Shown one piece after another: positions 1 through 64,000 of a stretch of DNA of 64,000 bases. Under the pieces are notes generated by a model that was not told where the DNA came from, searched no databases, and worked only from the letters and a program-made list of their open reading frames with translations. Numbering within the stretch: the stretch's first letter is position 1; every line of letters begins with the position of its first letter. Source of the stretch: Campylobacteraceae bacterium. GTDB taxonomy: Bacteria; Campylobacterota; Campylobacteria; Campylobacterales; Sulfurovaceae. The translations under genes were made by a program, and so were the position numbers. Location: contig JALVUD010000008.1 of the NCBI GenBank assembly GCA_027035765.1, positions 62,001 through 126,000 on the forward strand, in the 5' to 3' direction.

Positions 1-440
1 GCTGCCATAGGGCCGCCGCTGACGAAAACCGTAGGGACGTTGACCCGCAAGGCGCCCATGATCATCCCCGGGACGATCTTGTCACAGTTGGGAATGGCGA
101 TCATCGCATCGAGCTTGTGGGCATTCATCATCGTCTCGACGCTGTTGGCGATGATCTCCCGGCTGGGGAGGGAATAGAGCATCCCGTCATGCCCCATGGC
201 GATCCCGTCATCCACACCGATGGTGTTGAATTCGAAAGGGACGCATCCGTTGGCCCGGATCTCCTCCTTGATGATCTGGGCGACTTTGTTGAGAAAGAAG
301 TGCCCGGGGATCATATCGGTGTAGGAGTTGGCCACGCCGATGAAGGGTTTGTCGAAATCCTCGTCTTTGAGCCCGGTGGCCCGAAGCAGGCTCCGGTGAG
401 GAGCCCGGTCATAACCTTTTTTGATCTCGTCACTGCGCAT
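1..440 (-). CDS. ilvD: dihydroxy-acid dehydratase, 5' part (runs off the window)
   Basis: Only the first 146 or so codons are present; the gene runs off the left edge. The reverse-strand translation from the ATG at 440 begins [20 protein letters not shown] and continues with ATGL...[20 protein letters not shown], the strongly conserved N-terminus of IlvD/Edd dehydratases. The enzyme dehydrates dihydroxy-acids in isoleucine and valine synthesis and carries an Fe-S cluster. The alternative within the family is phosphogluconate dehydratase (Edd), but this N-terminus is typical of IlvD. Its upstream region is shared with the divergent tRNA promoter. Confidence 0.93.
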
Positions 441-493
441 CGCACTGTCCTTTGTCGTAAAATATATTCCTGATGATTATACTCAGGTTAGCT

Positions 494-521
494 TTGACAT
501 TTTAGAATTGTCTGTTATAAT
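494..521 (+). promoter_or_regulatory. sigma-70 type promoter of the tRNA cluster
   Basis: A perfect TTGACA (494-499) is followed after 16 bp by a perfect TATAAT (516-521), 20 bp ahead of tRNA-Gly. It is the strongest consensus promoter in this part of the window and suits a stable-RNA operon. Confidence 0.8.
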
Positions 522-540
522 TGCAGTCCGATTTTTGAGC

Positions 541-615
541 GCGGGAGTAGCTCAGGGGTAGAGCACAACCTTGCCAAGGTTGGGGTCGCGGGTTCGAATC
601 CCGTCTCCCGCTCCA
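541..615 (+). tRNA. tRNA-Gly (GCC)
   Basis: A full cloverleaf with acceptor GCGGGAG/CTCCCGC, D-arm, anticodon GCC in the loop TTGCCAA, T-arm GGTTCGAATCC, discriminator T and encoded CCA. It is the first gene of a four-tRNA cluster. Confidence 0.97.
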
Positions 616-670
616 GAATCACGATATCGATCTTTCATAAAAAATCGGAAACTTTTACGATGTTCCCGGA

Positions 671-758
671 GCCCGGATGGTGGAATTGGTAGACACAGGG
701 GACTTAAAATCCCCCGGCCATTGCGGCTGTGCCGGTTCAAGCCCGGCTCCGGGCACCA
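671..758 (+). tRNA. tRNA-Leu (TAA)
   Basis: A class II tRNA with a long variable arm, acceptor GCCCGGA/TCCGGGC, anticodon TAA in the loop CTTAAAA, T-loop GGTTCAAGCCC and encoded CCA. Confidence 0.96.
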
Positions 759-769
759 TCCCTGATTTC

Positions 770-843
770 GGCGCCATAGCCAAGTGGTAAGGCACGGGCC
801 TGCAAAGCCCTGATCCCCGGTTCGAATCCGGGTGGCGCCTCCA
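770..843 (+). tRNA. tRNA-Cys (GCA)
   Basis: Acceptor GGCGCCA pairs with TGGCGCC; the anticodon is GCA in the loop CTGCAAA, the T-arm is GGTTCGAATCC, the discriminator is T and the CCA is encoded. Confidence 0.96.
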
Positions 844-876
844 AGCCTCCGAATATAACTATTCCCCCATTCTTTC

Positions 877-964
877 CGGGAGATGGCCGAGCGGTTGAAG
901 GCACCGGTCTTGAAAACCGGCGTAGGGAAACCTACCGTGGGTTCGAATCCCACTCTCCCGGCCA
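877..964 (+). tRNA. tRNA-Ser (TGA)
   Basis: A class II tRNA with acceptor CGGGAGA/TCTCCCG, anticodon TGA in the loop CTTGAAA, a long variable arm (GTAGGGAAACCTAC), T-arm GGTTCGAATCC, discriminator G and encoded CCA. It closes the tRNA cluster. Confidence 0.96.
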
Positions 965-1026
965 CCGTATAAAATCAAAACCCCATTTATCCTGATAGTA
1001 ATATAGAGAAGAGAAAAATCGTAACT

Positions 1027-1251
1027 TCAGAGACCGCAACTTCCATTGATACTGAAACTGTTCTGATAACCGCACTCCGGACAGCTGAAGGTCACAAGCT
1101 TCGGTCCGCAGCCGCCGCCACGCTGATCACTCAATACAATACTTTTGTGACCGCACTTGGGGCAGGTACCTGTCTGGATGATCTGCAGTTGGTCGTTTTT
1201 TTCCCGGAGATAGTAGACATAAGCTACGACACTCCCGACTCCGGCAATCAA
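1027..1251 (-). CDS. small membrane-anchored zinc-ribbon protein
   Basis: About 74 residues. A hydrophobic N-terminal segment (IAGVGSVVAYVYYL) is followed by two Cys pairs, CPKCGHKS and CPECGY, roughly 26 residues apart, which would bind one zinc ion. The family is not recognised. The start given is TTG at 1251, but it would cut the membrane helix short. Reading upstream in frame adds IDFYLLLFL, which completes a good transmembrane helix and reaches an ATC at 1278 that lies just downstream of a GAGGAG ribosome-binding site overlapping the stop of the preceding gene. A non-canonical ATC start is therefore possible. Probably co-transcribed with the gene at 1289-1798. Confidence 0.65.
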   Translation of the reverse strand: MIAGVGSVVAYVYYLREKNDQLQIIQTGTCPKCGHKSIVLSDQRGGGCGPKLVTFSCPECGYQNSFSINGSCGL

Positions 1252-1288
1252 CAGAAAAAGCAGTAGATAAAAATCGATCCTGGACTCC

Positions 1289-1798
1289 TCAGGCGCCGAA
1301 GCGCTCCAGGAGTTTCTCGGGCTTGAGTTTGGTCAGATCTTCAGGGATGTTCCGATCCAGGGTTTGGGTCACATCGGGATCGATCCGATCGAGCAGGGCT
1401 TTATTGTGTTCGGCAGGAAAGGCGAGATGCCAACGTTTGGGAGAGAGCTCCCGAATCTCTTCCATAATGAAGTCAGCGATCTCTTTCAGCAACCGATGCT
1501 CGATCTCCAGCTTCAGATTGTGAGGTTCTCCGCTCTCTCCGGCACCGTGAGGAGCTTTGTTGCGTCCGACTTTGTCGGTAACCTCCTCGGAGATCTTACG
1601 GTGGGCATCCACAAAATCCGCCGCACTCACCAGTTCGGTGCGCAACGCTTCGATGAGCGTACCCCGGTTGTGTTTGTGGCTGGTCTGGGCATCATCTTTG
1701 GGGTTAATGACGGTCTCTTCATACACACGATAGATTTTGACCTCGCCCAGGTCACCGACGACAATCAGGCTTTCCAAAAGTTCATTGACATTTTTCAT
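1289..1798 (-). CDS. host attachment family protein (bacterial eRF1-like superfamily)
   Basis: About 169 residues. The C-terminal half (KRWHLAFPAEHNKALLDRI, then TLDRNIPEDLTKL and LLERFGA) fits the family called protein required for attachment to host cells, whose fold is related to archaeal and eukaryotic release factor 1. The biochemical role of the family is not established and attachment is unlikely in a free-living organism. Two Met codons lie at the start (1804 and 1798). The second is preferred because AAGGAG lies about 8 nt ahead of it, while the first sits almost on top of the site. The zinc-ribbon gene follows closely on the same strand. Confidence 0.7.
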   Translation of the reverse strand: MKNVNELLESLIVVGDLGEVKIYRVYEETVINPKDDAQTSHKHNRGTLIEALRTELVSAADFVDAHRKISEEVTDKVGRNKAPHGAGESGEPHNLKLEIEHRLLKEIADFIMEEIRELSPKRWHLAFPAEHNKALLDRIDPDVTQTLDRNIPEDLTKLKPEKLLERFGA

Positions 1799-1955
1799 TT
1801 TCATTCTCCTTACTCCTTTTTAGACATTATAGCATCACCGGGATCAAGGAATGCGGCAACTTATGTCACTTTTGCCTTGATAAAAGCATTACCGCATTTC
1901 AGCCGGGAATGGTATATAATAGGCTGATGATATATCTGGAAAAGGAGGAGAAAGT

Positions 1956-2186
1956 ATGTCCAGAACAAGGATAGGCAAAAGTATTCCATTGGCAGTTGTA
2001 ACGGCAGCATTTCTAATGCTGAGTGGCTGTGCCACCAAGACCCAGACCGGTGCTTTGACCGGTGCGGCCATCGGAGGAATCGGGGGGGCTATGCTGGGCA
2101 ACTCCAAGACCGCCGCTGTCGGTGCCGCCGCCGGAGCCGTCACCGGTGCCCTTATCGGCAACCAGCTCGACAAGCAGGGCAACTAA
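1956..2186 (+). CDS. glycine-zipper lipoprotein
   Basis: 76 residues. The N-terminus has a charged start, a hydrophobic stretch and a lipobox LSGC, so Cys25 should be lipidated. The rest is almost all Gly and Ala in the spacing of a glycine zipper (TGAAIGGIGGAMLGN, then AAAGAVTGALIGNQLDKQ), the two-helix hairpin of YmgG/SlyB/Rick_17kDa-type outer-membrane proteins. A GGAGGAG-like site lies 8-14 nt upstream of the ATG, and TATAAT occurs around 1915. Likely an envelope-stability protein. Confidence 0.85.
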   Translation: MSRTRIGKSIPLAVVTAAFLMLSGCATKTQTGALTGAAIGGIGGAMLGNSKTAAVGAAAGAVTGALIGNQLDKQGN

Positions 2187-2376
2187 CCCTGCAAGGGGAC
2201 TAAAGCTCCCCCAATACCCAACTTCAAAAACACCGTAATATTTTATTGTTTTACTTAAATTATCTGAAATTCCGAATTTTTGCCGCCAAATCTACTCCAT
2301 ATTTTTAAGGCCGATTGCTTTGAAAAAATATAATGCTTCGGAAATTTGACAGAGATTATGAGGATTAAGATAAGAA

Positions 2377-2452
2377 TGGTGGACCCAACAGGACTTGAAC
2401 CTGTGACCACCACCATGTCAAGGTGGTGCTCTACCAACTGAGCTATGGGACC
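2377..2452 (-). tRNA. tRNA-Val (GAC)
   Basis: The reverse strand gives a full cloverleaf with anticodon GAC in the loop TTGACAT, T-arm GGTTCAAGTCC, discriminator A and encoded CCA. The acceptor stem GGTCCCA/TGGGTCC contains one U-U mismatch (position 3 with 70); all other pairs are Watson-Crick. Confidence 0.93.
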
Positions 2453-2492
2453 GCTCGTGGAGGAGTGGAATTATAGACGGTGATTCCTTAAA

Positions 2493-4136
2493 CTACGATG
2501 AAGCCCCGACAGGCTTTCCGGAATGATCCACAGCACAATGAAGGAGATCATCCAGAATCTCCCGGGCCACCAGCTCTGCGGTATTGATGACCCGATCGAC
2601 CCCGAAACTCTCGATAATTTCCTGCTGGCTCCGGTTGCGAACCGCCACGACGGTATGGACCCCGGGGGCCACCCGCGTGAGAGCATCGACAACCATCCGG
2701 GTCTTTTCGGCGTTTTCGATGGCCACCACCGCCGCCATCGCCCGAGGGGCTCCCGCCTCTTTGAGAATCGCATCCGAAGCGGCATTGGCCAGGAGGATAG
2801 GTTCCTCATGTTTCCGTGCCTCTTCCACCAGTCGATAATCATGCTCGATGATGAGATAGGGGACTGAACGCTGTCTGAGCCCGGCGGCAATCTTCTGTCC
2901 CAGAGGGCCGTATCCCAGGATCAGAACGTGATCTTGATATCCGCTGGAACTAATAGGGATATCCGCCTCCGGCTCCCGGGCGAAAAGACGATCAGCAATC
3001 GTGCGCAGATGATTGAGGATAAAGGGGGTGACGATCATGCTCAAAACCACCGTGACGATCAGCAACTGATCCACCTCGGGATCTATCAGCCGGTTCTGAG
3101 CCGCAATGGCAAAGATCGCCAGGGCGAACTCCCCCACCTGCATCAGGGCCAGGGCACTCTTGAGGGCGGTACGCCGCTGCAGAAAACGCCCCAGCAGGAG
3201 AAAGATCACCAACGCCTTGGCCGACATCACCCCGATCAGCAACAGCGGGATCAACAGCCAATGTTCCAGCAGTGTGGCCGGCTCGATCTGCATCCCGATA
3301 GTGACAAAAAAGATCCCCAGAAAGAGATCCCGAAAGGTCATCAGGTCCGCTTCGATCCGATACTTGAATCGGGTCTCCGAGAGGGTCATCCCCGCCAGAA
3401 AAGCTCCCAGAGAGTAGCTGAAGCCGAAACGGTGGGCCAGGTAAGAGATCCCCACGACGATCGTCAGCGCCGCCAGAAGAAAGATCTCCTCCGAATCCGC
3501 CGAGAGGGTCCAGGCCAGAAAGCGCTCCAGCACATAGCGCCCCAGGACGAAGATGATCAGCAGCAGCAGTGCCGCATCCACCGTCGTCCAGAGCAGCATA
3601 TCGGCCACGGAGCGCTGGGGGGCGGTAAAGATGGAAAGCATCAGCAGAATCGGGATGACCGCGATATCCTGGAGCAGCAGCACCCCAAGGACCACCCGGC
3701 CGTAGCCGCTGTGGATCTCGTTGCGCTCCGTCAGCATCTTGAGGACGATGGCGGTGGAGGAGAGAGCGAGAGAGAAACCGATGATGATGGAACTTTTGAG
3801 CTCCAAGCCCAGGATCTCATGAGCAAAGGCGCCGAAGAGATTACCCGTGACCACCATCTGTAGGCCGCCGTAGAGAAAGACCTCCCGCCGCATCTTCTTC
3901 AGATGCCGGACAGAGAACTCCAGACCGATGGTGAACATCAGAAAGACGATACCAAACTCTGCCAGCTGATGGAGGGATTCATTGTGTTTGGCGTGGCTCA
4001 AACCGAAGAGTTGGCTGATGAGGGCCCCGGCGAAGATGTAGCCGATAACCGTCGGGATCTGAAAGCGTTTGAAAAAGACGTTCAGCAGCGTGGCGATGAC
4101 AACCGTCGTCAGGATGATTGTCAGGAGATTATCCAT
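2493..4136 (-). CDS. CPA2-family cation:proton antiporter with RCK (TrkA-N) domain
   Basis: 547 residues. Residues 1 to about 380 hold 11-13 hydrophobic helices of the Na/H-exchanger fold, with family signatures PTVIGYIFAGALI near the start and FLMFTIGLEF around residue 70. A cytosolic nucleotide-binding domain follows from about residue 400 (VLILGYGPLGQKIAAGL, a Rossmann GxGxxG). This is the KefB/YbaL layout, which moves K+ or Na+ against protons and is gated by a ligand. It is the most downstream of a run of reverse-strand genes after dapF, 13 bp apart. The cation is not predictable from sequence. Confidence 0.88.
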   Translation of the reverse strand: MDNLLTIILTTVVIATLLNVFFKRFQIPTVIGYIFAGALISQLFGLSHAKHNESLHQLAEFGIVFLMFTIGLEFSVRHLKKMRREVFLYGGLQMVVTGNLFGAFAHEILGLELKSSIIIGFSLALSSTAIVLKMLTERNEIHSGYGRVVLGVLLLQDIAVIPILLMLSIFTAPQRSVADMLLWTTVDAALLLLIIFVLGRYVLERFLAWTLSADSEEIFLLAALTIVVGISYLAHRFGFSYSLGAFLAGMTLSETRFKYRIEADLMTFRDLFLGIFFVTIGMQIEPATLLEHWLLIPLLLIGVMSAKALVIFLLLGRFLQRRTALKSALALMQVGEFALAIFAIAAQNRLIDPEVDQLLIVTVVLSMIVTPFILNHLRTIADRLFAREPEADIPISSSGYQDHVLILGYGPLGQKIAAGLRQRSVPYLIIEHDYRLVEEARKHEEPILLANAASDAILKEAGAPRAMAAVVAIENAEKTRMVVDALTRVAPGVHTVVAVRNRSQQEIIESFGVDRVINTAELVAREILDDLLHCAVDHSGKPVGASS

Positions 4137-4149
4137 GGCTGCCTCTTAT

Positions 4150-4917
4150 TTAGAGCATATAGTGGGGAATCTCGAGGGTCAATTCGGCGACGAAGGTCTT
4201 GCTCACTTTGCCGCCGAAACGGTAGCGTCCCTCCTTGAACTCCATATAGAGCTCGTCGCCGCTGCGGGGGAAGACGACACAGAGATCTCTCGCCTTGCCT
4301 TCCTCTCGGGCTTTGACATAGCAGGCGGTGATCCCGGTGCCGCAAGCCAGGGTCTCATCCTCCACTCCCCGTTCGTAGGTCCGCAGGCGCAGCTCGTCAT
4401 CGGCGATGGTATAGATGTTGACGTTGGCGTCGTATTTCTCCCGCAGGCGGCGGGCCATGGCCAGATCGAAATCCTCTAGATCCTCCACCTCCGTCACCAG
4501 ATGGGGCACCCCGGTATCGAGGAGCCACCAGTGGCGCCCTTCCTCCTCGATCTCTCTGTCAATGATCCTCGGTTCGAGCATATCGGTCACCACATAAAGG
4601 CCGTTGACTTCCGCGGTGATGACGCCGGCGCCGGTGAGAAACTCCGCCCGGTTGTCGACGCTGATGCCCTTCTCTACCGCATAGTGGGCCACGGCCCGGG
4701 TGGCATTGCCGCACATACTCGCTTCGCTGCCGTCACTGTTGTAAAACTCCCATTCGAAATCATACTCGGCATGCGGCACCAGCACCACCATCCCGTCGGC
4801 GCCCACCCCCTTGTGGCGGTCACAGAGGAGCTTGGCCAGCTCATGACGCTGGCGCTTCTCGGTATCGTGAAAGATGACAAAATCGTTGCCGTTGGCATCG
4901 TATTTGGTGACGAACAT
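4150..4917 (-). CDS. dapF: diaminopimelate epimerase
   Basis: 255 residues. Converts LL-diaminopimelate to the meso form for lysine and peptidoglycan synthesis. Both catalytic cysteines are visible: one in MCGNATR (about residue 75) and one in ETLACGTGITA near the C-terminal third. The N-terminus KYDANGNDFVIF is also typical. The protein is slightly shorter than E. coli DapF (274). It precedes the antiporter gene and is separated from coaE by a 129-bp repeat-bearing spacer. Confidence 0.95.
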   Translation of the reverse strand: MFVTKYDANGNDFVIFHDTEKRQRHELAKLLCDRHKGVGADGMVVLVPHAEYDFEWEFYNSDGSEASMCGNATRAVAHYAVEKGISVDNRAEFLTGAGVITAEVNGLYVVTDMLEPRIIDREIEEEGRHWWLLDTGVPHLVTEVEDLEDFDLAMARRLREKYDANVNIYTIADDELRLRTYERGVEDETLACGTGITACYVKAREEGKARDLCVVFPRSGDELYMEFKEGRYRFGGKVSKTFVAELTLEIPHYML

Positions 4918-4941
4918 GATAAAAACCTTCGGTTTGTGTTA

Positions 4942-5045
4942 TTGGTCTATTGGTTATTGGTCTATTGGGAAAATTCCTCATTCACTTTTCTCGAAGTGCC
5001 GCAGGCACTCCCAATACACGAATATACCAATAACTAATATACCAA
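4942..5045. repeat. MITE-like inverted repeat between coaE and dapF
   Basis: The spacer begins with the 20-mer TTGGTCTATTGGTTATTGGT (4942-4961) and ends with its near-perfect inverse at 5026-5045 (18 of 20 positions). A 15-bp unit starting at 4941 is directly repeated at 4956 with two differences. A perfect GTGCC-GCA-GGCAC hairpin sits in the middle (4996-5008). The spacer is much richer in A and T than its neighbours. It could be a miniature mobile element or a palindromic repeat; no coding potential is seen. Confidence 0.55.
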
Positions 5046-5046
5046 A

Positions 5047-5643
5047 TTATGAAAATGCTTTCAGGATCTCCTCCCGCACCCGCTCGCACTCTCGCTGGAG
5101 CTGCTTCAGATCCCCGCTGTTGTCGATCACCCAGGTGGCTTGGCTGCGCTTCTCCTCGATATCGAGCTGGGCATTGAGTCGCGCTTCGGCCTCGGCTTCG
5201 CTCAGTCCCTCTCTTTGGACCAGACGTTTTCGCTGCGTACTGCGTGGCGCGTAGACCACGGCCACCTTCTCCACGGGGTAGTCCCCTGTCTCGTAGAAGA
5301 GGGGGATGTCGATGAGGTAAGGTTTGGCGAAGCGTTCTTGCTCCTCGCTTTGGCGGCGGATCTCTTCACGGATGGGGGGATGTACCAGTGCCTCGAGCTC
5401 ACGACGGGCCGAAGCGTCGGCAAAAACCAGGGAACCCAGGGCTTTGCGATCAACCTTACCCTCGGCATCCAGGTACTTCTTGCCGAAACGCTCAGCGATT
5501 CGAGGGGCTTGCTCCTGCAAGACATTGTGGGCGATGGCGTCAGCGTCGATGATCCGAAAGCCCAGCATCGAGAGCAGGGCTCCGGCAGTACTCTTGCCGC
5601 TAGCGATCCCTCCGGTCAGAACGACGGCGTGTTCAAAGGCCAT
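5047..5643 (-). CDS. coaE: dephospho-CoA kinase
   Basis: 198 residues. Last step of coenzyme A synthesis: phosphorylates dephospho-CoA with ATP. The P-loop GGIASGKSTAG is at about residues 11-21, followed by FRIIDADAIAH and the lid/CoA region VHPPIREEI, in the usual CoaE order. The start ATG overlaps the TGA of the upstream speE-like gene by one base (TGATG), so translation is probably coupled. Confidence 0.95.
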   Translation of the reverse strand: MAFEHAVVLTGGIASGKSTAGALLSMLGFRIIDADAIAHNVLQEQAPRIAERFGKKYLDAEGKVDRKALGSLVFADASARRELEALVHPPIREEIRRQSEEQERFAKPYLIDIPLFYETGDYPVEKVAVVYAPRSTQRKRLVQREGLSEAEAEARLNAQLDIEEKRSQATWVIDNSGDLKQLQRECERVREEILKAFS

Positions 5644-6227
5644 CAGCGTTTGATGATTCCCAGATAGCGTTGGTTGACAAACGTAGGCGTCTGAAAGGCC
5701 GCCACGGCGATATCACTGTTGTAGTAGCGGAAACCGTCGGTCAGGTCCGCCCGCTGGAGGTTCAGGTCTGCGGTGGGGTGGTAGAAGCGGCTCGCCAAAA
5801 CCATGTAGCTGCTCACCAGATCCCCCTCCCGCTCATAGCGGTAGGGCATGACGATCCGATAGATCGCCCCCAGAGTCTTCAGTTCCGCCTCGGCCTGCTC
5901 CTCTTCGAGAATCAGATTGCTCATGGGGGCACTGACGAGTCCCTTGGCATCCAGGAGTTTGGTCAGTTCGATCCAGAACTCCCGATCGCCGCCGAAACGC
6001 TCGTCGGCGACGATGGCCACATCGAAGTTTTTTGCTCCCAGTGCTCCCAGAGAAGCGACAGCCCCTTCGGCGTCCAGGTGAACAATCTCCTCGAAGATAG
6101 AATATTTGGCCAGCTCGTTGCGGATATTGTCGCAACCGCCGACGACAAGAATCCGCTTGGGATCGGCATGGGTACAGACGGGGACATGCACCAGCATCTC
6201 ATCCCGAATAAAGTGTAGGTTTTCCAT
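5643..6227 (-). CDS. speE: spermidine synthase family protein
   Basis: About 194 residues from the ATG at 6227. Contains a Rossmann methyltransferase-like core, RILVVGGCDN then EEIVHLDAEGA, as in aminopropyltransferases, and is short like the SpeE of other Campylobacterota, which lacks part of the N-terminal beta domain. The reading frame is open further upstream, but GGAG about 9 nt before ATG 6227 and the sequence MENLHFIRDEMLVHVP support this start. The usual spermidine synthase motif GGGDG is altered to GGCDN, so specificity is less certain. Coupled to coaE downstream. Confidence 0.72.
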   Translation of the reverse strand: MENLHFIRDEMLVHVPVCTHADPKRILVVGGCDNIRNELAKYSIFEEIVHLDAEGAVASLGALGAKNFDVAIVADERFGGDREFWIELTKLLDAKGLVSAPMSNLILEEEQAEAELKTLGAIYRIVMPYRYEREGDLVSSYMVLASRFYHPTADLNLQRADLTDGFRYYNSDIAVAAFQTPTFVNQRYLGIIKR

Positions 6228-6343
6228 ATTTTTGCACTCCGTTGATGGGGTAAGTTGAGGGATTTTAGCACAATCGACGTGGAGGAGCTTGAAATCGGGC
6301 ATAATTAGGAGATAATTTATCATCTTTGTAACAAGGAGAACCG

Positions 6344-6961
6344 ATGTGTGATCGAGAGACTCTGGAGGCTTCCCTCTACTTCCGCCATGCCTGCAAGCGC
6401 TTCGACCCCGAACGTCAGATTCCCGAGACCGACCTGCGCTTTATCCTGGAGGCGGGGCGGCTGGCTCCTTCCTCTTTCGGGATGGAACCCTGGCGCTTCA
6501 TCGTGATCCAGGATCAGGAGCTTAAAGAGAAGCTGCGACCCGTCTGCTGGGATCAGGCTCAGATCACCGACTGCAGTGACCTGGTGGTGATCGCGGGGCA
6601 GATCGCCGCCGTGGCCGATCCCGACTATTACGGCGCGATGTTCCGCCGCCGCGGACTTCCCGAAGAGATGACCCTTGCCTACATCGAACGCTACGAAAGC
6701 TTTATCGGCAAGCTCCACTCTTTGGCAGGATGGGTGGCCAAACAGTGCTATATCGCCGCCGATCATATGATGATCTATGCTTCACTTATCGGTGTTGACA
6801 GCTGCCCTATGGAAGGATTCGAACCCCGCAAGGTCGACAAGATCCTGGGGCTGGACCGAAAAAAAGAACGCACGACACTGCTCCTGCCCCTGGGATACCG
6901 GCTCCAGGAGCCGCCGGAGAAAAAACGCCGCCCCTTTGACGAAGTGGTAAGCTTTTTGTAA
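6344..6961 (+). CDS. nitroreductase family FMN oxidoreductase
   Basis: 205 residues. N-terminal RHACKRFDPERQIPETDLRFIL and LAPSSFGMEPWRFIVI are the FMN-contacting segments of the NfsB-like nitroreductase fold. A second FMN/dimer region, ADHMMIYASLIGVDSCPMEGF, lies at about residues 140-165 and the C-terminus carries LLPLGYR. Such enzymes reduce quinones, nitro compounds or other electrophiles using NAD(P)H. A GGAG site precedes the ATG. It lies 38 bp ahead of lutA on the same strand, but a functional link is not implied by the sequence. Confidence 0.9.
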   Translation: MCDRETLEASLYFRHACKRFDPERQIPETDLRFILEAGRLAPSSFGMEPWRFIVIQDQELKEKLRPVCWDQAQITDCSDLVVIAGQIAAVADPDYYGAMFRRRGLPEEMTLAYIERYESFIGKLHSLAGWVAKQCYIAADHMMIYASLIGVDSCPMEGFEPRKVDKILGLDRKKERTTLLLPLGYRLQEPPEKKRRPFDEVVSFL

Positions 6962-6999
6962 CGGATTGCTATACTTTCCAAAAATAAGGAGGAGTCAAG

Positions 7000-7776
7000 A
7001 TGCACCGTCCCGAAAGGGGGAAGAGGGTAGGGCTTTTCATCCCCTGCTACATCGACGACTTTTACCCCAATGTGGCGCTGAGTACCCTGGAACTCTTGGA
7101 GGCCCACGGTTTTGATGTGGAGTATCCCGAGCGGCAGCGCTGCTGCGGCCAACCCTTTCTCAACAACGGGATGCACCGAGAGGGAGCCGATTTTGCCCGT
7201 CATTTCGTCGAAACCTTCGAAAGCTACGACTATGTGGTGGCTCCGGCGGGCAGCTGTATCGCCACGGCCCGCTACCGCTACGAAGGACTTGTCGAAGCCG
7301 ACCGCCTGGCGGCACTGACCCCGAAACTCTTCGAACTCTGCGAATTTCTTCACGACGTCGTGGGAGTAGAGAACCTTCAACTGAAGCACCCTTTCCCTCA
7401 GCGGGTGGGACTGCACAACAGCTGCCACGCCCTGCGGGAGCTGAAATTGGGAACCCCCAGTGAGCTCAATCTCCCCCACTTCTCCAAAATCAAAGCGATC
7501 CTCTCCCGGGTCGAGGGGATCACCATTGTCGATCCCGCCCGGGACGAGTGCTGCGGCTTCGGCGGAACCTTCAGTCTCCAGGAGTCAGCGGTCTCGGCCA
7601 TGATGGGAAGAGACCGCATCGCCGATCATCGGCAACAGGGAGTCGAGATCATGACCGGGGTGGATCGCTCCTGCCTGATGCATATGGAGGGATTGGCCAG
7701 GCGGGACGGCACGCCGATACGTTTCCTCCATGTCGCCGAAATCCTGGCTGGACGGACGGAGGAGAGCGATGGTTGA
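7000..7776 (+). CDS. lutA: L-lactate oxidation Fe-S protein LutA (LldE)
   Basis: 258 residues, the usual LutA length. Two CCG-domain cysteine clusters are present: RCCGQPFLN at about residue 46 and DECCGFGGTFS at about residue 185, each preceded by the matching single Cys (IPCYIDD at about 12, and HNSCHALREL at about 142). These bind Fe-S clusters in LutA and related subunits. Together with LutB and LutC it forms the NAD-independent L-lactate dehydrogenase of many bacteria, including Campylobacter. GGAGG precedes the ATG. It overlaps lutB by 8 nt. Confidence 0.92.
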   Translation: MHRPERGKRVGLFIPCYIDDFYPNVALSTLELLEAHGFDVEYPERQRCCGQPFLNNGMHREGADFARHFVETFESYDYVVAPAGSCIATARYRYEGLVEADRLAALTPKLFELCEFLHDVVGVENLQLKHPFPQRVGLHNSCHALRELKLGTPSELNLPHFSKIKAILSRVEGITIVDPARDECCGFGGTFSLQESAVSAMMGRDRIADHRQQGVEIMTGVDRSCLMHMEGLARRDGTPIRFLHVAEILAGRTEESDG

Positions 7777-9127
7777 TCACGCCCGAAACGCCGCAGCATT
7801 CCTCCAAAATCCCGAGAGGGCCCGCTGGCACGACCGGGCTCTCTGGCACGTCCGGCAGAAACGGGATCTCGCCGTCAAAGCAGTGCCTGAATGGGAAGCG
7901 CTGCGCCGGGCAGCCGAGGAGATCAAGGGCCATACCCTTCAGCATCTGGGCTACTATCTGGAGCGTTTTGAAGCCCGGGCTCAGGACAACAGCATCGAGG
8001 TCTTCTGGGCCGAAGATGCCAAGGAACTGCAACAGATCGTGGGGAAACTCCTGCAGGAGCACGGAGCAAGCAAGGTGGTCAAGAGCAAATCGATGCTCAC
8101 CGAGGAGTGCGGCCTCAACCCCTATCTGGAGTCTCTCGGTATCGAGGTGACCGATACCGACCTGGGGGAACGGATCGTCCAGCTGGCCGAGGACCGGCCC
8201 AGCCATATCGTCCTGCCGGCAATTCATCTGAAAAAAGAACAGGTGGCCGAGATCTTCGCCCGGAAGCTGGGAACCGATCCCAACGAGAGCGATCCTTTCC
8301 GCCTCACCCGGGCGGCCCGGAAGCATCTGCGTCAGAAATTCCTCGAAGCCGAAGCAGCCGTCACGGGCGTCAACTTCGCCCTGGCCGAGGAGGGGGGTAT
8401 CGTCATCTGCACCAACGAGGGCAACGCCGATCTGGGAGCAGCCCTGCCCGATCTGCATATCGCCTGCATGGGGCTGGAAAAGGTGATCCCCTCGGCCCGG
8501 GAACTGGGCCTCTTCACCCGCGTGCTGGCCCGCAGCGCCACCGGGCAGGCGATTACCGCCTATACCTCCCATTTCCTGCGCCCCAAACCGGGCGGGCGGC
8601 TCTGCGTCGTCATCGTGGACAACGGCCGCAGCCACCTGCTGGCTGGCCGGCAGGAGAAGCTCCTCTCCTGTATCCGCTGCGGTGCCTGTATGAATACCTG
8701 CCCCGTCTATCGCCGCAGCGGGGGGCACAGTTACGAAACTGTTGTTCCGGGGCCCATCGGATCGGCTCTGGCGGCGGCCAACGACAGTGACAAATATGCC
8801 TCACTCCCCTTTGCCTGCACCCTCTGCAGCTCCTGCGATCTGGTCTGTCCGGCCCGCATCGATCTGCACCGTCAGCTCTATCAGGAACGGGAACGCTGTA
8901 TACGGGTCCCCAAATACCGGGGCAAACGCCGGGGCCTCAAAGCTGCGGCGCTTTTCCTGCGCTATCCGGGGTTGCGGCGAACCGCCATGGGGATCCTGGG
9001 ATCGCTCATGCCGAAGCTTCCCCGCTCCTGGATCTACTACCGTTTCAACCTCTGGGGTCGGGAACATGAGATGCTTCGTCCCGCCCGAAGATCCTTCAGC
9101 CGACTCTACAAGGAACGCAAACAATGA
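7769..9127 (+). CDS. lutB: L-lactate oxidation Fe-S protein LutB (LldF)
   Basis: About 452 residues from the ATG at 7769, which overlaps lutA by 8 nt and has GGAGGA directly upstream; an in-frame start 39 nt earlier would lie inside lutA. An LUD domain fills residues 50-290 (GGIVICTNEGNADL and VVIVDNGR). Two ferredoxin-like cysteine clusters follow: CIRCGACMNTCP at about residue 303 and CTLCSSCDLVCP at about residue 352. This is the electron-transfer subunit of the lactate dehydrogenase complex. The C-terminus overlaps lutC by 4 nt. Confidence 0.94.
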   Translation: MVDHARNAAAFLQNPERARWHDRALWHVRQKRDLAVKAVPEWEALRRAAEEIKGHTLQHLGYYLERFEARAQDNSIEVFWAEDAKELQQIVGKLLQEHGASKVVKSKSMLTEECGLNPYLESLGIEVTDTDLGERIVQLAEDRPSHIVLPAIHLKKEQVAEIFARKLGTDPNESDPFRLTRAARKHLRQKFLEAEAAVTGVNFALAEEGGIVICTNEGNADLGAALPDLHIACMGLEKVIPSARELGLFTRVLARSATGQAITAYTSHFLRPKPGGRLCVVIVDNGRSHLLAGRQEKLLSCIRCGACMNTCPVYRRSGGHSYETVVPGPIGSALAAANDSDKYASLPFACTLCSSCDLVCPARIDLHRQLYQERERCIRVPKYRGKRRGLKAAALFLRYPGLRRTAMGILGSLMPKLPRSWIYYRFNLWGREHEMLRPARRSFSRLYKERKQ

Positions 9128-9684
9128 GTGCCAGAGAGAAGATCCTGCAACGCCTTTCCGATCGCAGTAGGCCCCCTGCCGTCAAACCGAGTCTCCCGGA
9201 CCCGCTTGGGCGAAGTGACGACCTCATCCCCTCCTTTGCCGAAGCACTCAAAGCGGCCGGCGGGGTGTCGAATCTCCTGAACGATCCCATGGAGCTCGAG
9301 TCGGCTCTGGCCCGAAGTTTCCCCGAAGCGACAGTGGTCCTCGATACCCGGCAGGCTCCCACTACCGGAACGGAATTTGACAGCAGACGTTCCTGGGATC
9401 TGGTGATCCTCGAAGGGAAACTGGGGGTAGCGGAGAATGGTGCGGTCTGGGTAGAGTGGAATGAGCACTATCCCCGCTCAGTGCTGACCCTGGCGGAGCA
9501 TCTGGCTCTGATTTTGCCGAAGGAGGCGCTGGTGGCGACGATGCAGGAGGCGTACGAAGTCCTCGACCTCTCCTCGGTCGCCTACGGTCTCTTCCTCGCT
9601 GGTCCCTCCAAAACCGCCGATATCGAACAGGCTCTGGTGATCGGGGCCCACGGGGCCGTCACCCTGAAGGTTTTTCTCGTCTGA
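9124..9684 (+). CDS. lutC: lactate utilization protein LutC (LldG)
   Basis: 186 residues with an LUD domain: LGVAENGAVWVEW in the middle and LFLAGPSKTADIEQALVIGAHG near the end, which are the family signatures. Starts in an ATGA overlap with lutB. Third subunit of the L-lactate dehydrogenase; no cofactor site is visible in it. No lactate permease gene is seen next to the operon in this window. Confidence 0.92.
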   Translation: MSAREKILQRLSDRSRPPAVKPSLPDPLGRSDDLIPSFAEALKAAGGVSNLLNDPMELESALARSFPEATVVLDTRQAPTTGTEFDSRRSWDLVILEGKLGVAENGAVWVEWNEHYPRSVLTLAEHLALILPKEALVATMQEAYEVLDLSSVAYGLFLAGPSKTADIEQALVIGAHGAVTLKVFLV

Positions 9685-9685
9685 G

Positions 9686-9706
9686 TTACGGAGGTTTCTT
9701 CCGTTA
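9686..9706. terminator. possible bidirectional hairpin between convergent genes
   Basis: ACGGA (9688-9692) pairs with TCCGT (9700-9704) between lutC and the convergent transpeptidase gene, followed by a short ATTT. The stem is short and the T-run is poor, so it is a weak terminator at best. Confidence 0.3.
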
Positions 9707-11401
9707 TTTCGAAGGCTGCTTCGTTTTGTTTTTGGGATTGTAGGCGTAGCGTGCCATCTGGAAGCGGTCGTAGCCGTAGATATCCTTGCGGAAATTGAGG
9801 TTACCGTAATCATCTACAAAAGCGGTGAGATAAACAATGTCCACCGGGATTTCGTGCTGAAGAGAGATGGTCTGTTTGATCCGGGTCCCCAACTGCTTCA
9901 TAATCTCCTCCACATCGATATTGTCATTGTAGAGAGCCAGGACCTTGAGCAGTTCTCTGGGTTTCTGAATCCGCATGCAACCGTGGCTGAAGGCCCGGGT
10001 ACTTCGGAAAAAGAGCCGCTTGCTGGGGGTGTCGTGGATGTAGACCGAGTATTTGTTGGGGAAGAGAAATTTGATCTTGCCCAGAGCGTTGGAGGTACCC
10101 GGAACCTGCATGAAGCGGTAGGGAATAGTCTTGTTGTTCCCCACATACCGGGACCAATTGACCGTTCCCGGATCGACTCGGGGAGAATTTTCGTCCCACC
10201 CGGCCCGGAGCACCTTGCCGCGGCGTTCGTAATAGTAGGGATCTTTGACAAGATGTTTGAGCATCTCGGATCGGACAATACTCTCGGGAATTTTCCAATA
10301 AGGGTTGACCACAATATATTTCATCGTATTGTGAAAGACCGGCGTAGGATGGTTGGGTTTGCCGGTGATGACCCGCATGGTGTCCACCAGATGATGACCT
10401 TCATAAAAATAGAGCCGAAAAGCCGGAATATTGAGTTCGATCCGCACCGGGGCCTCCTGGCGCCAGATCCATTTGATCCGATCGAGGTTGAGACGCATGA
10501 CAGCGATCTCCCGCTCCACGGGGATATTGAACCAGTGCCGGGTCTGGCGATCAATGACCGGCGTACCGGGAAGGCCGTGGCGAAGCTTGAAACGCCTGAC
10601 TGCTTTCTGCAGTGTTTCATCATAGAGAGGAGAATCATTCGCACTTCCGGCAGGCAGATCTCCCACCATCATCAGATGACGGCGGATCAGGGGAATGGCG
10701 GGATGGCTTTGCCCCGGTTTGATCACTTTGAAAGGGGGTAGAGGCTTCCAGCCCCCCTCTTTGGCGATGTCGAGATAGCGCACCAGCGCTTTTTTGAGCT
10801 TGGCATATTTGAAACGCCTGGGCTCGGCCTTCGTGAAAGCACTCTTGAGATCACCGCTGATCGTCGCTTCGACCAGCAGGGAGGCCGGCGTCATCTTGGG
10901 TCGATAGTGTTCCCACCCCACTTTGATCTTGTACTGCTTGGTGAGCTCTGCCAGCTTGGCATCGAAAGCTTTCCAGTCGATCCCTCCGTAGAGGAGGTAA
11001 TGCATATAGTTGAGATAGAGCCGACTCAGGGCCAGTTCCATATCGATCTTGCGCTTGAGATCGGCCGAGGAGGCGTAGAGCTCGTTGAGCTGCTTCCGCA
11101 GTCTGGCGGCCTCTTCGTTGAGTCCCAAAACCGGAGGGATCGTCTGATCATGTTCGACCCGGTCCAGCAGTGTTTTGGCAAAGGCGGTCGGCGCTTTGCG
11201 CCCGATCCAGACCGGGGTATAGAAGAGTTCGTGGTAGAGCTGATCCACTCCCGGATACCCCTTGACCCGTTTCTGCAGAGCCGAAGTGGCCCGGTCGACA
11301 AAAGCGCTTTCGGAGCTAGTCTGGCCGAAGTCCAGCGGACCGGCAGGTGAGAGGAGTGTGCTACACAACAGAAGGATAAGAAGGCTTGTCATTTTTTTCA
11401 T
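9704..11401 (-). CDS. periplasmic L,D-transpeptidase (YcbB-like)
   Basis: 565 residues. A signal peptide is visible (MKKMTSLLILLLCSTLLSPAG). A long N-terminal scaffold leads to a peptidoglycan-binding segment around residues 250-300 (LQKAVRRFKLRHGLPGTPVI) and then a YkuD catalytic domain. The active-site motif is YIHDTP followed by AFSHGCMRIQKP, with the nucleophilic Cys of SHGC in place. It cross-links peptidoglycan stem peptides 3-3 or attaches ligands in the periplasm. Length and domain order match YcbB/LdtD. Confidence 0.92.
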   Translation of the reverse strand: MKKMTSLLILLLCSTLLSPAGPLDFGQTSSESAFVDRATSALQKRVKGYPGVDQLYHELFYTPVWIGRKAPTAFAKTLLDRVEHDQTIPPVLGLNEEAARLRKQLNELYASSADLKRKIDMELALSRLYLNYMHYLLYGGIDWKAFDAKLAELTKQYKIKVGWEHYRPKMTPASLLVEATISGDLKSAFTKAEPRRFKYAKLKKALVRYLDIAKEGGWKPLPPFKVIKPGQSHPAIPLIRRHLMMVGDLPAGSANDSPLYDETLQKAVRRFKLRHGLPGTPVIDRQTRHWFNIPVEREIAVMRLNLDRIKWIWRQEAPVRIELNIPAFRLYFYEGHHLVDTMRVITGKPNHPTPVFHNTMKYIVVNPYWKIPESIVRSEMLKHLVKDPYYYERRGKVLRAGWDENSPRVDPGTVNWSRYVGNNKTIPYRFMQVPGTSNALGKIKFLFPNKYSVYIHDTPSKRLFFRSTRAFSHGCMRIQKPRELLKVLALYNDNIDVEEIMKQLGTRIKQTISLQHEIPVDIVYLTAFVDDYGNLNFRKDIYGYDRFQMARYAYNPKNKTKQPSK

Positions 11402-11475
11402 AGGAGTCTAACCGTTTCGGGAAATTTGGATGACGATAGTATACACTAAGGAAGCTCGAAACGATGTGCAATCGC

Positions 11476-11718
11476 TCATCGCGCGGGAGCAGAGACCGAT
11501 TTCTCCACTTCGATCTTCTCCGCCTCCTCTTTGCGCAGGGCGATCAGGGTTCCGTCCACATCGATCTCCATGGTCTGTCGGGCCAGGGAACACCCCTTGA
11601 CTTCCAACTCCTCTCCGGGGATGATGCCGAAGGAGTGGAGCCGATTACGCAGCTCCGGATCAGCCTGGATCCGGAGGATCGTTCCACGATCCCCTTTTCT
11701 CAATTCAGTGAGTCGCAT
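11476..11718 (-). CDS. feoA: ferrous iron transport protein A
   Basis: 80 residues forming a single FeoA SH3-like domain: RLTELRKGDRGTILRI, LRNRLHSFGIIPGEELEV and the final DGTLIALRKEEAEKIEV. It modulates FeoB on the cytoplasmic side. It lies 12 bp downstream of feoB on the same strand, so the order here is feoB then feoA, the reverse of the E. coli operon. Confidence 0.93.
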   Translation of the reverse strand: MRLTELRKGDRGTILRIQADPELRNRLHSFGIIPGEELEVKGCSLARQTMEIDVDGTLIALRKEEAEKIEVEKSVSAPAR

Positions 11719-11730
11719 CTTTCCCGCTCC

Positions 11731-13854
11731 TTAGACCAATAGTTTGACGACATTATACGTCAGGAAGCTAAAGGCCCAGGCGACGGCCGTGGTCCCGATA
11801 AAGAGATAGGCCAGATAGAGCCAGCTGCCGGTCTCCTGTTTGAAAACCGCCATCGCCGCGAAGCAGGGAACATAGAGCATCACAAAAACGATGAAGGCCA
11901 GTGCCGCCGGAAATGACACATGACGTTTCAACTGCTCTTGAAGGGCCCGGGCTCCTTTATCCGCGGCATTCCCCAGAGAGTAGAGGACCCCCAGAGTCGA
12001 GACCACCACCTCTTTGGCCGCCAGCCCCGCCTCCAGAGCGACGCTCAGCTTCCAGTCAAAGCCCAGAGGTGCAAAAAAAGGCTGAGTCGCCTTGCCCACC
12101 TGGCCCAGATAACTCTGGGCCAGGAGCTCCTCCTGAAGCCTGCCCTGGAGTTTGGCCTTTTCCTGTGGAGCCGCCGTCTGAGCGATCTTCGCCTCAAAGC
12201 GCTTTTCGAGCTCCGGATTTTTCGGATAGTTGCTGGCGAACCAAACCAACACCGAAGCGAAAAGGATAAAGGTGCCCGCTTTGCGCAGATAGTCCATCGA
12301 CTGACCCGCCACAACATGATAGATCAGTTTGAGAGAAGGCAGGCGGTATTTGGGCATTTCCATGACAAAAGGATCATCCTCCCCCTTGAAGACGAAGACT
12401 CTGAGAACCTTCGCGGCCATGAGCCCGAAGAGCGCTCCGGCAATGTAGATGAGGAAGAGAATATTCCCGGCATGCTCTGTTCCGAAAAAGGCCCCGGCGA
12501 AGAGCACATAGACCGGAATCCGGGCGCTACAGCTCATGAACCCCAGAATAAAGAGTGTGATCATTCGATCGGTCCGGCTTTTGAGGGTACGTGCCGCCAT
12601 ATAGGCGGGGACGGTACAGCCGAATCCAGTGACCAACGGAACGAAACTCTTGCCGTGGAGGCCGAATTTGTGGAAAAAGCCGTCCAGCAGGAAGGAGACC
12701 CTCGCCATATACCCCGTCGTTTCCAACAGCGCGATGCCGAAGAAAAGGATAATGATATTGGGCAGGAAGCTCACCACCGCTCCCACCCCGCCGAGAATCC
12801 CGTCGGCGATGACCGAAGCCAATTGCGTCTCTCCCAACAGCGCGTGAGTCTGGGCCGCCAGCCAGTCAAATCCGGCCTGGATCCAGTCCATGGGCAGTTG
12901 TCCCAGGGAGAAAGTGAGCTGAAAGAGCCCCCACATCAGAAAGAGGAAAATAGGGATTCCCAGATATTTGTTGATCAGCAGATTGTCGATCTTCTGGGTG
13001 AGGTTCTTCGCCCGCATCTGCTTCGTGGAGATCACCTCCATCTTCGCCCCTTTGGCAAAGGCGAAATGTTCATCAGCAAAGATTTCGTTGATGTCCTTTT
13101 TGCCGGTATGCAGATAGATATGATCCAGGGCTTCCCTCAACAGCGGCAGGAGCTCGATCCAGATCGGCTCATCGTGCATCCGTTTGTAGATCTGGGTATC
13201 CTCCTTGAGGAGCCGGATCGCTAGATGCCGGTAGGGGATTTCACTGGGGTAGTGTTTCTCCTCGAAAAACTTCACCAGCCGATCGATCTCCTCTTCGATG
13301 AAATCGCTGTAGATGATCTTCGAATCGGTTTTGGGTTTTTTGTAAACCTCCACCACCGACTGCTTGAGCTTTTCGAGCCCCTCTTTGGTCTTGGCACTGA
13401 CAGGGACCACCGGAACCCCTAGGATTACGCCGAGCTGTTTGGCATCGATCTCGATTCCCTCTTTTTTCGCCTCATCAATCATATTGAGGGCAACGACCAT
13501 TTTCTGCCCAAGCTCCAGCAGCTCAGCCGTCAGAAGGAGATTGCGCTGCAAATGAGTCGAATCGACGACATTGACGATGAGGTCATACTCCTCGTGAAGC
13601 AAAAACTCCTTGGTAACCCGCTCTTCCATTGAATAGTCGTTGAGAGAGTAGGTTCCGGGGAGATCGACGATAGTGATTTCATATTCTGCACACCCTTCCG
13701 GGTCACAATAGGTGGTCTTGACCTCTGAAATATCCACCGTTACTCCCGCGAAATTTCCCACATGAAGCTTCGCATTGGCAATAGCGTTGATGAGGGAACT
13801 TTTCCCGACATTGGGTTGACCGACCAGTGCGACTTTGATCTTCTCTTTTTCCAT
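11731..13854 (-). CDS. feoB: ferrous iron transporter FeoB
   Basis: 707 residues. N-terminal G domain with G1 GQPNVGKSS, G3 DLPGTYSL and G4 NMID at about 123. A helical GDI domain follows, then a membrane part from about residue 285 with Gate motifs, including MARVSFLLDGFFHKFGLHGKS and FGCTVPA with its conserved Cys. It imports Fe(II) across the inner membrane. It heads the feoBA operon and has a Fur-box-like palindrome 47 bp upstream of the start. Confidence 0.96.
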   Translation of the reverse strand: MEKEKIKVALVGQPNVGKSSLINAIANAKLHVGNFAGVTVDISEVKTTYCDPEGCAEYEITIVDLPGTYSLNDYSMEERVTKEFLLHEEYDLIVNVVDSTHLQRNLLLTAELLELGQKMVVALNMIDEAKKEGIEIDAKQLGVILGVPVVPVSAKTKEGLEKLKQSVVEVYKKPKTDSKIIYSDFIEEEIDRLVKFFEEKHYPSEIPYRHLAIRLLKEDTQIYKRMHDEPIWIELLPLLREALDHIYLHTGKKDINEIFADEHFAFAKGAKMEVISTKQMRAKNLTQKIDNLLINKYLGIPIFLFLMWGLFQLTFSLGQLPMDWIQAGFDWLAAQTHALLGETQLASVIADGILGGVGAVVSFLPNIIILFFGIALLETTGYMARVSFLLDGFFHKFGLHGKSFVPLVTGFGCTVPAYMAARTLKSRTDRMITLFILGFMSCSARIPVYVLFAGAFFGTEHAGNILFLIYIAGALFGLMAAKVLRVFVFKGEDDPFVMEMPKYRLPSLKLIYHVVAGQSMDYLRKAGTFILFASVLVWFASNYPKNPELEKRFEAKIAQTAAPQEKAKLQGRLQEELLAQSYLGQVGKATQPFFAPLGFDWKLSVALEAGLAAKEVVVSTLGVLYSLGNAADKGARALQEQLKRHVSFPAALAFIVFVMLYVPCFAAMAVFKQETGSWLYLAYLFIGTTAVAWAFSFLTYNVVKLLV

Positions 13855-13900
13855 AATTTTGTTTAAACCCTTGTATCCCGATATTGTATTTTGATATTCA

Positions 13901-13921
13901 ATATCATTTAATTAATGATAT
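13901..13921. promoter_or_regulatory. Fur box upstream of feoBA
   Basis: ATATCATT and AATGATAT form perfect 8-bp arms around TAATT, close to the classical Fur box built from GATAAT/ATTATC repeats. The place, just ahead of feoB, fits iron repression of ferrous iron uptake. Confidence 0.7.
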
Positions 13922-13966
13922 CATACTCCCGCTCACTTAAACTTATCTTAATCATAAGGACTGTTA

Positions 13967-15127
13967 CTACCCTGAACAACAGCTGCCGCCGGATGCTTTG
14001 GGGAAAAAGACCTTCCAGGCCAGATAGAGGAGCAGGAGTGCCGAGACATTCGCCAGAAATCCCAATGGACTTTCACTCCGTGCTATCTGAGCCACTTCCG
14101 CGGCCTGATCGGCGAAGGTCACGTCGAAAATCCACCCAAAGAGCAGGGTCCCCGTCACTACCGAAAGCAGATAGATCAGCAAAGAGCGACGCCCCAGAAT
14201 TTTGAGCACGACCGACATGGTCACGGTGCTCGTGGCCGGTCCCGCCGTCAGAAAGACAAAGACCGCTCCCGGAGAGAAGCCCGCTCCCAGCAGTGCGACG
14301 CCAAGCGGGATCGATGAGGTGACACAGATATAGAGCGGCGCAGCGATGAGAAGCACCAGCAGGTAATTGAGCCAGAGGGAGCTTCCCAGATAAGCACTCA
14401 ACTCCGCCGGCATGAAGGTCACCAGCAAAGCCCCCAGCGCAATCCCGATTAGCAGCGCTTTGGCGAAGTCACCGAAGATCCTGTAGACCGCCTCTTCCCA
14501 GAGACGTGTCAGAAATCCATTCTCCCCCGAAGCTGCTTCCGTGCTGCTACAGCAAGTTCCGCCGCCACAACTGCCGGTCGCGACCTCCGGTTCCGGCTGC
14601 AATTTCAATACAGCGCTGCCGGTGGGGGATGCAAAAGAGAGGGAGGAGTCGGGAACGACAGCCTTTGTGTTATTTGCCACGGCAACGGACGACAAAGAGC
14701 TTGTCATTTCCTCCCGGTCAAAGATCAGACTCAACACTCCGGCAAGGATGGCAATCAGCGTGGAGGTAATCACCCGATAGAGGGTAAAAAACCACCCCAG
14801 TACCCCGTAGGTAGCGATGATCGAATCGACCCCGGTAATGGGGGTGGCGATGAGAAACCCCAGAGTCGAGGCTCGAGAGGCTCCGCTTTTGCGCAGTGCC
14901 GTGGCGAAGGGGATCACCGAGCAGGAGCAGAGCGGCAGCGGAATTCCCAGAAGAATCGCCCGAAAAAGCGACCCGAGACTTCGCCCTCCCATCTGGCGTC
15001 GAATCCACACTTCGGGAACCAACAGCTTCATCAATCCCGCCAGGAAGATTCCCAGCAGGATATAGGGGGCAATGCTCCCCAGCAGTTGCCAAAAGTTCTC
15101 GAGATAGCTCAGGATAATCGTTTTCAT
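13967..15127 (-). CDS. SO_0444-type metal efflux permease
   Basis: 386 residues, a YraQ/ArsP-like permease of about eight membrane helices: NFWQLLGSIAPYILLGIFLAG at the start, LGIPLPLCSCSVIPFATALRK with the conserved CSC, and a second half GVALLGAGFSPGAVFVFLTAGPATS. Cys-rich segments (SCGGGTCCSS in the central cytoplasmic loop and GGSCCSG at the C-terminus) are typical of the SO_0444 family, annotated as Cu/Zn efflux. Here a strong Fur box stands directly upstream and feoBA lies next door on the same strand, so the metal may be iron, or it may be linked to iron status; the sequence cannot decide. Confidence 0.82.
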   Translation of the reverse strand: MKTIILSYLENFWQLLGSIAPYILLGIFLAGLMKLLVPEVWIRRQMGGRSLGSLFRAILLGIPLPLCSCSVIPFATALRKSGASRASTLGFLIATPITGVDSIIATYGVLGWFFTLYRVITSTLIAILAGVLSLIFDREEMTSSLSSVAVANNTKAVVPDSSLSFASPTGSAVLKLQPEPEVATGSCGGGTCCSSTEAASGENGFLTRLWEEAVYRIFGDFAKALLIGIALGALLVTFMPAELSAYLGSSLWLNYLLVLLIAAPLYICVTSSIPLGVALLGAGFSPGAVFVFLTAGPATSTVTMSVVLKILGRRSLLIYLLSVVTGTLLFGWIFDVTFADQAAEVAQIARSESPLGFLANVSALLLLYLAWKVFFPKASGGSCCSG

Positions 15128-15137
15128 TGCAGTCCCT

Positions 15138-15162
15138 AATAATGATATTCCTTATCATTATT
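15138..15162. promoter_or_regulatory. Fur box upstream of the metal permease
   Basis: AATAATGATA and TATCATTATT form perfect 10-bp arms around TTCCT, 11 bp upstream of the permease start. It is longer and closer to the Fur consensus than the feoB site. A Zur or other Fur-family protein could bind a similar sequence. Confidence 0.75.
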
Positions 15163-15227
15163 ATACTTCCGTTTCCTTCTAGCTCTCTTAAAGTATAGAA
15201 AGAATAAAAAATCGGACAGACTGAGAG

Positions 15228-15851
15228 TCAGGACTCTTTGAGTTCGAGAAGGATCTCCACGGCTTTTTCCGCTTTGAGGCGATAGTCCCCCTTTTTCTTT
15301 TTCTCGACGGCACTGTCACCTTTTTTGTAAAGCTTTTTTGTCTTTTTTGTAAAACGTTCCCGCAACTTCTTTTTGTGGATCCCCTGCTCGAGAAGAAACT
15401 CCTCCAGAGAAATCCAGGCCTCCTCTTCGGCATTCTCGACTTCACCGGTTTCCTCCGCTATCACCTCCTCCAGCGGCAATGTCTCTTCAGAGGTGTTCAT
15501 CTGCTCGATCCGGGCCGCATAGAGGGTCTTCATCTCGCTAAAGGCCTCTTTGAGAAGTTCCACTTCACTGCGCAGGGTCGAAGTAATCATCTGGTTGGTC
15601 TCTTTGAGGTCCCGAATGGTCTCCTTGAGCACGGCAATCGTCTCGTCCTTGGCGGCGAGTAGGGGCTGAATCTCCAGTTCTGCTCCCTGGTCTTCCTCCT
15701 CCTTGAGCGGTGCTTCACTCTCCATCACGATGTAGATCTTCCCCCCGACATTCCGGGAAGGAAGGAGCCCTTTTTTGATCTTGGCATAGACTGCCTGTCG
15801 TGAAATCCCCATTTTTTTGGCATAATCAACAGGCTTGATAAGGTTTTCCAT
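15228..15851 (-). CDS. HTH and coiled-coil protein of unknown function
   Basis: About 207 residues. The N-terminus, IKPVDYAKKMGISRQAVYAKIKKG, is a helix-turn-helix that would bind DNA. A long heptad-rich helix follows (residues 60-115), then an acidic patch and a Lys-rich tail. It resembles small hypothetical proteins conserved in Campylobacterota. The start is set at the ATG at 15851 because AGAGGA lies 9 nt upstream; an ATG 6 nt earlier and a GTG at 15869 are less well placed. It lies divergently from the esterase gene. Confidence 0.7.
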   Translation of the reverse strand: MENLIKPVDYAKKMGISRQAVYAKIKKGLLPSRNVGGKIYIVMESEAPLKEEEDQGAELEIQPLLAAKDETIAVLKETIRDLKETNQMITSTLRSEVELLKEAFSEMKTLYAARIEQMNTSEETLPLEEVIAEETGEVENAEEEAWISLEEFLLEQGIHKKKLRERFTKKTKKLYKKGDSAVEKKKKGDYRLKAEKAVEILLELKES

Positions 15852-15950
15852 CGACATGTTCCTCTGCACTCTTTTGTGTCAATCATAACATAGAGCTTGT
15901 CACAACCCGCTTCAACGGACCAAAGTATCGTCAAAGTACCGGGAGGGAAA

Positions 15951-16589
15951 ATGCTGCGTCTCCTTATGGTTCTCCTGCTGTTCGCCGGGATCCTGACCTG
16001 GTGGAAACGCCCCGTGACCTCTCGGCACACGCCGCCGCCCAATCCGGAAATTCTCGCCTTTGGCGACAGCCTGACTTACGGATTCGGTTCACAAGATCCT
16101 GCAACACAGAGCTATCCGGCACGATTACAACGGATCACAGGTCAACCGGTCGTCAATGCCGGTGTCAACGGAGAGACAAGTGCCGAAGGACTCCGTCGTA
16201 TCGAATCGCTGCTTCGGCAATATCGCCCCGGACTGGTCATCCTCTGTCTGGGAGGAAACGACATTCTCCAGCGACACTCACGGCAGGAGCTCAAAAAGAA
16301 TCTACGCAGGATCATTCTTCAGATCCGTGCCTCAGGTGCAAAAATCTTCCTGATTGCTGTGCCCGACTTCGGTATCCTGGGACTCAACCCTCTTCCCCTC
16401 TACCAAGAACTTGCCCAAGAGTATGATCTGCCGGTGGAAGAGGATCTTCTCCCCGAGATACTTTCACAACCAGCACTCAAAAGCGATCCGGTTCATCCCA
16501 ATGCCCTGGGATACCGGCGTATGGCAGAACAAATCTATCAACGCCTGAAAGAGGAGGGGCTGCTCTCGCAGAGCCGGAGCAATCCTTGA
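15951..16589 (+). CDS. SGNH/GDSL hydrolase, TesA-like esterase
   Basis: 212 residues from ATG 15951, which follows GGGAGGG; the frame is open 54 nt further up but without a good site. An N-terminal membrane or signal segment (LLMVLLLFAGILTWW) leads to a periplasmic catalytic domain. All four blocks are present: GDSLTYGFG (Ser), NAGVNGETSAEGLRR (Gly), LCLGGNDIL (Asn) and DPVHPNALGY (Asp and His). This matches arylesterase/lysophospholipase TesA, which cleaves acyl esters or thioesters. Confidence 0.9.
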   Translation: MLRLLMVLLLFAGILTWWKRPVTSRHTPPPNPEILAFGDSLTYGFGSQDPATQSYPARLQRITGQPVVNAGVNGETSAEGLRRIESLLRQYRPGLVILCLGGNDILQRHSRQELKKNLRRIILQIRASGAKIFLIAVPDFGILGLNPLPLYQELAQEYDLPVEEDLLPEILSQPALKSDPVHPNALGYRRMAEQIYQRLKEEGLLSQSRSNP

Positions 16590-16603
16590 AGTACAAAAAA
16601 GAG

Positions 16604-17236
16604 TTAACGTTGTGTTCCATCCAGAACGGGGACAAAGAGGCAGGGTTCGATGGCCTCGGAGCTGATACGGCCGTTGCGTTTGTAGTAGCGGGTAATAATC
16701 TGAAGCCCTCCTTCGTTGACCGGTGCCAGGAGGATCCCTCCGTCCGCCAACTGGTCAAATAGCACCTGCGGAACCTCATCCGCCGTAGCAGAGAAGAGGA
16801 TTCGCTCAAAAGGAGCATACTCTTTCCATCCCCGCTGTCCGTCATCGTACCGGGTGAAGATGTTGCTCATTCCCAAAGCACGGAAACGTTCTCTTGCCTC
16901 CCGCAGAAGAGGCTCAATCCGCTCAATGGTGAAAACTCTCCGGACGATACGGGCCAGGATCGCCGCCTGGTAGCCGCTGCCGCACCCGATTTCCAACACG
17001 CTGTCCACTCCTTCCAGCTCCAGATGCTGTGTCATCTTGGCGACAGTCAGGGGTGAGGAGATCCACTGCTGCTCCTGCATCGGCAGAGCATCCAGCGTAT
17101 AGGAGAGATGTCGAAACCCTGGAGGGACAAAGGCTTCACGGTCCACGGAGAGAAAGGCCTCTTTCACCCAGGGCTGCAGCGGGAATTTGGTGTCGATCTC
17201 TTCGACCATTTTTTTCAGATGCAACTGTTTGACCAT
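16604..17236 (-). CDS. pcm: protein-L-isoaspartate O-methyltransferase
   Basis: About 210 residues. Repairs isoaspartyl damage in proteins with S-adenosylmethionine. Visible blocks are LSYTLDALPMQEQQWISSP, the SAM motif VLEIGCGSGYQAAILA and post-motif VFTIERIEPLLREA, and FERILFSATADEVPQVLF. The start is uncertain: ATG 17236 has a weak GAAG and gives the usual length; ATG 17266 and TTG 17302 are alternatives. Convergent with the esterase gene. Confidence 0.88.
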   Translation of the reverse strand: MVKQLHLKKMVEEIDTKFPLQPWVKEAFLSVDREAFVPPGFRHLSYTLDALPMQEQQWISSPLTVAKMTQHLELEGVDSVLEIGCGSGYQAAILARIVRRVFTIERIEPLLREARERFRALGMSNIFTRYDDGQRGWKEYAPFERILFSATADEVPQVLFDQLADGGILLAPVNEGGLQIITRYYKRNGRISSEAIEPCLFVPVLDGTQR

Positions 17237-17369
17237 AGACCAATCTTCAAAAGGGGATATTCCCATATTTTTTAATACGGATTTTAACTTCCTTTGGCAC
17301 AAAAAGGGCTTAAAGTCCCGCTACAGCGATAGAAAAGAGAAAATATGAACATTTGTTCATATCTGAAAG

Positions 17370-18089
17370 CTATCCCATGCGTAGATATCGACGCAGTGTT
17401 TTCACAAGATTCAGATCCAACTCTCCCCGAATCCGCTCCGCCAGATCCTCCAGGATCAGCCCTCCGTCCGGTGAAGCGATGAGACTGGAGCGGGCCATAT
17501 CCTCCCGGGCGCTGTCGGCCACCAGAACGTAACACTGATTCATCACCCCCAGGGCTCTGGCCAGGATCTCCAGATGGCGCTTTCTCGGCAGCCCCCACTG
17601 AGAGGGTACCAGAATCACATCGCACCCTTCCAGACGCTTCCAGAGCTCTTTGAAGCGGAGTTCAAAACAGATGATCAATCCGTAGCGTACGCCGTCGATC
17701 TCGAAAGGATGGATCTCTTCCGCCTCTCCGGGAATCAGATAACGGTCCTCCTCTCCCAGTAGAAAAAGTTTGTGTTTGGCCTGACGATGGACCACCCGGT
17801 GATCGTGGATAACAATCGCTTCGTTGGCATAGCCTCCGGGCCTTTTCACCAGACGGGTCAAAACCAGGATCTTCTCCCCCACCTTTTCGCAGAGGATCCG
17901 CTCCGCCTCCTCACCGAAGGCGACCGCCTCCTCGAGATGCTCGTAATCGTAATCGGTCAGGCAGACCTCCGGTGCTACGATGAGCTTGGAGGACTCCTCT
18001 TCCAGCGCCGAAAGGATCTTTTCCAGATTGCGTCGGTAGGGATGCAGATTCTCCAGCTGTAACAGGGTACAATGCACTCTTTTCCTCAT
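17370..18089 (-). CDS. carbon-nitrogen hydrolase (nitrilase superfamily)
   Basis: 239 residues. The Glu-Lys-Cys catalytic triad is visible: Glu in VAPEVCLTDY (about residue 41), Lys in RQAKHKLF (about 107) and Cys in GLIICFELRFKEL (about 141). The Glu after the Cys is typical of omega-amidase and carbamoylase branches. It is shorter than most members (about 260-280). Substrate unknown. It lies upstream of pcm on the same strand with a 133-bp gap. Confidence 0.85.
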   Translation of the reverse strand: MRKRVHCTLLQLENLHPYRRNLEKILSALEEESSKLIVAPEVCLTDYDYEHLEEAVAFGEEAERILCEKVGEKILVLTRLVKRPGGYANEAIVIHDHRVVHRQAKHKLFLLGEEDRYLIPGEAEEIHPFEIDGVRYGLIICFELRFKELWKRLEGCDVILVPSQWGLPRKRHLEILARALGVMNQCYVLVADSAREDMARSSLIASPDGGLILEDLAERIRGELDLNLVKTLRRYLRMG

Positions 18090-18176
18090 TATTCTCGCTC
18101 TTCCTTTTCCTGAGGTGCCCTAGATTAATCCAAAAGCATTATACTATCCTTCATAGAGAGACCTTCGAGGAGTTGT

Positions 18177-18668
18177 ATGAGTCAGACATCTGCCGAAATC
18201 CTGCGCAAAGTGCTGGAGTCGCTTCAGCCCTATCCCCAGATGCAGTTTCTTCTCTTTGCCGATCGATGGGGACCGCTGGAGGAGGAGCTGCTGGAGTTTT
18301 GCCGCCAAAAAGACCACTCTCTGCAGCTCTACGGCGTGGGAACACTGAGCGAAGCGGCCCCGCCGGAAGATCCGCGACTACGCTACCGCCCCTACCGGAT
18401 CGAGCAGCTCCGCTACAATCTTCAGGGACGGCTCTACAACCACGCCTTCGTGACTGCCGAGATCCCCGACAATCCCGAGGCCTTCGCCCGGAAGCTTTAC
18501 ACAGGGATTGCCAACGCGGGAGGACTCTATCTCAGGACGAACCCCGAAGGACTCCCCCACTGGCAAACGGTGCTGGAAAGTGCCAACTATGTCGCCGCCA
18601 GCTCTATTCCGCTGACAGAAGGGCATCTGTTGCTTTACGCCCGAAAGATGCACGGCTGGGGCAGCTGA
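18177..18668 (+). CDS. conserved hypothetical protein
   Basis: 163 residues, preceded by GAGGAG. No signal peptide or membrane segment; mixed alpha/beta composition. Distinct segments include FLLFADRWGPLEEELLEFC near the start and ANYVAASSIPLTEGHLLLYARKMHGW at the end. The family is not recognised. It is first in a forward run with the RDD, MFS and mobA genes; the last three overlap or nearly touch, which suggests one transcript. Confidence 0.7.
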   Translation: MSQTSAEILRKVLESLQPYPQMQFLLFADRWGPLEEELLEFCRQKDHSLQLYGVGTLSEAAPPEDPRLRYRPYRIEQLRYNLQGRLYNHAFVTAEIPDNPEAFARKLYTGIANAGGLYLRTNPEGLPHWQTVLESANYVAASSIPLTEGHLLLYARKMHGWGS

Positions 18669-18710
18669 ATACCGGAACCAGCAAAAAGACGCAACCTGAA
18701 AGGAGACCCG

Positions 18711-19208
18711 ATGGCCAAACAGCGCTTTCGTGACGTGAAACAGGGGCGGATCCGTCCTGTCGAAACAAAAAAAAGGAAGCGATCCTCACTTGCACAAGAC
18801 GGGCTGCCCGCTACCCTGGGCCAGCGCTTCAAGGCTTTCATCACCGACAGTTTCATGATCCTCATGCCCCTGATGTATATCGTCTTCTACCTGGTCTTCG
18901 ACGGCCGGGAAGGATTCGCCCAGCACAAACTGCTGGGATGGCTCTACATCCTGATCCCCTATATCATCATCACCGCCCTTTTCCTGGCCAAAAGCGGTCA
19001 AACCCCCGGAATGCGCGCCTACGAGATCCGTACCGTCGATTGCCATAGCGGCAAGCCCCCCTCCATCGGCGCGAGTCTGCTGCGGCAACTTCTAGGTGTC
19101 TGGGACTTTTTTTTCTTTACCTGGATTCTCCAGTTTTTCCGCCGGGATCATCGGACGCTCCACGAGATCCTCTCCGGAACCTGCCTCCTACAGGAGCCGA
19201 GCCGTTGA
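18711..19208 (+). CDS. RDD family membrane protein
   Basis: 165 residues. A basic N-terminus (RFRDVKQGRIRPVETKKRKR) leads to two or three membrane helices. The RDD signature residues appear in LGQRFKAFITDSFMILMPL (Arg, Asp) and SGQTPGMRAYEIRTVD, with RDHRTLHEILSGT at the end. Function of the family is mostly unknown; some members act in sodium or proton exchange. AAGGAG precedes the ATG and the stop overlaps the MFS start. Confidence 0.85.
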   Translation: MAKQRFRDVKQGRIRPVETKKRKRSSLAQDGLPATLGQRFKAFITDSFMILMPLMYIVFYLVFDGREGFAQHKLLGWLYILIPYIIITALFLAKSGQTPGMRAYEIRTVDCHSGKPPSIGASLLRQLLGVWDFFFFTWILQFFRRDHRTLHEILSGTCLLQEPSR

Positions 19209-20335
19209 AACCCCCAGCCTCTGCCCTCTGGCTACTCAGCCTCTTCTACTTTGCCTATTTCGCCCTGGTAGGGGTCTATATCATTTTTCTCCCCAAAATG
19301 CTGGTACAGAGCGGTTACAGTGCCGCGCAGGTGGGAGTGATCTTCGCCGCTTCGCCCCTGATGCGCTTTGCGCTGCCATTCTGGTTTCAACGCATCGGCG
19401 GTGTCCACCGCCGACACTATCTGGGAGCGCTGATCGCCGCTTTCGGTGCTTCGCTCCTCTTCTTTGCCACTCTGGAGAGCTTCACTGCGTTTTTCGCCGC
19501 CAACCTCCTCTACGGTGCCGCCATGGGAATCATCCTCCCTTATGTAGACACCATCGCCCTGCAGGTGATCTCACGGGAACGCTATGGCAGAGTCCGTCTC
19601 TGGGGATCCATCGGATTCATGGCCATCGCCCTCTGGCTGGGGCAGGTTCTCCGGACCCCGCTGCAGAGTCTGGTCTATCTGGCACTCTTGGCCCTGCTGA
19701 CACTGGTGACAGGCTGGTATCTGACCCGCTATGATCGGGGAGAGATGGTGCCCCAGACCGCGGACAAGGTGCAGGAGCCCTTCTCCTTACGGCGCTACTG
19801 GGCCTTCTGGCTGAGTGCTTTTCTCCTCCAGGTGAGCTTCGGCGGCTTCTATAACTTCTTTACGATCTACGAGACGGCCCACGGCATCTCCCTGGAGATG
19901 ACCAGTTGGCTCTGGAGCTTTGGGGTTCTCTGTGAGATTGCCATGCTCTACTGGCAGGGCCCCCTACTCAGACGGGACCTTCTCGGACTTATCGAATTGG
20001 CCGTGGCCACGACGGTGCTGCGCTGGGCCATCCTCTGGCTCTGGCCCGATTCCCTGCCGGCCGCCTTCGCCGCCCAGTCGTTGCACGCTTTCAACTTCGC
20101 TCTCTACTACACTGCCGCCATCGCCTACGTCTACGATCTCTACACACAGAAAAAACTGGCCCAGCAGTTTTTTCTGGGGATTACCTTTGGCCTGGGAGGT
20201 TCCGTCGGAGCGGTACTGGCAGGATGGGTCTATGAGAAGGATCCCTCATCGCTTTTTCTCTTTGAAGCGATAATCGCCCTGGCCGCCTGGGGAGCCATCC
20301 GTCTCCACCGCTACCGAAAGGCCCGGCATGCCTGA
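19205..20335 (+). CDS. MFS transporter, 3-phenylpropionate permease-like
   Basis: 376 residues with about twelve hydrophobic helices. Motif A-like and family features match the HcaT-type (PPP) branch of the major facilitator superfamily: LYGAAMGIILPYVDTIALQVI and YGRVRLWGSIGFMAIAL. The start is in a 4-nt overlap with the RDD gene, and the end overlaps mobA by 8 nt. The substrate cannot be read from sequence. Confidence 0.85.
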   Translation: MKPPASALWLLSLFYFAYFALVGVYIIFLPKMLVQSGYSAAQVGVIFAASPLMRFALPFWFQRIGGVHRRHYLGALIAAFGASLLFFATLESFTAFFAANLLYGAAMGIILPYVDTIALQVISRERYGRVRLWGSIGFMAIALWLGQVLRTPLQSLVYLALLALLTLVTGWYLTRYDRGEMVPQTADKVQEPFSLRRYWAFWLSAFLLQVSFGGFYNFFTIYETAHGISLEMTSWLWSFGVLCEIAMLYWQGPLLRRDLLGLIELAVATTVLRWAILWLWPDSLPAAFAAQSLHAFNFALYYTAAIAYVYDLYTQKKLAQQFFLGITFGLGGSVGAVLAGWVYEKDPSSLFLFEAIIALAAWGAIRLHRYRKARHA

Positions 20336-20909
20336 AATCCAAGCAGTGGTCCTGGCCGGAGGTCGAAGCCGTCGTATGGGACGGGACAAGGCCCTGCTGC
20401 CCTTTGGTGGCCACTCCACCCTGGCCCAATACCAGTACGAGCGCCTGAGAGAGATCTTCCCAAAAGTCTCCATCAGTACCAAAACGGACAAGTTCCCCTT
20501 CCGCGCTCCTCTGATCCCGGATCAAGCTGAAGAGAGTTCTCCCATGATCGCCCTGGCTTCTATTCTCAAAACCATCGAAACCGAAGCGGTCTTCATCCTC
20601 GGGGTCGATCTCCCTTTTGTCGACAATGCGATCATTCAAAAACTGCTCAGAGCTTTCGCCGGCCATCCGGAAGCTGAAGCGGTTGTTCCGGTGACACCGG
20701 CTGGGACAGAACCCCTCTGCGCCATCTACACCCAGGCAATACGCCCAAAGATCGAGACCGGTATCCGGGCGGGGAACCACCGCCTGCAGAGCCTCTTTGA
20801 GGAGGGGAAAACCCTATGGATCCCTTTCGAAGATACCACCCCCTTCGCCAATCTCAACCGGCCCGAAGAGTATGAAAAAGCGGTGAGGAGAGTGAGGAGT
20901 GAGGAGTGA
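20328..20909 (+). CDS. mobA: molybdenum cofactor guanylyltransferase
   Basis: 193 residues. Adds GMP to molybdopterin. The nucleotide-binding motif LAGGRSRRMGRDKALLPFGG is at residues 9-28, and FILGVDLPFVD provides the metal-binding Asp. The last residues (RRVRSEE) and the stop codon lie in a 7-bp tandem repeat, so copy number could alter the tail slightly. Overlaps the MFS gene. Confidence 0.93.
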   Translation: MPEIQAVVLAGGRSRRMGRDKALLPFGGHSTLAQYQYERLREIFPKVSISTKTDKFPFRAPLIPDQAEESSPMIALASILKTIETEAVFILGVDLPFVDNAIIQKLLRAFAGHPEAEAVVPVTPAGTEPLCAIYTQAIRPKIETGIRAGNHRLQSLFEEGKTLWIPFEDTTPFANLNRPEEYEKAVRRVRSEE

Positions 20910-20940
20910 GGAGTGAGGAGTGAGGAGTGAGGAGTGAGGA
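20892..20940. repeat. 7-bp tandem repeat, seven perfect GTGAGGA copies
   Basis: Seven exact copies in a row, plus one more copy at 20883-20889 set apart by two bases. The repeat starts inside the last codons of mobA and includes its stop. Such simple repeats change length by slipped-strand mispairing. Confidence 0.95.
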
Positions 20941-20992
20941 GTTTAAACTATCTGACAATATTTATCAAGTCACCATCTTCCATCTTCCATCC

Positions 20993-21904
20993 TCAATCAC
21001 TCCCGCATCCCCGGCACTCCATCGATTTTCCAATCATCCCTTTGGAGAATGCCAGAAACTTGTTAAAGAGATCACTGCGGTATTTGTCTTTGTGGTAGAT
21101 GGCGTAGAAATGGCGTCGACAGTCAAAGTTTTTCAGATCGACCTTGTAGAGCGTACCCTCTTTGAGCTCTTCGCTCACCGCCAGGGCTGAGACACAGGTG
21201 AGGGCTTTGCCGCTCTGCATCAGACTCTTGATCGATTCGGTATGTCCCAGTTCCATGAAGATATTGAGGCGGGGGACCTTCTCCTTGATATAGTCCAGAA
21301 AGACTGCCCGGGTCCCGCTCCCTTCCTCCCGCAGAACCCAACGCTGATCCGCCAGTTCGTCGATGTACCAGCTGCGTCCGGCGATCTCTTTGTTGGCTGT
21401 CACTACGATCAGCTCATCATCTCCGATCACCTCTTTGATCAGATCAGGATCCTCCACTTCCCCTTCGACAAAGCCCATATCCAGCTCTCCCTGTTTCACC
21501 ATCTCAGCGATCTGAAGGGTGTTGCCCTCCTTGAGCTGGACCCGTACATCGGGATACTCTCCCATATAGCGGCAGGCGATGGGAGGAATCAGATAATCCA
21601 CGATGGTGGTGCTGGCACCCACCCTGACGGTCCCTTTGTCCTCGGTGTTCTGAAATTCATATTCGATATCCTCAAGTTTGCGGTAGAGAGGTTCCACTGC
21701 CTGATGAAAATTGCGGCCTACCTCATTGAGAATCAGCTTTTTGTTCAGCCGATCAAAAAGAGGCCGGCCGATGATATTCTCCAGCTCCTTGATTGACATG
21801 GAGACCGCGGACTGGCTCAGCCCCATCGCTTTGGCGACATTGGTCAGGTGCCCCTGTTCCACCACGTTCAAAAATATTTCAATCTGTCGAAGAGTCAGTT
21901 TCAT
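20993..21904 (-). CDS. LysR-family transcriptional regulator
   Basis: 303 residues. N-terminal winged HTH (MKLTLRQIEIFLNVVEQGHL, then AMGLSQSAVSMSIKELENIIG) and a C-terminal co-inducer domain from about residue 90. Divergent from yeiH, with a 120-bp shared promoter region that contains a perfect inverted repeat. LysR proteins paired with YeiH-type permeases usually respond to sulfur compounds; here that is inference. The C-terminus ends ECRGCGSD. Confidence 0.92.
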   Translation of the reverse strand: MKLTLRQIEIFLNVVEQGHLTNVAKAMGLSQSAVSMSIKELENIIGRPLFDRLNKKLILNEVGRNFHQAVEPLYRKLEDIEYEFQNTEDKGTVRVGASTTIVDYLIPPIACRYMGEYPDVRVQLKEGNTLQIAEMVKQGELDMGFVEGEVEDPDLIKEVIGDDELIVVTANKEIAGRSWYIDELADQRWVLREEGSGTRAVFLDYIKEKVPRLNIFMELGHTESIKSLMQSGKALTCVSALAVSEELKEGTLYKVDLKNFDCRRHFYAIYHKDKYRSDLFNKFLAFSKGMIGKSMECRGCGSD

Positions 21905-21926
21905 GTTTATGGCTCACTTTGATTGG

Positions 21927-21942
21927 GTTGAAGAGATTCAAC
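21927..21942. promoter_or_regulatory. inverted repeat, probable LysR operator
   Basis: GTTGAA and TTCAAC form perfect 6-bp arms around GAGA in the LysR-yeiH divergent region. A TATAAT at 21959-21964 lies just downstream, facing yeiH, so bound regulator could act there. Confidence 0.5.
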
Positions 21943-22024
21943 AGTTTATTTTATTTCCTATAATATCAGAAAAATATTATACTTTCGAAAATTTCATCAA
22001 AATTACTTAATATAAGGAGCCTCG

Positions 22025-23089
22025 ATGGCTTTTTCTCCCGAAAATCGCAAAGGCACGCTCAGCGGCATTGTCTTCGTTGCCCTGGTGGCCGCCTCTGCTA
22101 CATGGATCGCCGGGCTGGGGCCCGTCAAAGCCCTGGGTCTCTCCCCCCTGGTCGTCGGTATCGTCATCGGTATCTTCTATGCCAATACACTGCATAACCA
22201 TTTTCCCCCTGCCTGGGAGAGCGGCATCACTTTCTCCGCCAAAAAGATCCTCCGTTTCGCCATCGTCTTCTACGGCTTTCGGATCACCTTTCAGCAGATC
22301 GCCGATGTGGGGCTGGAGGGTTTTCTCGTCTCACTGATCATGCTCACCACGACCTTCATCCTGGGTAGCTGGCTGGGAATGAAACGCTTCGGCCTCGATC
22401 GGGATACGGCAATGCTCACCGCTTCGGGGGCCTCCGTCTGCGGTGCGGCGGCCGTCCTGGCCACCGAACCGGTCCTCAAGGCCGAAGAGTACAAAGCGGC
22501 AGTGGCCGTCAGTATGGTGGTCCTTTTCGGAACCGTTTCCATGTTTCTCTATCCGTTGCTTTATGCCGGTCTTTTTCAACATGCCCAGGGATTCCTGCAT
22601 CTCAGTCCCGAACAGTATGGGATCTATGTGGGAGGGACGGTCCACGAGGTGGCCCAGGTAGTCGCGGCAGCGGGGATCAACGGTCCCGGCACCGAGATGG
22701 CCAACAACGCCGTCATCGTCAAGATGACGCGGGTCCTGCTCATCGCCCCGATGCTGATCATTCTGGGACTCTACCTCTCCCGTAAAGCGGTACGGAGCGG
22801 AGGAGGCGAAGGGGCGGTCGTCAAACTGGTCATCCCCTGGTTCGCCGTCTACTTCCTGGGAATGGCCGCCTTCAACTCCCTGCAGATTCTTCCGATCGCT
22901 CTGGTGAGCTGGATCAACAGCGTCGATACCTTTTTGCTGACCATGGCCATGACGGCTCTGGGGATGGGAACCCGCTTCGCCAAGTTCAAAGGGCTGGGTA
23001 TGGCCCCGCTCTATACCGCTCTGGGGATGTTTGTCTGGCTGGTCATCGGAGGATTTGTCGTGGTCAAAGTGATCACAGCACTCTTCTAA
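22025..23089 (+). CDS. yeiH: YeiH family putative sulfate exporter (UPF0324)
   Basis: 354 residues with about ten membrane helices. Family features are GLSPLVVGIVIGIFYANT, FYGFRITFQQIADVG, TASGASVCGAAAVLATEPVL and GGTVHEVAQVVAA. Annotated across bacteria as a sulfate or sulfite exporter. AAGGAG precedes the ATG. The divergent LysR gene is its likely regulator. In a sulfur-oxidising organism export of sulfite or sulfate would make sense, but this is inferred. Confidence 0.9.
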   Translation: MAFSPENRKGTLSGIVFVALVAASATWIAGLGPVKALGLSPLVVGIVIGIFYANTLHNHFPPAWESGITFSAKKILRFAIVFYGFRITFQQIADVGLEGFLVSLIMLTTTFILGSWLGMKRFGLDRDTAMLTASGASVCGAAAVLATEPVLKAEEYKAAVAVSMVVLFGTVSMFLYPLLYAGLFQHAQGFLHLSPEQYGIYVGGTVHEVAQVVAAAGINGPGTEMANNAVIVKMTRVLLIAPMLIILGLYLSRKAVRSGGGEGAVVKLVIPWFAVYFLGMAAFNSLQILPIALVSWINSVDTFLLTMAMTALGMGTRFAKFKGLGMAPLYTALGMFVWLVIGGFVVVKVITALF

Positions 23090-23113
23090 GTTGTTCATTA
23101 TCCATTCGGAACT

Positions 23114-24445
23114 TTATTTCCGGCGACGATAACTCAGTGCCTCGAGCAGCGCTTTGCGACCGATCTGTTCCGATCCCTCCAGATCGGCGATGGTCCGGGC
23201 CACCTTTTTGATGCTGACAATGGAGCGGTGGGAGAGGGCGAAGCGTTGGACCGCCTGAGCCAGAATCTGTTCCGCCTCCGGATCCAAGCGACAAAAGCGC
23301 TCAACCTCCGCTTCGTTCAATTTACCGTTGAGCCGCATCTGCCCCCGCTTCTTTTGCCGCGTAAAGGCCGCCAAAACCCCCTCGTGCATCTGGGCGGAGC
23401 TGACCGACCCCCGATCATCCGCCTCCACCTCCTGCATCGTCACGAAGAGATCGATCCGGTCCAGAAAGGGATCGGAGAGGCGGTTGCGATAACGTTTGAT
23501 CTCCGCTTCACTGCAGCGGCAAGCCCGCTCTTTGGCCAGCAGGTTGCCGCAGGGGCAGGGGTTCATGGCGGCGACAAACATAAAATCCGCTTCGTAGCTG
23601 ACCTTGCTGTTGACCCGGGCGATATGGACCCGACGATCCTGCATCGGTTCTCTCAGTGCCTCCAGAGCGTTCTTGGAGAAGTGGGGCAACTCATCAAAAA
23701 AGACCATTCCATGGTGCGCCAGAGCAATTTCCCCTATTTTTGCCTGATGCGTACCTCCCCCGAAGATCGAGGCGGAAGTGGCGGTGTGATGAGGTGACCT
23801 TGCCGGGCGCAGCGGTTGAAAATCGGGGATTTGACCGTCGAGGAACTGATGTTTGGCTACCGCCAGCAACTCCTCCTCGGCAAGGGGAGGAAGAATGAAG
23901 CGCAGACGTTTGGCGATCATACTCTTGCCGCAGCCGGGGCTCCCCTCCATTAGAAGATTATGCATCCCGGCCGCGGCGATGAGAGCCGCCCGTTTGGCCA
24001 GCTCCTGCCCTTTGACCTCGGCAAAATCCTCCGGATACTCCCGGCGAAAGAAATAGCGCGTTCCTTCCAGCTCCAGCACCTCTCCCTCGTAGTCGCTCCC
24101 TTCGGGAGAGACGATACCGGGCTCTCCCCGCAGTGCCGCGATCGCCTCCTGGAGATTGGCCACCGGCAGATATTCGATTCCCGGAATATGCCGCAAATAC
24201 TCCATCGCCTCAGCCGGGACCATCGCCCGACGGATTTTTCCCTGCTCCTTGAGCGAGAGCAGGAGAGGAAAGAGCTGGGAACTGCTCTTGACCCGACCGT
24301 CGAGCCCCAGCTCGCCGAAAACATAGAGATCCTCCCGGTCGATAGACTCTTTATTCAACGCAATCAGCAAAGCGATGGGCAGATCGAAGTGCGTACCGGA
24401 TTTACGTGGCGATTCTAAGTAACTACGCCGTATTAAACTATGCAA
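23114..24445 (-). pseudogene. comM: comM/yifB, 3' fragment with AAA+ domain, cut off by the transposon
   Basis: Native comM sequence covers 23114-24406 (about 430 residues). It starts RKSGTHFDLPIALLIALN, which is mid-domain for a protein that should have about 90 more residues; those are found 26 kb away at 50552-50827. The AAA+ ATPase is intact: Walker A GSPGCGKSMIAKRL, Walker B VFFDELPHF, and the C-terminal helical part CRLDPEAEQIL to VARTIADLEGS. ComM is a ring helicase that extends branch migration in natural transformation. The element end supplies an in-frame extension starting at TTG 24445 with GGAG nearby, so a truncated protein might be made. Confidence 0.9.
24407..24422. repeat. left transposon junction: core hexamer plus 10-bp terminal inverted repeat
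   Basis: The hexamer 24407-24412 reads TCGCCA in the comM sense and abuts TTCTAAGTAA (24413-24422). The latter is the exact inverse of 50536-50545. Deleting the element together with this hexamer joins GAT GCC to CGT AAA and restores an in-frame ComM (D-A-R-K-S-G), matching the spacing of intact homologues. Confidence 0.85.
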
Positions 24446-24583
24446 GGCACTCCATAAAATGGGCTTCTTTCCAAGTTGAACCCCTTAACCACGAAAACCG
24501 CCCTTAACTCAGCATCCCTCTTTTTTTCTCCGGCGCATCCCACACCTTTCCGGCGGCGGACTATCATCTCCCAACCATTCGCC

Positions 24584-24904
24584 TCATCCGCCGACGGAAC
24601 GGCCCCGACGACTTTTCCGTATTCTTTGGGGAAGAGAGTCTTTCTTCTCTATCTCCTCTATCGTCCTGAATTCCCTCTCTTTCACGAGGCCGCTGATATT
24701 CTCGTTCATTCTTAGCGCGAACAGGATCTTCAGAACGGCCTCCAGCGAGATCCTGCCGTTGTAGATGAAGTTCTTGTAGGTGGGAAGAGGCACCGACGCC
24801 CTTTCGGACAGTTCTTTCTGCTGCAGTCTCTGCCTTTTACGCTCCCTTTCTATGTTCCGGGATAGATCCCTTATAATGCTTTTTGGAGTTTTTAGTTCGA
24901 TCAC
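24584..24904 (-). CDS. small HTH (XRE-like) regulator
   Basis: 106 residues, GTG start with AGGAG 5-6 nt upstream. Residues 15-60 form a helix-turn-helix: IERERKRQRLQQKELSERA then VPLPTYKNFIYNGRISLEAVLKI. The C-terminal tail is basic (RIRKSRRGRSVGG). It is the first gene inside the left end of the element, reading outward. Upstream is an AT-rich stretch with several near-consensus promoter boxes. It could control the element or be an antitoxin, but no toxin gene is recognised next to it. Confidence 0.72.
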   Translation of the reverse strand: MIELKTPKSIIRDLSRNIERERKRQRLQQKELSERASVPLPTYKNFIYNGRISLEAVLKILFALRMNENISGLVKEREFRTIEEIEKKDSLPQRIRKSRRGRSVGG

Positions 24905-24985
24905 GTGATCTCCTTTAGGGATATTATATGATACATCAAATATATTGACAGGATTTTAAGTATAATATCGTATCCTTTATCTACT

Positions 24986-25342
24986 TTGGATGAAAAAGAA
25001 CTGGAGCGAAGACGGGAGAGGACTGTTCGATATATCCGGACAATGCAAGATGCAGAGATTACCTGGGAACTTCCCTCGGGACCTATCGACGATATCCATC
25101 CCACGGCAAGGCAAGCCATTGTATGTGGAGATGTCGTGACGGAACCTGTTCACGGGCGAGAACCAGAAGAGGCGCATGCGGCCATCACGGCGGAATTGCC
25201 AATTGAGGGCAAGAAACAAAAACAATACTGGAACGGGAATAAAAGGAATATGACTACCTTTTTCCCGGTTGATCGCCGGAAAGCAAAACCCATGAGAGCT
25301 TCAAGCTCCGGTCACGGTAGCCTTTTCCTTTTAAGGGGATAG
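24986..25342 (+). CDS. doubtful hypothetical ORF
   Basis: 118 codons from a TTG. The first 35 residues (DEKELERRRERTVRYIRTMQ) look protein-like, but no ribosome-binding site is visible and the second half (GNKRNMTTFF, then SSSGHGSLFLLRG) has unlikely composition. It may be a remnant of a gene or chance. No family recognised. Confidence 0.25.
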   Translation: MDEKELERRRERTVRYIRTMQDAEITWELPSGPIDDIHPTARQAIVCGDVVTEPVHGREPEEAHAAITAELPIEGKKQKQYWNGNKRNMTTFFPVDRRKAKPMRASSSGHGSLFLLRG

Positions 25343-25660
25343 AAATTTCGCTAGAATAGAAGTGCGGGTCAAACAGATAGGACGAGCTATCCAAAAGCGC
25401 GGGTTACCGCCCTCTCCCTCGTCATCTCGTCCGTTTCGCCCTGCCTGTCTGCTAAGCTTCAGATTGGTTGCGATGCCGGGTGGGTGTGAAAGCCGCCTGC
25501 ACCGCAGCTGAAATCACCTGGCAAACAGATAGAAAAATCACTGGATCCATACCAACTCCCTTTTTCTGTAGCTCCCACAGCAAACAAGAGATTCCCCGCC
25601 TTACATCCTGCATAATTGCATCAGCCTCAAACAGGATGAAATGCCGGAAAGTGAAGTAGC

Positions 25661-25760
25661 GAGGACCGGGGCCTGCGGATCCTCTCCTCCCGGGGTACAC
25701 CGTTGCGGCCTGTGCACCCCCGTGAAACGGGATGCAGGGCGTACCATTCATCTTCCGGGA
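25661..25760. ncRNA. candidate structured RNA or long nested hairpin
   Basis: Pairing can be followed inward: TCCCGG 25688-25693 with CCGGGA 25755-25760; GGTAC 25694-25698 with GTACC 25741-25745; CCTGTGCA 25709-25716 with TGCAGG 25733-25738 (one bulge); CCCGT 25719-25723 with ACGGG 25727-25731 around a GAA loop. A separate GAGGA/TCCTC stem (25661-25665 with 25680-25684) precedes it. The strand is unknown because hairpins fold on both. No known RNA family is recognised. Confidence 0.4.
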
Positions 25761-25832
25761 GACCAAATGCCCGCGACCGCTCAATTTGTCGAAGCCCTAA
25801 AGATAAAGCGGTTATACTATGACGATTCGGTT

Positions 25833-25861
25833 GGGTGGAAACACCCGGGCCCCTGGGGCCC
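25833..25861. repeat. two adjacent perfect hairpins
   Basis: GGGTG-GAAA-CACCC (25833-25846, a GNRA-type tetraloop) is directly followed by GGGCCCC-T-GGGGCCC (25847-25861). No T-run follows on either strand, so they do not look like a simple intrinsic terminator. They may belong to the same structured region as 25661-25760. Confidence 0.5.
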
Positions 25862-25939
25862 ACTTCTCATCTCTACATATACAGAAAATCCTTCATAATG
25901 AATACCCGTGCAACGGCGAAAAGGGAAAAGTTCTGGCCG

Positions 25940-26512
25940 TCAACTCGTGAACCCGCCATCCTTCAGAAAGGGAACGGCACCCAGCATTCTGTATCTCATG
26001 CCAAACGCCCTGAACGCGTCTTCCGGGGTTTTCCACGGCGCGTTCATCCCGTACTGCCGGGCCGTCTGCGCCAGAAACGCCAGGTAGGAGGCGAAGGCCA
26101 GATGGTAGCGCTGCCTGTCCGCGACATCGTAAAGCCTGCAGAGACGGGCAAACTCCAGGATCCCGATCCGCGCAAGCGGATGATAGCCGGGGTGCTCCTC
26201 GATAACCTCCATGGCATGATCGATCGTTTCCTCGATCTCTTCCGTCTGATGGCGCAGTTCCCACAGGTCCCGTTCTCCCCATCCCCTGCATTCCAGCCAC
26301 CAGGATCGGGGGAGATCCAGTTCGACGGGTTCTCCGGCGTCCGCGGGTTCCGGTTCTTCGGAGAACATGGGCGGAACGGTTTCCCGCCTTGTCTCGACAT
26401 CCAGGTACGCTTCGAGATCGTCCGGGATCTCGACACCCTCTTCCGGAATGAACCCGGCTTCATGGAGGCTTTCATCGAACAGACCATACCCTTCCCGCAG
26501 ACTTTTCCCCAT
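25940..26512 (-). CDS. hypothetical protein, partner of the VirD4-like ATPase
   Basis: About 190 residues from the ATG at 26512, chosen because AAGGAG lies 6-7 nt ahead; an ATG 15 nt earlier lacks a site. The N-terminal third is acidic (EEGVEIPDDLEAYLDVE, EEPEPADAGEP). The rest is helical with many aromatic residues (RSWWLECRGWGERDLWEL and RYHLAFASYLAFLAQTA). No family recognised. It follows the ATPase gene by 24 bp on the same strand and should be co-transcribed with it. Confidence 0.7.
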   Translation of the reverse strand: MGKSLREGYGLFDESLHEAGFIPEEGVEIPDDLEAYLDVETRRETVPPMFSEEPEPADAGEPVELDLPRSWWLECRGWGERDLWELRHQTEEIEETIDHAMEVIEEHPGYHPLARIGILEFARLCRLYDVADRQRYHLAFASYLAFLAQTARQYGMNAPWKTPEDAFRAFGMRYRMLGAVPFLKDGGFTS

Positions 26513-26536
26513 TCTTTTCTCCTTCATCTTCAGGTT

Positions 26537-28546
26537 TCAGATCCCGGGGAATCCGGGATCCCCGCTATTGGCCCTTCCGGCACGCTCTTTGGCACGCTCG
26601 ATGTAGACCCTTTCCATATCCTCTCCGCTGTCGAACCCGAACGGGCTCAGCGAGGAGTTCTCCATGAACTCCTCGAAACGCTCCCGGCAGCCGGTTCCTG
26701 TTCTGTCGCACTCCCCGTTCTCCCGGAGGAAGAGAAGGTACCGGATGAACGCCGCCTGTTCGGCCAGAACCCCGAAGCTCCGGAGGGTCCTGCGTTCCCG
26801 GTAGCGTCTGTGGAATTCCAGGAACGGAAGATCGCAGAGGCAGGCATCCTCCCCGCCGTCCAGGACGTCCAGGGCCTCGGCAACCGTTTCATCCAGATGC
26901 CGGAGCCTCTCCCGCCCCCACATATAGCCGTCGTTCGCCGCCGTTCTCGGGTCCTCGCCGGGCCGGGGCAGCATCGGGAACGCGGGGGCCGCGGCTTTCT
27001 CCTCGGCGATCCCCAGCATGCGGCGGTACTGCCTGGCGGCCCTGCGCCCTAGATACTCCAGGGTCACGGTATTTCCCGCCTCGTCCTCGATCAGGATCGA
27101 GTCGGCCATGGAGAAGCTGCGGGGGTCGTAGACGATCCTGCAGCGTCCGGGCAGCCGGTCCGTTACGAGGAAGCTGCTTCTCAGACGCATCAGGGTATCG
27201 GGCAGGGCGTTATGCTCCATTTCCGCCTCGTCAAGCTCCTCCTCCCCCAGCACGAGCGGTTCGGGCCGGAACGTCCGCTCGTCCTCCCCGCTCCGGTAAT
27301 GGACCCTGAACCCCGGCATCATCTCGAAGCGGTGTACGAAGTTGTTCTTCTGGGCCTCCCACCCTTCGGGGGTGAACTTCCGGATCATCTGCCCCTCGTT
27401 CTGGTACGCCACGATCAGCTCGACCTTCGTTTCGCGCAGCACGTCGCTGTGCAGGTCCAGCCCGCCGGGCAGCACGCGGTTGGCCTCGTCCACGAATACG
27501 GAGACCGGCCGCGGGTCGCGCTCTCTGCGCAGTCTCATCGTGAGACGTTCGAGCTCGTTCCCCAGCATGATGGAGAGGATGTGATCGTCCACACCCTCGA
27601 CATCCACGACCATGATCTCCCCGTCCGCGACAAGCTCCTTTCTCCCGTAGTTGGCATATTCCCGGGAAGCGATGGTGGCGAGGTGGTTCTCCAGAGTCTG
27701 CCGCACGCCGTTGTTGCCCGTGGAACTGCCGTTGGATCCATCCATCTGCAGCTGGTTCGTCTGTCTGCAGTGGACGGCCAATTTCGAAAGGGCCAGGAAA
27801 TATCCCTCCGTCACTTTCCGCATCTCCTCGAAACTCCCCACGAGATTCATCAGTTCCCGCCCCTTCCTTTCCAGCCTTTCCAGGAGAGGGTCGAGGCCCG
27901 CGAAGAAATCGTTGAACGTGCCGGCATCCTTCGCGATCTCATAGACGTCGGAGAAGGAGGGCTCCTCCTCCATCTCCAGGCGGCCGAAAAGGCGGATCTC
28001 CCGGTAAAGCTCATTCCCGTCATCGTCCGTCTGTCCCGCGGGGATCTCGACGCATTCCCCGAAAAGGCCGTCCGCCCCGGCGGGGTCGATCTCGCCGTAA
28101 AGCCGCTTCAGCCGGTAGAGATGCCGCAGCGCCGTGAGGATCGCCTCCCCGAAGTTCCCGGCGGTATTGGCCCAGTAGGGGTCCCGCTGCCCGACTCCAC
28201 CGCCCAGATCGATGATGCACTGCCGGGCGTCCTTCACGCTCAGGGATGCCAGGATGTTGACCGGGGTCCCGTGCGGTTTTCCGAACTCCCTGACGTCCTC
28301 CAGTCTGCCGTGGCGTCTGGCGACGGCCTTGACCTGCCGATGCTCGTGCCCCTTGTAGGCGAAAAAGAGGACGGTGTGGCCCCGGGCTATCCTGTCTTCG
28401 AGCGTCGGCAGGATGACGCTCGCGCTTTTCCCGCTCCCGGTGCTTCCGCTGCAGCTCGCATGCCGGAAATCGAGGGGGATGACGATCTTCTCCCCCGTCA
28501 CCGTTTCGGCATCCGCCCTCCCGAATCCGATCGCCTTCATCGTCAT
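26537..28546 (-). CDS. VirD4/TraD-like P-loop ATPase, soluble
   Basis: 669 residues. Walker A GSTGSGKSASVI lies near residue 35 and Walker B VSVFVDEANRVL near residue 350. DPYWANTAGNFGEAILTALRHL matches the conserved Trp-containing segment of type IV coupling proteins, and RETKVELIVAYQNEGQM the sensor region. Unlike true coupling proteins there is no N-terminal membrane anchor: the P-loop begins within 40 residues. No relaxase or secretion genes are present, so a role in DNA translocation for defence or element maintenance is as likely as mobilisation. AAGGAG precedes the start, and a consensus promoter drives it. Confidence 0.8.
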   Translation of the reverse strand: MTMKAIGFGRADAETVTGEKIVIPLDFRHASCSGSTGSGKSASVILPTLEDRIARGHTVLFFAYKGHEHRQVKAVARRHGRLEDVREFGKPHGTPVNILASLSVKDARQCIIDLGGGVGQRDPYWANTAGNFGEAILTALRHLYRLKRLYGEIDPAGADGLFGECVEIPAGQTDDDGNELYREIRLFGRLEMEEEPSFSDVYEIAKDAGTFNDFFAGLDPLLERLERKGRELMNLVGSFEEMRKVTEGYFLALSKLAVHCRQTNQLQMDGSNGSSTGNNGVRQTLENHLATIASREYANYGRKELVADGEIMVVDVEGVDDHILSIMLGNELERLTMRLRRERDPRPVSVFVDEANRVLPGGLDLHSDVLRETKVELIVAYQNEGQMIRKFTPEGWEAQKNNFVHRFEMMPGFRVHYRSGEDERTFRPEPLVLGEEELDEAEMEHNALPDTLMRLRSSFLVTDRLPGRCRIVYDPRSFSMADSILIEDEAGNTVTLEYLGRRAARQYRRMLGIAEEKAAAPAFPMLPRPGEDPRTAANDGYMWGRERLRHLDETVAEALDVLDGGEDACLCDLPFLEFHRRYRERRTLRSFGVLAEQAAFIRYLLFLRENGECDRTGTGCRERFEEFMENSSLSPFGFDSGEDMERVYIERAKERAGRANSGDPGFPGI

Positions 28547-28575
28547 TCATCCGCTCCTTCCGTGCATTTTCCCCT

Positions 28576-28604
28576 AGTCTAAACCCGATTTGGATTTTTG
28601 TCAA
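28576..28604 (-). promoter_or_regulatory. promoter of the ATPase operon
   Basis: On the reverse strand a perfect TTGACA (28599-28604) is followed after 17 bp by TAGACT (28576-28581), 30 bp ahead of the ATPase start codon. Confidence 0.65.
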
Positions 28605-28766
28605 ATTTTTGCCGTTTTTATCGATTTTTCGTGTTTTTTATAACACCATTCAAAAGAACAGGTACCTGAAATATACGGGAGTTTTCAATCCGGATGCCTG
28701 CCGTTTATACACCCGGAATCCGGTATCGATTGGAGAAGATAGCTATGCGTTGACATGCAAGTTTAT

Positions 28767-28785
28767 TTAACAGTTTTAATGTTAA
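28767..28785. promoter_or_regulatory. inverted repeat at the merR promoter
   Basis: TTAACA and TGTTAA form perfect arms around GTTTTAA, 9 bp ahead of the merR-like start. A TTGACA lies at 28751-28756, so the dyad falls between the -35 region and the start, as expected for MerR-family autoregulation. Confidence 0.5.
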
Positions 28786-28794
28786 TATGGATGT

Positions 28795-29367
28795 ATGAAA
28801 AAAGTACGCTTTTCGATAAAGGAACTTGCAAAGCTAAGTGGATTAACAGAAAGGACCGTCCGATACTACATGGAAAAGGGCCTGGTCGACCGCCCGGTGG
28901 GTCAGCGGAAAGCCGCCTACTATCTCGACCGGCATCTGGAGCAGCTCAGGACCGTCAAGTGGTACCGGGAGGCCGGGTTTTCACTGGAAAGGATCTCCCG
29001 TCTGATGAAGGAGGGCGAAGTCTTCGATCTCGCGAAAGCGGGGGAGTCCGTATCGCAGAGGCTCCTGGTCCGCTATGCGGCCGCCGAGGGCCTTGAGCTG
29101 ACGGTCGATCCGGAGAGCTCCGGACTCTCCCTGGCCGACGTCCGGGAACTCGCCGGGTTCCTGGAGGAGAGGGTCCGGGAGATCATGAAAGAGAAGGAAC
29201 GGGCGGCCGCCAGGAAAAGAATGGAAGAGGCGGAACGCCCGGCCCCCTCAGAAGAGGAGGAGAAGGTGATGGAGGTCGTATTCGAGGACAGGTACGGCCG
29301 GATCCACGATGAATATATCTTTGAGGAATACGAGGACGAAGAATATGAGGACGAAGAATGGCGCTAG
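28795..29367 (+). CDS. MerR-family transcriptional regulator
   Basis: 190 residues. N-terminal winged helix: FSIKELAKLSGLTERTVRYYMEKGL, then VKWYREAGFSLERISRLMKEGE. A long helix follows (residues 110-150). The C-terminus has no Cys-based metal site but a strongly acidic repeat, EEYEDEEYEDEEW. Divergent from the ATPase operon, which it may control. The ATG has only a weak ribosome-binding site, so the transcript may be nearly leaderless. Confidence 0.85.
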   Translation: MKKVRFSIKELAKLSGLTERTVRYYMEKGLVDRPVGQRKAAYYLDRHLEQLRTVKWYREAGFSLERISRLMKEGEVFDLAKAGESVSQRLLVRYAAAEGLELTVDPESSGLSLADVRELAGFLEERVREIMKEKERAAARKRMEEAERPAPSEEEEKVMEVVFEDRYGRIHDEYIFEEYEDEEYEDEEWR

Positions 29368-29370
29368 CCC

Positions 29371-29619
29371 CTAGAAGATGAAAGTTGCGGGAAGCTCCAG
29401 TTCCGTGATCCGCTCCTCGATCTTCATCTGCGTGATGGCGACGAAGAACTCCTGCGGCCCCTCGGTGGCCGCCGCCTTCAGCTGGGCCAGGACCGCGTCC
29501 CGGTCCCCGCGGTCGAGAACCGCATAGAGGTGGATCTCGCCGTCGTTGTGATCGAAGGCGGAGAACATGCAGTCGCCGTCCGTGATGATCTCGTCCTCTC
29601 TATAGTCCTTTTCTGCCAT
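29371..29619 (-). CDS. small hypothetical protein
   Basis: About 82 residues from ATG 29619, which has GGAGG 5 nt upstream; an in-frame start at 29640 lies ahead of that site. Acidic, with EIHLYAVLDRGDRDAVLAQL and FFVAITQMKIEERITELELPATF. No family recognised. Convergent with merR, only 3 bp between the stops. Confidence 0.65.
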   Translation of the reverse strand: MAEKDYREDEIITDGDCMFSAFDHNDGEIHLYAVLDRGDRDAVLAQLKAAATEGPQEFFVAITQMKIEERITELELPATFIF

Positions 29620-29747
29620 AGATCCTCCTTCTTTTTTCATTCATCAGATTCCGGGGGTGTCCCGGTATCGCCGAGCGGGGGGCGTTTCGTGCGAAAATGA
29701 TACCACAGCCTCCGGCGAGCTCGCCGGCAAACCCGCGCCCGGAGTGA

Positions 29748-30308
29748 TCACCGCCTGCCATGCCGGGCTTTTCCGGCGGGCCGCTTCTCCGATCCCTGCA
29801 GCCCGTTTTCCTCCCGCCACCTGCCCAGAAGCCTTTTCCCGCTTTTATCCAGATGCCCGGAAAGAACGTCGAGCTTTTCGAGGATCTCTTTTCTGTCGAT
29901 ATCCTCGCACATGAGATCCCGAAAATCCAGAGTGTCAGGATATTCCCCCTTGATCTCGATATCCCAAAAGAGCAGATCCAGAATCGCCCTAATCGGCGTG
30001 GCGCATAGCCACTCCCCCTCGAATCCCCGCTCCCGAAGCCAGGGGCCGCAGTCCCAGATCCCGTACTCCCCGAAAACGTCCTCCGCGCCGATGATGACCG
30101 TCGGGTGCATCACGAAGCCCGACTCCCTGGCTCCCCTTAGCGTATCGACCTGGTGCCAGTCGCACAGGATCCCTTCGCAGGGGATGTTCAGGGCGCTGAA
30201 CCCGGTGATGTAGGAGAACCGGTAGTTTCTGGCGAAATGGGGCTTCTTCCTCAACTCCGCGTCCCGTTTTGCTGTTTTCTCCCTGATCCGTTCCACAAGG
30301 TCGCCCAT
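29748..30308 (-). CDS. hypothetical protein
   Basis: 186 residues. Mixed charge, with a central region rich in Trp and Cys (CDWHQVDTL, YGIWDCGPWLRERGF, EWLCATPIRAILDLLFWDIE) and a basic C-terminus (KRPAGKARHGRR). The segment ATPIRAILDLLF faintly recalls AbiEi-type antitoxins, too weak to assign. It lies between the MerR region and the helicase-nuclease operon, 109 bp from the latter, on the same strand. Confidence 0.6.
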   Translation of the reverse strand: MGDLVERIREKTAKRDAELRKKPHFARNYRFSYITGFSALNIPCEGILCDWHQVDTLRGARESGFVMHPTVIIGAEDVFGEYGIWDCGPWLRERGFEGEWLCATPIRAILDLLFWDIEIKGEYPDTLDFRDLMCEDIDRKEILEKLDVLSGHLDKSGKRLLGRWREENGLQGSEKRPAGKARHGRR

Positions 30309-30417
30309 TGTCTCTCCTGTCGCATTTCTCTCGTTTTTTTACTTCCATACTACCTGCATCAGGTCGATACGGATTCCGTCGCGACCATCGCGACTTTCAA
30401 GGATAGGCTCATCCCCC

Positions 30418-32427
30418 TTACCCGGACCTCTCTTTCGCGCCTTCCCTCGCGTATTTGACGGGATAGGGCATGACCGTCAGTTCCTTGTTCTTTACAAAGT
30501 AGTGTTCCATCAGGGAAAAAAGGAAATCGCCGTCGATCTTTCCGCCGATTTTAACAATTTTCCGATACGGACTGTTTCGGTCCATACACTCCACAATTCC
30601 AACATCGGACAGGCCCACACGATACAGAACGTCGCCATTTTCCTCCCTATACTGGATGCCAAGCATCCCGGCAAAGGCGTGCTTGTGATCTCTGCCGCGT
30701 GGAAGAAACCTCAATGGGCGTCCCGCGGTCTTTTCAAGTGCCTTTTTGAGTCGCTCGTGCCGGCGAAGGCGCTTCATTAGGGACGACGACGGTACGCCTT
30801 TAGGTGTTTCCATCTCGTCAAGCATAGACAGGAAGGCTGTGCGAGGGTCGTCGAAGCCCGGAGAAGGATCTTTTTGTCCGGGGGGATACTGCCCCGTCAT
30901 ATCGGCACACCGGACGACATCATTCTTCGAAAAATAATATTCCGACGTGCTTTCCCGAAACAGGCGGTCGAGATAGTCGAAGTCGGGCAGGGGCATGAAG
31001 GCCGTCCGCGTTCCCAGGACTGTATTCCCTTCGGGATCGGTTATGACGTATTCAGGAACTTCTCCCCGGGGAAGTCCGGAGAGTGCCCTCGTAATGGTTC
31101 GTCGATCCGAATCCGTAATGGCAGAAGCCTTCATTCTTCCCCCTTCCATCCACGAAACTCCATAGATGGCCGATTCCGAATCCATATCTCTGAAATTCTC
31201 AATCGAATAGAAGCGATAGCCCTTCAAAACCTCCCCATGGTCTATGAACGGGTCGTATCCGAGCAATTCGCACTTGATGGCGAGTTCCTTCAACAGCACT
31301 CCAAGAATGGTTTCCCCTGTTTTCCGTTTTGACTCCTGGAGAGAAACCGTGAAATTTTGCACCGGCACATGACCCGGAATGTCGGCATAGGGGTCAGACT
31401 CCCCGTTTTTCTCATAGAACTCTTTCTCAAGGGTGAGGGAGATGTTAGGAACGGAAGAATCGATGGATTCTCCCATAGAGAGAATGAATTCGCCATCAAA
31501 CAGGGTTGCCGCCTGCCGGTTTATATATGCCTCCATCTCCTTCGCGAGCCGTCGCGCCGCTTCGTCACAACGGTGGTCCAGGACAGCGATGTGGACCCGG
31601 GGGATGTCTTTGGCATAATGTCGGATCGTTTCGTCAAGGCGAGTTAGCTTCTTTTTCTTATCCTTTGCAAGAGTATAGATTTGGAATTCCTCTTTCGAAA
31701 ACTCCAGGCGGACAAGCCCGGCGAGATACGTCCGGACTTCCTCTGAAATCCGGTGGAAAAAATAGGTCTTGCTCTGCCGGAATCTGTGGTCAAGGCAGAG
31801 GAAGGGGATACGCGCCCGGGTATCACCCCGGCTGCCTTTTTCGTAAACCGTCCGACCCACATCCTGTTGAGGGACATAGGGGCGCAGCGCCCCGGCATCT
31901 TCCACGAGATATCCGGAGCCTCCTTCCTTCGGGGAGTGCACGATTTTGAAGCTTCTCGCTCCCAAAAACATCAATACTCCCTCTTCTCTCTCCTTCACTT
32001 CAACTTCAAGGGCGAGCATGTCCGCGCCCTTCGTCATACCAAAGCTGTATGGATAGTAGAGCTTGTACGGATTTTCCGGAATGTCGAACAGAATATGCTC
32101 TCCCACCATGAGGGAGAGCAGCATGGAAAAGAGAGAGGAATCCTTCATCTCCTTCAGCCGTGCAAGCCCGACTCTTTTCGGCCCGAGATCATTTCCGTCG
32201 ATATCCGTCCCTTTGCGGACCATGAAAAAATAGGTGCGGCCCACGACAGCCCTGGCCAGGGGGGAAATCTCCCTGCGGATTCGGGCGTAGAATTTTTTTC
32301 TGGCCGCCTCCTTCCCCCGGAAGTCCGGAATCGGAATTTCGTAGAGATCATAACGCCGCAGAATCTCCGCGTAGTCGAAGTCGAGGTTGATTTTATTGGT
32401 TAGTGTCGAGACCGTCGATTCATTCAT
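30418..32427 (-). CDS. 669-aa protein of unknown function, coupled to the helicase-nuclease
   Basis: The ATG at 32427 overlaps the stop of the helicase gene by 8 nt (ATGAATGA), so both are made from one transcript with coupled translation. No P-loop, signal peptide or membrane helices. Segments that look conserved by composition are VHIAVLDHRCDEAARRLAKE (residues about 285-305), GHVPVQNFTVSL and LLKELAIKCELLGYDPF (about 370-420), and AIYGVSWMEGGRMKASAI (about 430-450). The alternation of strands and helices in the last 300 residues could be an RNase H-like or PIWI-like fold, but no catalytic set is clear. Unknown otherwise. Confidence 0.7.
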   Translation of the reverse strand: MNESTVSTLTNKINLDFDYAEILRRYDLYEIPIPDFRGKEAARKKFYARIRREISPLARAVVGRTYFFMVRKGTDIDGNDLGPKRVGLARLKEMKDSSLFSMLLSLMVGEHILFDIPENPYKLYYPYSFGMTKGADMLALEVEVKEREEGVLMFLGARSFKIVHSPKEGGSGYLVEDAGALRPYVPQQDVGRTVYEKGSRGDTRARIPFLCLDHRFRQSKTYFFHRISEEVRTYLAGLVRLEFSKEEFQIYTLAKDKKKKLTRLDETIRHYAKDIPRVHIAVLDHRCDEAARRLAKEMEAYINRQAATLFDGEFILSMGESIDSSVPNISLTLEKEFYEKNGESDPYADIPGHVPVQNFTVSLQESKRKTGETILGVLLKELAIKCELLGYDPFIDHGEVLKGYRFYSIENFRDMDSESAIYGVSWMEGGRMKASAITDSDRRTITRALSGLPRGEVPEYVITDPEGNTVLGTRTAFMPLPDFDYLDRLFRESTSEYYFSKNDVVRCADMTGQYPPGQKDPSPGFDDPRTAFLSMLDEMETPKGVPSSSLMKRLRRHERLKKALEKTAGRPLRFLPRGRDHKHAFAGMLGIQYREENGDVLYRVGLSDVGIVECMDRNSPYRKIVKIGGKIDGDFLFSLMEHYFVKNKELTVMPYPVKYAREGAKERSG

Positions 32428-35400
32428 AGGCGGCAAAGAACACCTCCTTGATCTTTTTCAGTATCGCCGCATCGAATTCGGGCGACTCGGGGTCGGTGGC
32501 ATCGATAAGGAAAGGCACGATATAGATCCCGTCCGCATAACTTATCTCCCTGCTGGCATTCGCCGGTCCGCCGCTTCGTAGTAAAACGTTCGCCACGACG
32601 CCGCGTCTCCCCCCGAGATCGCGCAGCTTGGCCGCCGCTTTCTCCCGGACCTCCCGCTCTGCGGTACTTTCCAGGGTGTGGGTAGAGTAATGCTTGAAAT
32701 CGACGTAAATGCCACCGGAAGAAACGAAATCGAAAAATTCGTACCCCGCTCCATCCTCCATCTCTCTCAGATCAATGCCGCATATCTTTTCGAAGACATA
32801 TCTTCCGACCGTTTCACCGAGAATCCCCTTGTAGAAATTGTTGAAGGCGGCGGGAAGGGGAAGGCATCGGTGTTTGAAGTCGAGGGCGTAGCCCTTTTCC
32901 TCGAAAAAGGCTCTCAGTTCCGGGATGTTCCCGATTATGTCGAGACCGGCCGCTTCAGCAGAGACTTCCGACCGCCGGTTGCTGCGAGGATCCCTCAATA
33001 TAACATCGACCGTCTCGAAGTCGTCGTCTGTCCGGTACCAATACCTGTCCGTGTCAAGTTCGGGGGTATACAGCGCCGCGAATTCGGATGAATCACCGTC
33101 GGCAACGGCGGGGTGAACAAGAAGCTCTTTCCGGATGGATTCCCATTCTTCCCTGTAATATCGATCCTTCCTGATGTTCGCAAGAAGATTCCGGATTTTC
33201 CGGGCGAGACGTGCGGAGTCCCTTTCGATGATCTTTTTCGTTTCCCCGTTGCCTTTTGTCCGTTCTTTCTCCTCGGTCCCCGCCACTTCAAGCAATCGTC
33301 GGATCGATGGAAGGGCGGCAATGTCTTCCGGATCGAAATTCACGGCCAATGGCAGAATCTGTTCATCGATGAGTATGGTCATCGGATCGTCGGGGTTGTT
33401 TTCCCGGTGCAGCCTCCCTACCGCCTGGATCACCATTCCCATGACCGCATTGATGTAATCCGTACTTTGACGGTCATATTTGATAATGCGTTTCCCTCCA
33501 ATGATGTTCTCCAGAGAAACATAGAAATCGCTCCAGCTCATCATGCGGGAAGCGTAAAGTGCGTGGATGTAATAAATCGTCTGGAGTATGGGAGCGTATC
33601 TTTTTCCCGGAGGCCCATCCGTTTCGAAGTCCGGCAGAGGAACGATATGTGTCGGAAGTTCACAATAGATCGCGCTGAAGTCCCGTTTTCTGCTGCGTCG
33701 GTTTTCCCCTTCGTAGCCGCGAATGTCCTCCGGTTCCTCCACCTCGTAATGGATATTCTTGCCGGATCCCATCGTCGGATAGGAGGTGAATACGAAAGCG
33801 TGCCCTCCTTTGCGAAGAAGCCCTTTTTCTATCACCTCCCTGTACTCGTCCATGTTTTTTGCCCTGGCAACGAAAAAAAGTTTCTCTTTCGCCTCCTCAG
33901 CCAATCTGTTTCGCTCCCGGTCTATCCATCCTCTGAAGTCCTCTTTCATCTCCGGGTTGTCCCGGTTGGCGAGAATCATTTTTTCGAAAAGGATGTGGAG
34001 TTCCTCTTGCATACCGGAGGCCGATCCGGGAAGCTGGTTGACAAAGGCGAGATACGAGGTGATTTCCGGCCTGGTGAGAAAATCGTAATAGGCAGCGATG
34101 TATTTCAGATAGCGCTTGAATACGTACCCCGAATCCGAATTCCAGCGATTTTTGGTGCTTTTCCACTTCTGTTCGATCCTCTTTAGCAAAAGCAGACAGG
34201 TTTCGTCACCCGCAAAATACTTTTCGCATACATTTTCGAGATCCATCTCCTCTACATCGGTAAACGCCACATTGAATGAGCGATGCTCCTGTCTGTTATC
34301 CTCGATATAGAGCCGGTTGAGTTTTTCCAGCTCCCCGGCAGAGAGCCGCTGGACGGGGATTCCTGCGCTGCGAAGGTATTTCAGGTCGAAATTGCGGGTG
34401 ACGGTTTCGAGCGTGGACGTGGCGCTGACGCCGACGATATACATCCGTGAGGCCACCGACTGGAGAATGTACTCCGGGGTATCAAGCAAGCTGAAAAACC
34501 GGAAGCCGGAGCGGAACCTCTCGTAGCCGATACCCTCATCCGGAGAACGGACCTCTACAACGGAAAAACCTTTAGGGTAGAAATCCTGCGCGTTCGACGC
34601 GAGAACCCGCTTTCTCTCCTTTTTCGCCATGCGCTGAAAATGCTCGATCCCCTCTTTCAGGAACGTGTATTTCTTTTCGTCGTCTTCGGGGGAATATCCC
34701 AGATCCCGTATGAAATCGTCGATTCGGTTGCGTCTCAATTCGTCGGTATCGATCCATTTGTTTTCTTCCTTGGCCTTTTCGCGAGCGCGGTAGATCATGG
34801 CCTTGACGGAGGCGGCCCCCATCGCCATGAGTCGGGAAAGCGCCCTGTCGATATCCCGGATCAAGCCCGAAAACATGAGGGATTCCTTTGGGGAATCGGA
34901 ATCAAGCGGATATACGTAGCTGGTCATTTTCTCCCTGTCTATACGGATTCCAAGCCTTTGCGCCTTCCCTTCCACGATAGAGGAGATTTCCGATCTGAGG
35001 ATGTACCGGCTACCCGGATCTTCCCCGCCTTCGTAGAGGAAGTGGTAGCCATCGTAGTATTTTCGGTAGACTTCATCGAAAAAATCCGTGATATTCTTGG
35101 CATCTTCCGGAGAAACCCCGTATTTCGGGAGAAATTCGGAATTTTTCAGGACGTGATGAATCGAGGAGAAGAGCATGGTCTGGTCGATAACCTCCTTGGC
35201 GGCCGCTTCGGAGAGGATCTTGAGCATCGTGCTTTTCTGGGCGTCGATTTCGTCGATGACAAGAAACTGGTTCCTGAAAAGATCCATATCGTAGAGTTTT
35301 TGGGAAAGGGCTGGAGTCCAGACCGGATACATGAAGCGGTGGGTCGTCGTGATGATGACTTTGAATTTTTTTAGATCGGCTGTGGGGAAAATGACAGAGA

Positions 35401-35968
35401 TTTCCTTACGAAAACTCTCCGCCGCTGACTTTCCTTTCTCCTTCCGTATTCTGAAATAATTCCGCCGAAGGTCCTGTTTCAATCCCCTCGTGTAACTGTC
35501 GATCGTCTCCTGATTGAACGTAATCGCTTCGGCCCTGTTACTCGAAGCGAGTACCGTATCCTTGATGAACCTTTCAAGGCGCACATACGAGGGAAGCGTT
35601 CCCAATTCGGAGAGATCCGGTTCCTTTCCCCTGGCGAAATAATCGACGATCATTTCGGCTTCGGATTTCAAAACGAGGATCTCATCCTCTGTTCCGGGAA
35701 AAAGCTCTTCGAGTTTTTTCCTGATTTCGTCACGATTGTCTCTCGTATGAATAATGTAGATGAATCGGACATCGTGTTTGTCGGAAGATGCGAATTTCCC
35801 CATGACGGAGGCCACAGCATGGCTCTTTCCGGATCCCGTGGCCGAAGAGAGAAGGAACATCCACTTTTTCCGATCCGAGTCGGTTCCGATACGCACCGCC
35901 TCCCCAATTTTTCTTTCGAGAACATCTTCTATGAAACGCGAAGCCGCATGTTCTTTTTGATACGCCAT
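32420..35968 (-). CDS. SF2 helicase fused to a PD-(D/E)XK nuclease
   Basis: 1182 residues. Helicase motifs in order: I ATGSGKS (43-49), II VIDEID (about 238), III GVSATSTLE (about 513), VI IQAVGRLHR (about 849). A C-terminal nuclease domain follows: GETVGRYVFEKICGI, then FFDFV and YVDFKHY at about 1080-1090, which fit the D...(D/E)XK active site. The helicase core is broken by long insertions. The fusion resembles defence helicase-nucleases, but I do not recognise the system. Its stop overlaps the partner gene start. Upstream, 35969-36110 is AT-rich with a TATAAT. Confidence 0.82.
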   Translation of the reverse strand: MAYQKEHAASRFIEDVLERKIGEAVRIGTDSDRKKWMFLLSSATGSGKSHAVASVMGKFASSDKHDVRFIYIIHTRDNRDEIRKKLEELFPGTEDEILVLKSEAEMIVDYFARGKEPDLSELGTLPSYVRLERFIKDTVLASSNRAEAITFNQETIDSYTRGLKQDLRRNYFRIRKEKGKSAAESFRKEISVIFPTADLKKFKVIITTTHRFMYPVWTPALSQKLYDMDLFRNQFLVIDEIDAQKSTMLKILSEAAAKEVIDQTMLFSSIHHVLKNSEFLPKYGVSPEDAKNITDFFDEVYRKYYDGYHFLYEGGEDPGSRYILRSEISSIVEGKAQRLGIRIDREKMTSYVYPLDSDSPKESLMFSGLIRDIDRALSRLMAMGAASVKAMIYRAREKAKEENKWIDTDELRRNRIDDFIRDLGYSPEDDEKKYTFLKEGIEHFQRMAKKERKRVLASNAQDFYPKGFSVVEVRSPDEGIGYERFRSGFRFFSLLDTPEYILQSVASRMYIVGVSATSTLETVTRNFDLKYLRSAGIPVQRLSAGELEKLNRLYIEDNRQEHRSFNVAFTDVEEMDLENVCEKYFAGDETCLLLLKRIEQKWKSTKNRWNSDSGYVFKRYLKYIAAYYDFLTRPEITSYLAFVNQLPGSASGMQEELHILFEKMILANRDNPEMKEDFRGWIDRERNRLAEEAKEKLFFVARAKNMDEYREVIEKGLLRKGGHAFVFTSYPTMGSGKNIHYEVEEPEDIRGYEGENRRSRKRDFSAIYCELPTHIVPLPDFETDGPPGKRYAPILQTIYYIHALYASRMMSWSDFYVSLENIIGGKRIIKYDRQSTDYINAVMGMVIQAVGRLHRENNPDDPMTILIDEQILPLAVNFDPEDIAALPSIRRLLEVAGTEEKERTKGNGETKKIIERDSARLARKIRNLLANIRKDRYYREEWESIRKELLVHPAVADGDSSEFAALYTPELDTDRYWYRTDDDFETVDVILRDPRSNRRSEVSAEAAGLDIIGNIPELRAFFEEKGYALDFKHRCLPLPAAFNNFYKGILGETVGRYVFEKICGIDLREMEDGAGYEFFDFVSSGGIYVDFKHYSTHTLESTAEREVREKAAAKLRDLGGRRGVVANVLLRSGGPANASREISYADGIYIVPFLIDATDPESPEFDAAILKKIKEVFFAAYE

Positions 35969-36110
35969 TTTCTGTACCCTGTAATAGAATGTCTATATTC
36001 CTGCATTATACATTCCAAAATAATTTGATACCATCCCGGCCAATGGCCAAACGGTCCAAAGACGAGATCAGGCAAAAGATTGACAGACTGAACGTTCTAT
36101 TCCACTTCAT

Positions 36111-36941
36111 TTAGATTTCCACCCGCATCGGGGCAGCTCCCATTCCGTTGAGGCTTTCCTCCGGATATCCCATGGGATTGCAGCGGCACTTCACGCCGTG
36201 CGCTTCGTATTCCATCCGTTCGTGGGTATGGCCGAAGATCCAGTATTTCATCGATCCGCTTTCAAGGAATTCCGCCCCGTTGAAAGTGAAATATCCCGTC
36301 GTCTCCATCTCCCGCCACTTGTCGGGTACATGCTCCTTCTCGATGGAGGGGTTGACGTGGGTGATCATCACGTCCACCTTTCGGCAGATGCGCCGGATCT
36401 TCTCCTTCTCGGCGGCGGCGAAAGTCCGCCGGTCCACTCCGCGCAGATAGTCGGCGTCGGACATCGTTTTTTCCCAGAACCGGGAAATGTGGGCCTCCGT
36501 CTCCTCCCTGTTCCCTTTCGGGAAGTGCCTTTCGATATAGGTTGCGTCGTACCAGCTGTCGCATCCGCCGAAGCGGACGCCCCCGATCTCGACCACCTCG
36601 CCGTCGAGGCAGCGCATTCCCTCTTCGGCGTCGATGAGATCCCGCATCTCCGCCGCGCGTCGCCTGGAGTCGTTCCGGTAGCTTCCGGAAGCCCCGGGAT
36701 CGGGAAGATAGTAGTCGTGGTTACCGAGGACGCAGAGGATGTGCCGGTAGCCGAAAACCTCCCTGATGAGCTTCAGCACCCGGAGGTTTTGGGCGTTGTT
36801 GTGGCCGATATCCCCGGCGACGACCAGCACGTCCCCTCCCTTTTGCAGGACGCGTCCATAGAGGTTGTAAATGGAGTATCCGTCCACCGGTCCGTGGAAA
36901 TAGAAATCGGCGTGGAGGTCGCTCAGGACGTCTATCTTCAT
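36111..36941 (-). CDS. calcineurin-like metallophosphoesterase
   Basis: 276 residues. All metal-binding blocks are present: DLHADF (residues 7-12), VVAGDIGHNN (about 40-50), LGNHDYY (about 73), MITHVNPS (about 195) and IFGHTHERMEY (about 237). This is the two-metal site of metallophosphoesterases, which hydrolyse phosphoesters in nucleotides, DNA or proteins. It lies 142 bp upstream of the helicase-nuclease gene on the same strand and may belong to the same cargo module. Confidence 0.88.
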   Translation of the reverse strand: MKIDVLSDLHADFYFHGPVDGYSIYNLYGRVLQKGGDVLVVAGDIGHNNAQNLRVLKLIREVFGYRHILCVLGNHDYYLPDPGASGSYRNDSRRRAAEMRDLIDAEEGMRCLDGEVVEIGGVRFGGCDSWYDATYIERHFPKGNREETEAHISRFWEKTMSDADYLRGVDRRTFAAAEKEKIRRICRKVDVMITHVNPSIEKEHVPDKWREMETTGYFTFNGAEFLESGSMKYWIFGHTHERMEYEAHGVKCRCNPMGYPEESLNGMGAAPMRVEI

Positions 36942-37065
36942 TCCTCTCTCCTCCGTTTTATCGGGTCCATTTTATCACCTTCGGGAACCCGGAGGGGTTT
37001 TCATTGCAGGGAGAAAGACGGGGAGGTTTCGGTATCATCCCGTAAAACGGATGGAGAAGGACCGG

Positions 37066-37713
37066 ATGAAGAAACTGCTACTCCTGATTCCCGTGCTCAT
37101 GTCACTGGCCTCCGTCCCTTCTCTTGCGGAAAGTCCCTGTCCGATCCATCTCCACAATTCCCGCTACGACGTCTGCTACTCCTGCAAGCGCAAGACTCCG
37201 CTATCCGTCACCTACGAGATACGGCGGGAAGACGTGGAGGGAAAGCGGAAGCGCCCCGCCTTCTCTTTCCGTCCCGACTACCGGCTTCCGGCGAAGTGCC
37301 GGAGCTATCCGAAGGACTACGCCGGGACGGGATACGACCGGGGGCACCTGGCCCCGGCAGGGATCTTCGGAGGCTGGAAAGAGAGGAAGGAGACCTTCCT
37401 GATGAGCAACGTCGCTCCGCAGAAGCCCTCCGTGAACCGGGGCGTCTGGGCTAAAATCGAACGTTTCGCCAGGATCATGGCGGTCCGCTACGGGAAGGTG
37501 GAGGTGACGACGGGCGTCTGCTTCGACGGCGAGAGGAGCTTCATCCGGCACGGAGTGGAGATCCCGGATCGGTGGTACAAGATCATAAGGATCCCGAATA
37601 GGAAAGAGCCGGTGGTGTTCGTGGTGCCGAACCGGAAAGGCGAAAAGGAAAATATAAAATTTTTTCTTTGCACATATGATATACTTTTTAACATTTGTGC
37701 GAATAACGAATAA
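37066..37713 (+). CDS. secreted DNA/RNA non-specific endonuclease, C-terminus apparently replaced
   Basis: 215 residues from ATG 37066 (GAGAAGG upstream). A signal peptide is clear: KKLLLLIPVLMSLASVPSLA. The nuclease signature YDRGHLAPAG is at about residue 90, with the metal-binding Asn region MSNVAPQKPSVNRGVW about 30 residues later, as in NucA/EndA. The last 20 residues (IKFFLCTYDILFNICANNE) are unlike the family. Base composition drops sharply at about 37655, so the end is probably a chance reading into the AT-rich restriction module. Confidence 0.85.
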   Translation: MKKLLLLIPVLMSLASVPSLAESPCPIHLHNSRYDVCYSCKRKTPLSVTYEIRREDVEGKRKRPAFSFRPDYRLPAKCRSYPKDYAGTGYDRGHLAPAGIFGGWKERKETFLMSNVAPQKPSVNRGVWAKIERFARIMAVRYGKVEVTTGVCFDGERSFIRHGVEIPDRWYKIIRIPNRKEPVVFVVPNRKGEKENIKFFLCTYDILFNICANNE

Positions 37714-37754
37714 TTAGAATAGATTTTGACAGTAATTATTCTAATATTTATCAC
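37713..37754 (+). promoter_or_regulatory. promoter and inverted-repeat operator of the type III R-M operon
   Basis: ATTAGAATA (37713-37721) and TATTCTAAT (37737-37745) are perfect 9-bp arms. Between them is TTGACA (37726-37731), with a weak TATCAC 17 bp further on (37749-37754). The dyad would let a repressor cover the -35 box. Confidence 0.55.
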
Positions 37755-37777
37755 GTATAAGCAGAAAGCGAGGGAAC

Positions 37778-40700
37778 ATGCAAAACATACAACAAAAATT
37801 CAAAGACTTTATACTTAACGATATCTTTTGGTTTGACAAAAGCGAGCTGAATTTCGGCATATACAAAATTTTCAGACAGAAAGAGGAGCTGATTCGAGAA
37901 AGGATCGATGAGATCGTTCGCAATATCGAAGAACAACTATCGGATTCTATGGCGATAGAGTTCAAAAGGATAAAAAAAGAGATTTTGCAATACGTTCCGC
38001 CAATCAATGCGAAAGAGATCAGAACTTTAGAAGATTTGAAACGCGCTGCCGAAGAGTATGGAGGGGAAGATAGGGAGAGGCTTCTATCCGAGCTTGATGC
38101 CGTAAGCTCTACCCAAAAATACAACTCGGTCAAGGTATATGAATACCTTTATCAGTTTTTTAGCCTTTACTATGAAAAGGGTGATTTCGGATACACCCCT
38201 CGCAGCTTCAGAACCTATAGCGTTCCGTACGCATATGAGGAGTATCTAAACGACCCCGTCCGCAAGAATGCCTGTGAAACGGCACAAAGCGTGGACTACC
38301 GAGGAGAAGAGACGCTTTTTACCTGGAAAACCAAAGACAGTTATTATATAAAATCAAAAAAACTGATGAACAGTATGGAGGTGAAACTTGAATATAAAGG
38401 CGGCCTATATACCATCCGATTGAATGTCGTAGAAAAGGATGAGAATATAAAAGACGACAAAAAGATAAAGCAATACAGGCTTGTCACCATCAAGAAAGAC
38501 GGCAACGTGATAAACCTGAGTTTTAATATATCGGATCATGCCACACCTAAGCACACAACCTATCTGCTGTTGTTGAGTGTTATCGAGGAAAACATATCCG
38601 ATCTGGACTACGATGCGATCTTTTCGGATGGCGATCTAAGGGACTACTTTGAGTCCTTGCCGTTCAAGGACAAAAAAACAAGCGCTTCTCTTTTTAACAG
38701 CTCCCAGCGGATCCTTAAACAGAGATTCAAGGAGTTTATGGAAGACGACTCCCTGAGAAAGTATCTCATCCATAAAGACAAAAATATCTTCAAGAGCGAA
38801 CTCAAAGGCAAAGAAGACGAAACCCAATTGAAGTCGAAGGCATCCAAGCTGAAGATCCGCAAAAAGGACTACGCCTCCAAAATCTATACCAGAACCGAGG
38901 CCAAGGCCCTTTTGGGGCTTGAGAGAAAAGAGAGGTTTGAATTTGAAAACGCCAAGGACCTGGAAAGGCTTTATGCCAAAGACCCCCTGCTGGACTTTTT
39001 TTACAGGCTGGATAGGGGAGTCAATCTCTTTTACGCCGGAGTGGATAGCGACTATTTCATCCACAAGAACCTGAAACGGTTTTTGAGCGTGGAGCTTGAC
39101 AAGTTCATCAAAAATTATATCTTCGCCGACACCGACGCCATCTTGCGGATGGACGAAACCTCAAGAACCATCACAAAATTCGCAAGGGTCTTCAAGGAAC
39201 AGGCGAACGTTTTTATCGAGCTTCTCTCTTCGATCGAGGAGTTTCAGAAGTATCTATGGGAAAAGAGAAAGATGGTCAAATCTTCCCATTATATTATCAG
39301 CTCCGACAAGATCGGGGATGTGGGGCTGCTTGAGCGAGTGCTGAAAAATCGGGAACAGCTAAAGGAGTGGGAAGAGCTGGGCATCCTCAAGAAAAATGAA
39401 AACCCCAATCTCATCGAGCTGCAAAGCCATAGCTATCCGATCGATACCAGGCATTTTGACGCGGGGTTCAAGTATCGGGTTTTGAGCCTGTTTGAAAATA
39501 TCGAGGAGGAGTTGTCGGGCCTGCTTATCAAGAGTGAGAACTATCAGGCGCTCAGGTTTTTGGAGCCCAAATACACCGATAAAAAAGGAAACGGCAAGAT
39601 AAAATGCGTCTATATCGACCCGCCTTACAACACAGGCAGCGACGGCTTCGTCTATAAAGACAACTTCAAACACGCCAGTTGGCTGAGCATGATGAACGAC
39701 AGGTTGAATGAAGCCCGGAAGTTGATGAGAGAGGATGGGGTTATATTTACAAGTATCGATGATAATCAACTTTACACTTTAAAACAAATCAAAGACCAAG
39801 TATTCAAGGATGAAAATTTTATCGGAACTATCGTATGGCAAAGCACTCAAAAGAATGACCCAAAAAATATCGCAATTAATCATGAATATATTGTGAGTTA
39901 TTTAAAAAATAATGAAGTTAACAAAAAAAATAGATGGAGAACCCCTCATCCATTAGTAAAGGACATGCTGGACGATTTCGAGAAGCTTAAGAAAAAGTAT
40001 CCGTCAAATAAAGAAAAGTTACTGAATGAATGGCGTAATATTATTAAACAAAAATATACAGAACTTTCACATTATAAATATATCGATGAAAAAGGAGTAT
40101 ATTTTGCTGCTGATATAAGTGACCCGCAGAAAAAAGGCCCCAAGCATGATTTTGTTATTCATCCAATAACTGGGAAAGTCTGTAAGCCTCCTGCGGGAGG
40201 ATATTCTCCAAGAGCGGACGAAATGAGAAGAAGACTTGAAAACAATGAGATCCATTTTGGCAAAACACACGAAACTGTTGTTTGTCAAAAAAAATATCTT
40301 GATACAGCAGAAGACAGATTAAATAGTGTTTATTATGAAGATGGAAGAAGGGCAAGTAATTTATTGAAAGAATTGTTCAACAAAAATGTTTTCAACAATC
40401 CAAAATCTGAAAAGATGATCAGCAGGATAATTAGATTCACGACCAAAAAAGATGAGAATATTTTGGACTTTTTTGGAGGAAGTGGCTCAACCGCACATGC
40501 GGTAATTGACTTAAACAAAAAAAATGGACAGCAAATAAAATTTTTCATAGTGGAAATGAATGATTATTTTGAAACCATAATTCTGCCGAGAATCAAAAAA
40601 GTATCATACTCTAGTGTTTGGAAAAAAGGCATAGCCCTAGACAAAGACGGATATAGTGGTATTTTTCAATACATCGAACTAGAGCAGTATGACGATATTG

Positions 40701-41086
40701 TCGACAACCTTGAAGTGGTTGACGGGGTTGACTATTCGGATATAGATTTCGGTTATATTTACGAACCGGACAAAAACCGGATAAATTTCAGAATGCAAAA
40801 GGAACTCGACGACCCACTCGATGAAAACGCTAGATTCGATATTTTCACTTCGCTTCTGTTTCACGAAGGCCTGGATCTTGTGCGCGTTCGTCTCGACAGC
40901 GACGTGCTGGAGGCGTACGCCAAAAACAAAAATGGCGAAGAGTGCGCCGTGCTGCTTGGTAGCGGCAAAGCGGCAATAGAGCGAAAAGTGGAGGAGATCA
41001 GGGGCGGAAAAGAGCTGAAAATCTATACCAACCAACCCATTGCGGGGACTGAGCGGATTTTGGCAGAGACCTTCAAAGGCAAATGA
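37778..41086 (+). CDS. mod: type III restriction-modification methyltransferase (Mod)
   Basis: 1102 residues. Beta-class adenine methyltransferase: motif IV VYIDPPYNTGSDGFVYKD at about residue 610, then a long variable region, then motif I ILDFFGGSGSTAHAVIDL at about residue 898. An N-terminal extension of about 550 residues precedes the methylase core, making it far longer than classic Mod (about 650), as in a widespread long Mod subtype. The region between the two motifs (39750-40570), which holds the target-recognition domain, is visibly richer in A and T than the rest. GAGGG stands before the ATG. Stop and res start are 1 bp apart. Confidence 0.9.
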   Translation: MQNIQQKFKDFILNDIFWFDKSELNFGIYKIFRQKEELIRERIDEIVRNIEEQLSDSMAIEFKRIKKEILQYVPPINAKEIRTLEDLKRAAEEYGGEDRERLLSELDAVSSTQKYNSVKVYEYLYQFFSLYYEKGDFGYTPRSFRTYSVPYAYEEYLNDPVRKNACETAQSVDYRGEETLFTWKTKDSYYIKSKKLMNSMEVKLEYKGGLYTIRLNVVEKDENIKDDKKIKQYRLVTIKKDGNVINLSFNISDHATPKHTTYLLLLSVIEENISDLDYDAIFSDGDLRDYFESLPFKDKKTSASLFNSSQRILKQRFKEFMEDDSLRKYLIHKDKNIFKSELKGKEDETQLKSKASKLKIRKKDYASKIYTRTEAKALLGLERKERFEFENAKDLERLYAKDPLLDFFYRLDRGVNLFYAGVDSDYFIHKNLKRFLSVELDKFIKNYIFADTDAILRMDETSRTITKFARVFKEQANVFIELLSSIEEFQKYLWEKRKMVKSSHYIISSDKIGDVGLLERVLKNREQLKEWEELGILKKNENPNLIELQSHSYPIDTRHFDAGFKYRVLSLFENIEEELSGLLIKSENYQALRFLEPKYTDKKGNGKIKCVYIDPPYNTGSDGFVYKDNFKHASWLSMMNDRLNEARKLMREDGVIFTSIDDNQLYTLKQIKDQVFKDENFIGTIVWQSTQKNDPKNIAINHEYIVSYLKNNEVNKKNRWRTPHPLVKDMLDDFEKLKKKYPSNKEKLLNEWRNIIKQKYTELSHYKYIDEKGVYFAADISDPQKKGPKHDFVIHPITGKVCKPPAGGYSPRADEMRRRLENNEIHFGKTHETVVCQKKYLDTAEDRLNSVYYEDGRRASNLLKELFNKNVFNNPKSEKMISRIIRFTTKKDENILDFFGGSGSTAHAVIDLNKKNGQQIKFFIVEMNDYFETIILPRIKKVSYSSVWKKGIALDKDGYSGIFQYIELEQYDDIVDNLEVVDGVDYSDIDFGYIYEPDKNRINFRMQKELDDPLDENARFDIFTSLLFHEGLDLVRVRLDSDVLEAYAKNKNGEECAVLLGSGKAAIERKVEEIRGGKELKIYTNQPIAGTERILAETFKGK

Positions 41087-41087
41087 G

Positions 41088-44000
41088 ATGAAAAGCAGCG
41101 ATCTGACTCTTTTCAGAGAAATTTGTGACAGCCTGGATGAGGGGCTCTACCGGCAGATTCAGATACCGGACAAGGAATTTGTGTCCGATGTAGAAAGCGG
41201 ATCCAAATTTGACGAGTTCGCCTCCCGCTGCAGTGTCGAATACGATTTCAGCGACATAGAAGAGAAGCTCGGGGTGAGCTTACGATACTATCAGCGCTTG
41301 GCGCTTTACTTTACCAAATATTACTTTGAGAAGAAATACCTAATCAACGGCAACGAAAACAACAAGTTGACCTATTGGATGGCAACGGGCAGCGGCAAAA
41401 CCATCATCATGAAAGCCAATATTGTCGATTATTTCGAATACTTGAGAGACAAAAACCCCGATGAAATCGAAGTGGTCGTCACTTCTCCACTCAAGGAGCT
41501 GATCGGGCAGTTGCAGATCGAAATCGGCGACTTTTTCGCCAATGAATACTTCAGGGATTTCAAATTCAGCTACACGGTGGAGACCACACAGAGCCTGATC
41601 GAAAGATACAAAAGCGAATCTCATGAGATTGTAGGGGAAAACCAGTTTCGGCTCTTGTTGGTGGATGAAGCGCACATCGGACTCGGCCGCAAAGACAAGG
41701 GGGCTTTCGTTGCCTTGAGAGACGCGCTGACGCAAAACGCCGCCCACAGTTTCATGTTCGAATATAGCGCCACTTTTTACGACATCACCGAAAGGGAACA
41801 AATCGACGAGTATGCGCGAAGAATCATCTATGAGTATGACTATGGCAAGTTTTATAACGACGGCTACGGCAAAGACTTCAAGTTCGACGTGGTAAAAAAG
41901 GATGCCATCGCCGAAGATGAAAACCGTGACATTAAGCGGAATCTCGATGCGAACTTTGAAGCGTTCCACAAGAAAATGGAGGCTTTTTACGCCTACAACG
42001 GGAACCGAAAGCTCCACAGAGGCAAACTTTTTCCCAACCGGCCGCTGCTTGTCATGGCAGGCAATACCGTATCGGCCAACAAGGAGAGCGACGCCGACAA
42101 TATAGAAAACAGCGACATCGCGAAGATTGTAGACTACCTGGCGAACCTTGAGAGTAACGTTATAGGCAACCACATCAATATCTTCAACGCCGCCGAGGGC
42201 GCACTCCACCTGCTGCAAAACCGAGCCAACGAAGATGAGCTGCTGATGGCCTACGGAGAAAACACCACTCCGTTTGGGCTTGTCACCGTAGGCGATGTGA
42301 AGAAGTTTTTCGAAAACCAAAACATTCAAAAACTCATTGAACGCGGGAAGATCATAGTCAAAGATATCAAGTTTACCGATGAGAATTGGCTTTTTAGAAA
42401 TATAGACAACGAGAGCAGCCCTATCAACATATTGATCGGAAGCAGAAAATTCAGTGCGGGATGGAACAGCTTCAGAGCCAGCCAGATATGCCTTATCAAT
42501 TTCGGGACGGGAAGCGGGCCGACCATCATCCAGATGTTTGGACGAGGCGTGAGGCTGAGGGGGCTGAATGACGACGGGAAGAGGACCGAAAGGCACTATG
42601 TGAAAGAAAACGGCGGGAAAACGGAGTTTTTGCCGCATTCGAAAGAGAACGTTTTAAGTAAAGAGAAATATGACCTTTTGAAATATCTTGAGACCCTGTT
42701 TATTTATAGCTTGCGGAGCACATATCTAAAAAGATTTGTCGAAGAGGATACCGATATTTATCAAAAATGTGTCATTTCGAGCAAAGAGGTCTCCGTGCGA
42801 GACGAATACAAAGAGACCAAATTACCAATTTTCTATGTCGATAAATCGGTTTTAGACCGTGAAAGTATTATCAAGGTAGATCACTTATGGATCGAGAACG
42901 GCCAACTGGATATTCATTACACTTTCAATTTGTCCCCTAATCACATCGCTATAAATCTTCCCTTGATCATTGATTTTACGATCAAAAAAGAAACCACACT
43001 AAAATTTGACAAAATAAACTACTTGAAATATTTCGTAGATAGGGCATATATAGAAAACCTAATCTACAAACGCCTCCAAAAAAACAATATCACCATCATA
43101 GATTTTGACTTAGACTATATAATTTCTTTACTAAAACCGGGTATAGTCACTGTCAAATATGATGGAGAAATAAACAGTCCCGGGCAGTTTCAAAGACTCT
43201 TGTTGAAGGTCGCCTATGCTCTGATCTCCAAGATCAAAAATAAAATCGAAGACAATGAGACAAAGCAAAAATATAAATTCGATCAGGAAATAAAAGAAGA
43301 TGATTATATAGACCGATACGATATAAAATTTGTTCTTAATAAATCAGCCGATGTAAAAGAGGTCTCAGACAGGTTAGATAAGGACAAATCATATAAACTA
43401 TTCATAGATAGTATCATTAATCATTATTATTATCCACTGGCAATCAATCCAAACTCTGACAGTAGAAAAGTTTTTGAAACTTATAAAAAATGCCTTGATA
43501 ATACATTTACTGAAAATTACAAAACTATAATAGATTCAGACAGTAATTTTTTTAAAGATATAGAATTTATTAGAATCTCTCCAGACAAATTGGAGCCAAA
43601 TGAATTTAAATTTGTTTGTGATCTGCAAGAGCATATAAGCAAAAGTGACCTAAATGCAGTCATATTTAGAAACAAACCAAGAGGAAATATCGGATTAATC
43701 GGAAACAGCGAGATATTTTACCCGGACTTTATAATATGGTATCTTGACGATAAAGAACGTCAACATATTATTTTTTGTGATCCAAAAGGCATTAGAAATG
43801 CTGAAACTAAGTGGAAAGTATGCGATGCACCATATTATGTAAAAGAAATTGAAAACGAATGGGGAAGCTCGGTAATTTTACATTCATTTATTATTTCAAA
43901 TACACCAAAAAAAAATATTGTTTGGTCTCCCATAGATAAATTGAGCATAGAGCAATGTGGACTATTTTATAATTTGGTTTTTATGGAAGACTGTAGATAT

Positions 44001-44378
44001 ATAGAGAGAATATTTGAGTCAACAAAGCGAGATATACGTATTCATCGAGATTTTATGGAGTATTTAGAATATTATGACAATAGTATATTAAACGAATGGC
44101 TCAATGACGAAAAAAGGAAAGAACATTTAAAAAATCTAAATCACATTTCTAACTTAAACGATCTCAATCAAGCCAAAAAACTTCTGTTATATTTTACACT
44201 CTATAAAAATAGAGACTTGCTTAAAGAGGAGATATTAAATGATACACAGGATGTTATAAAATCTACCATTATTGAAGAATTACTACCTAGCTTTATCACT
44301 GAAATTATTCCAGGAGCTAAAATCATATATAAAATTGCAAAATTGATAGCCAAAGAATACAGCCAAAATACTCAATAA
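41088..44378 (+). CDS. res: type III restriction endonuclease subunit (Res)
   Basis: About 1096 residues from ATG 41088, directly after the mod stop; an in-frame start 48 nt earlier lies inside mod. DEAD-like translocase motifs: WMATGSGKTIIM (about residue 100), LLVDEAHIGLG (about 190), MFEYSATF (about 222), and SAGWNSFRASQICLINFGTG with IIQMFGRGVRL (about 460-485). The C-terminal part carries YPDFIIWYLDD and IIFCDPKG, a PD-(D/E)XK-like nuclease site. The last half (from about 42650) is much more AT-rich than the first, a sign of recombination. Works with Mod to cut unmodified DNA. Confidence 0.9.
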   Translation: MKSSDLTLFREICDSLDEGLYRQIQIPDKEFVSDVESGSKFDEFASRCSVEYDFSDIEEKLGVSLRYYQRLALYFTKYYFEKKYLINGNENNKLTYWMATGSGKTIIMKANIVDYFEYLRDKNPDEIEVVVTSPLKELIGQLQIEIGDFFANEYFRDFKFSYTVETTQSLIERYKSESHEIVGENQFRLLLVDEAHIGLGRKDKGAFVALRDALTQNAAHSFMFEYSATFYDITEREQIDEYARRIIYEYDYGKFYNDGYGKDFKFDVVKKDAIAEDENRDIKRNLDANFEAFHKKMEAFYAYNGNRKLHRGKLFPNRPLLVMAGNTVSANKESDADNIENSDIAKIVDYLANLESNVIGNHINIFNAAEGALHLLQNRANEDELLMAYGENTTPFGLVTVGDVKKFFENQNIQKLIERGKIIVKDIKFTDENWLFRNIDNESSPINILIGSRKFSAGWNSFRASQICLINFGTGSGPTIIQMFGRGVRLRGLNDDGKRTERHYVKENGGKTEFLPHSKENVLSKEKYDLLKYLETLFIYSLRSTYLKRFVEEDTDIYQKCVISSKEVSVRDEYKETKLPIFYVDKSVLDRESIIKVDHLWIENGQLDIHYTFNLSPNHIAINLPLIIDFTIKKETTLKFDKINYLKYFVDRAYIENLIYKRLQKNNITIIDFDLDYIISLLKPGIVTVKYDGEINSPGQFQRLLLKVAYALISKIKNKIEDNETKQKYKFDQEIKEDDYIDRYDIKFVLNKSADVKEVSDRLDKDKSYKLFIDSIINHYYYPLAINPNSDSRKVFETYKKCLDNTFTENYKTIIDSDSNFFKDIEFIRISPDKLEPNEFKFVCDLQEHISKSDLNAVIFRNKPRGNIGLIGNSEIFYPDFIIWYLDDKERQHIIFCDPKGIRNAETKWKVCDAPYYVKEIENEWGSSVILHSFIISNTPKKNIVWSPIDKLSIEQCGLFYNLVFMEDCRYIERIFESTKRDIRIHRDFMEYLEYYDNSILNEWLNDEKRKEHLKNLNHISNLNDLNQAKKLLLYFTLYKNRDLLKEEILNDTQDVIKSTIIEELLPSFITEIIPGAKIIYKIAKLIAKEYSQNTQ

Positions 44379-44500
44379 CTACATTATCAAAATAAATAAG
44401 AATTTATCTCAAATATTGTATGGATATCCAAAAATTATATGTTAATGTTCAGATCAACATATGGTAGTATACATAGCATGTCAATAATGGCATACCTATA

Positions 44501-45166
44501 TCACACCCTCGCCAACGTCCCTACAATCCTCCCAATCACCGTCACCTCTTCCGGATTCTCTATGGACGGGGGATAGGCGGGGTTCTCCGAAATGAGCTCC
44601 ACGCGCCCCTTCGTGTCGAACCTGACCCTCTTGACGAAGACCATGCCGGCGACGTTCACGGCGTAGATGCCCCCGTCGGAGATCGTGTTCCTGCTCCGGT
44701 CGATGAGCACGAGGGAGCCTTCCGGGATGGTCGGCTCCATCGAATCCCCGACGACCCGGACCGCCTCGATGCGCCCCATGTCGGAGATGCCGATGGCCTC
44801 CGCCGATTTTCGGTCGAGGACCAGCCACTCCCCCTCGTCCCCCTCCGTTTCCTCGTTGACGGCTCCCCCGCCGCCGGAAACGGTGTATTTGCTCAGGAGA
44901 TGGATCTTGTAGACGTCCTCCATGGCCTCGTCGATCATCCTCGGGCTCTGCCCGAAGAGTATCCAGTTGATGGAGATCTTCCGCTTCGCCGCGAAGAGGG
45001 AGATCTCCTCGAAGGGGACGGCGCCCCGCTTCTTCATGTTGGAGAGGTTCGTGGGGGAGAGCCCGAGGGCGGCGGCGATGTCCTTTTCGTAGGGCGTTTC
45101 CCCGCTTTCGGCTTCCATCGCCATCGCGAGACGGTCGAGGATCTTCTCCAGGTCGAAAAGGGCCAT
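44501..45166 (-). CDS. S24-family (LexA/CI-like) repressor
   Basis: 221 residues from ATG 45166, with AAGGAG 9 nt upstream; a start 21 nt earlier is less likely. Residues 25-65 are an HTH (YEKDIAAALGLSPTNLSNMKKRGAVPFEEISLFA). The C-terminal peptidase domain has the Ser in VVGDSMEPTIPEGSLVLID and the Lys in AGMVFVKRVRF, the dyad for self-cleavage. It would keep neighbouring genes silent until DNA damage. It lies between the type III R-M operon and the transposase genes. Confidence 0.9.
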   Translation of the reverse strand: MALFDLEKILDRLAMAMEAESGETPYEKDIAAALGLSPTNLSNMKKRGAVPFEEISLFAAKRKISINWILFGQSPRMIDEAMEDVYKIHLLSKYTVSGGGGAVNEETEGDEGEWLVLDRKSAEAIGISDMGRIEAVRVVGDSMEPTIPEGSLVLIDRSRNTISDGGIYAVNVAGMVFVKRVRFDTKGRVELISENPAYPPSIENPEEVTVIGRIVGTLARV

Positions 45167-45201
45167 GGCGCACACTCCTTCCGGCATTTTTCCCGGTTGA
45201 A

Positions 45202-45224
45202 TTGTATAGTAATTCCATTGTATA
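45202..45224. promoter_or_regulatory. repeated TTGTATA upstream of the S24 repressor gene
   Basis: TTGTATA occurs at 45202-45208 and again at 45218-45224, starts 16 bp apart, on the + strand. The reverse strand reads TATACAA twice, each usable as a -10 box. This is a likely autoregulatory operator for the S24 protein. Confidence 0.4.
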
Positions 45225-45277
45225 AAAAATTCAGCTGGAAAAACGGAAAAAATGACGATTCGTGAATTCCCCGCGTC

Positions 45278-48217
45278 TCAGCGTCCGCCGGACGGCAGAA
45301 GCCCCGAAACCCTCCCGGCGAACTTCCGGAACTGCTCCCCGATCTCCCGGGGGTTCTCCAGATAGTGGCCCATCAGGTAGTCGATGGCCCGCTCCGGCGA
45401 TCCGGCGAGCGTGTGGAGCTCTTCCGTATCGTTTCCGGACGCGGCGATCTTCATCGCCTCGATGGTCAGGACCTTCATCCCGTAGAAATCCCTCTCGACC
45501 CCGAAAAGTCCGGCTTCGTATTCGTTGCGGAGATAGGCGAAGGTCTCCGGGACCTTCTCCGTCACGACCCGCACCCCGCCGGGCGAGGGCAGGCGGGCTT
45601 TCTCCTCTTCCGTTTCTTCCCGGTCCCGGAGGAAGCCGTCGAGCCCCTTTTCGATGCGTTCGAGGATTTCGTAGTAGCCGAGGATCTCTTCGAGGATCGC
45701 CTCCTGTTCCGCGGCGCGTGCCGACGAGGCGTAGCCCTTTTCCTTCTCTTCCCGCATCTGGACCGCGCCGCGCTGGAAGCGGGCGAGCGCCCGGTTGGCC
45801 ATCAGCGTCACGCCGTCGAGGAAAAGCCTGCCGGTGATAAAGAAGGGGCAGAGGGAACAGCGGTTCTCCCTCCCTTCCGGGCAGCTCGCCGCCGGGCAGA
45901 TCCCGTGGACCATCGGCCGCCAGTTCGACGGGTGGATCCCGAAGGCGATTTCCGTCCCGAGCCGCACGTTCTCCGCATCCTCCCGGGTGGAATCCGCCTT
46001 CCTCGGCAGGGAGAAAAGGTCGTTGCGCTCCAGCGCCTCGGCCAGCGCCTCATCCCCGCCATTCCACGCCTCGACGATCTCCTCGGCGATGAAGGTCTTC
46101 CCGGACTCCACGGCCTCTTCCCTCTTTCCGAGACGGATGTTCCGGATCGCGCTGGTGAGGGCCCTGCGCCGCTCCTCCTCGGTGAGCTTGACGTAGATGC
46201 TCAGAAGCACGTTGGGCGTGACGTGCCCGGTGAGCATCATCAGATGGGGTATGCCCAGCCCGGCCTCCAGATAGCGGGTAGCTCCCGTCACTCTCAGGGC
46301 GTGGATGTCGTAGGCCGTCTGGATATCCTTTATCCGGTGTCTCGTCGCCCGGTCGATCTCCTCGCGGCTTTCGAAAAAGGGTTTGCCGCTCTTGCTCCAG
46401 GCCACCACGGGCCAGTCCTTCTTTCCCTGCGCCTTCGCCTCTTCCATCACTTCGAGCTGGTAGACGCACAGCAGCCGTCTGTGATAGTCCATCATGGTCC
46501 CCTTGGAGAGCGGCTCGCTGGAGTCCGGCAGGATCATCACGGGCTCGATCTCCTCCCACGGAGAGTTCTCGTCATCGTTGTAGACGATCTTCCGCAGATG
46601 GGGGAAATACTCCCGGTGCCAGCGCAGGAACGGCACGAAGATCTGGAGCTCGTCCCACGCGCAGGGGATCTCCAGCAGATCCTTCCTGTTGACGTTCTTG
46701 TCCGTGTTGATGACGAAACGCTCGATCCTTTCACCCGACGGGTCGAGCACGAAGGAACGCTCCCGGCAGAGATGGCGGGCCTGCCCGCCCCGGAGGGGGA
46801 TCGAATACAGGAAGAGGAAGAGCAGGGGGAGCACGGGCCAGACCTCGTGCTCCCACCACGAGGCGTCCGCCTTGTCCCTGTACCATTTCACCGGGGCGTT
46901 CGGCGGGCGGTTCAGGATGATGTCGTGGATGTGCCTCACCATCTCGGCCGGCATGGCCGTTCTGGCCCCGGTTTTTCTCTTCTTTCTGCTCTCCACGGGC
47001 GTGTTTTTCCTGGCGAAGGGGGTGTAGAGCTCGAAATGGTCGAGAAAACCCGACACATGCTTCATTTTCGTCACCAGCGTGCTCTCGGAAACCCCCGTGC
47101 TTCTGATGTGTTCCACAAGGCCGGAGGGGTTGTTGGGGTCGTAGATCTCGTCGACGAGTCCCCTGTCGAGCTCCCTTCCGGGATAGTGGCGGATCAGATA
47201 CCGGAACAAGGTGTTCAGGCTGGAGGCGGTGCCGCTGACGGTTCCCTTCGCCATCCCCTCCGCCCTGAGCACATCCAGATAGACCTCCCCCTTCCGCATC
47301 ACGGAGACCAGCTCTTCGGGCGCGTCCGGCCCGATGTCGATGAAATCCGGAAACCTTTTCCCGGGATTCCGGCGCTCTTCGGCCTTCCTTCGCGGCGGAA
47401 CGATGTCGCCTCTTCCGTCGTTGACGAGCGCGTAGCGGATGTCGTTGATCACGAGACGGGCGAACTTGATCAGCCTTTTCCGGTCCGGAAGATGCTTCAT
47501 GACGGCTTTTTCGGCCCTGACCAGCCCTTCCTCCGTCACGTCCTCCTTTTCCCGCCACGTCGTACAGACCATCAGGTTCCCGATGGCGTTGAGACGGTAT
47601 TTCCTCGTCCTGGAGACCTCTTCCCCCATGGGTTCGAAGCGTTTCAGGAGAAGATGGAACAGGGACATCTTCCTTTTGAGGAAAACGGCGGACACGGACA
47701 GAACGGTCTTCCATGCCGCCGGCCGCTGGTAGCCTTCCGGATGCCGGAGGGGATAGAGCAGAAGCCCCTTCACCCAGAGATGGGCGAAAAACCTGTCAAG
47801 AATCGCCCGGGCGGTGTACCCCTTCGCCGTCCATCGCTCCGGCTCCGAGAAATAGATACGGACCATTTCGGTCACGTCCATGAGCATCGTCGCGTCGATC
47901 CTCTCTCCGTCGGCGTAATCGACACGGATCACCGGGATCTCCTCCACCATGCCGAGCTGGGACCTGAGTTCGTAGGGAAGCCGGTCCACGGGGAGCTTCC
48001 CGTCGAGACACATGGGGATTTTCTCCGTGTACTTCGCGCTGGAGTAGTGGAGGATGGCCAGCAGGGAGACATTTATGAACTCCATCCAGCATTCGAACAG
48101 GATCCTTTCGGAGCGCAGCTCCTCCATCACCAGGAAACCGCCCGTTTCGTTGACTTCCGGGAACGCATCCGTAAAAGCGAAATTTCCTTCCATGCCGTTT
48201 TGAGGGTCTCTATTCAT
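45278..48217 (-). CDS. large tyrosine recombinase, TnpB-like transposase
   Basis: About 979 residues. The catalytic set of tyrosine recombinases is in place: Arg in SIPLRGGQARHL (about 474), His-Leu-Arg in YDIHALRVTGATRYLEAG (about 640), GH in LMMLTGHVTPN (about 664) and the Tyr in LLSIYVKLT (about 674). About 300 extra residues follow, with a Cys-rich segment (CPAASCPEGRENRCSLCPFF) that may bind zinc, as in large Tn554 TnpB proteins. The start is set at ATG 48217, preceded by AGGAG and overlapping the stop of the middle gene by 8 nt; a TTG at 48244 is the alternative. Confidence 0.88.
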   Translation of the reverse strand: MNRDPQNGMEGNFAFTDAFPEVNETGGFLVMEELRSERILFECWMEFINVSLLAILHYSSAKYTEKIPMCLDGKLPVDRLPYELRSQLGMVEEIPVIRVDYADGERIDATMLMDVTEMVRIYFSEPERWTAKGYTARAILDRFFAHLWVKGLLLYPLRHPEGYQRPAAWKTVLSVSAVFLKRKMSLFHLLLKRFEPMGEEVSRTRKYRLNAIGNLMVCTTWREKEDVTEEGLVRAEKAVMKHLPDRKRLIKFARLVINDIRYALVNDGRGDIVPPRRKAEERRNPGKRFPDFIDIGPDAPEELVSVMRKGEVYLDVLRAEGMAKGTVSGTASSLNTLFRYLIRHYPGRELDRGLVDEIYDPNNPSGLVEHIRSTGVSESTLVTKMKHVSGFLDHFELYTPFARKNTPVESRKKRKTGARTAMPAEMVRHIHDIILNRPPNAPVKWYRDKADASWWEHEVWPVLPLLFLFLYSIPLRGGQARHLCRERSFVLDPSGERIERFVINTDKNVNRKDLLEIPCAWDELQIFVPFLRWHREYFPHLRKIVYNDDENSPWEEIEPVMILPDSSEPLSKGTMMDYHRRLLCVYQLEVMEEAKAQGKKDWPVVAWSKSGKPFFESREEIDRATRHRIKDIQTAYDIHALRVTGATRYLEAGLGIPHLMMLTGHVTPNVLLSIYVKLTEEERRRALTSAIRNIRLGKREEAVESGKTFIAEEIVEAWNGGDEALAEALERNDLFSLPRKADSTREDAENVRLGTEIAFGIHPSNWRPMVHGICPAASCPEGRENRCSLCPFFITGRLFLDGVTLMANRALARFQRGAVQMREEKEKGYASSARAAEQEAILEEILGYYEILERIEKGLDGFLRDREETEEEKARLPSPGGVRVVTEKVPETFAYLRNEYEAGLFGVERDFYGMKVLTIEAMKIAASGNDTEELHTLAGSPERAIDYLMGHYLENPREIGEQFRKFAGRVSGLLPSGGR

Positions 48218-48866
48218 CTTTCTCCTTTCGGTCCGGTTTTTCAAGCGCCTCCGTAAAGAGGGTCTCCATCGCCTCCTTCCTCGCGAGCGGCGTTTCGTAG
48301 AGGGCGAGGACCAGGCTGCCGTCCCCGTCGACGTAGGCCAGCTCCTGTTCCATGAGCCTCTGAACGATGGATCTGGCGATTCCCCGCATCTCCCGGAGCT
48401 TCTCCACGAGATTTTCCGGAACCGCGGCTGCGGAGGCCCTCGGCGGGACCCGCTTCGAAAGCCTGTCGGCCAGAATGCGGTTCTCCCGCTTCAGTTTCGC
48501 GTTCTCGATCCGCAGTTCGTGAAGCAGCATGCGGGCGTCGCCTTCGGAAACGCGGGAGCCGGAACGAGAAACCGTGCCGCCGCCGGACGCCGTTCTGGCG
48601 GCGGCGAGAACGATCTCCCTGTAGATGGGGTTCTTGGAGATCGCGGCGGCGGTGATCCCCTTCTCCCCCCGCTCCCTGTCGGCCAGGTCGTGGGTGAGCC
48701 CCGAAACGAGGCTGAAGTTGGGGATCCCGCCCATTTCGACGATCCGCTCCACCGCCCTGCGCACGAGTTTTTCGTTCGCCTCGACCATCTTTTCCCTGTG
48801 ACGGTCGAGACTGTCGTTTTTCTTCCTCTTCCTCGGGGGTGTTTCCCCCTTTCCGCCTTTCTTCAC
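48210..48866 (-). CDS. coiled-coil accessory transposition protein, TnpC-like
   Basis: 218 residues, highly charged. The N-terminus is basic (KKGGKGETPPRKRKKND). Residues 55-75 contain PNFSLVSGLTHDLADRERG, and about 120-145 form a coiled coil (LLHELRIENAKLKRENRILADRL). This layout resembles the small third protein of Tn554-type transposition modules, TnpC, although that is shorter (about 125). Overlaps both neighbours (ATGA with the upstream recombinase, 8 nt with the downstream one). Confidence 0.7.
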   Translation of the reverse strand: MKKGGKGETPPRKRKKNDSLDRHREKMVEANEKLVRRAVERIVEMGGIPNFSLVSGLTHDLADRERGEKGITAAAISKNPIYREIVLAAARTASGGGTVSRSGSRVSEGDARMLLHELRIENAKLKRENRILADRLSKRVPPRASAAAVPENLVEKLREMRGIARSIVQRLMEQELAYVDGDGSLVLALYETPLARKEAMETLFTEALEKPDRKEKDE

Positions 48867-50191
48867 CTTCCTTCTCCTCCCTCAGACATGATTTTCCTGT
48901 GGGCCTCGCCGACCATCCGCCGCCGCGTCTCCTCGGAAAGCCTGAAGTAGACGAGGGTGGAATCGAGACTGGCGTGCCCCATGGCCCGCTGGGTGATCCA
49001 GACCAGCGACTCGTTCCCCGTTGCCGCATAGAGTTCGGCCATGGAGTGTCCGAACATGTGCCGGAGGCTGTGCAGGCCGAGTTTCCTGATGTCGGGATCC
49101 GCCAGCCCCCTGTCCACGAGGATCTGCAGATGCCGCTTGAACCGGGAGAGGGTCTCCCGCGCGTGGACCCTCTTCCCGCTCCGCGTGACGAAGAGGAACG
49201 GATGCCGGGGATGGCGGAGGGATTCCGGCAGGAAGGCGCCGGAGCGCTGATACTGCGGCAGCGTCTCGAAAAAGAGCGGCCGGTACTTCTCCTCGTTGAT
49301 CCAGTAGAGGGCCTCCCTGTCGAGGGGGATGGGATACTTGAACTGCAGATCCGGGGTGTTGTGCATGCCGTCCCCGTCCATGTCGATGTTGTACTCCTCC
49401 AGGAGCCAGCGCCTGCGGGGGATCCTCGGAGCCCAGGGGATGTCCGGGAATTCGTCGCCCTTCGGATCCAGAAGCCAGACCCTCTCCTTTTCGTAGTCGA
49501 TGTCGTAAAGCGTCAGGTTCAGGGCCTGCCCGATCCGGGCGGAGCAGGCCCCGCAGAGCAGATAGATCAGCCGCTCCCTCGGTTCCGCAATCGCCAGCAG
49601 CTCGTCGAACAGCTTCGGGGGGAAGTAGCGGACGTCCGCCGTGCTTCTCGACTTTCTGTAGGGGGCGAGGAACGTCTTTCTCGCGCCGGAATGCTCCAGC
49701 GCCCGCCGCCCCTTTCGCACCTGCATGCCGGCAAGCAGGCTCCGGCGGCTCTTATGGCGTTCGTAGAGATAGTTGATATAGCGGTGGTCGTAGAGCAGGT
49801 CGTCCTCTTCGCTGAAGGTGAAAAAGGAACGGATTCCCGCGATTTCCCTGTTGACCGTCTGTTTCGTCATCGGGCGGGAGACAAGGACCGGGACGGTCAC
49901 CGGTTCGGGGAATCTCTCATCCTCGTGCGTTTCCTCAAGGACGAATCCTTTCAGGAGATCTTCCCTGTAGCGGGCCAGATAGAGGGTGAAGTTCTCGTCT
50001 TCGCCCACGGGGTTCGCCAGGCTCCACTGCCAGAAGCGGTCCATGCTGGAGGCGAAGGTGCGGATCGTGTTGTCCGAGAGGTTGCGGACCCTTTTCATCC
50101 ACTGCGTCCACTCCAGGCTGCCGCGCAGTTCGACCGTCTCGCCGCCATGCAGGGCGCAGATGGCGATTCCTCCTCCTTCCCGGATCAGCAT
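48863..50191 (-). CDS. tyrosine recombinase, TnpA-like transposase
   Basis: 442 residues. An N-terminal SAM-like DNA-binding domain (LSDNTIRTFASSMDRFWQW) precedes the catalytic domain: Arg in CGACSARIGQALNLTLYDID (about 217), His-Leu-Arg in LHSLRHMFGHSM (about 375), GH in RAMGHASLDST (about 402) and the nucleophile in LVYFRLS (about 413). It is the first gene of the three-gene transposition operon; a palindrome lies 66 bp upstream of the start. Comparable in role to Tn554 TnpA (361 residues). Confidence 0.9.
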   Translation of the reverse strand: MLIREGGGIAICALHGGETVELRGSLEWTQWMKRVRNLSDNTIRTFASSMDRFWQWSLANPVGEDENFTLYLARYREDLLKGFVLEETHEDERFPEPVTVPVLVSRPMTKQTVNREIAGIRSFFTFSEEDDLLYDHRYINYLYERHKSRRSLLAGMQVRKGRRALEHSGARKTFLAPYRKSRSTADVRYFPPKLFDELLAIAEPRERLIYLLCGACSARIGQALNLTLYDIDYEKERVWLLDPKGDEFPDIPWAPRIPRRRWLLEEYNIDMDGDGMHNTPDLQFKYPIPLDREALYWINEEKYRPLFFETLPQYQRSGAFLPESLRHPRHPFLFVTRSGKRVHARETLSRFKRHLQILVDRGLADPDIRKLGLHSLRHMFGHSMAELYAATGNESLVWITQRAMGHASLDSTLVYFRLSEETRRRMVGEAHRKIMSEGGEGR

Positions 50192-50545
50192 CTTTTCCGT
50201 CTCCCTTCTCTCGGTTTTCCGGCATTCTACATCCGGTTAGAGGTAAAACGGTAGAAAATTCACATATTGTGAATTAGCCTTTAATTCAATTTTCCTGCTG
50301 CTCTCCCTGAAAACGCATCTGCCCTGAACCTGGCAAAAAAGGAAGAATCCCTGACCGGATAGAAAAACTCTTCTTTTTTAGCCTGAAGCCCCCTTGCAGA
50401 AACAGGAAAATCGGTTACACAGTTAAATTACCTTTGAATATTTCCAGTGTTTCCAGAAAGATCAAAAATGACAATATATTATTTCAATTGAGCGACAATT
50501 CACAGAATATTGAGGATTGAGTTGAAGAGTTATTATTACTTAGAA
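50192..50545. other. right subterminal region of the element
   Basis: 354 bases without coding potential and much richer in A and T than the transposase genes. It holds the tnp promoter and operator (below), another AATTCACA at 50497-50504 and, at its outer end, the terminal inverted repeat. The repeated octamer may mark recombinase or repressor binding. Confidence 0.6.
50257..50275. promoter_or_regulatory. palindromic operator of the transposase operon
   Basis: AATTCACA-TAT-TGTGAATT, perfect 8-bp arms. On the reverse strand a weak promoter overlaps it: TTGAAT, 17 bp, TATGTG. A bound repressor would therefore block the transposase genes. Confidence 0.55.
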
Positions 50546-50551
50546 GGCATC
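50536..50551. repeat. right transposon junction: terminal inverted repeat plus core hexamer
   Basis: TTACTTAGAA (50536-50545) is the inverse of the left end. The adjacent 50546-50551 reads GATGCC in the comM sense and belongs to the comM codons for Asp-Ala. From memory, the Tn554 target core in radC is GATGTA, which shares the GATG. Confidence 0.85.
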
Positions 50552-50827
50552 ACTGGGGGCCAGGTTGACCGTGATTTTCAGTGGCGGAAAGACAAAGCCA
50601 TTGGTGATCAGCGCCGCCTTGACACGCTCTCTCGCCTCCTGGATATCGTTGCCGGCCAATCCCACCACACTGAAACCCGGTAATCCCTTGGTAAAGGTGG
50701 CCTCCACGGTGATGGGGCGGGCCGTCACTCCCTCCAACGTGGCACTGGCGATCGTATTGATAGCTACCGTCTCCGATAGCAGCGCCTCTTTCGTCTCCAC
50801 TGTCTCTCTCTTTTCAACTGTGCTCAT
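50540..50827 (-). pseudogene. comM: comM/yifB, 5' fragment
   Basis: The fragment begins STVEKRETVETKEALLSE and then gives the conserved ComM N-terminus: IASATLEGVTARPITVEATF, KGLPGFSVVGLAGNDIQEAR and PPLKITVNLAPSDA. The last two codons (Phe and stop) come from the element. Missing sequence continues at 24406 downward. The start at ATG 50827 is preferred over a GTG 15 nt earlier; neither has a strong site. It lies 93 bp downstream of def on the same strand, so comM was probably in the tig-clpP-def transcript. Confidence 0.9.
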
Positions 50828-50920
50828 TCTGAAAGTATGCACAGATTATAACGCCATAGAGAAAAAAATGACAAATTGAAATATGAAAGCGGGGAACCGC
50901 GGGGGAAAGGAGAGAGGTGA

Positions 50921-51451
50921 CTACTTATTCTTCAGACGCTTTTTCCACTCTTTTTCGAACTTTTTACGCTTGAGCAGCGAGAGCTTCTCCACGAAGACCT
51001 TGCCGTCGAGATGGTCCATCTCATGCTGGAGGGCAATGGCAAGAAAATCATCGTCGTCGATGATGTACTTTTTGCCGTAGCGGTCCTGATACTCGATCCG
51101 GACAGCCTTGTGACGTTCGACCTCTTCGAAATAGCCGGGAACCGAGAGACATCCTTCCTGATAGCGGGTTTTCCCCTCGGCTTCCAGGATGACCGGATTG
51201 ATCACCTCCAGGGTGTTCTCCTTGGGCTGCTGCTCTCTGGGATCCTCCGACTCGGTCTCCACGGGGACATTGATGATGAGCACCCGCAGAGGGACTCCCA
51301 CCTGGATCGCCGCCAGACCCACACCGTTTTTGGCGATCATCGTCTCGTACATATCGTCCAGCAGCGTATGGAGCTCCTCATCGAAGTTCTCCACCGGTTT
51401 GGAGATCTCCTTGAGGCGTTTATCGGGATAAATGACGATCTCGCGTATCAT
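50921..51451 (-). CDS. def: peptide deformylase
   Basis: 176 residues. Removes the formyl group from the first Met of new proteins. The three motifs are complete: GVGLAAIQVG (about residue 43), EGCLSVPGYF with its metal Cys (about 98), and LQHEMDHLDGK with the HExxH (about 140). Lies 6 bp downstream of clpP; part of a protein-maturation operon with clpP and tig. Confidence 0.96.
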   Translation of the reverse strand: MIREIVIYPDKRLKEISKPVENFDEELHTLLDDMYETMIAKNGVGLAAIQVGVPLRVLIINVPVETESEDPREQQPKENTLEVINPVILEAEGKTRYQEGCLSVPGYFEEVERHKAVRIEYQDRYGKKYIIDDDDFLAIALQHEMDHLDGKVFVEKLSLLKRKKFEKEWKKRLKNK

Positions 51452-51457
51452 AGAGAA

Positions 51458-52048
51458 CTACTCCGCAAAACTTTTGGTCAGAACCTTGTCGATCAAGCCA
51501 TACTCCTGGGCCTCCTGGGCCGACATGAAATAGTCGCGCTCCGTATCCTTCTCGATCTTTTTGACGCTCTTGCCGGTCTTTTCGGCCAGGATCTCGTTGA
51601 GATAGGTCTTCATCCGGAGGATCTCCTTGGCCTGGATGGCGATATCGGTCGCCTGGCCCTGGGCTCCGCCGAGGGGCTGATGGATCATGATCCGGGAGCT
51701 CGGCAACGCGTAGCGTTTGCCCTGGGTCCCGCAGGCCAGGAGGAAGGCCCCCATACTGGCCGCCTGCCCGATGCAGATGGTGGTGACATCGGGTTTGATG
51801 TAGTTCATCGTATCATAGATCGAAAAACCGCTGGTGATGACCCCGCCGGGAGAGTTGATATAGAAATAGATATCTTTGTCGGGATCCTGGGCCTCCAGAA
51901 AGAGCAGCTGGGCCACGATGGAGGAGGCGACGGCGTCGTTGACTTCACCGCTGAGCATGATGATCCGATCTTTGAGCAGACGGGAGTAGATATCGTAGCT
52001 ACGCTCACCGCGTCCGGTCTGTTCGATCACATAGGGGATATAACTCAT
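51458..52048 (-). CDS. clpP: ATP-dependent Clp protease proteolytic subunit
   Basis: 196 residues, the standard length. The catalytic Ser is in [14 protein letters not shown] (about residue 97), the His in [12 protein letters not shown] (about 122) and the Asp in [11 protein letters not shown] (about 171). Other signatures: [19 protein letters not shown] and [11 protein letters not shown]. Forms the barrel protease that works with ClpX or ClpA. Follows tig by 74 bp. Confidence 0.97.
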
Positions 52049-52122
52049 AGAAAACTGCCTTTGTTCAGGAGTTGTTTTGGGAAAGCGGCCCCTTTGAGGG
52101 AGGCCGTAATGAGAGGAGAATA

Positions 52123-53424
52123 CTATTTCTTCCCGGCGTTGTCAAGATCCAGGAGCTGGGTGAAGAGCTTGTCTTCGATCATCCCCATTTTGACCGCGGG
52201 GAAGAGATTGTTCTTCTGATAGTACTTGAGCAGTGCTTCGGGATCCTGGCCCGCCATCAGCGCCTCGTAGTAGAGGGCCTGACTGACCTCCTGATCGCTC
52301 ACGTCGACCCCTTCGGCCTTGGCCACGGCATCGACGATGAAGGTGGCTTTGACGCTGCGGACCGCATCGTCACGAACCGACTCCCGGAGCTCCTCGATCT
52401 TCTCGGCATTGCCCTGGATCGCTTCAAGCTCCTCCTTGGAGAGGCTCTGGGCCTTCTGGTTGGCCAGGTTGTCCACCTCCTGCTCCACGATGTTCTCGGG
52501 CAGGTCGAACTCGTAGGCCTCCACCAGCGCCTCCAGGAGCTTGGGCTTGAGCTCTTCGTTGTAGAGTTTGCTCAGCTTCTCGGTACGGATCTGCTCGGTG
52601 ACCTGCTCCTTGAGGGTCTCCAGCGTCGCATCCTCTTTTTTGGTGATGGTCTTGGCCAGTTCATCGTCGATCTTGGGCTCGGCTTTGACCTTGATATCCT
52701 TGAGAGTGATCTCGAACTCGGTCTCTTTGCCGGCCAGATTGGGGGCCTGGTAATCTTCGGGGAAGGTCACTTTGATCCGCTTGGTCTCTCCCTTTTTCAT
52801 CCCGACCATCTGCTCCTCGAAGCCGGGGATGAACTGACCCGAACCGATCTGCAGTTCAAAGTCCTGGGCGCTGCCCCCTTCGAAGGGCTCACCGTCGAGA
52901 TAGCCGGTAAAGTCTAAGACCGCGGTATCGCCTTCCTGCAGAGGACGATCCTCCTCCAGGCTCACCAGGGGCGCCGCCTGCTCCGCCAGGGCTTTGATCC
53001 GCTCCTCAACCTCTTCGTCACTCACTGCGGGAAGCTCATACTCGGGGACGGCCTTTTGGTACCCCTCCACATCGAATTTGGGACGGAGGCAGACCTGGAT
53101 CTCCGCCTCGATCTTCTCTTCGCCCTTTTCGTACTTTTTGAACATGGGCTCGCCGATGATCTCCTGGGGGTTGATCCCGGCCTCTTCATAGGCTTTGTTC
53201 AGCATCTCCCGGATGATTTCGCCTTCGGCATCCTGTTCCAGCTTCTCACCGTACATTTTCTTGACGATGTGAGCGGGCACTTTTCCTTTGCGGAAACCGT
53301 CGACTTTCATCTGTTTTCCGGCCTCTTTGGCCAGTTTTTCCACCTGGGCATCGATCGCCTCTTTGGGAAATTCTCCTTTGATGAGGAGATTGGCATCGTT
53401 GATCTTTTCGTTTGTGATTTCCAC
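52123..53424 (-). CDS. tig: trigger factor chaperone
   Basis: 433 residues from a GTG at 53424, chosen because AAAGGA lies 7-8 nt upstream and the product then begins [17 protein letters not shown], like other Tig proteins; the frame is open 48 nt further. The ribosome-binding signature [12 protein letters not shown] is at about residue 45. The PPIase domain ([20 protein letters not shown]) covers about 150-240, and the C-terminal helical arms the rest. Meets nascent chains at the ribosome exit. Confidence 0.95.
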
Positions 53425-53532
53425 GGGGTTGGTCCTTTGTAATATCATGATAAATGGCAAAGATTTTACCAAAAAGTAGCTAAAAACCCCTTCTGTGCTA
53501 CAATCCCTTCAACTAATCAGCAGGAAAACCCT

Positions 53533-54114
53533 ATGAGTGACAGAGAAAAAAAGATCGAAAACGCCGTGCGCACCATCCTGGAGAACCTGGGTGAGGATCC
53601 CGAACGCGAAGGGCTTCTCAAGACTCCCCACCGGGTTGCCAAAGCCCTGGAGTTTCTGACCGAGGGTTATCACAAAGATCCCAAAGTGATCCTGGAAAAG
53701 GCACTTTTTAGCAGCAGCAACGACGAAATGGTCCTCGTCAGAGATATCGAGTTCTACTCCCTCTGCGAACACCATATGCTTCCCATTATCGGCCGGGCCC
53801 ATGTGGCCTATATTCCCGACGGCAAGGTGGTGGGCCTCTCCAAGATCCCCAGAGTGGTCAATCTCTTTGCCCGGCGCCTGCAGATCCAGGAGCAGCTGAC
53901 CGAACAGATCGCCGACGCCATCAGTGAGACCATCCATCCCAAAGGAGTGGCGGTGGTGATCCATGCCCGCCATATGTGCATGGAGATGCGGGGGGTGGAG
54001 AAGATCAACTCCACTACTGTCACCTCGGCTCTGCGGGGACTTTTCAAAAAGGATCTTCGCACCCGCAACGAATTCTACGATCTCATCAACGCCAACGTCC
54101 CTTCCAATTTCTGA
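53533..54114 (+). CDS. folE: GTP cyclohydrolase I
   Basis: 193 residues. Opens GTP to dihydroneopterin triphosphate, first step of folate and pterin synthesis. The zinc and active-site residues are visible: [18 protein letters not shown] (about 77-94), and [20 protein letters not shown] (about 140-160) with the second Cys. [18 protein letters not shown] is also typical. Divergent from tig. Confidence 0.96.
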
Positions 54115-54138
54115 TTTCCCTTATACTATCGGATGATG

Positions 54139-54156
54139 CCGACATAGATATGTCGG
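54139..54156. promoter_or_regulatory. palindrome upstream of the NifS/NifU-like pair
   Basis: CCGACATA and TATGTCGG, 8-bp arms with a 2-base centre, just after the folE stop. No T-run follows, so it is more likely an operator than a terminator. An extended -10 (TGCTATAAT, 54192-54200) stands 36 bp downstream, ahead of the nifS-like start at 54244. Confidence 0.45.
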
Positions 54157-54243
54157 TAATCATACTGCAGGGATATTTTCCAAGATTCTTCTGCTATAAT
54201 TTATCAAACCTGACAAAATAACTCATCATTAGGAGGCCTTGCA

Positions 54244-55425
54244 ATGAAGGTCTATCTCGACAACAACCGAATCACCCCCGTCGATCCCCAGGTACGGGAA
54301 GTCATGGATCCTTTTTTCCGGGAGCCCTACGGCGATCTGCCAGCCCTGCACGATTTCGGAGCCGCCACCCGCAAAGCCTACAATGAAGCGGTGGAGAAGT
54401 GTTACGCCGGTCTGCACGCCTCCGACAAGGATACACTGCTCTTCACCTCCGGAGCCGCCGAAGCCCACAGCACGCTTTTTATGAGTACCTACACCCGCTT
54501 CATCCTCACCGGCCGCAAAAACAACATCATCGTCTCGGAACGCGAACCTCTCCCGATCCTGGAGCTGGCCCGTTTCCTCGAAGAGCAGGGGTGCCGGGTC
54601 AACTACTTGCCCGCCAATAGCGACGGCATCATCGATCCCGAGACCCTCACCGACTACATTACCCCCCGTACGGCCCTGGTCTCCGTCTCCATGGTCGACG
54701 GCGAAAGCGGCGCCATCAATCCGGTCGAAGAGATCGCTGAAATCTGCCGCCGATACGAAGTGCCTTTCCACACCGACGCCTCCCAGGCCCTGGGGCGGAT
54801 CCCTGTGGATCTGCAGCGCCTGGAGGCGGACTATCTGAGTTTCTCCTCCGAGACGCTCCACGCTCCCGTAGGCACCGGCGGGCTTTTCCTCAAAGAGGGC
54901 ACCGAGCTGCTCCCTCTCATTCCCGGCGGACGGATGAAGGCCGAAGCGCTGCGGGGCGGGCCGCTGAATCTGCCGGGTATCATCGGCCTGGGCAAAGCGA
55001 TGGAGATCGCCTCCGATGCCCTGGGATTCGAAGTGGAGGATATGCGGGATCTGCGGGACAAACTGGAAGAGGCGCTGCGGGCTTTGCCCGGAGTAGAGAT
55101 CCTGGTCCCTTGGGCGCTGCGGACCCCCAATACCGTCCTGGCGGCTTTCCGGGGAGTCGAGAGCGAAGCGATGCTCTACGAGCTCAACCGGGAGGGCATC
55201 GCCGCCTATTCGGCCACGGTCCATCCCTTCGGGGAGTGGCGACAGCGGCCCCTGACCGATATTCTGGGACTCGATCCGGTGCTGCGCCACAGCACCGTGG
55301 GCTTCGCCCTCAATCGCAATACCACCGAAGAGGAGATCGACCATACCATCGAAGCGATCAAAAAGGCGCTGGAGTATCTGCGGAGTTTCTCCACTCTGGA
55401 CGAAGACGCAAAGGAGCAGGCATGA
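54244..55425 (+). CDS. NifS-like protein lacking the PLP lysine and catalytic cysteine
   Basis: 393 residues, clearly homologous along its full length to Campylobacterota NifS (YLDNN at the start, ALVSVSMVDGES, HTDASQALGRIPVD). Key residues are gone. The Schiff-base motif normally SFSAHKFHGPKG reads SFSSETLHAPVG, so both lysines are missing. The loop that holds the active Cys (normally STGSACAS) reads YSATVHPFG. NNATT has become NNRIT and GNPSS GDLPA. It cannot be a normal cysteine desulfurase. The frame is intact and well formed, so it is not a pseudogene but probably a pseudoenzyme. AGGAGG precedes the ATG; it overlaps the nifU-like gene by 4 nt. Confidence 0.88.
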   Translation: MKVYLDNNRITPVDPQVREVMDPFFREPYGDLPALHDFGAATRKAYNEAVEKCYAGLHASDKDTLLFTSGAAEAHSTLFMSTYTRFILTGRKNNIIVSEREPLPILELARFLEEQGCRVNYLPANSDGIIDPETLTDYITPRTALVSVSMVDGESGAINPVEEIAEICRRYEVPFHTDASQALGRIPVDLQRLEADYLSFSSETLHAPVGTGGLFLKEGTELLPLIPGGRMKAEALRGGPLNLPGIIGLGKAMEIASDALGFEVEDMRDLRDKLEEALRALPGVEILVPWALRTPNTVLAAFRGVESEAMLYELNREGIAAYSATVHPFGEWRQRPLTDILGLDPVLRHSTVGFALNRNTTEEEIDHTIEAIKKALEYLRSFSTLDEDAKEQA

Positions 55426-56384
55426 GCAAAAATGACGTTCTGGCCAAAAGCCACTGGGAATCCTATCCCTTCAAAATCGAAATGCTGGCCGAAAAGCCCA
55501 AAAACAACGGTGAGCTTACCAAAGAGGATGCCGCCAATCTTGGTGGAACCCTTCACATCCATGATTACGGCAGCATCAAAACAGGGATGCAGCTACGCTG
55601 GTACTGGGTCCTCGATGCCGAAAAACGCATCGTCGCCTGCCGTTACAAACTTTTCGGATCTCCGGCACTCAGAGCGGCGGCGGATATGGCAGCGCTGCTT
55701 TGCCGCAATAAAAGCCTCGATGAGGCCGCCAGGATCAACTACAAATCGCTGGAATATTTTCTCAGAGACCACCCCTCCAATCCGGCACTGCCCCCCGAAA
55801 AGCAGTATGAGATCCTTTTCGTCCTGGATGCCATCAAAGCGACTGTCGACCGGATCGAAGGGCGGGAACCGGAAGCCTCACCGATCGTCTGCGAGTGTAC
55901 CGGCGTGAATCGTGCCCAAATCGAAAAAGCGATCCGGGACTTCGATCTGGACAGTATCGAAGCGATCACCGACTACACCCGGGCCGGCGCCTTCTGCAAA
56001 AGCTGCATCTCTCCGGGACGGGGCATGGCCGACCGCAGCCTCTATCTGGTCGATCTGCTCAAAGAGATCCGTCAGGCGATGGAAGAGGAGAAAAAGGCTT
56101 CGGGAGCCTCTGTCAGCGACAAACCCTTCAAGGAGATGAGCGTCGAAGAAAAACGGGCCGCCATCGATGCGGTCATTGACGAGCACATCCGGGCTATGCT
56201 GGTCATGGACGGCGGAGATATGGAGATACTTGAGATCAAAAACAACGGCGAACATACCGATATCTACATCCGCTATCTGGGAGCCTGTAGCGGCTGTGCC
56301 AGTGCCAGTACCGGCACCCTCTTCGCCATCGAGGGGATCCTCAAACAGAAGCTCGATCCCAATATCCGCGTCCTGCCCCTCTGA
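55422..56384 (+). CDS. NifU-like protein lacking the scaffold cysteines
   Basis: 320 residues, co-linear with Campylobacterota NifU. In the N-terminal IscU domain all three scaffold Cys are replaced: the usual SCGDAVRLYW reads KTGMQLRWYW, FGCGTAIASSD reads FGSPALRAAAD, and the MHCSVM position reads QYEILF. The central [2Fe-2S] site is kept (VCECTGV and GAFCKSCI, about residues 150-190), and so is the C-terminal Nfu site GACSGCASASTGT (about 287). It could carry or deliver clusters but not assemble them on the IscU domain. Starts in an ATGA overlap with the nifS-like gene. Confidence 0.88.
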   Translation: MSKNDVLAKSHWESYPFKIEMLAEKPKNNGELTKEDAANLGGTLHIHDYGSIKTGMQLRWYWVLDAEKRIVACRYKLFGSPALRAAADMAALLCRNKSLDEAARINYKSLEYFLRDHPSNPALPPEKQYEILFVLDAIKATVDRIEGREPEASPIVCECTGVNRAQIEKAIRDFDLDSIEAITDYTRAGAFCKSCISPGRGMADRSLYLVDLLKEIRQAMEEEKKASGASVSDKPFKEMSVEEKRAAIDAVIDEHIRAMLVMDGGDMEILEIKNNGEHTDIYIRYLGACSGCASASTGTLFAIEGILKQKLDPNIRVLPL

Positions 56385-56679
56385 TAAACTTTCATTCTAC
56401 CCTATTATGCCCGGCCGAACCCGGCGGGTAGAACTTCCCAAAAGTCTCTTTGAAAATTCAATCGTTTCAAACCTAATCCTGAATCCAGAGCCCGGAATTA
56501 TCGGGACTCTCCAGATCGCAATCAAGTGCAGGATGACGCAACAATATCCAATCAGTTTCTCAGAGAAATCACTCTCTTAAATAGCAGGGTTTCCGGAGGA
56601 GGATATTTTAGAAAAATAAATGAAGAAGAGAAAGATATACAAAAAGAAAACGGCGATCCCGAGGGATCAGCCAAAGCCC
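56385..56679. other. convergent spacer, nothing recognised
   Basis: Between the NifU-like gene and the convergent rhodanese gene. The right part is A-rich. No frame with coding character, clear terminator or repeat was seen. Confidence 0.5.
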
Positions 56680-57291
56680 TTATTTTCCTGCGGGAGGAGT
56701 GGGCTTGGGGATGAAGAGCTCGGGCTGGAACTTGTAGGTCCAGGGCAGACCGTCGTTTTTCCAACCGTTGACACTCCGACGATGGGGTTTGGTCTTGCTC
56801 ATATCCCCTTCGAAACCGGTGACGATGGTGTAGGCCTTCTTGTATCCGGCTTTGTAGAGCTTGGTAGCGGTCATACCGGAGCGGTCACCGGAGCGGCAGA
56901 TGACGATGACGGGATCCTCTTTGGTCAGACCCTTGGTTTTGAGTGCTTCGTCAAACTGCTGAACCAGATTGGGGTTTTTCCAGCTGGCGAATTTCTTCTT
57001 ACCCTTCTTGGTCGTAATGATTTTGGAATAATCAATATATTTGAAGGGAATATTCTTGTCCAGTCCAACCGCATGACCGACAAAGAGCAGCTCGGCAGGG
57101 GTGCGAACATCGACGAAAAGAATATGTTTGGGATCCTTCTGGATCATGCTGTAAGCCTCTTTGGGGGTCAGATAGAGCTTCTGGGGGGTCTGCTTAGCTT
57201 TTTTGGCAGGCTCCTCCGCCGCATAAGCACCGGTGCCCATCAGGCCTACAAAACCGAGAACCATCAGGAACGAGATCAATTTTTTTGTCAT
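56680..57291 (-). CDS. periplasmic rhodanese-domain protein
   Basis: 203 residues. Signal peptide KKLISFLMVLGFVGLMGTGAYA. A single rhodanese domain: LYLTPKEAYSMIQ, ILFVDVRTPAEL and the active-site loop VIVICRSGDRSGMTATKLY with its Cys (about residue 132). Such proteins carry sulfane sulfur; in a sulfur oxidiser this could serve thiosulfate or polysulfide handling. The C-terminal tail is Pro-rich (FIPKPTPPAGK). GGAGTC lies upstream of the ATG. Confidence 0.9.
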   Translation of the reverse strand: MTKKLISFLMVLGFVGLMGTGAYAAEEPAKKAKQTPQKLYLTPKEAYSMIQKDPKHILFVDVRTPAELLFVGHAVGLDKNIPFKYIDYSKIITTKKGKKKFASWKNPNLVQQFDEALKTKGLTKEDPVIVICRSGDRSGMTATKLYKAGYKKAYTIVTGFEGDMSKTKPHRRSVNGWKNDGLPWTYKFQPELFIPKPTPPAGK

Positions 57292-57407
57292 TGTGACTCC
57301 TTTTTAATTAGTTGGACTGAATAGTATCATATAAAATATTAAGAGATTATTAAATAATTTAATACTTTAACAGAAGAGATTTGAGGCAAGCCGCAGGTAA
57401 TACGGGG

Positions 57408-59000
57408 TTAATTCTTTCCGATCTTTTCGATGAGAAGCTGCAGGGTACTCCGACCGTTGAAACGGTTTTCATTGAGGGTAAAGAGCAGATCCGTCTTTTC
57501 TCCTACTGCCGGAAGCTCCGAAGAACGGAACTGGATCCCCTCCAGGATTCGCTCCCCTTCCCGCAGCTGCATCTTCAGGTGCTGTCCGTCGCTTCCCAGT
57601 CGGCGGAGCCCTTCGATCCGGACATGGCGGGTAATAAACTTGGGACGGGGATTGCCTTCACCGTAGGGTTCAAAACGTTCCAAAAGGCGATAGAGTTCCC
57701 AATCCAACAGACCAAAATCGATCTCTCCCAAAATTTCCGGATCCCGAAAATCCTCCGATACACAACGCCGGACTGCCTCCTCCCTCAGAGCAGTGCCAAA
57801 GGGCTCCAGTGCCTCGGTCCTGAGGGAGAGGCCGATTGCCGCCGCATGGCCGCCGAACTTCTCCAGATACTCCCGTTGTGTCTGTACCAGATCGAAAAGG
57901 TGGCATGTGCCGAAACTTCGGCCGCTCCCTTTGTACCCCTCTGCCGTGCGGGTCAAAACGATGGCCGGCCGCTCAAACCGTCGGGCCAGCCGGGCTGCCA
58001 CGATCCCCAAAACCCCTTCGTGCCATACTTCACCCACTGCCAAGAGAATCGGCGCCTCGGGATCGATCCCCTCCAATGCCTCCTGAAAAATCATCTCCTC
58101 CATCCCTTTCCGGCGCTCATTGAAACCCTCAAGCTGCTCCAATAGCCGTCTGGCCTCCGGCAAAGTTCCGGCACAAAGATAGTCACAGGCAACCGAGGCA
58201 TCTTCCATCCTTCCGGCACTGTTGATCAACGGTGCCAGTCCGAAAGCGATATCTTCGGCCCGAAGCGTCGTTTTGCCCGTCCGTTCCCGCCAGGCGACGA
58301 TAAAGGGACTCTCGCTGCGCTCCAAAATCTTCAGCCCCTGTCTCACCATCGCCCGGTTGATATGCTGCAGAGGCATAATATCGGCAATAATCGCCGGAGC
58401 GGCAAGCTCCAGGAGCTCTTTCATCTTCACCTTTTGTCCCAGGCGTCGATTCAGTGCCGCACAGAGATACCAGGCAATCTGGGCCCCGCAGATCTCCGAA
58501 TAGGGAAAGGTGCACTCCGGTTGTTTCTGATTGACGATGGCATAGGCGGTGGGAGGAATTTCGGGGACGATATGATGGTCGGTGATGATCAGGTCAATCC
58601 CGGCCTCCCGGCAGAGATCGGCCGCTTCCACGGCGGCAATGCCGTTATCGACCGTGATGACCAGATCGGCATGGGAAATTTTGGGAAAGAGGGTTGTCGA
58701 AAGGCCGTATCCGTCACGGAAACGATTGGGGATGATCCACTCCAACGCCACATCAATCTCCCGGAAAAAGCGGCGCATGATCGCCGTAGCGCTGACGCCG
58801 TCCACATCGTAGTCTCCGACCAGAACGATCCGTTCCCCTGTTTCGATCGCCTGAGCGATCCGATCGACCGCACGATCCATATCTTTGAAGCTCGAGGGAT
58901 CCGGTAGATCGCCGAGACGGAGAAAGGTATCATCGAAGCGCTCTTTCAGGTGTGCTTCCACCGCTTCGAGAGAAGTGAGTCGGGGATAGGTATGCCGCAT
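57408..59000 (-). CDS. recJ: single-stranded-DNA-specific exonuclease RecJ
   Basis: 530 residues. DHH-family motifs: I VGDYDVDGVSATAI (about residue 60), II VITVDNGIAAVEA (about 111), III IITDHHIVPE (about 135), IV ICGAQIAWYL (about 169), and the DHHA1 motif GSGRSFGTCHL (about 352). Digests single strands 5' to 3' in repair and recombination. Shorter than E. coli RecJ (577). Start overlaps the pyrG stop. Confidence 0.95.
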   Translation of the reverse strand: MRHTYPRLTSLEAVEAHLKERFDDTFLRLGDLPDPSSFKDMDRAVDRIAQAIETGERIVLVGDYDVDGVSATAIMRRFFREIDVALEWIIPNRFRDGYGLSTTLFPKISHADLVITVDNGIAAVEAADLCREAGIDLIITDHHIVPEIPPTAYAIVNQKQPECTFPYSEICGAQIAWYLCAALNRRLGQKVKMKELLELAAPAIIADIMPLQHINRAMVRQGLKILERSESPFIVAWRERTGKTTLRAEDIAFGLAPLINSAGRMEDASVACDYLCAGTLPEARRLLEQLEGFNERRKGMEEMIFQEALEGIDPEAPILLAVGEVWHEGVLGIVAARLARRFERPAIVLTRTAEGYKGSGRSFGTCHLFDLVQTQREYLEKFGGHAAAIGLSLRTEALEPFGTALREEAVRRCVSEDFRDPEILGEIDFGLLDWELYRLLERFEPYGEGNPRPKFITRHVRIEGLRRLGSDGQHLKMQLREGERILEGIQFRSSELPAVGEKTDLLFTLNENRFNGRSTLQLLIEKIGKN

Positions 59001-60631
59001 CAGCTCCGCTGTTCGACGGCGGCATTGACAAAGGAGAGAATCGCCGGGTTAGGGTGCTGCAGGCGGGAGGTAAACTCGGGATGGAACTGTACTCCCAGGA
59101 ACCAGGGATGTTCCGTCACCTCCACTGCCTCGATCAGTCCCTGGGATTCACCGGTCACCTCCATTCCCGCTGCCTCCAGCTGCTCCCGGTAGAGAGGATT
59201 GGCTTCATAGCGGTGGCGATGTCGTTCATAGATGGTACCGCTGCCGTAGGCCTGTTCCAGATTGGAGCCGGGCTTGACGTCACAGCGGTATTCCCCCAGG
59301 CGCATGGTTCCTCCCAGAGGAGAGGTAGTGGTCCTCACCTGGCGGGTCCCGCTGGCATCGATGAACTCGTCGATGAGATAGACCACCGGATGGCGGGTAT
59401 TTTCATCAAACTCCATGGAGTTGGCATCCTCCATCTTCAGCACATTTCGGGCAAATTCGATCATGCTCAGCTGCATTCCCAGACAGATCCCCAGGAAAGG
59501 AATCTTCTCCTCCCGAGCATAACGGATCGCCTCGATCTTGCCCTCCACACCCCGCTGACCGAAACCTCCGGCAACGAGGATCCCATCGACATTCTCCAGA
59601 AATTTCTGAGCTCCGTCCTCTTCGATTTTTTCGCTGTCGACCCATTCGATCCGTACCCGGCGGTCCAGGTGGGCTCCGGCATGGATCAACGCTTCGGTAA
59701 GGGACTTGTAGGACTCTTTGAGATCCAGATATTTCCCGACAAAGGCAATCTTTACCTCATCAGAAGGAGCGATAATACGATTGACCAGGGAGTTCCACTC
59801 ATCCATCTTGGGATTCAACTCTCCCAGATCCAGTTGCTGGGAGATGGGTGTCAGAATATCCTGAGCCAGGAAATTGATGGGAACCTGATAGATGGTCGGG
59901 GCATCGATCGCCTCGATGACACTGTCAAGGTCCACATCGCAGCTGTAAGCGATCTTTTTCTTCAGATCGGAAGGGACAGGCTGCTCTGATCGGAGTATCA
60001 GCATATGGGGAGCGATACCGATACGCCGCAGTTCCTGAACCGAATGCTGGGTCGGTTTGGTCTTGAGCTCCCCGGCGGCTTTGATATAGGGAAGCAGGGT
60101 GACGTGAATGTTCATGACCTGACTGCGGCCCAGTTCGTGTTTCATCTGACGGAAGGTCTCCAGGAAAGGAAGTCCTTCGATATCCCCGGTGGTGCCTCCC
60201 AGCTCGACGATCAGAATATCTTTGCCCTCTCCCGCCCGGCGGATCCCGTCCTTGATCTCGTTGACGATATGGGGAACGACCTGAATGGTCTTGCCCAGAT
60301 ACTCCCCTTTGCGCTCTTTTTCGATAACCGACATGTAGATCTGTCCGGTGGTGAAGTTGTTGGCCCGGGTCAGAGAGGTATCGAGAAAGCGCTCGTAGTG
60401 TCCCAGGTCCAGATCGGTCTCCGCTCCGTCTTTGGTGACGAAGACCTCTCCATGTTCCAGGGGAGACATGGTGCCGGGGTCAACATTGATATAGGGATCA
60501 AGTTTCAAAACGCCGACTCTCAGGCCGGAAGCTTTGAGCAGGGTTCCGATACTGGCAGCGGTAATCCCTTTGCCGAGGGAGCTGAGCACTCCCCCGGTGA
60601 TAAAGATGTATTTTGTCGCTTGTTGGGACAT
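59000..60631 (-). CDS. pyrG: CTP synthase
   Basis: 543 residues, the standard length. The synthetase domain begins [20 protein letters not shown] and carries [27 protein letters not shown]. The glutaminase domain has the Cys in [18 protein letters not shown] (about residue 380) and the catalytic His-Pro-Glu near the end (FHPEFTSR). Amidates UTP to CTP. Sits between recJ and dnaN on the same strand, an uncommon neighbour for the replication genes. Confidence 0.97.
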
Positions 60632-60646
60632 CAGGGTGATCCTTGT

Positions 60647-61714
60647 TTAGGCGATTATCGGCATGATGATGGTAATGAAGTTTTCGTCGCGGACCATGAA
60701 AGGAAGGGTCGAATCGTTTAGACCGATGGTGAAACGATCATGATCGACCTGAGCAAGAAAATCCAGAAGATAGCGGCTGTTCAGAGAAATCTCGAAACGA
60801 TCGCTGATTCCGGTCTCCAGTTCGATCTCAGTTTTGGCCTCTACATTGTCATCGGAGAGAGCGTTGAAGAGAACTGCATCGCTGAGGAAGGTGATCTTGA
60901 TATCGTTGGCGATGGTGGTAACCATACGAATCGCCTCGAGCATCTCTTTTTTGGGAAGTTCGATCTGATATTTCAGGGTTTTGGGAATGATCCGTTCATA
61001 ATCGGGAAATTTGCCGTTGATCAGACGGGTAAAGAAGAAATAGTCCTCGTTGGTAATGATCAGTGTGGTTTCATCGTAGTGAATTTCGATCTTATCGAGG
61101 AAGAGCTTCTGAATCTCCAGAATCGCTTTTTTGGGAAGGATCAGGGCCAGCTCCTGCTCGGAGGTATTGGGAATGGTAGCGACAGCCAGACGCCGGGTGT
61201 CGGTTCCTACCAGATCGGTGGTATCGCTCTTGATATTGATCAGGGCTCCGTTGAGTTCGTATTTGGGATTGTTGGTATCGATGGCAGGAGTGATTTTTTT
61301 GAGATTCCGGATCAGGTTCATCGAGTCGAGGGAAATTTTGGGCTTATCATCGACAGTGGGGAAAGAGGGAAAGGCTTCGGCGTCGAAAACAGGCAGTTTG
61401 AATTTGGAGTGCTGCTGTTTGATCATAATGGCGTTGTCGAAGAGTTCGAGGACGATCTCGTCGTCCCGGAGTATCCGGATGATATCCAGCAGTTTTTTTC
61501 CGTTGGCGGTAAAGGAGCCGGGATGATCGATCTCGAACTCCCGGGTGACGATCTGCAGTCCGATCTCATTGTCCGTCGCCCGGACGATGCAGTAATCCTC
61601 TCCCGTTTCAAAATAGATATGGGATGTGATCTGGCTGGCGTCCTTCTTCTCGAGGAAGGGTTGAAGGTTGATGAGAATCGATTCGATGACCTGCTTCTGA
61701 GCCCTGATTTTCAT
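60647..61714 (-). CDS. dnaN: DNA polymerase III sliding clamp (beta)
   Basis: 355 residues. N-terminus MKIRAQKQVIESILINLQPF and a C-terminus with LLDFLAQVDHDRFTIGLNDS and FITIIMPI, which matches the beta clamp ending near MPxR/MPI. Tethers the polymerase to DNA. Lies downstream of dnaA with a 154-bp gap that contains AT-rich runs but no DnaA boxes that I can see. GGGGAG precedes the ATG. Confidence 0.95.
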   Translation of the reverse strand: MKIRAQKQVIESILINLQPFLEKKDASQITSHIYFETGEDYCIVRATDNEIGLQIVTREFEIDHPGSFTANGKKLLDIIRILRDDEIVLELFDNAIMIKQQHSKFKLPVFDAEAFPSFPTVDDKPKISLDSMNLIRNLKKITPAIDTNNPKYELNGALINIKSDTTDLVGTDTRRLAVATIPNTSEQELALILPKKAILEIQKLFLDKIEIHYDETTLIITNEDYFFFTRLINGKFPDYERIIPKTLKYQIELPKKEMLEAIRMVTTIANDIKITFLSDAVLFNALSDDNVEAKTEIELETGISDRFEISLNSRYLLDFLAQVDHDRFTIGLNDSTLPFMVRDENFITIIMPIIA

Positions 61715-61868
61715 GCTCTCCCCTTTAAGTAAATAGAGTTCGTAGTAGTAGTCTAAGGGGATGAAAAGGTGAAAAACCCTTCATACCCCCCATTTATAGG
61801 GCGATTTAAACTGTCCGTTTTTTTGGGACTTTCCCCGCTTTTTTCACGTAGAAAATTATATCTTTTTT

Positions 61869-63203
61869 TTATTCAATTTTCTTTGTGAGGGTACCGACTT
61901 TGTTGGAGAGTTCATCGAGAAGAACCTTGAAGTTTTCGTCGTTTTCAGCGATTTCGTTGATTTTGCGCAGGGCGTGGCTGACGGCGGAGTGGTCTTTCAT
62001 TCCGAAGTAGAGGGCGATCTGGGGCATGGAGTTGGGGGTGAGGTTTCTGGCCAGGTAGATGACGATGCGTCGGGCGTTGACCACGTTTTTGTTGCGTTTT
62101 TTCGACTTGATATCGGAGGGTTTGACGTTGAGCTCTTTGGAGACGATCTTGACGATGTCGTCGATGGTGATATTCTCCTGTTTCTCTTTGAGCTGGTCTT
62201 TGATGGCGTTACGGGCAAATTCCAGAGTAATCGGCTGATTGAGCATGGTGCTCATGGCATTGAGTCGGATGAGAGTCCCTTCGATCTCCCGGATGTTGTC
62301 ACCCATATGGGTAGCGATATAATGGATGATCTCCCGATCCAGGTGTATGCCGTCGAGTTCGCATTTTTTCTGGATAATGGCGATTTTGGTCTCCAGTTCG
62401 GGGGGCTGGATGTCCGCCTGAAGCCCCCATTCGAAACGGGTACGGAGCCGGTCTTCGAGGAAAGCGATCTTTTTGGGAGGACGGTCGGAGGTCATGACGA
62501 TCTGTTTGCCGGCGTTGTGGAGTTCGTTGAAGGTGTGAAAGAGTTCGTCCTGGGTTTTCTCTTTGCGACTGAGAAACTGGATATCGTCGATGAGCAGGAG
62601 ATCACAGTTGCGGTAATTTTCACGGAATTTTTCCATGGTCTGGGATTGAAGATGGGAGAGAAACTTGTTCAGAAAATGCTCCAGCGTGGTGTAGATGACC
62701 CGGTCTCCCATAGCCAGCCGATGGTTGCCGATTGCCTGGAGGAGATGGGTTTTTCCCAGACCTACCCCTCCGTAGATAAAGAGAGGGTTGTAGAGCCGTC
62801 CCGGTTTTTCCGCGACACTCAGGGCCGTGGTGTAGGCGAACTGGTTGGAACTGCCGACGATAAAACTGTCGAAGGTGAAAGAGGGGTTGAGCAGGGCTTT
62901 GGTGGAGGAGCTTTTGGATTCGCTGCTATGGATGGGAGTGGCAGAGAGGTTTGAAGTTTGGGCGGATCCCACCTGGATGTCGATAGCGGGACGGATGCCG
63001 TTTTCGATTTCGAAAAGATGAGCGAGGGTTGCCAGGTAGTTGCTGCGGATCCAGCGGGCGGCGAAGATATTGGGAGCCCGGAAGATGATCCGGTCATTCC
63101 GGGAACGTTCGGCGTCGTAGTGCAGGTGACGCAGATAACGTTCATACTCTTCGGGAGGAATCTCCTTTCTGAGATTCTGGATGATTTTTTCGCCAAGATT
63201 CAT
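61869..63203 (-). CDS. dnaA: chromosomal replication initiator DnaA
   Basis: 444 residues. Domain I at the start (LGEKIIQNLRKEIPPEEYERY), a short linker, then the AAA+ domain with Walker A YGGVGLGKTHLLQAIGN (about 145-160), Walker B LLIDDIQFL (about 205) and sensor II, and domain IV with the DnaA-box-binding signature MPQIALYFGMKDHSAVSHALRKI (about 393). AAAGAGAG lies ahead of the ATG. The DnaA boxes upstream suggest self-control as well as origin function. Confidence 0.97.
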   Translation of the reverse strand: MNLGEKIIQNLRKEIPPEEYERYLRHLHYDAERSRNDRIIFRAPNIFAARWIRSNYLATLAHLFEIENGIRPAIDIQVGSAQTSNLSATPIHSSESKSSSTKALLNPSFTFDSFIVGSSNQFAYTTALSVAEKPGRLYNPLFIYGGVGLGKTHLLQAIGNHRLAMGDRVIYTTLEHFLNKFLSHLQSQTMEKFRENYRNCDLLLIDDIQFLSRKEKTQDELFHTFNELHNAGKQIVMTSDRPPKKIAFLEDRLRTRFEWGLQADIQPPELETKIAIIQKKCELDGIHLDREIIHYIATHMGDNIREIEGTLIRLNAMSTMLNQPITLEFARNAIKDQLKEKQENITIDDIVKIVSKELNVKPSDIKSKKRNKNVVNARRIVIYLARNLTPNSMPQIALYFGMKDHSAVSHALRKINEIAENDENFKVLLDELSNKVGTLTKKIE

Positions 63204-63241
63204 AAAGGGCTCTCTTTCTTCAGGCAGGGTGTGTGTAAAAT

Positions 63242-63335
63242 AGTGAATAGTTGATTTTTTTCACTGTGAATAGGTGAATAACTGTAGTGATTCTACCGAA
63301 GCTGGGCTAAAATGAGCCTATATGTGCGTGAATAA
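63242..63335. other. DnaA-box cluster, probable oriC or part of it
   Basis: Four copies of a TGAATA-type box in the same direction: AGTGAATAG (63242), TGTGAATAG (63265), GGTGAATAA (63273) and CGTGAATAA (63327). Their inverse, TTATTCAC, is one base from the standard TTATCCACA and near the Helicobacter box TCATTCACA. A TTGATTTTTTT stretch lies between the first and second. The position, upstream of dnaA and divergent from ruvC, fits Campylobacterota origins. Confidence 0.7.
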
Positions 63336-63365
63336 CTTGGTGAACCGTTCGTGAAAGGGAGAAGT

Positions 63366-63887
63366 ATGGTCATTATGGGGATCGACCCGGGCAGCAGGAA
63401 TCTGGGGTACTGTTTTCTGGAGTTCGGTCCCACAGGGATGACACTGCTGGAGGCGGGCTTGTTGAAGATACCGGCCGGCTCGCTGCAGGAACAGATTGTG
63501 GAGTTGGCGGAGGGATTGGATCTTCTGCTGAAACGGCAGCCGCCGGATGAAGTGGCCATTGAGGATATCTTCTATGCTTTCAATCCCAAGACGGTTTTGA
63601 AGCTGGCGCAGTTTCGTGGGGCCTTGAGCCTGAAGATCCTCCAGGAAGTGGGTTATTTCCATGAGTACACTCCTCTGCAGGTCAAAAAGGCGCTCACCGG
63701 TAACGGCAAAGCGGCCAAGGAACAGGTCGCCTATATGGTCAAACGGCTGCTGGGAATCCGGCGGGAGATCAAACCGCTGGATATCACCGACGCCATGGCC
63801 ATCGCCATCACCCATGCCCAACGGGTCCGCCTGCGGGGATCCGCCGGGGCCCAATCCAGACAAAGGAGTCAAAATGAGTCAAAATGA
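63366..63887 (+). CDS. ruvC: Holliday junction endonuclease RuvC
   Basis: 173 residues from ATG 63366, with GGGAGA just upstream; a GTG 15 nt earlier precedes that site. Catalytic acidic residues are visible: Asp in [12 protein letters not shown] (residue about 7), Glu in [13 protein letters not shown] (about 66) and the pair in [15 protein letters not shown] (about 139-142). Resolves Holliday junctions as a dimer. The last 14 nt overlap the next gene, in a direct repeat of GTCAAAATGA. Confidence 0.95.
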
Positions 63888-64000
63888 GAATGTTTATGAC
63901 CTTGTGATTATCGGGGGCGGCCCGGGCGGAATAGGGACCGCCGTCGAAGCGAGAGCTTTGGGGATCGAAAAGATTTTGCTGCTTGAAAAGAGTGACAACC
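63874..64000 (+). CDS. FAD/NAD(P)-dependent oxidoreductase, 5' part (runs off the window)
   Basis: Only 42 codons are present. They read [20 protein letters not shown] and then [20 protein letters not shown], a typical FAD-binding Rossmann start (GGGPGG and a following acidic strand end). Thioredoxin-reductase-like and YpdA-like flavoproteins start this way; more sequence is needed to choose. AAGGAG stands 6 nt upstream of the ATG. Confidence 0.85.

Follow-up and report, generated by a model that had tools for sequence, protein, structure and literature searches.

Tn554 uses two tyrosine recombinases and TnpC to enter radC, and the gene order in its family is tnpA-tnpB-tnpC. The gene comM is the preferred site of the Tn7-like AbaR islands in Acinetobacter. 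Tn6022/AbaR and other Tn7-like comM islands disrupt comM, bring defence or resistance cargo, and move by DDE transposition with Tns/Tni proteins. Integrase elements are also known to reach comM (Croucher 2016, PMC4774983), and the Tsy element ZooTsy enters the gene at its Walker B site (Faure et al. 2023, PMC10293859). No inverted repeats were reported for Tsy, and TnsF relatives without a zinc-finger N-terminal region were set aside by Faure et al. (PMC10293859). The strand-biased circularizing integrative elements (SE) have been reported only in Gammaproteobacteria (PMC10214605). The element described here lies in comM of an uncultured Campylobacterota bacterium; of the known kinds, Tsy comes closest to it.

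The insert at codon 97 of comM

The window (the whole 64,000-nucleotide stretch of DNA that was analysed) contains one comM gene, a DNA-uptake gene, split at codon 97 by an insert of 26,133 bp. Both parts are co-linear on the same 143-kb contig. The junctions were read from the sequence as follows.

50546..50842, minus strand: comM 5' part, to codon 97; the joined protein matches the intact ComM of genome G006
50546-50551, minus strand (comM sense): original target hexamer GATGCC, closing the comM 5' part
50536..50545, minus strand: recombinase-proximal end, TTCTAAGTAA
24413..24422, plus strand: recombinase-distal end, inverted TTCTAAGTAA
24407..24412, minus strand: carried-in hexamer TCGCCA, the footprint of a previous site, missing from comM of intact relatives
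23114..24406, minus strand: comM 3' part

The ends were observed directly, TTCTAAGTAA being present exactly twice in the 64-kb window against 0.06 occurrences expected by chance. The sequence-only reading had described a 26-kb insert between co-linear comM parts, perfect 10-bp inverted ends and the differing hexamers GATGCC and TCGCCA, and these were all borne out. The span it gave (24407-50551) located the insert correctly but took in both hexamers; the element itself occupies 24413-50545. An open ComM frame, expected earlier on removal of the element with one hexamer, was regained with either hexamer. The empty site was seen in the closest relative, G006, in which an intact comM, 96% identical to that of the window, reads CCCCAAGT GACGCC CGGAAATCG at the insertion place and fits the joined site that had been predicted. 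The uninterrupted gene therefore keeps GATGCC, and TCGCCA is foreign. The perfect 10-bp repeat is not constant across relatives: the ends of the element in genome G042 have only TTCTAAG (7 bp) in common and match at ~12/18 bp overall, and the ends in relatives carrying the same recombination genes were not longer than those in the window.

Recombination genes and known transposon families

Beside the proximal end lies a trio of recombination genes in the order tnpA-tnpC-tnpB, followed by a repressor gene.

48863..50191, minus strand: tnpA-like tyrosine recombinase P0001, 442 aa; Pfam Phage_integrase 3.4e-9
48210..48866, minus strand: TnpC-like small protein P0005, 218 aa; helical N-terminal domain and coiled coil
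45278..48244, minus strand: tnpB-like large tyrosine recombinase P0003, 988 aa; C-terminal Cys4 motif, catalytic region kept in relatives
44501..45187, minus strand: CI/LexA-type repressor with S24 peptidase; Peptidase_S24 5.6e-22

This trio order was kept in eight elements, and the S24 repressor is a conserved fourth gene in the elements of the closest relatives (G042 and G051). All three recombination genes of the window element have open reading frames and share conserved residues with those of relatives. P0001 gave a weak full-length match to NCBIfam GmtY (1.3e-12; 47.7/340 bits) and P0003 a weak match to GmtZ (5e-11; 41.3/600 bits), both under the equivalog cut-offs, and no NCBIfam match above cut-off was obtained for any member of the trio. 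The family profile of P0005 was remotely similar to Tn554-type TnpC (hhalign probability 83.7, E 8e-6), and in its AF2 model helices 15-94 were mostly confident, with a coiled coil at 108-139. Taken with the ends and the empty site, the insert is very probably a transposon driven by tyrosine recombinases, of the broad Tn554/SE/GMT/Tsy type, from a Campylobacterota lineage that has codon 97 of comM as its home site and would move via a hexamer-keeping circle.

A narrower version of this explanation, which allows the same mechanism, is that the element belongs directly to the Tsy group (YRec-HTH-TnsF) and shares comM with ZooTsy by common descent. The order YRec, small HTH protein, large tyrosine recombinase is common to both, as are the target gene, the comM 5' part adjoining YRec, the two active recombinases and the cargo at the far end (PMC10293859). 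However, the large protein of the window clade (~930-990 aa) is without N-terminal zinc fingers, no N-terminal Cys clusters being found in P0003, and the clade inserts at codon 97 or shortly ahead of Walker A, whereas ZooTsy occupies Walker B (codon 335 of comM). The window element also differs in its recognisable inverted ends and hexamer footprint, and no GIY-YIG nuclease was seen after its tnpB. When the TnpB family was set against TnsF-like proteins from Tn7-like inserts in comM, hhalign returned a probability of 0.8/100, that is, no link (the ZooTsy proteins themselves were compared by description only), and protein clusters c13, c16 and c36, encoded beside comM in Tn7-like elements, showed no recombinase similarity. 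Direct Tsy membership is thus possible but rather unlikely. Since the large recombinase has no detectable kinship to the TnsF-like proteins examined, with ZooTsy compared by description only, the earlier suggestion that a different transposon family converged on comM is plausible; what does not stand is the novelty of a non-Tn7 transposon in this gene (PMC10293859, PMC4774983).

Like the window element, the SE and GMT elements pair an ordinary recombinase with a large one, have imperfect inverted ends, and carry a 6-bp fingerprint that passes from the flank at the proximal end to the distal side while the donor is kept; the split attB at both borders, imperfect inverted repeats and 6-bp spacer of SE were all found here. 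In contrast, no tfp gene was detected between the window recombinases, where the middle protein is TnpC-like, and the intA-tfp-intB-srap core of SE (compared by description only) is absent, three recombination genes standing in its place. The window lineage also differs in residing in Campylobacterota and in its home target, comM.

It is improbable that the insert is a true Tn554-family transposon that switched its target from radC to comM, although it shares with Tn554 the hexamer rule, target specificity, one ordinary and one large recombinase, and a TnpC-like helper recognised by profile. Measured against the trio L108 of a Peribacillus plasmid (order A-B-C), the window order is A-C-B, the TnpA profile fell under threshold against both Tn554-type TnpA and TnpB, and TnpB has 988 aa rather than 672, with a C-terminal Cys4 motif that is conserved in relatives; target gene and host phylum are also different. 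The term Tn554-like, as used in the sequence-only reading, is accordingly apt for the two recombinases, the TnpC-like protein and the hexamer rule, but not for membership of that family, given the gene order, the remote profile similarity and the NCBIfam scores below cut-off.

Relatives, hexamer transfer and use of comM across the phylum

The same trio was found in other genomes, and reuse of one codon was directly observed: at least five elements, those of the window, G042, G051, G533 and G341, occupy codon 97 of comM, and two more (G423 and G263) lie at codon 245, shortly ahead of the Walker A motif. In every case with both ends, G423 and G263 included, the hexamer on the proximal side fits comM. 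In G051, a metagenome bin, an intact comM is also present on another contig. One scan of genome contigs for relatives returned only G051 and contig L047, which was binned as an archaeon and is probably a mis-binned Campylobacterota contig; the plasmid search gave one relative, pSulSP, and no relative was found in the viral-contig scans. Site specificity is not absolute, because G331, of the same TnpB clade, is not in comM and a second copy in G042 is intergenic.

G042, a one-contig genome, holds two copies of 13,739 bp that are 99.985% identical. The copy at comM codon 97 has GATATC on its proximal side and TTTGTG on its distal side; for the second copy the proximal hexamer is ACTTCA and the distal one GATATC. 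The second copy bears the hexamer of comM on its far side, and the comM copy is therefore the parent: the proximal hexamer of the donor has become the distal hexamer of the new copy, as in Tn554, and this transfer can be read directly from the pair. The pair is consistent with strand-biased circle formation that leaves no empty site, a trait of SE, and it is a natural record of hexamer-carrying, donor-retaining movement, otherwise inferred from SE laboratory work.

By this route, TnpA and TnpB would act together with the TnpC-like protein to close the element into a circle, retaining the six bases that adjoin its recombinase-side end. Once the circle integrates into comM, the hexamer of the target would remain on the recombinase side, and the hexamer brought along would end up at the other end; the donor copy could stay in place (copy-out). 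The S24 repressor may control the element.

A degraded genomic island, in which the comM split is old and inert and the recombinases no longer work, is less probable still than a true Tn554 transposon. The element is present in a single copy in the window genome, and recent movement there therefore cannot be shown, but the three recombination genes are open and conserved, the ends are intact, the closest relative (G006) is empty and G042 holds a nearly identical daughter copy. The chance that unrelated contigs were joined at comM is negligible: the genome is a draft of 47 contigs, but the comM parts are co-linear on one contig and rejoin in frame, and junctions of the same type recur in other assemblies, among them the one-contig genome G042.

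Across the sample, comM was split in ~20/397 Campylobacterota genomes, 15 by Tn7-like inserts and five by elements of the window kind. The Tn7-like inserts lie at other codons (74, 317-320 and 385-398), and TnsA/TnsB/TniB/TniQ genes were present in those 15 genomes, while none was found in the window element. Candidates in G026, G441, G227, G425 and G389 were rejected as contig breaks or incomplete, since their comM fragments lay at the ends of contigs or only one fragment was present, and were left out of the counts. Also left out were G352, at comM codon 133 and with a broken tnpB, and G290, where a 2-kb gap at codon 100 comes without the trio.

Cargo and its likely benefit

The remainder of the element carries the following genes.

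41040..44378, plus strand: Type III restriction subunit; PADLOC REase_III 1.8e-41; homologue in the G042 element
37778..41086, plus strand: Type III DNA methyltransferase; PADLOC MTase_III 1.5e-109
37051..37713, plus strand: DNA/RNA non-specific endonuclease; PF01223 6.1e-36; apparent signal peptide and DRGH motif in the sequence
36111..36941, minus strand: calcineurin-like phosphoesterase; Metallophos 4e-15, PADLOC PDC-S10 8.1e-13
32420..35968, minus strand: DdmD-like helicase-nuclease; PADLOC DdmD 1.1e-19, PDB 9ix4 (DdmD) 3.6e-35
30418..32436, minus strand: possible DdmE partner, 672 aa, overlapping the ddmD-like gene; weak match to PDB 9iw3 (DdmE), E 0.16
29748..30308, minus strand: AbiEi-like protein; PADLOC AbiEi 5.1e-16
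26537..28546, minus strand: putative HerA/VirD4-like ATPase; weak matches only, P-loop GSTGSGKS in the sequence
25940..26527, minus strand: protein adjoining the HerA/VirD4-like ATPase; no family match
24584..24904, minus strand: small HTH_3 protein near the distal end; HTH_3 2.7e-4

The defence-type cargo described earlier was thus recovered as DdmDE-like, Type III restriction, AbiEi-like and secreted-nuclease genes. A search within the phylum yielded no DdmE homologues useful for a profile, and the DdmE partner is a candidate. With this cargo, a pair of DdmDE-like genes for plasmid defence is carried by a mobile element. Nucleases were found in 7/19 complete comM inserts, compared with 34 matches in 120 genomes, the background being whole genomes and not mobile elements. 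The endonuclease is also carried by relatives outside comM (G331 and pSulSP) and is therefore not tied to comM targeting.

The host genome encodes ComEC and DprA. Breakage of comM together with a secreted nuclease would probably reduce transformation, through which the element could be deleted, and the DdmDE-like, Type III and AbiEi-like cargo may act against other incoming DNA. The cargo fits, without proving, an element that keeps itself from being cured through transformation.

Two unrelated transposon machineries have hit comM repeatedly across one phylum, at distinct codons, and the idea of a conflict in which mobile elements disable transformation and so avoid deletion is therefore testable outside Acinetobacter. 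We advance only tentatively the further proposal that comM homing arose independently in the window lineage, as a third machinery besides Tn7-like/TnsF and Tsy, accompanied by a secreted nuclease and by defences against plasmids and phages, and protecting itself from removal by transformation. If this is true, comM would be a general docking site, chosen since its loss benefits the element.

Insertion in comM and the recombination genes

The first part of comM, on the minus strand, spans 50842 to 50546; the second part starts at 24412, and 26,133 bp of inserted DNA separate the two. The interruption is bounded by TTCTAAGTAA at 24413-24422 and, inverted, at 50536-50545, a sequence with no other occurrence in the window (0.06 expected). 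The hexamers touching the element are GATGCC on the recombinase side and TCGCCA on the far side, and excision of the element plus either hexamer gave a single open ComM frame. The ends, hexamers and restored frame described in the sequence-only reading were therefore recovered. comM was present in 59 of 60 genomes (the window's own counted) and intact in most. In the closest relative, G006 (96% identity over 529 residues), the joined site is CCCCAAGT GACGCC CGGAAATCG, that is NLAPSDARKSG, which agrees with the predicted joined site, so that the refuting outcome named in the sequence-only reading did not arise. The GACGCC of G006 identifies GATGCC as the hexamer of the window's original target, and TCGCCA as a foreign one.

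The recombination genes lie at the right end of the element:
P0001, minus strand, tnpA-like recombinase, 442 aa (Phage_integrase, 3.4e-9)
P0005, minus strand, small middle protein, 218 aa
P0003, minus strand, tnpB-like large recombinase, 988 aa (weak Phage_integrase match)

Remote NCBIfam matches of these genes to GmtY and GmtZ were far under the cut-off. The next gene encodes a CI/LexA-like S24 repressor, the four-gene order is identical in genomes G042 and G051, and the trio was present in eight Campylobacterota elements besides that in the window. In an AlphaFold model of P0005, built from a two-row alignment, a coiled coil accompanies an N-terminal helical domain predicted with fair confidence; confidence for the model as a whole was low.

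A Peribacillus plasmid trio (L108; recombinase, large recombinase and DUF6262 protein, adjoining a JAB-domain gene) was used as a Tn554-type yardstick. By hhalign, P0005 aligned to the DUF6262/TnpC protein (probability 83.7, E 8e-6) and gave no alignment with the remaining yardstick proteins, while similarity between the two sets of recombinases was only remote. Given the TnpC alignment, the helical model and the remote recombinases, it is reasonable to call P0005 TnpC-like, but not to place the element in Tn554. Of the earlier Tn554-like assignment, the TnpC-like helper and the 6-bp rule survived; membership did not, on account of the recombinases and gene order. Beside the yardstick trio, L108 carries a second set at 1-1438, in the order tyrosine recombinase, HTH protein and site-specific integrase.

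Parent and daughter copies in G042

The one-contig genome G042, from a different genus, carries two copies of 13,739 bp each (99.985% identity):
Copy 1, G042:C1:2185514-2199252 (L006/L010), in comM at the same codon as in the window; proximal (recombinase-side) GATATC, distal TTTGTG
Copy 2, G042:C1:1353311-1367049 (L007/L008), intergenic; proximal ACTTCA, distal GATATC

The large recombinase of copy 2 is frameshifted (open frame 867 aa versus 965). Copy 2 has comM's hexamer GATATC at its distal end and, judged by these flanks, was therefore made from copy 1, which remained in place. Copy 2 as parent is disfavoured because ACTTCA would then adjoin copy 1. A six-base match would arise by chance about once in 4,096. 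SE elements follow the same rule according to PMC10214605, which mentions it for elements related to Tn554 as well. At the level of sequence, the ends, hexamer rule, parentage and target are established.

The best supported mechanism is circularisation followed by integration. The two recombinases and the TnpC-like helper would circularise the element together with its proximal hexamer, and this putative circle would integrate at comM, such that the target hexamer remains proximal and the carried hexamer ends up distal; the donor copy may stay in place. One of the proteins would presumably pick comM, and the repressor may exert control.

Target sites of relatives and of other elements

The large recombinase was matched in 11 of 397 Campylobacterota genomes, some matches being weak. 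Codon 97 of comM is occupied in the window, G042, G051, G341 and G533 (later finds included), with proximal hexamers GATGCC, GATATC, GATGTG, GAGATG and GAGCTG and element ends starting TTCTAAG, TTCTAGG or TACTAAT. In G423 and G263 the insertion is at codon 245, just ahead of Walker A and in opposite orientation, and the hexamer fitting comM is again on the recombinase side. Other relatives use different sites. The insertion place shared by G335 (L068; G335:C1 near 63,200) and G500 (L143 near 9065), in a yaaA-resembling gene (named by eye), serves another branch of the family as a second home site, and the pSulSP element sits within a nuclease gene on a Sulfurospirillum plasmid. In the large-recombinase tree, the window, G042 and G051 grouped together (support 98/97), followed by G331 and G341; all remaining rows were long branches.

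The plasmid relative (L072; NZ_CP118374.1, 4500-17150) lies inside a non-specific endonuclease gene, yet its own same-family endonuclease gene is intact; it also has a nickel/cobalt efflux gene, and an IS21-type insertion between tnpA and the middle gene. A large recombinase with 49% identity to P0003 and an S24 repressor are encoded on L047 (WAJZ01000034.1), a contig assigned to the bin of the archaeon Hestiella but probably mis-binned and of Campylobacterota origin. The G051 metagenome bin contains both intact and disrupted comM (G051:C202 and C131), probably through strain mixture.

Scanning comM itself in the 397 genomes revealed more splits. Tn7-like genes (TnsA-like, Mu-type transposase, TniB, TniQ) were present in comM of 15 genomes (e.g. 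L073-L095), in three recurrent regions at codons 74, 317-320 or 385-398. A TnsF-resembling zinc-finger protein lies beside TniQ in G016, G202, G356, G362, G371 and G439; other Tn7-like elements have different proteins in the position next to comM, among them one that weakly matches TnsE_C. In Acinetobacter, comM is a favoured target of AbaR and many other elements, linked to reduced transformation (PMC11472951). TnsF-guided Tn6022 also reaches comM, as does Tsy, a recombinase transposon (PMC10293859). Integrase elements in comM of several genera are argued to escape deletion that way, secreted nucleases being put forward as a second device (PMC4774983). The genome scans and the literature agree that comM is a favoured target.

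Cargo and relation to known systems

The defence-type cargo anticipated from the sequence was supported by Type III methylase and restriction subunits, an AbiEi-like protein and a DdmD-like protein, possibly partnered by a DdmE; a phosphoesterase and an endonuclease that apparently has a signal peptide are also encoded, together with one more gene that may serve in defence or transfer:
26537-28546, HerA/VirD4-like ATPase, with partner gene; no confident family

Two secreted-nuclease families were represented in 7 of the 19 comM inserts sequenced in full, by 8 genes in 386 kb. Across 120 whole genomes, each of ~2 Mb, the same families gave 34 matches, so well below one gene would be expected in the inserts, against a background of whole genomes rather than other mobile elements. 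Such nucleases are also present in two relatives outside comM. The host encodes ComEC and DprA.

The element works in the same way as Tn554 and SE, but differs from Tn554 in gene order and lacks the SE core genes. It shares gene order and target gene with Tsy, but not the zinc-finger TnsF or the Walker B site of Tsy. It was filed as a new tyrosine-recombinase transposon variant, outside the definitions of Tn554, SE and Tsy. Homing to comM may reflect shared descent with Tsy, or convergence, and insertion there could benefit the element via lowered transformation.
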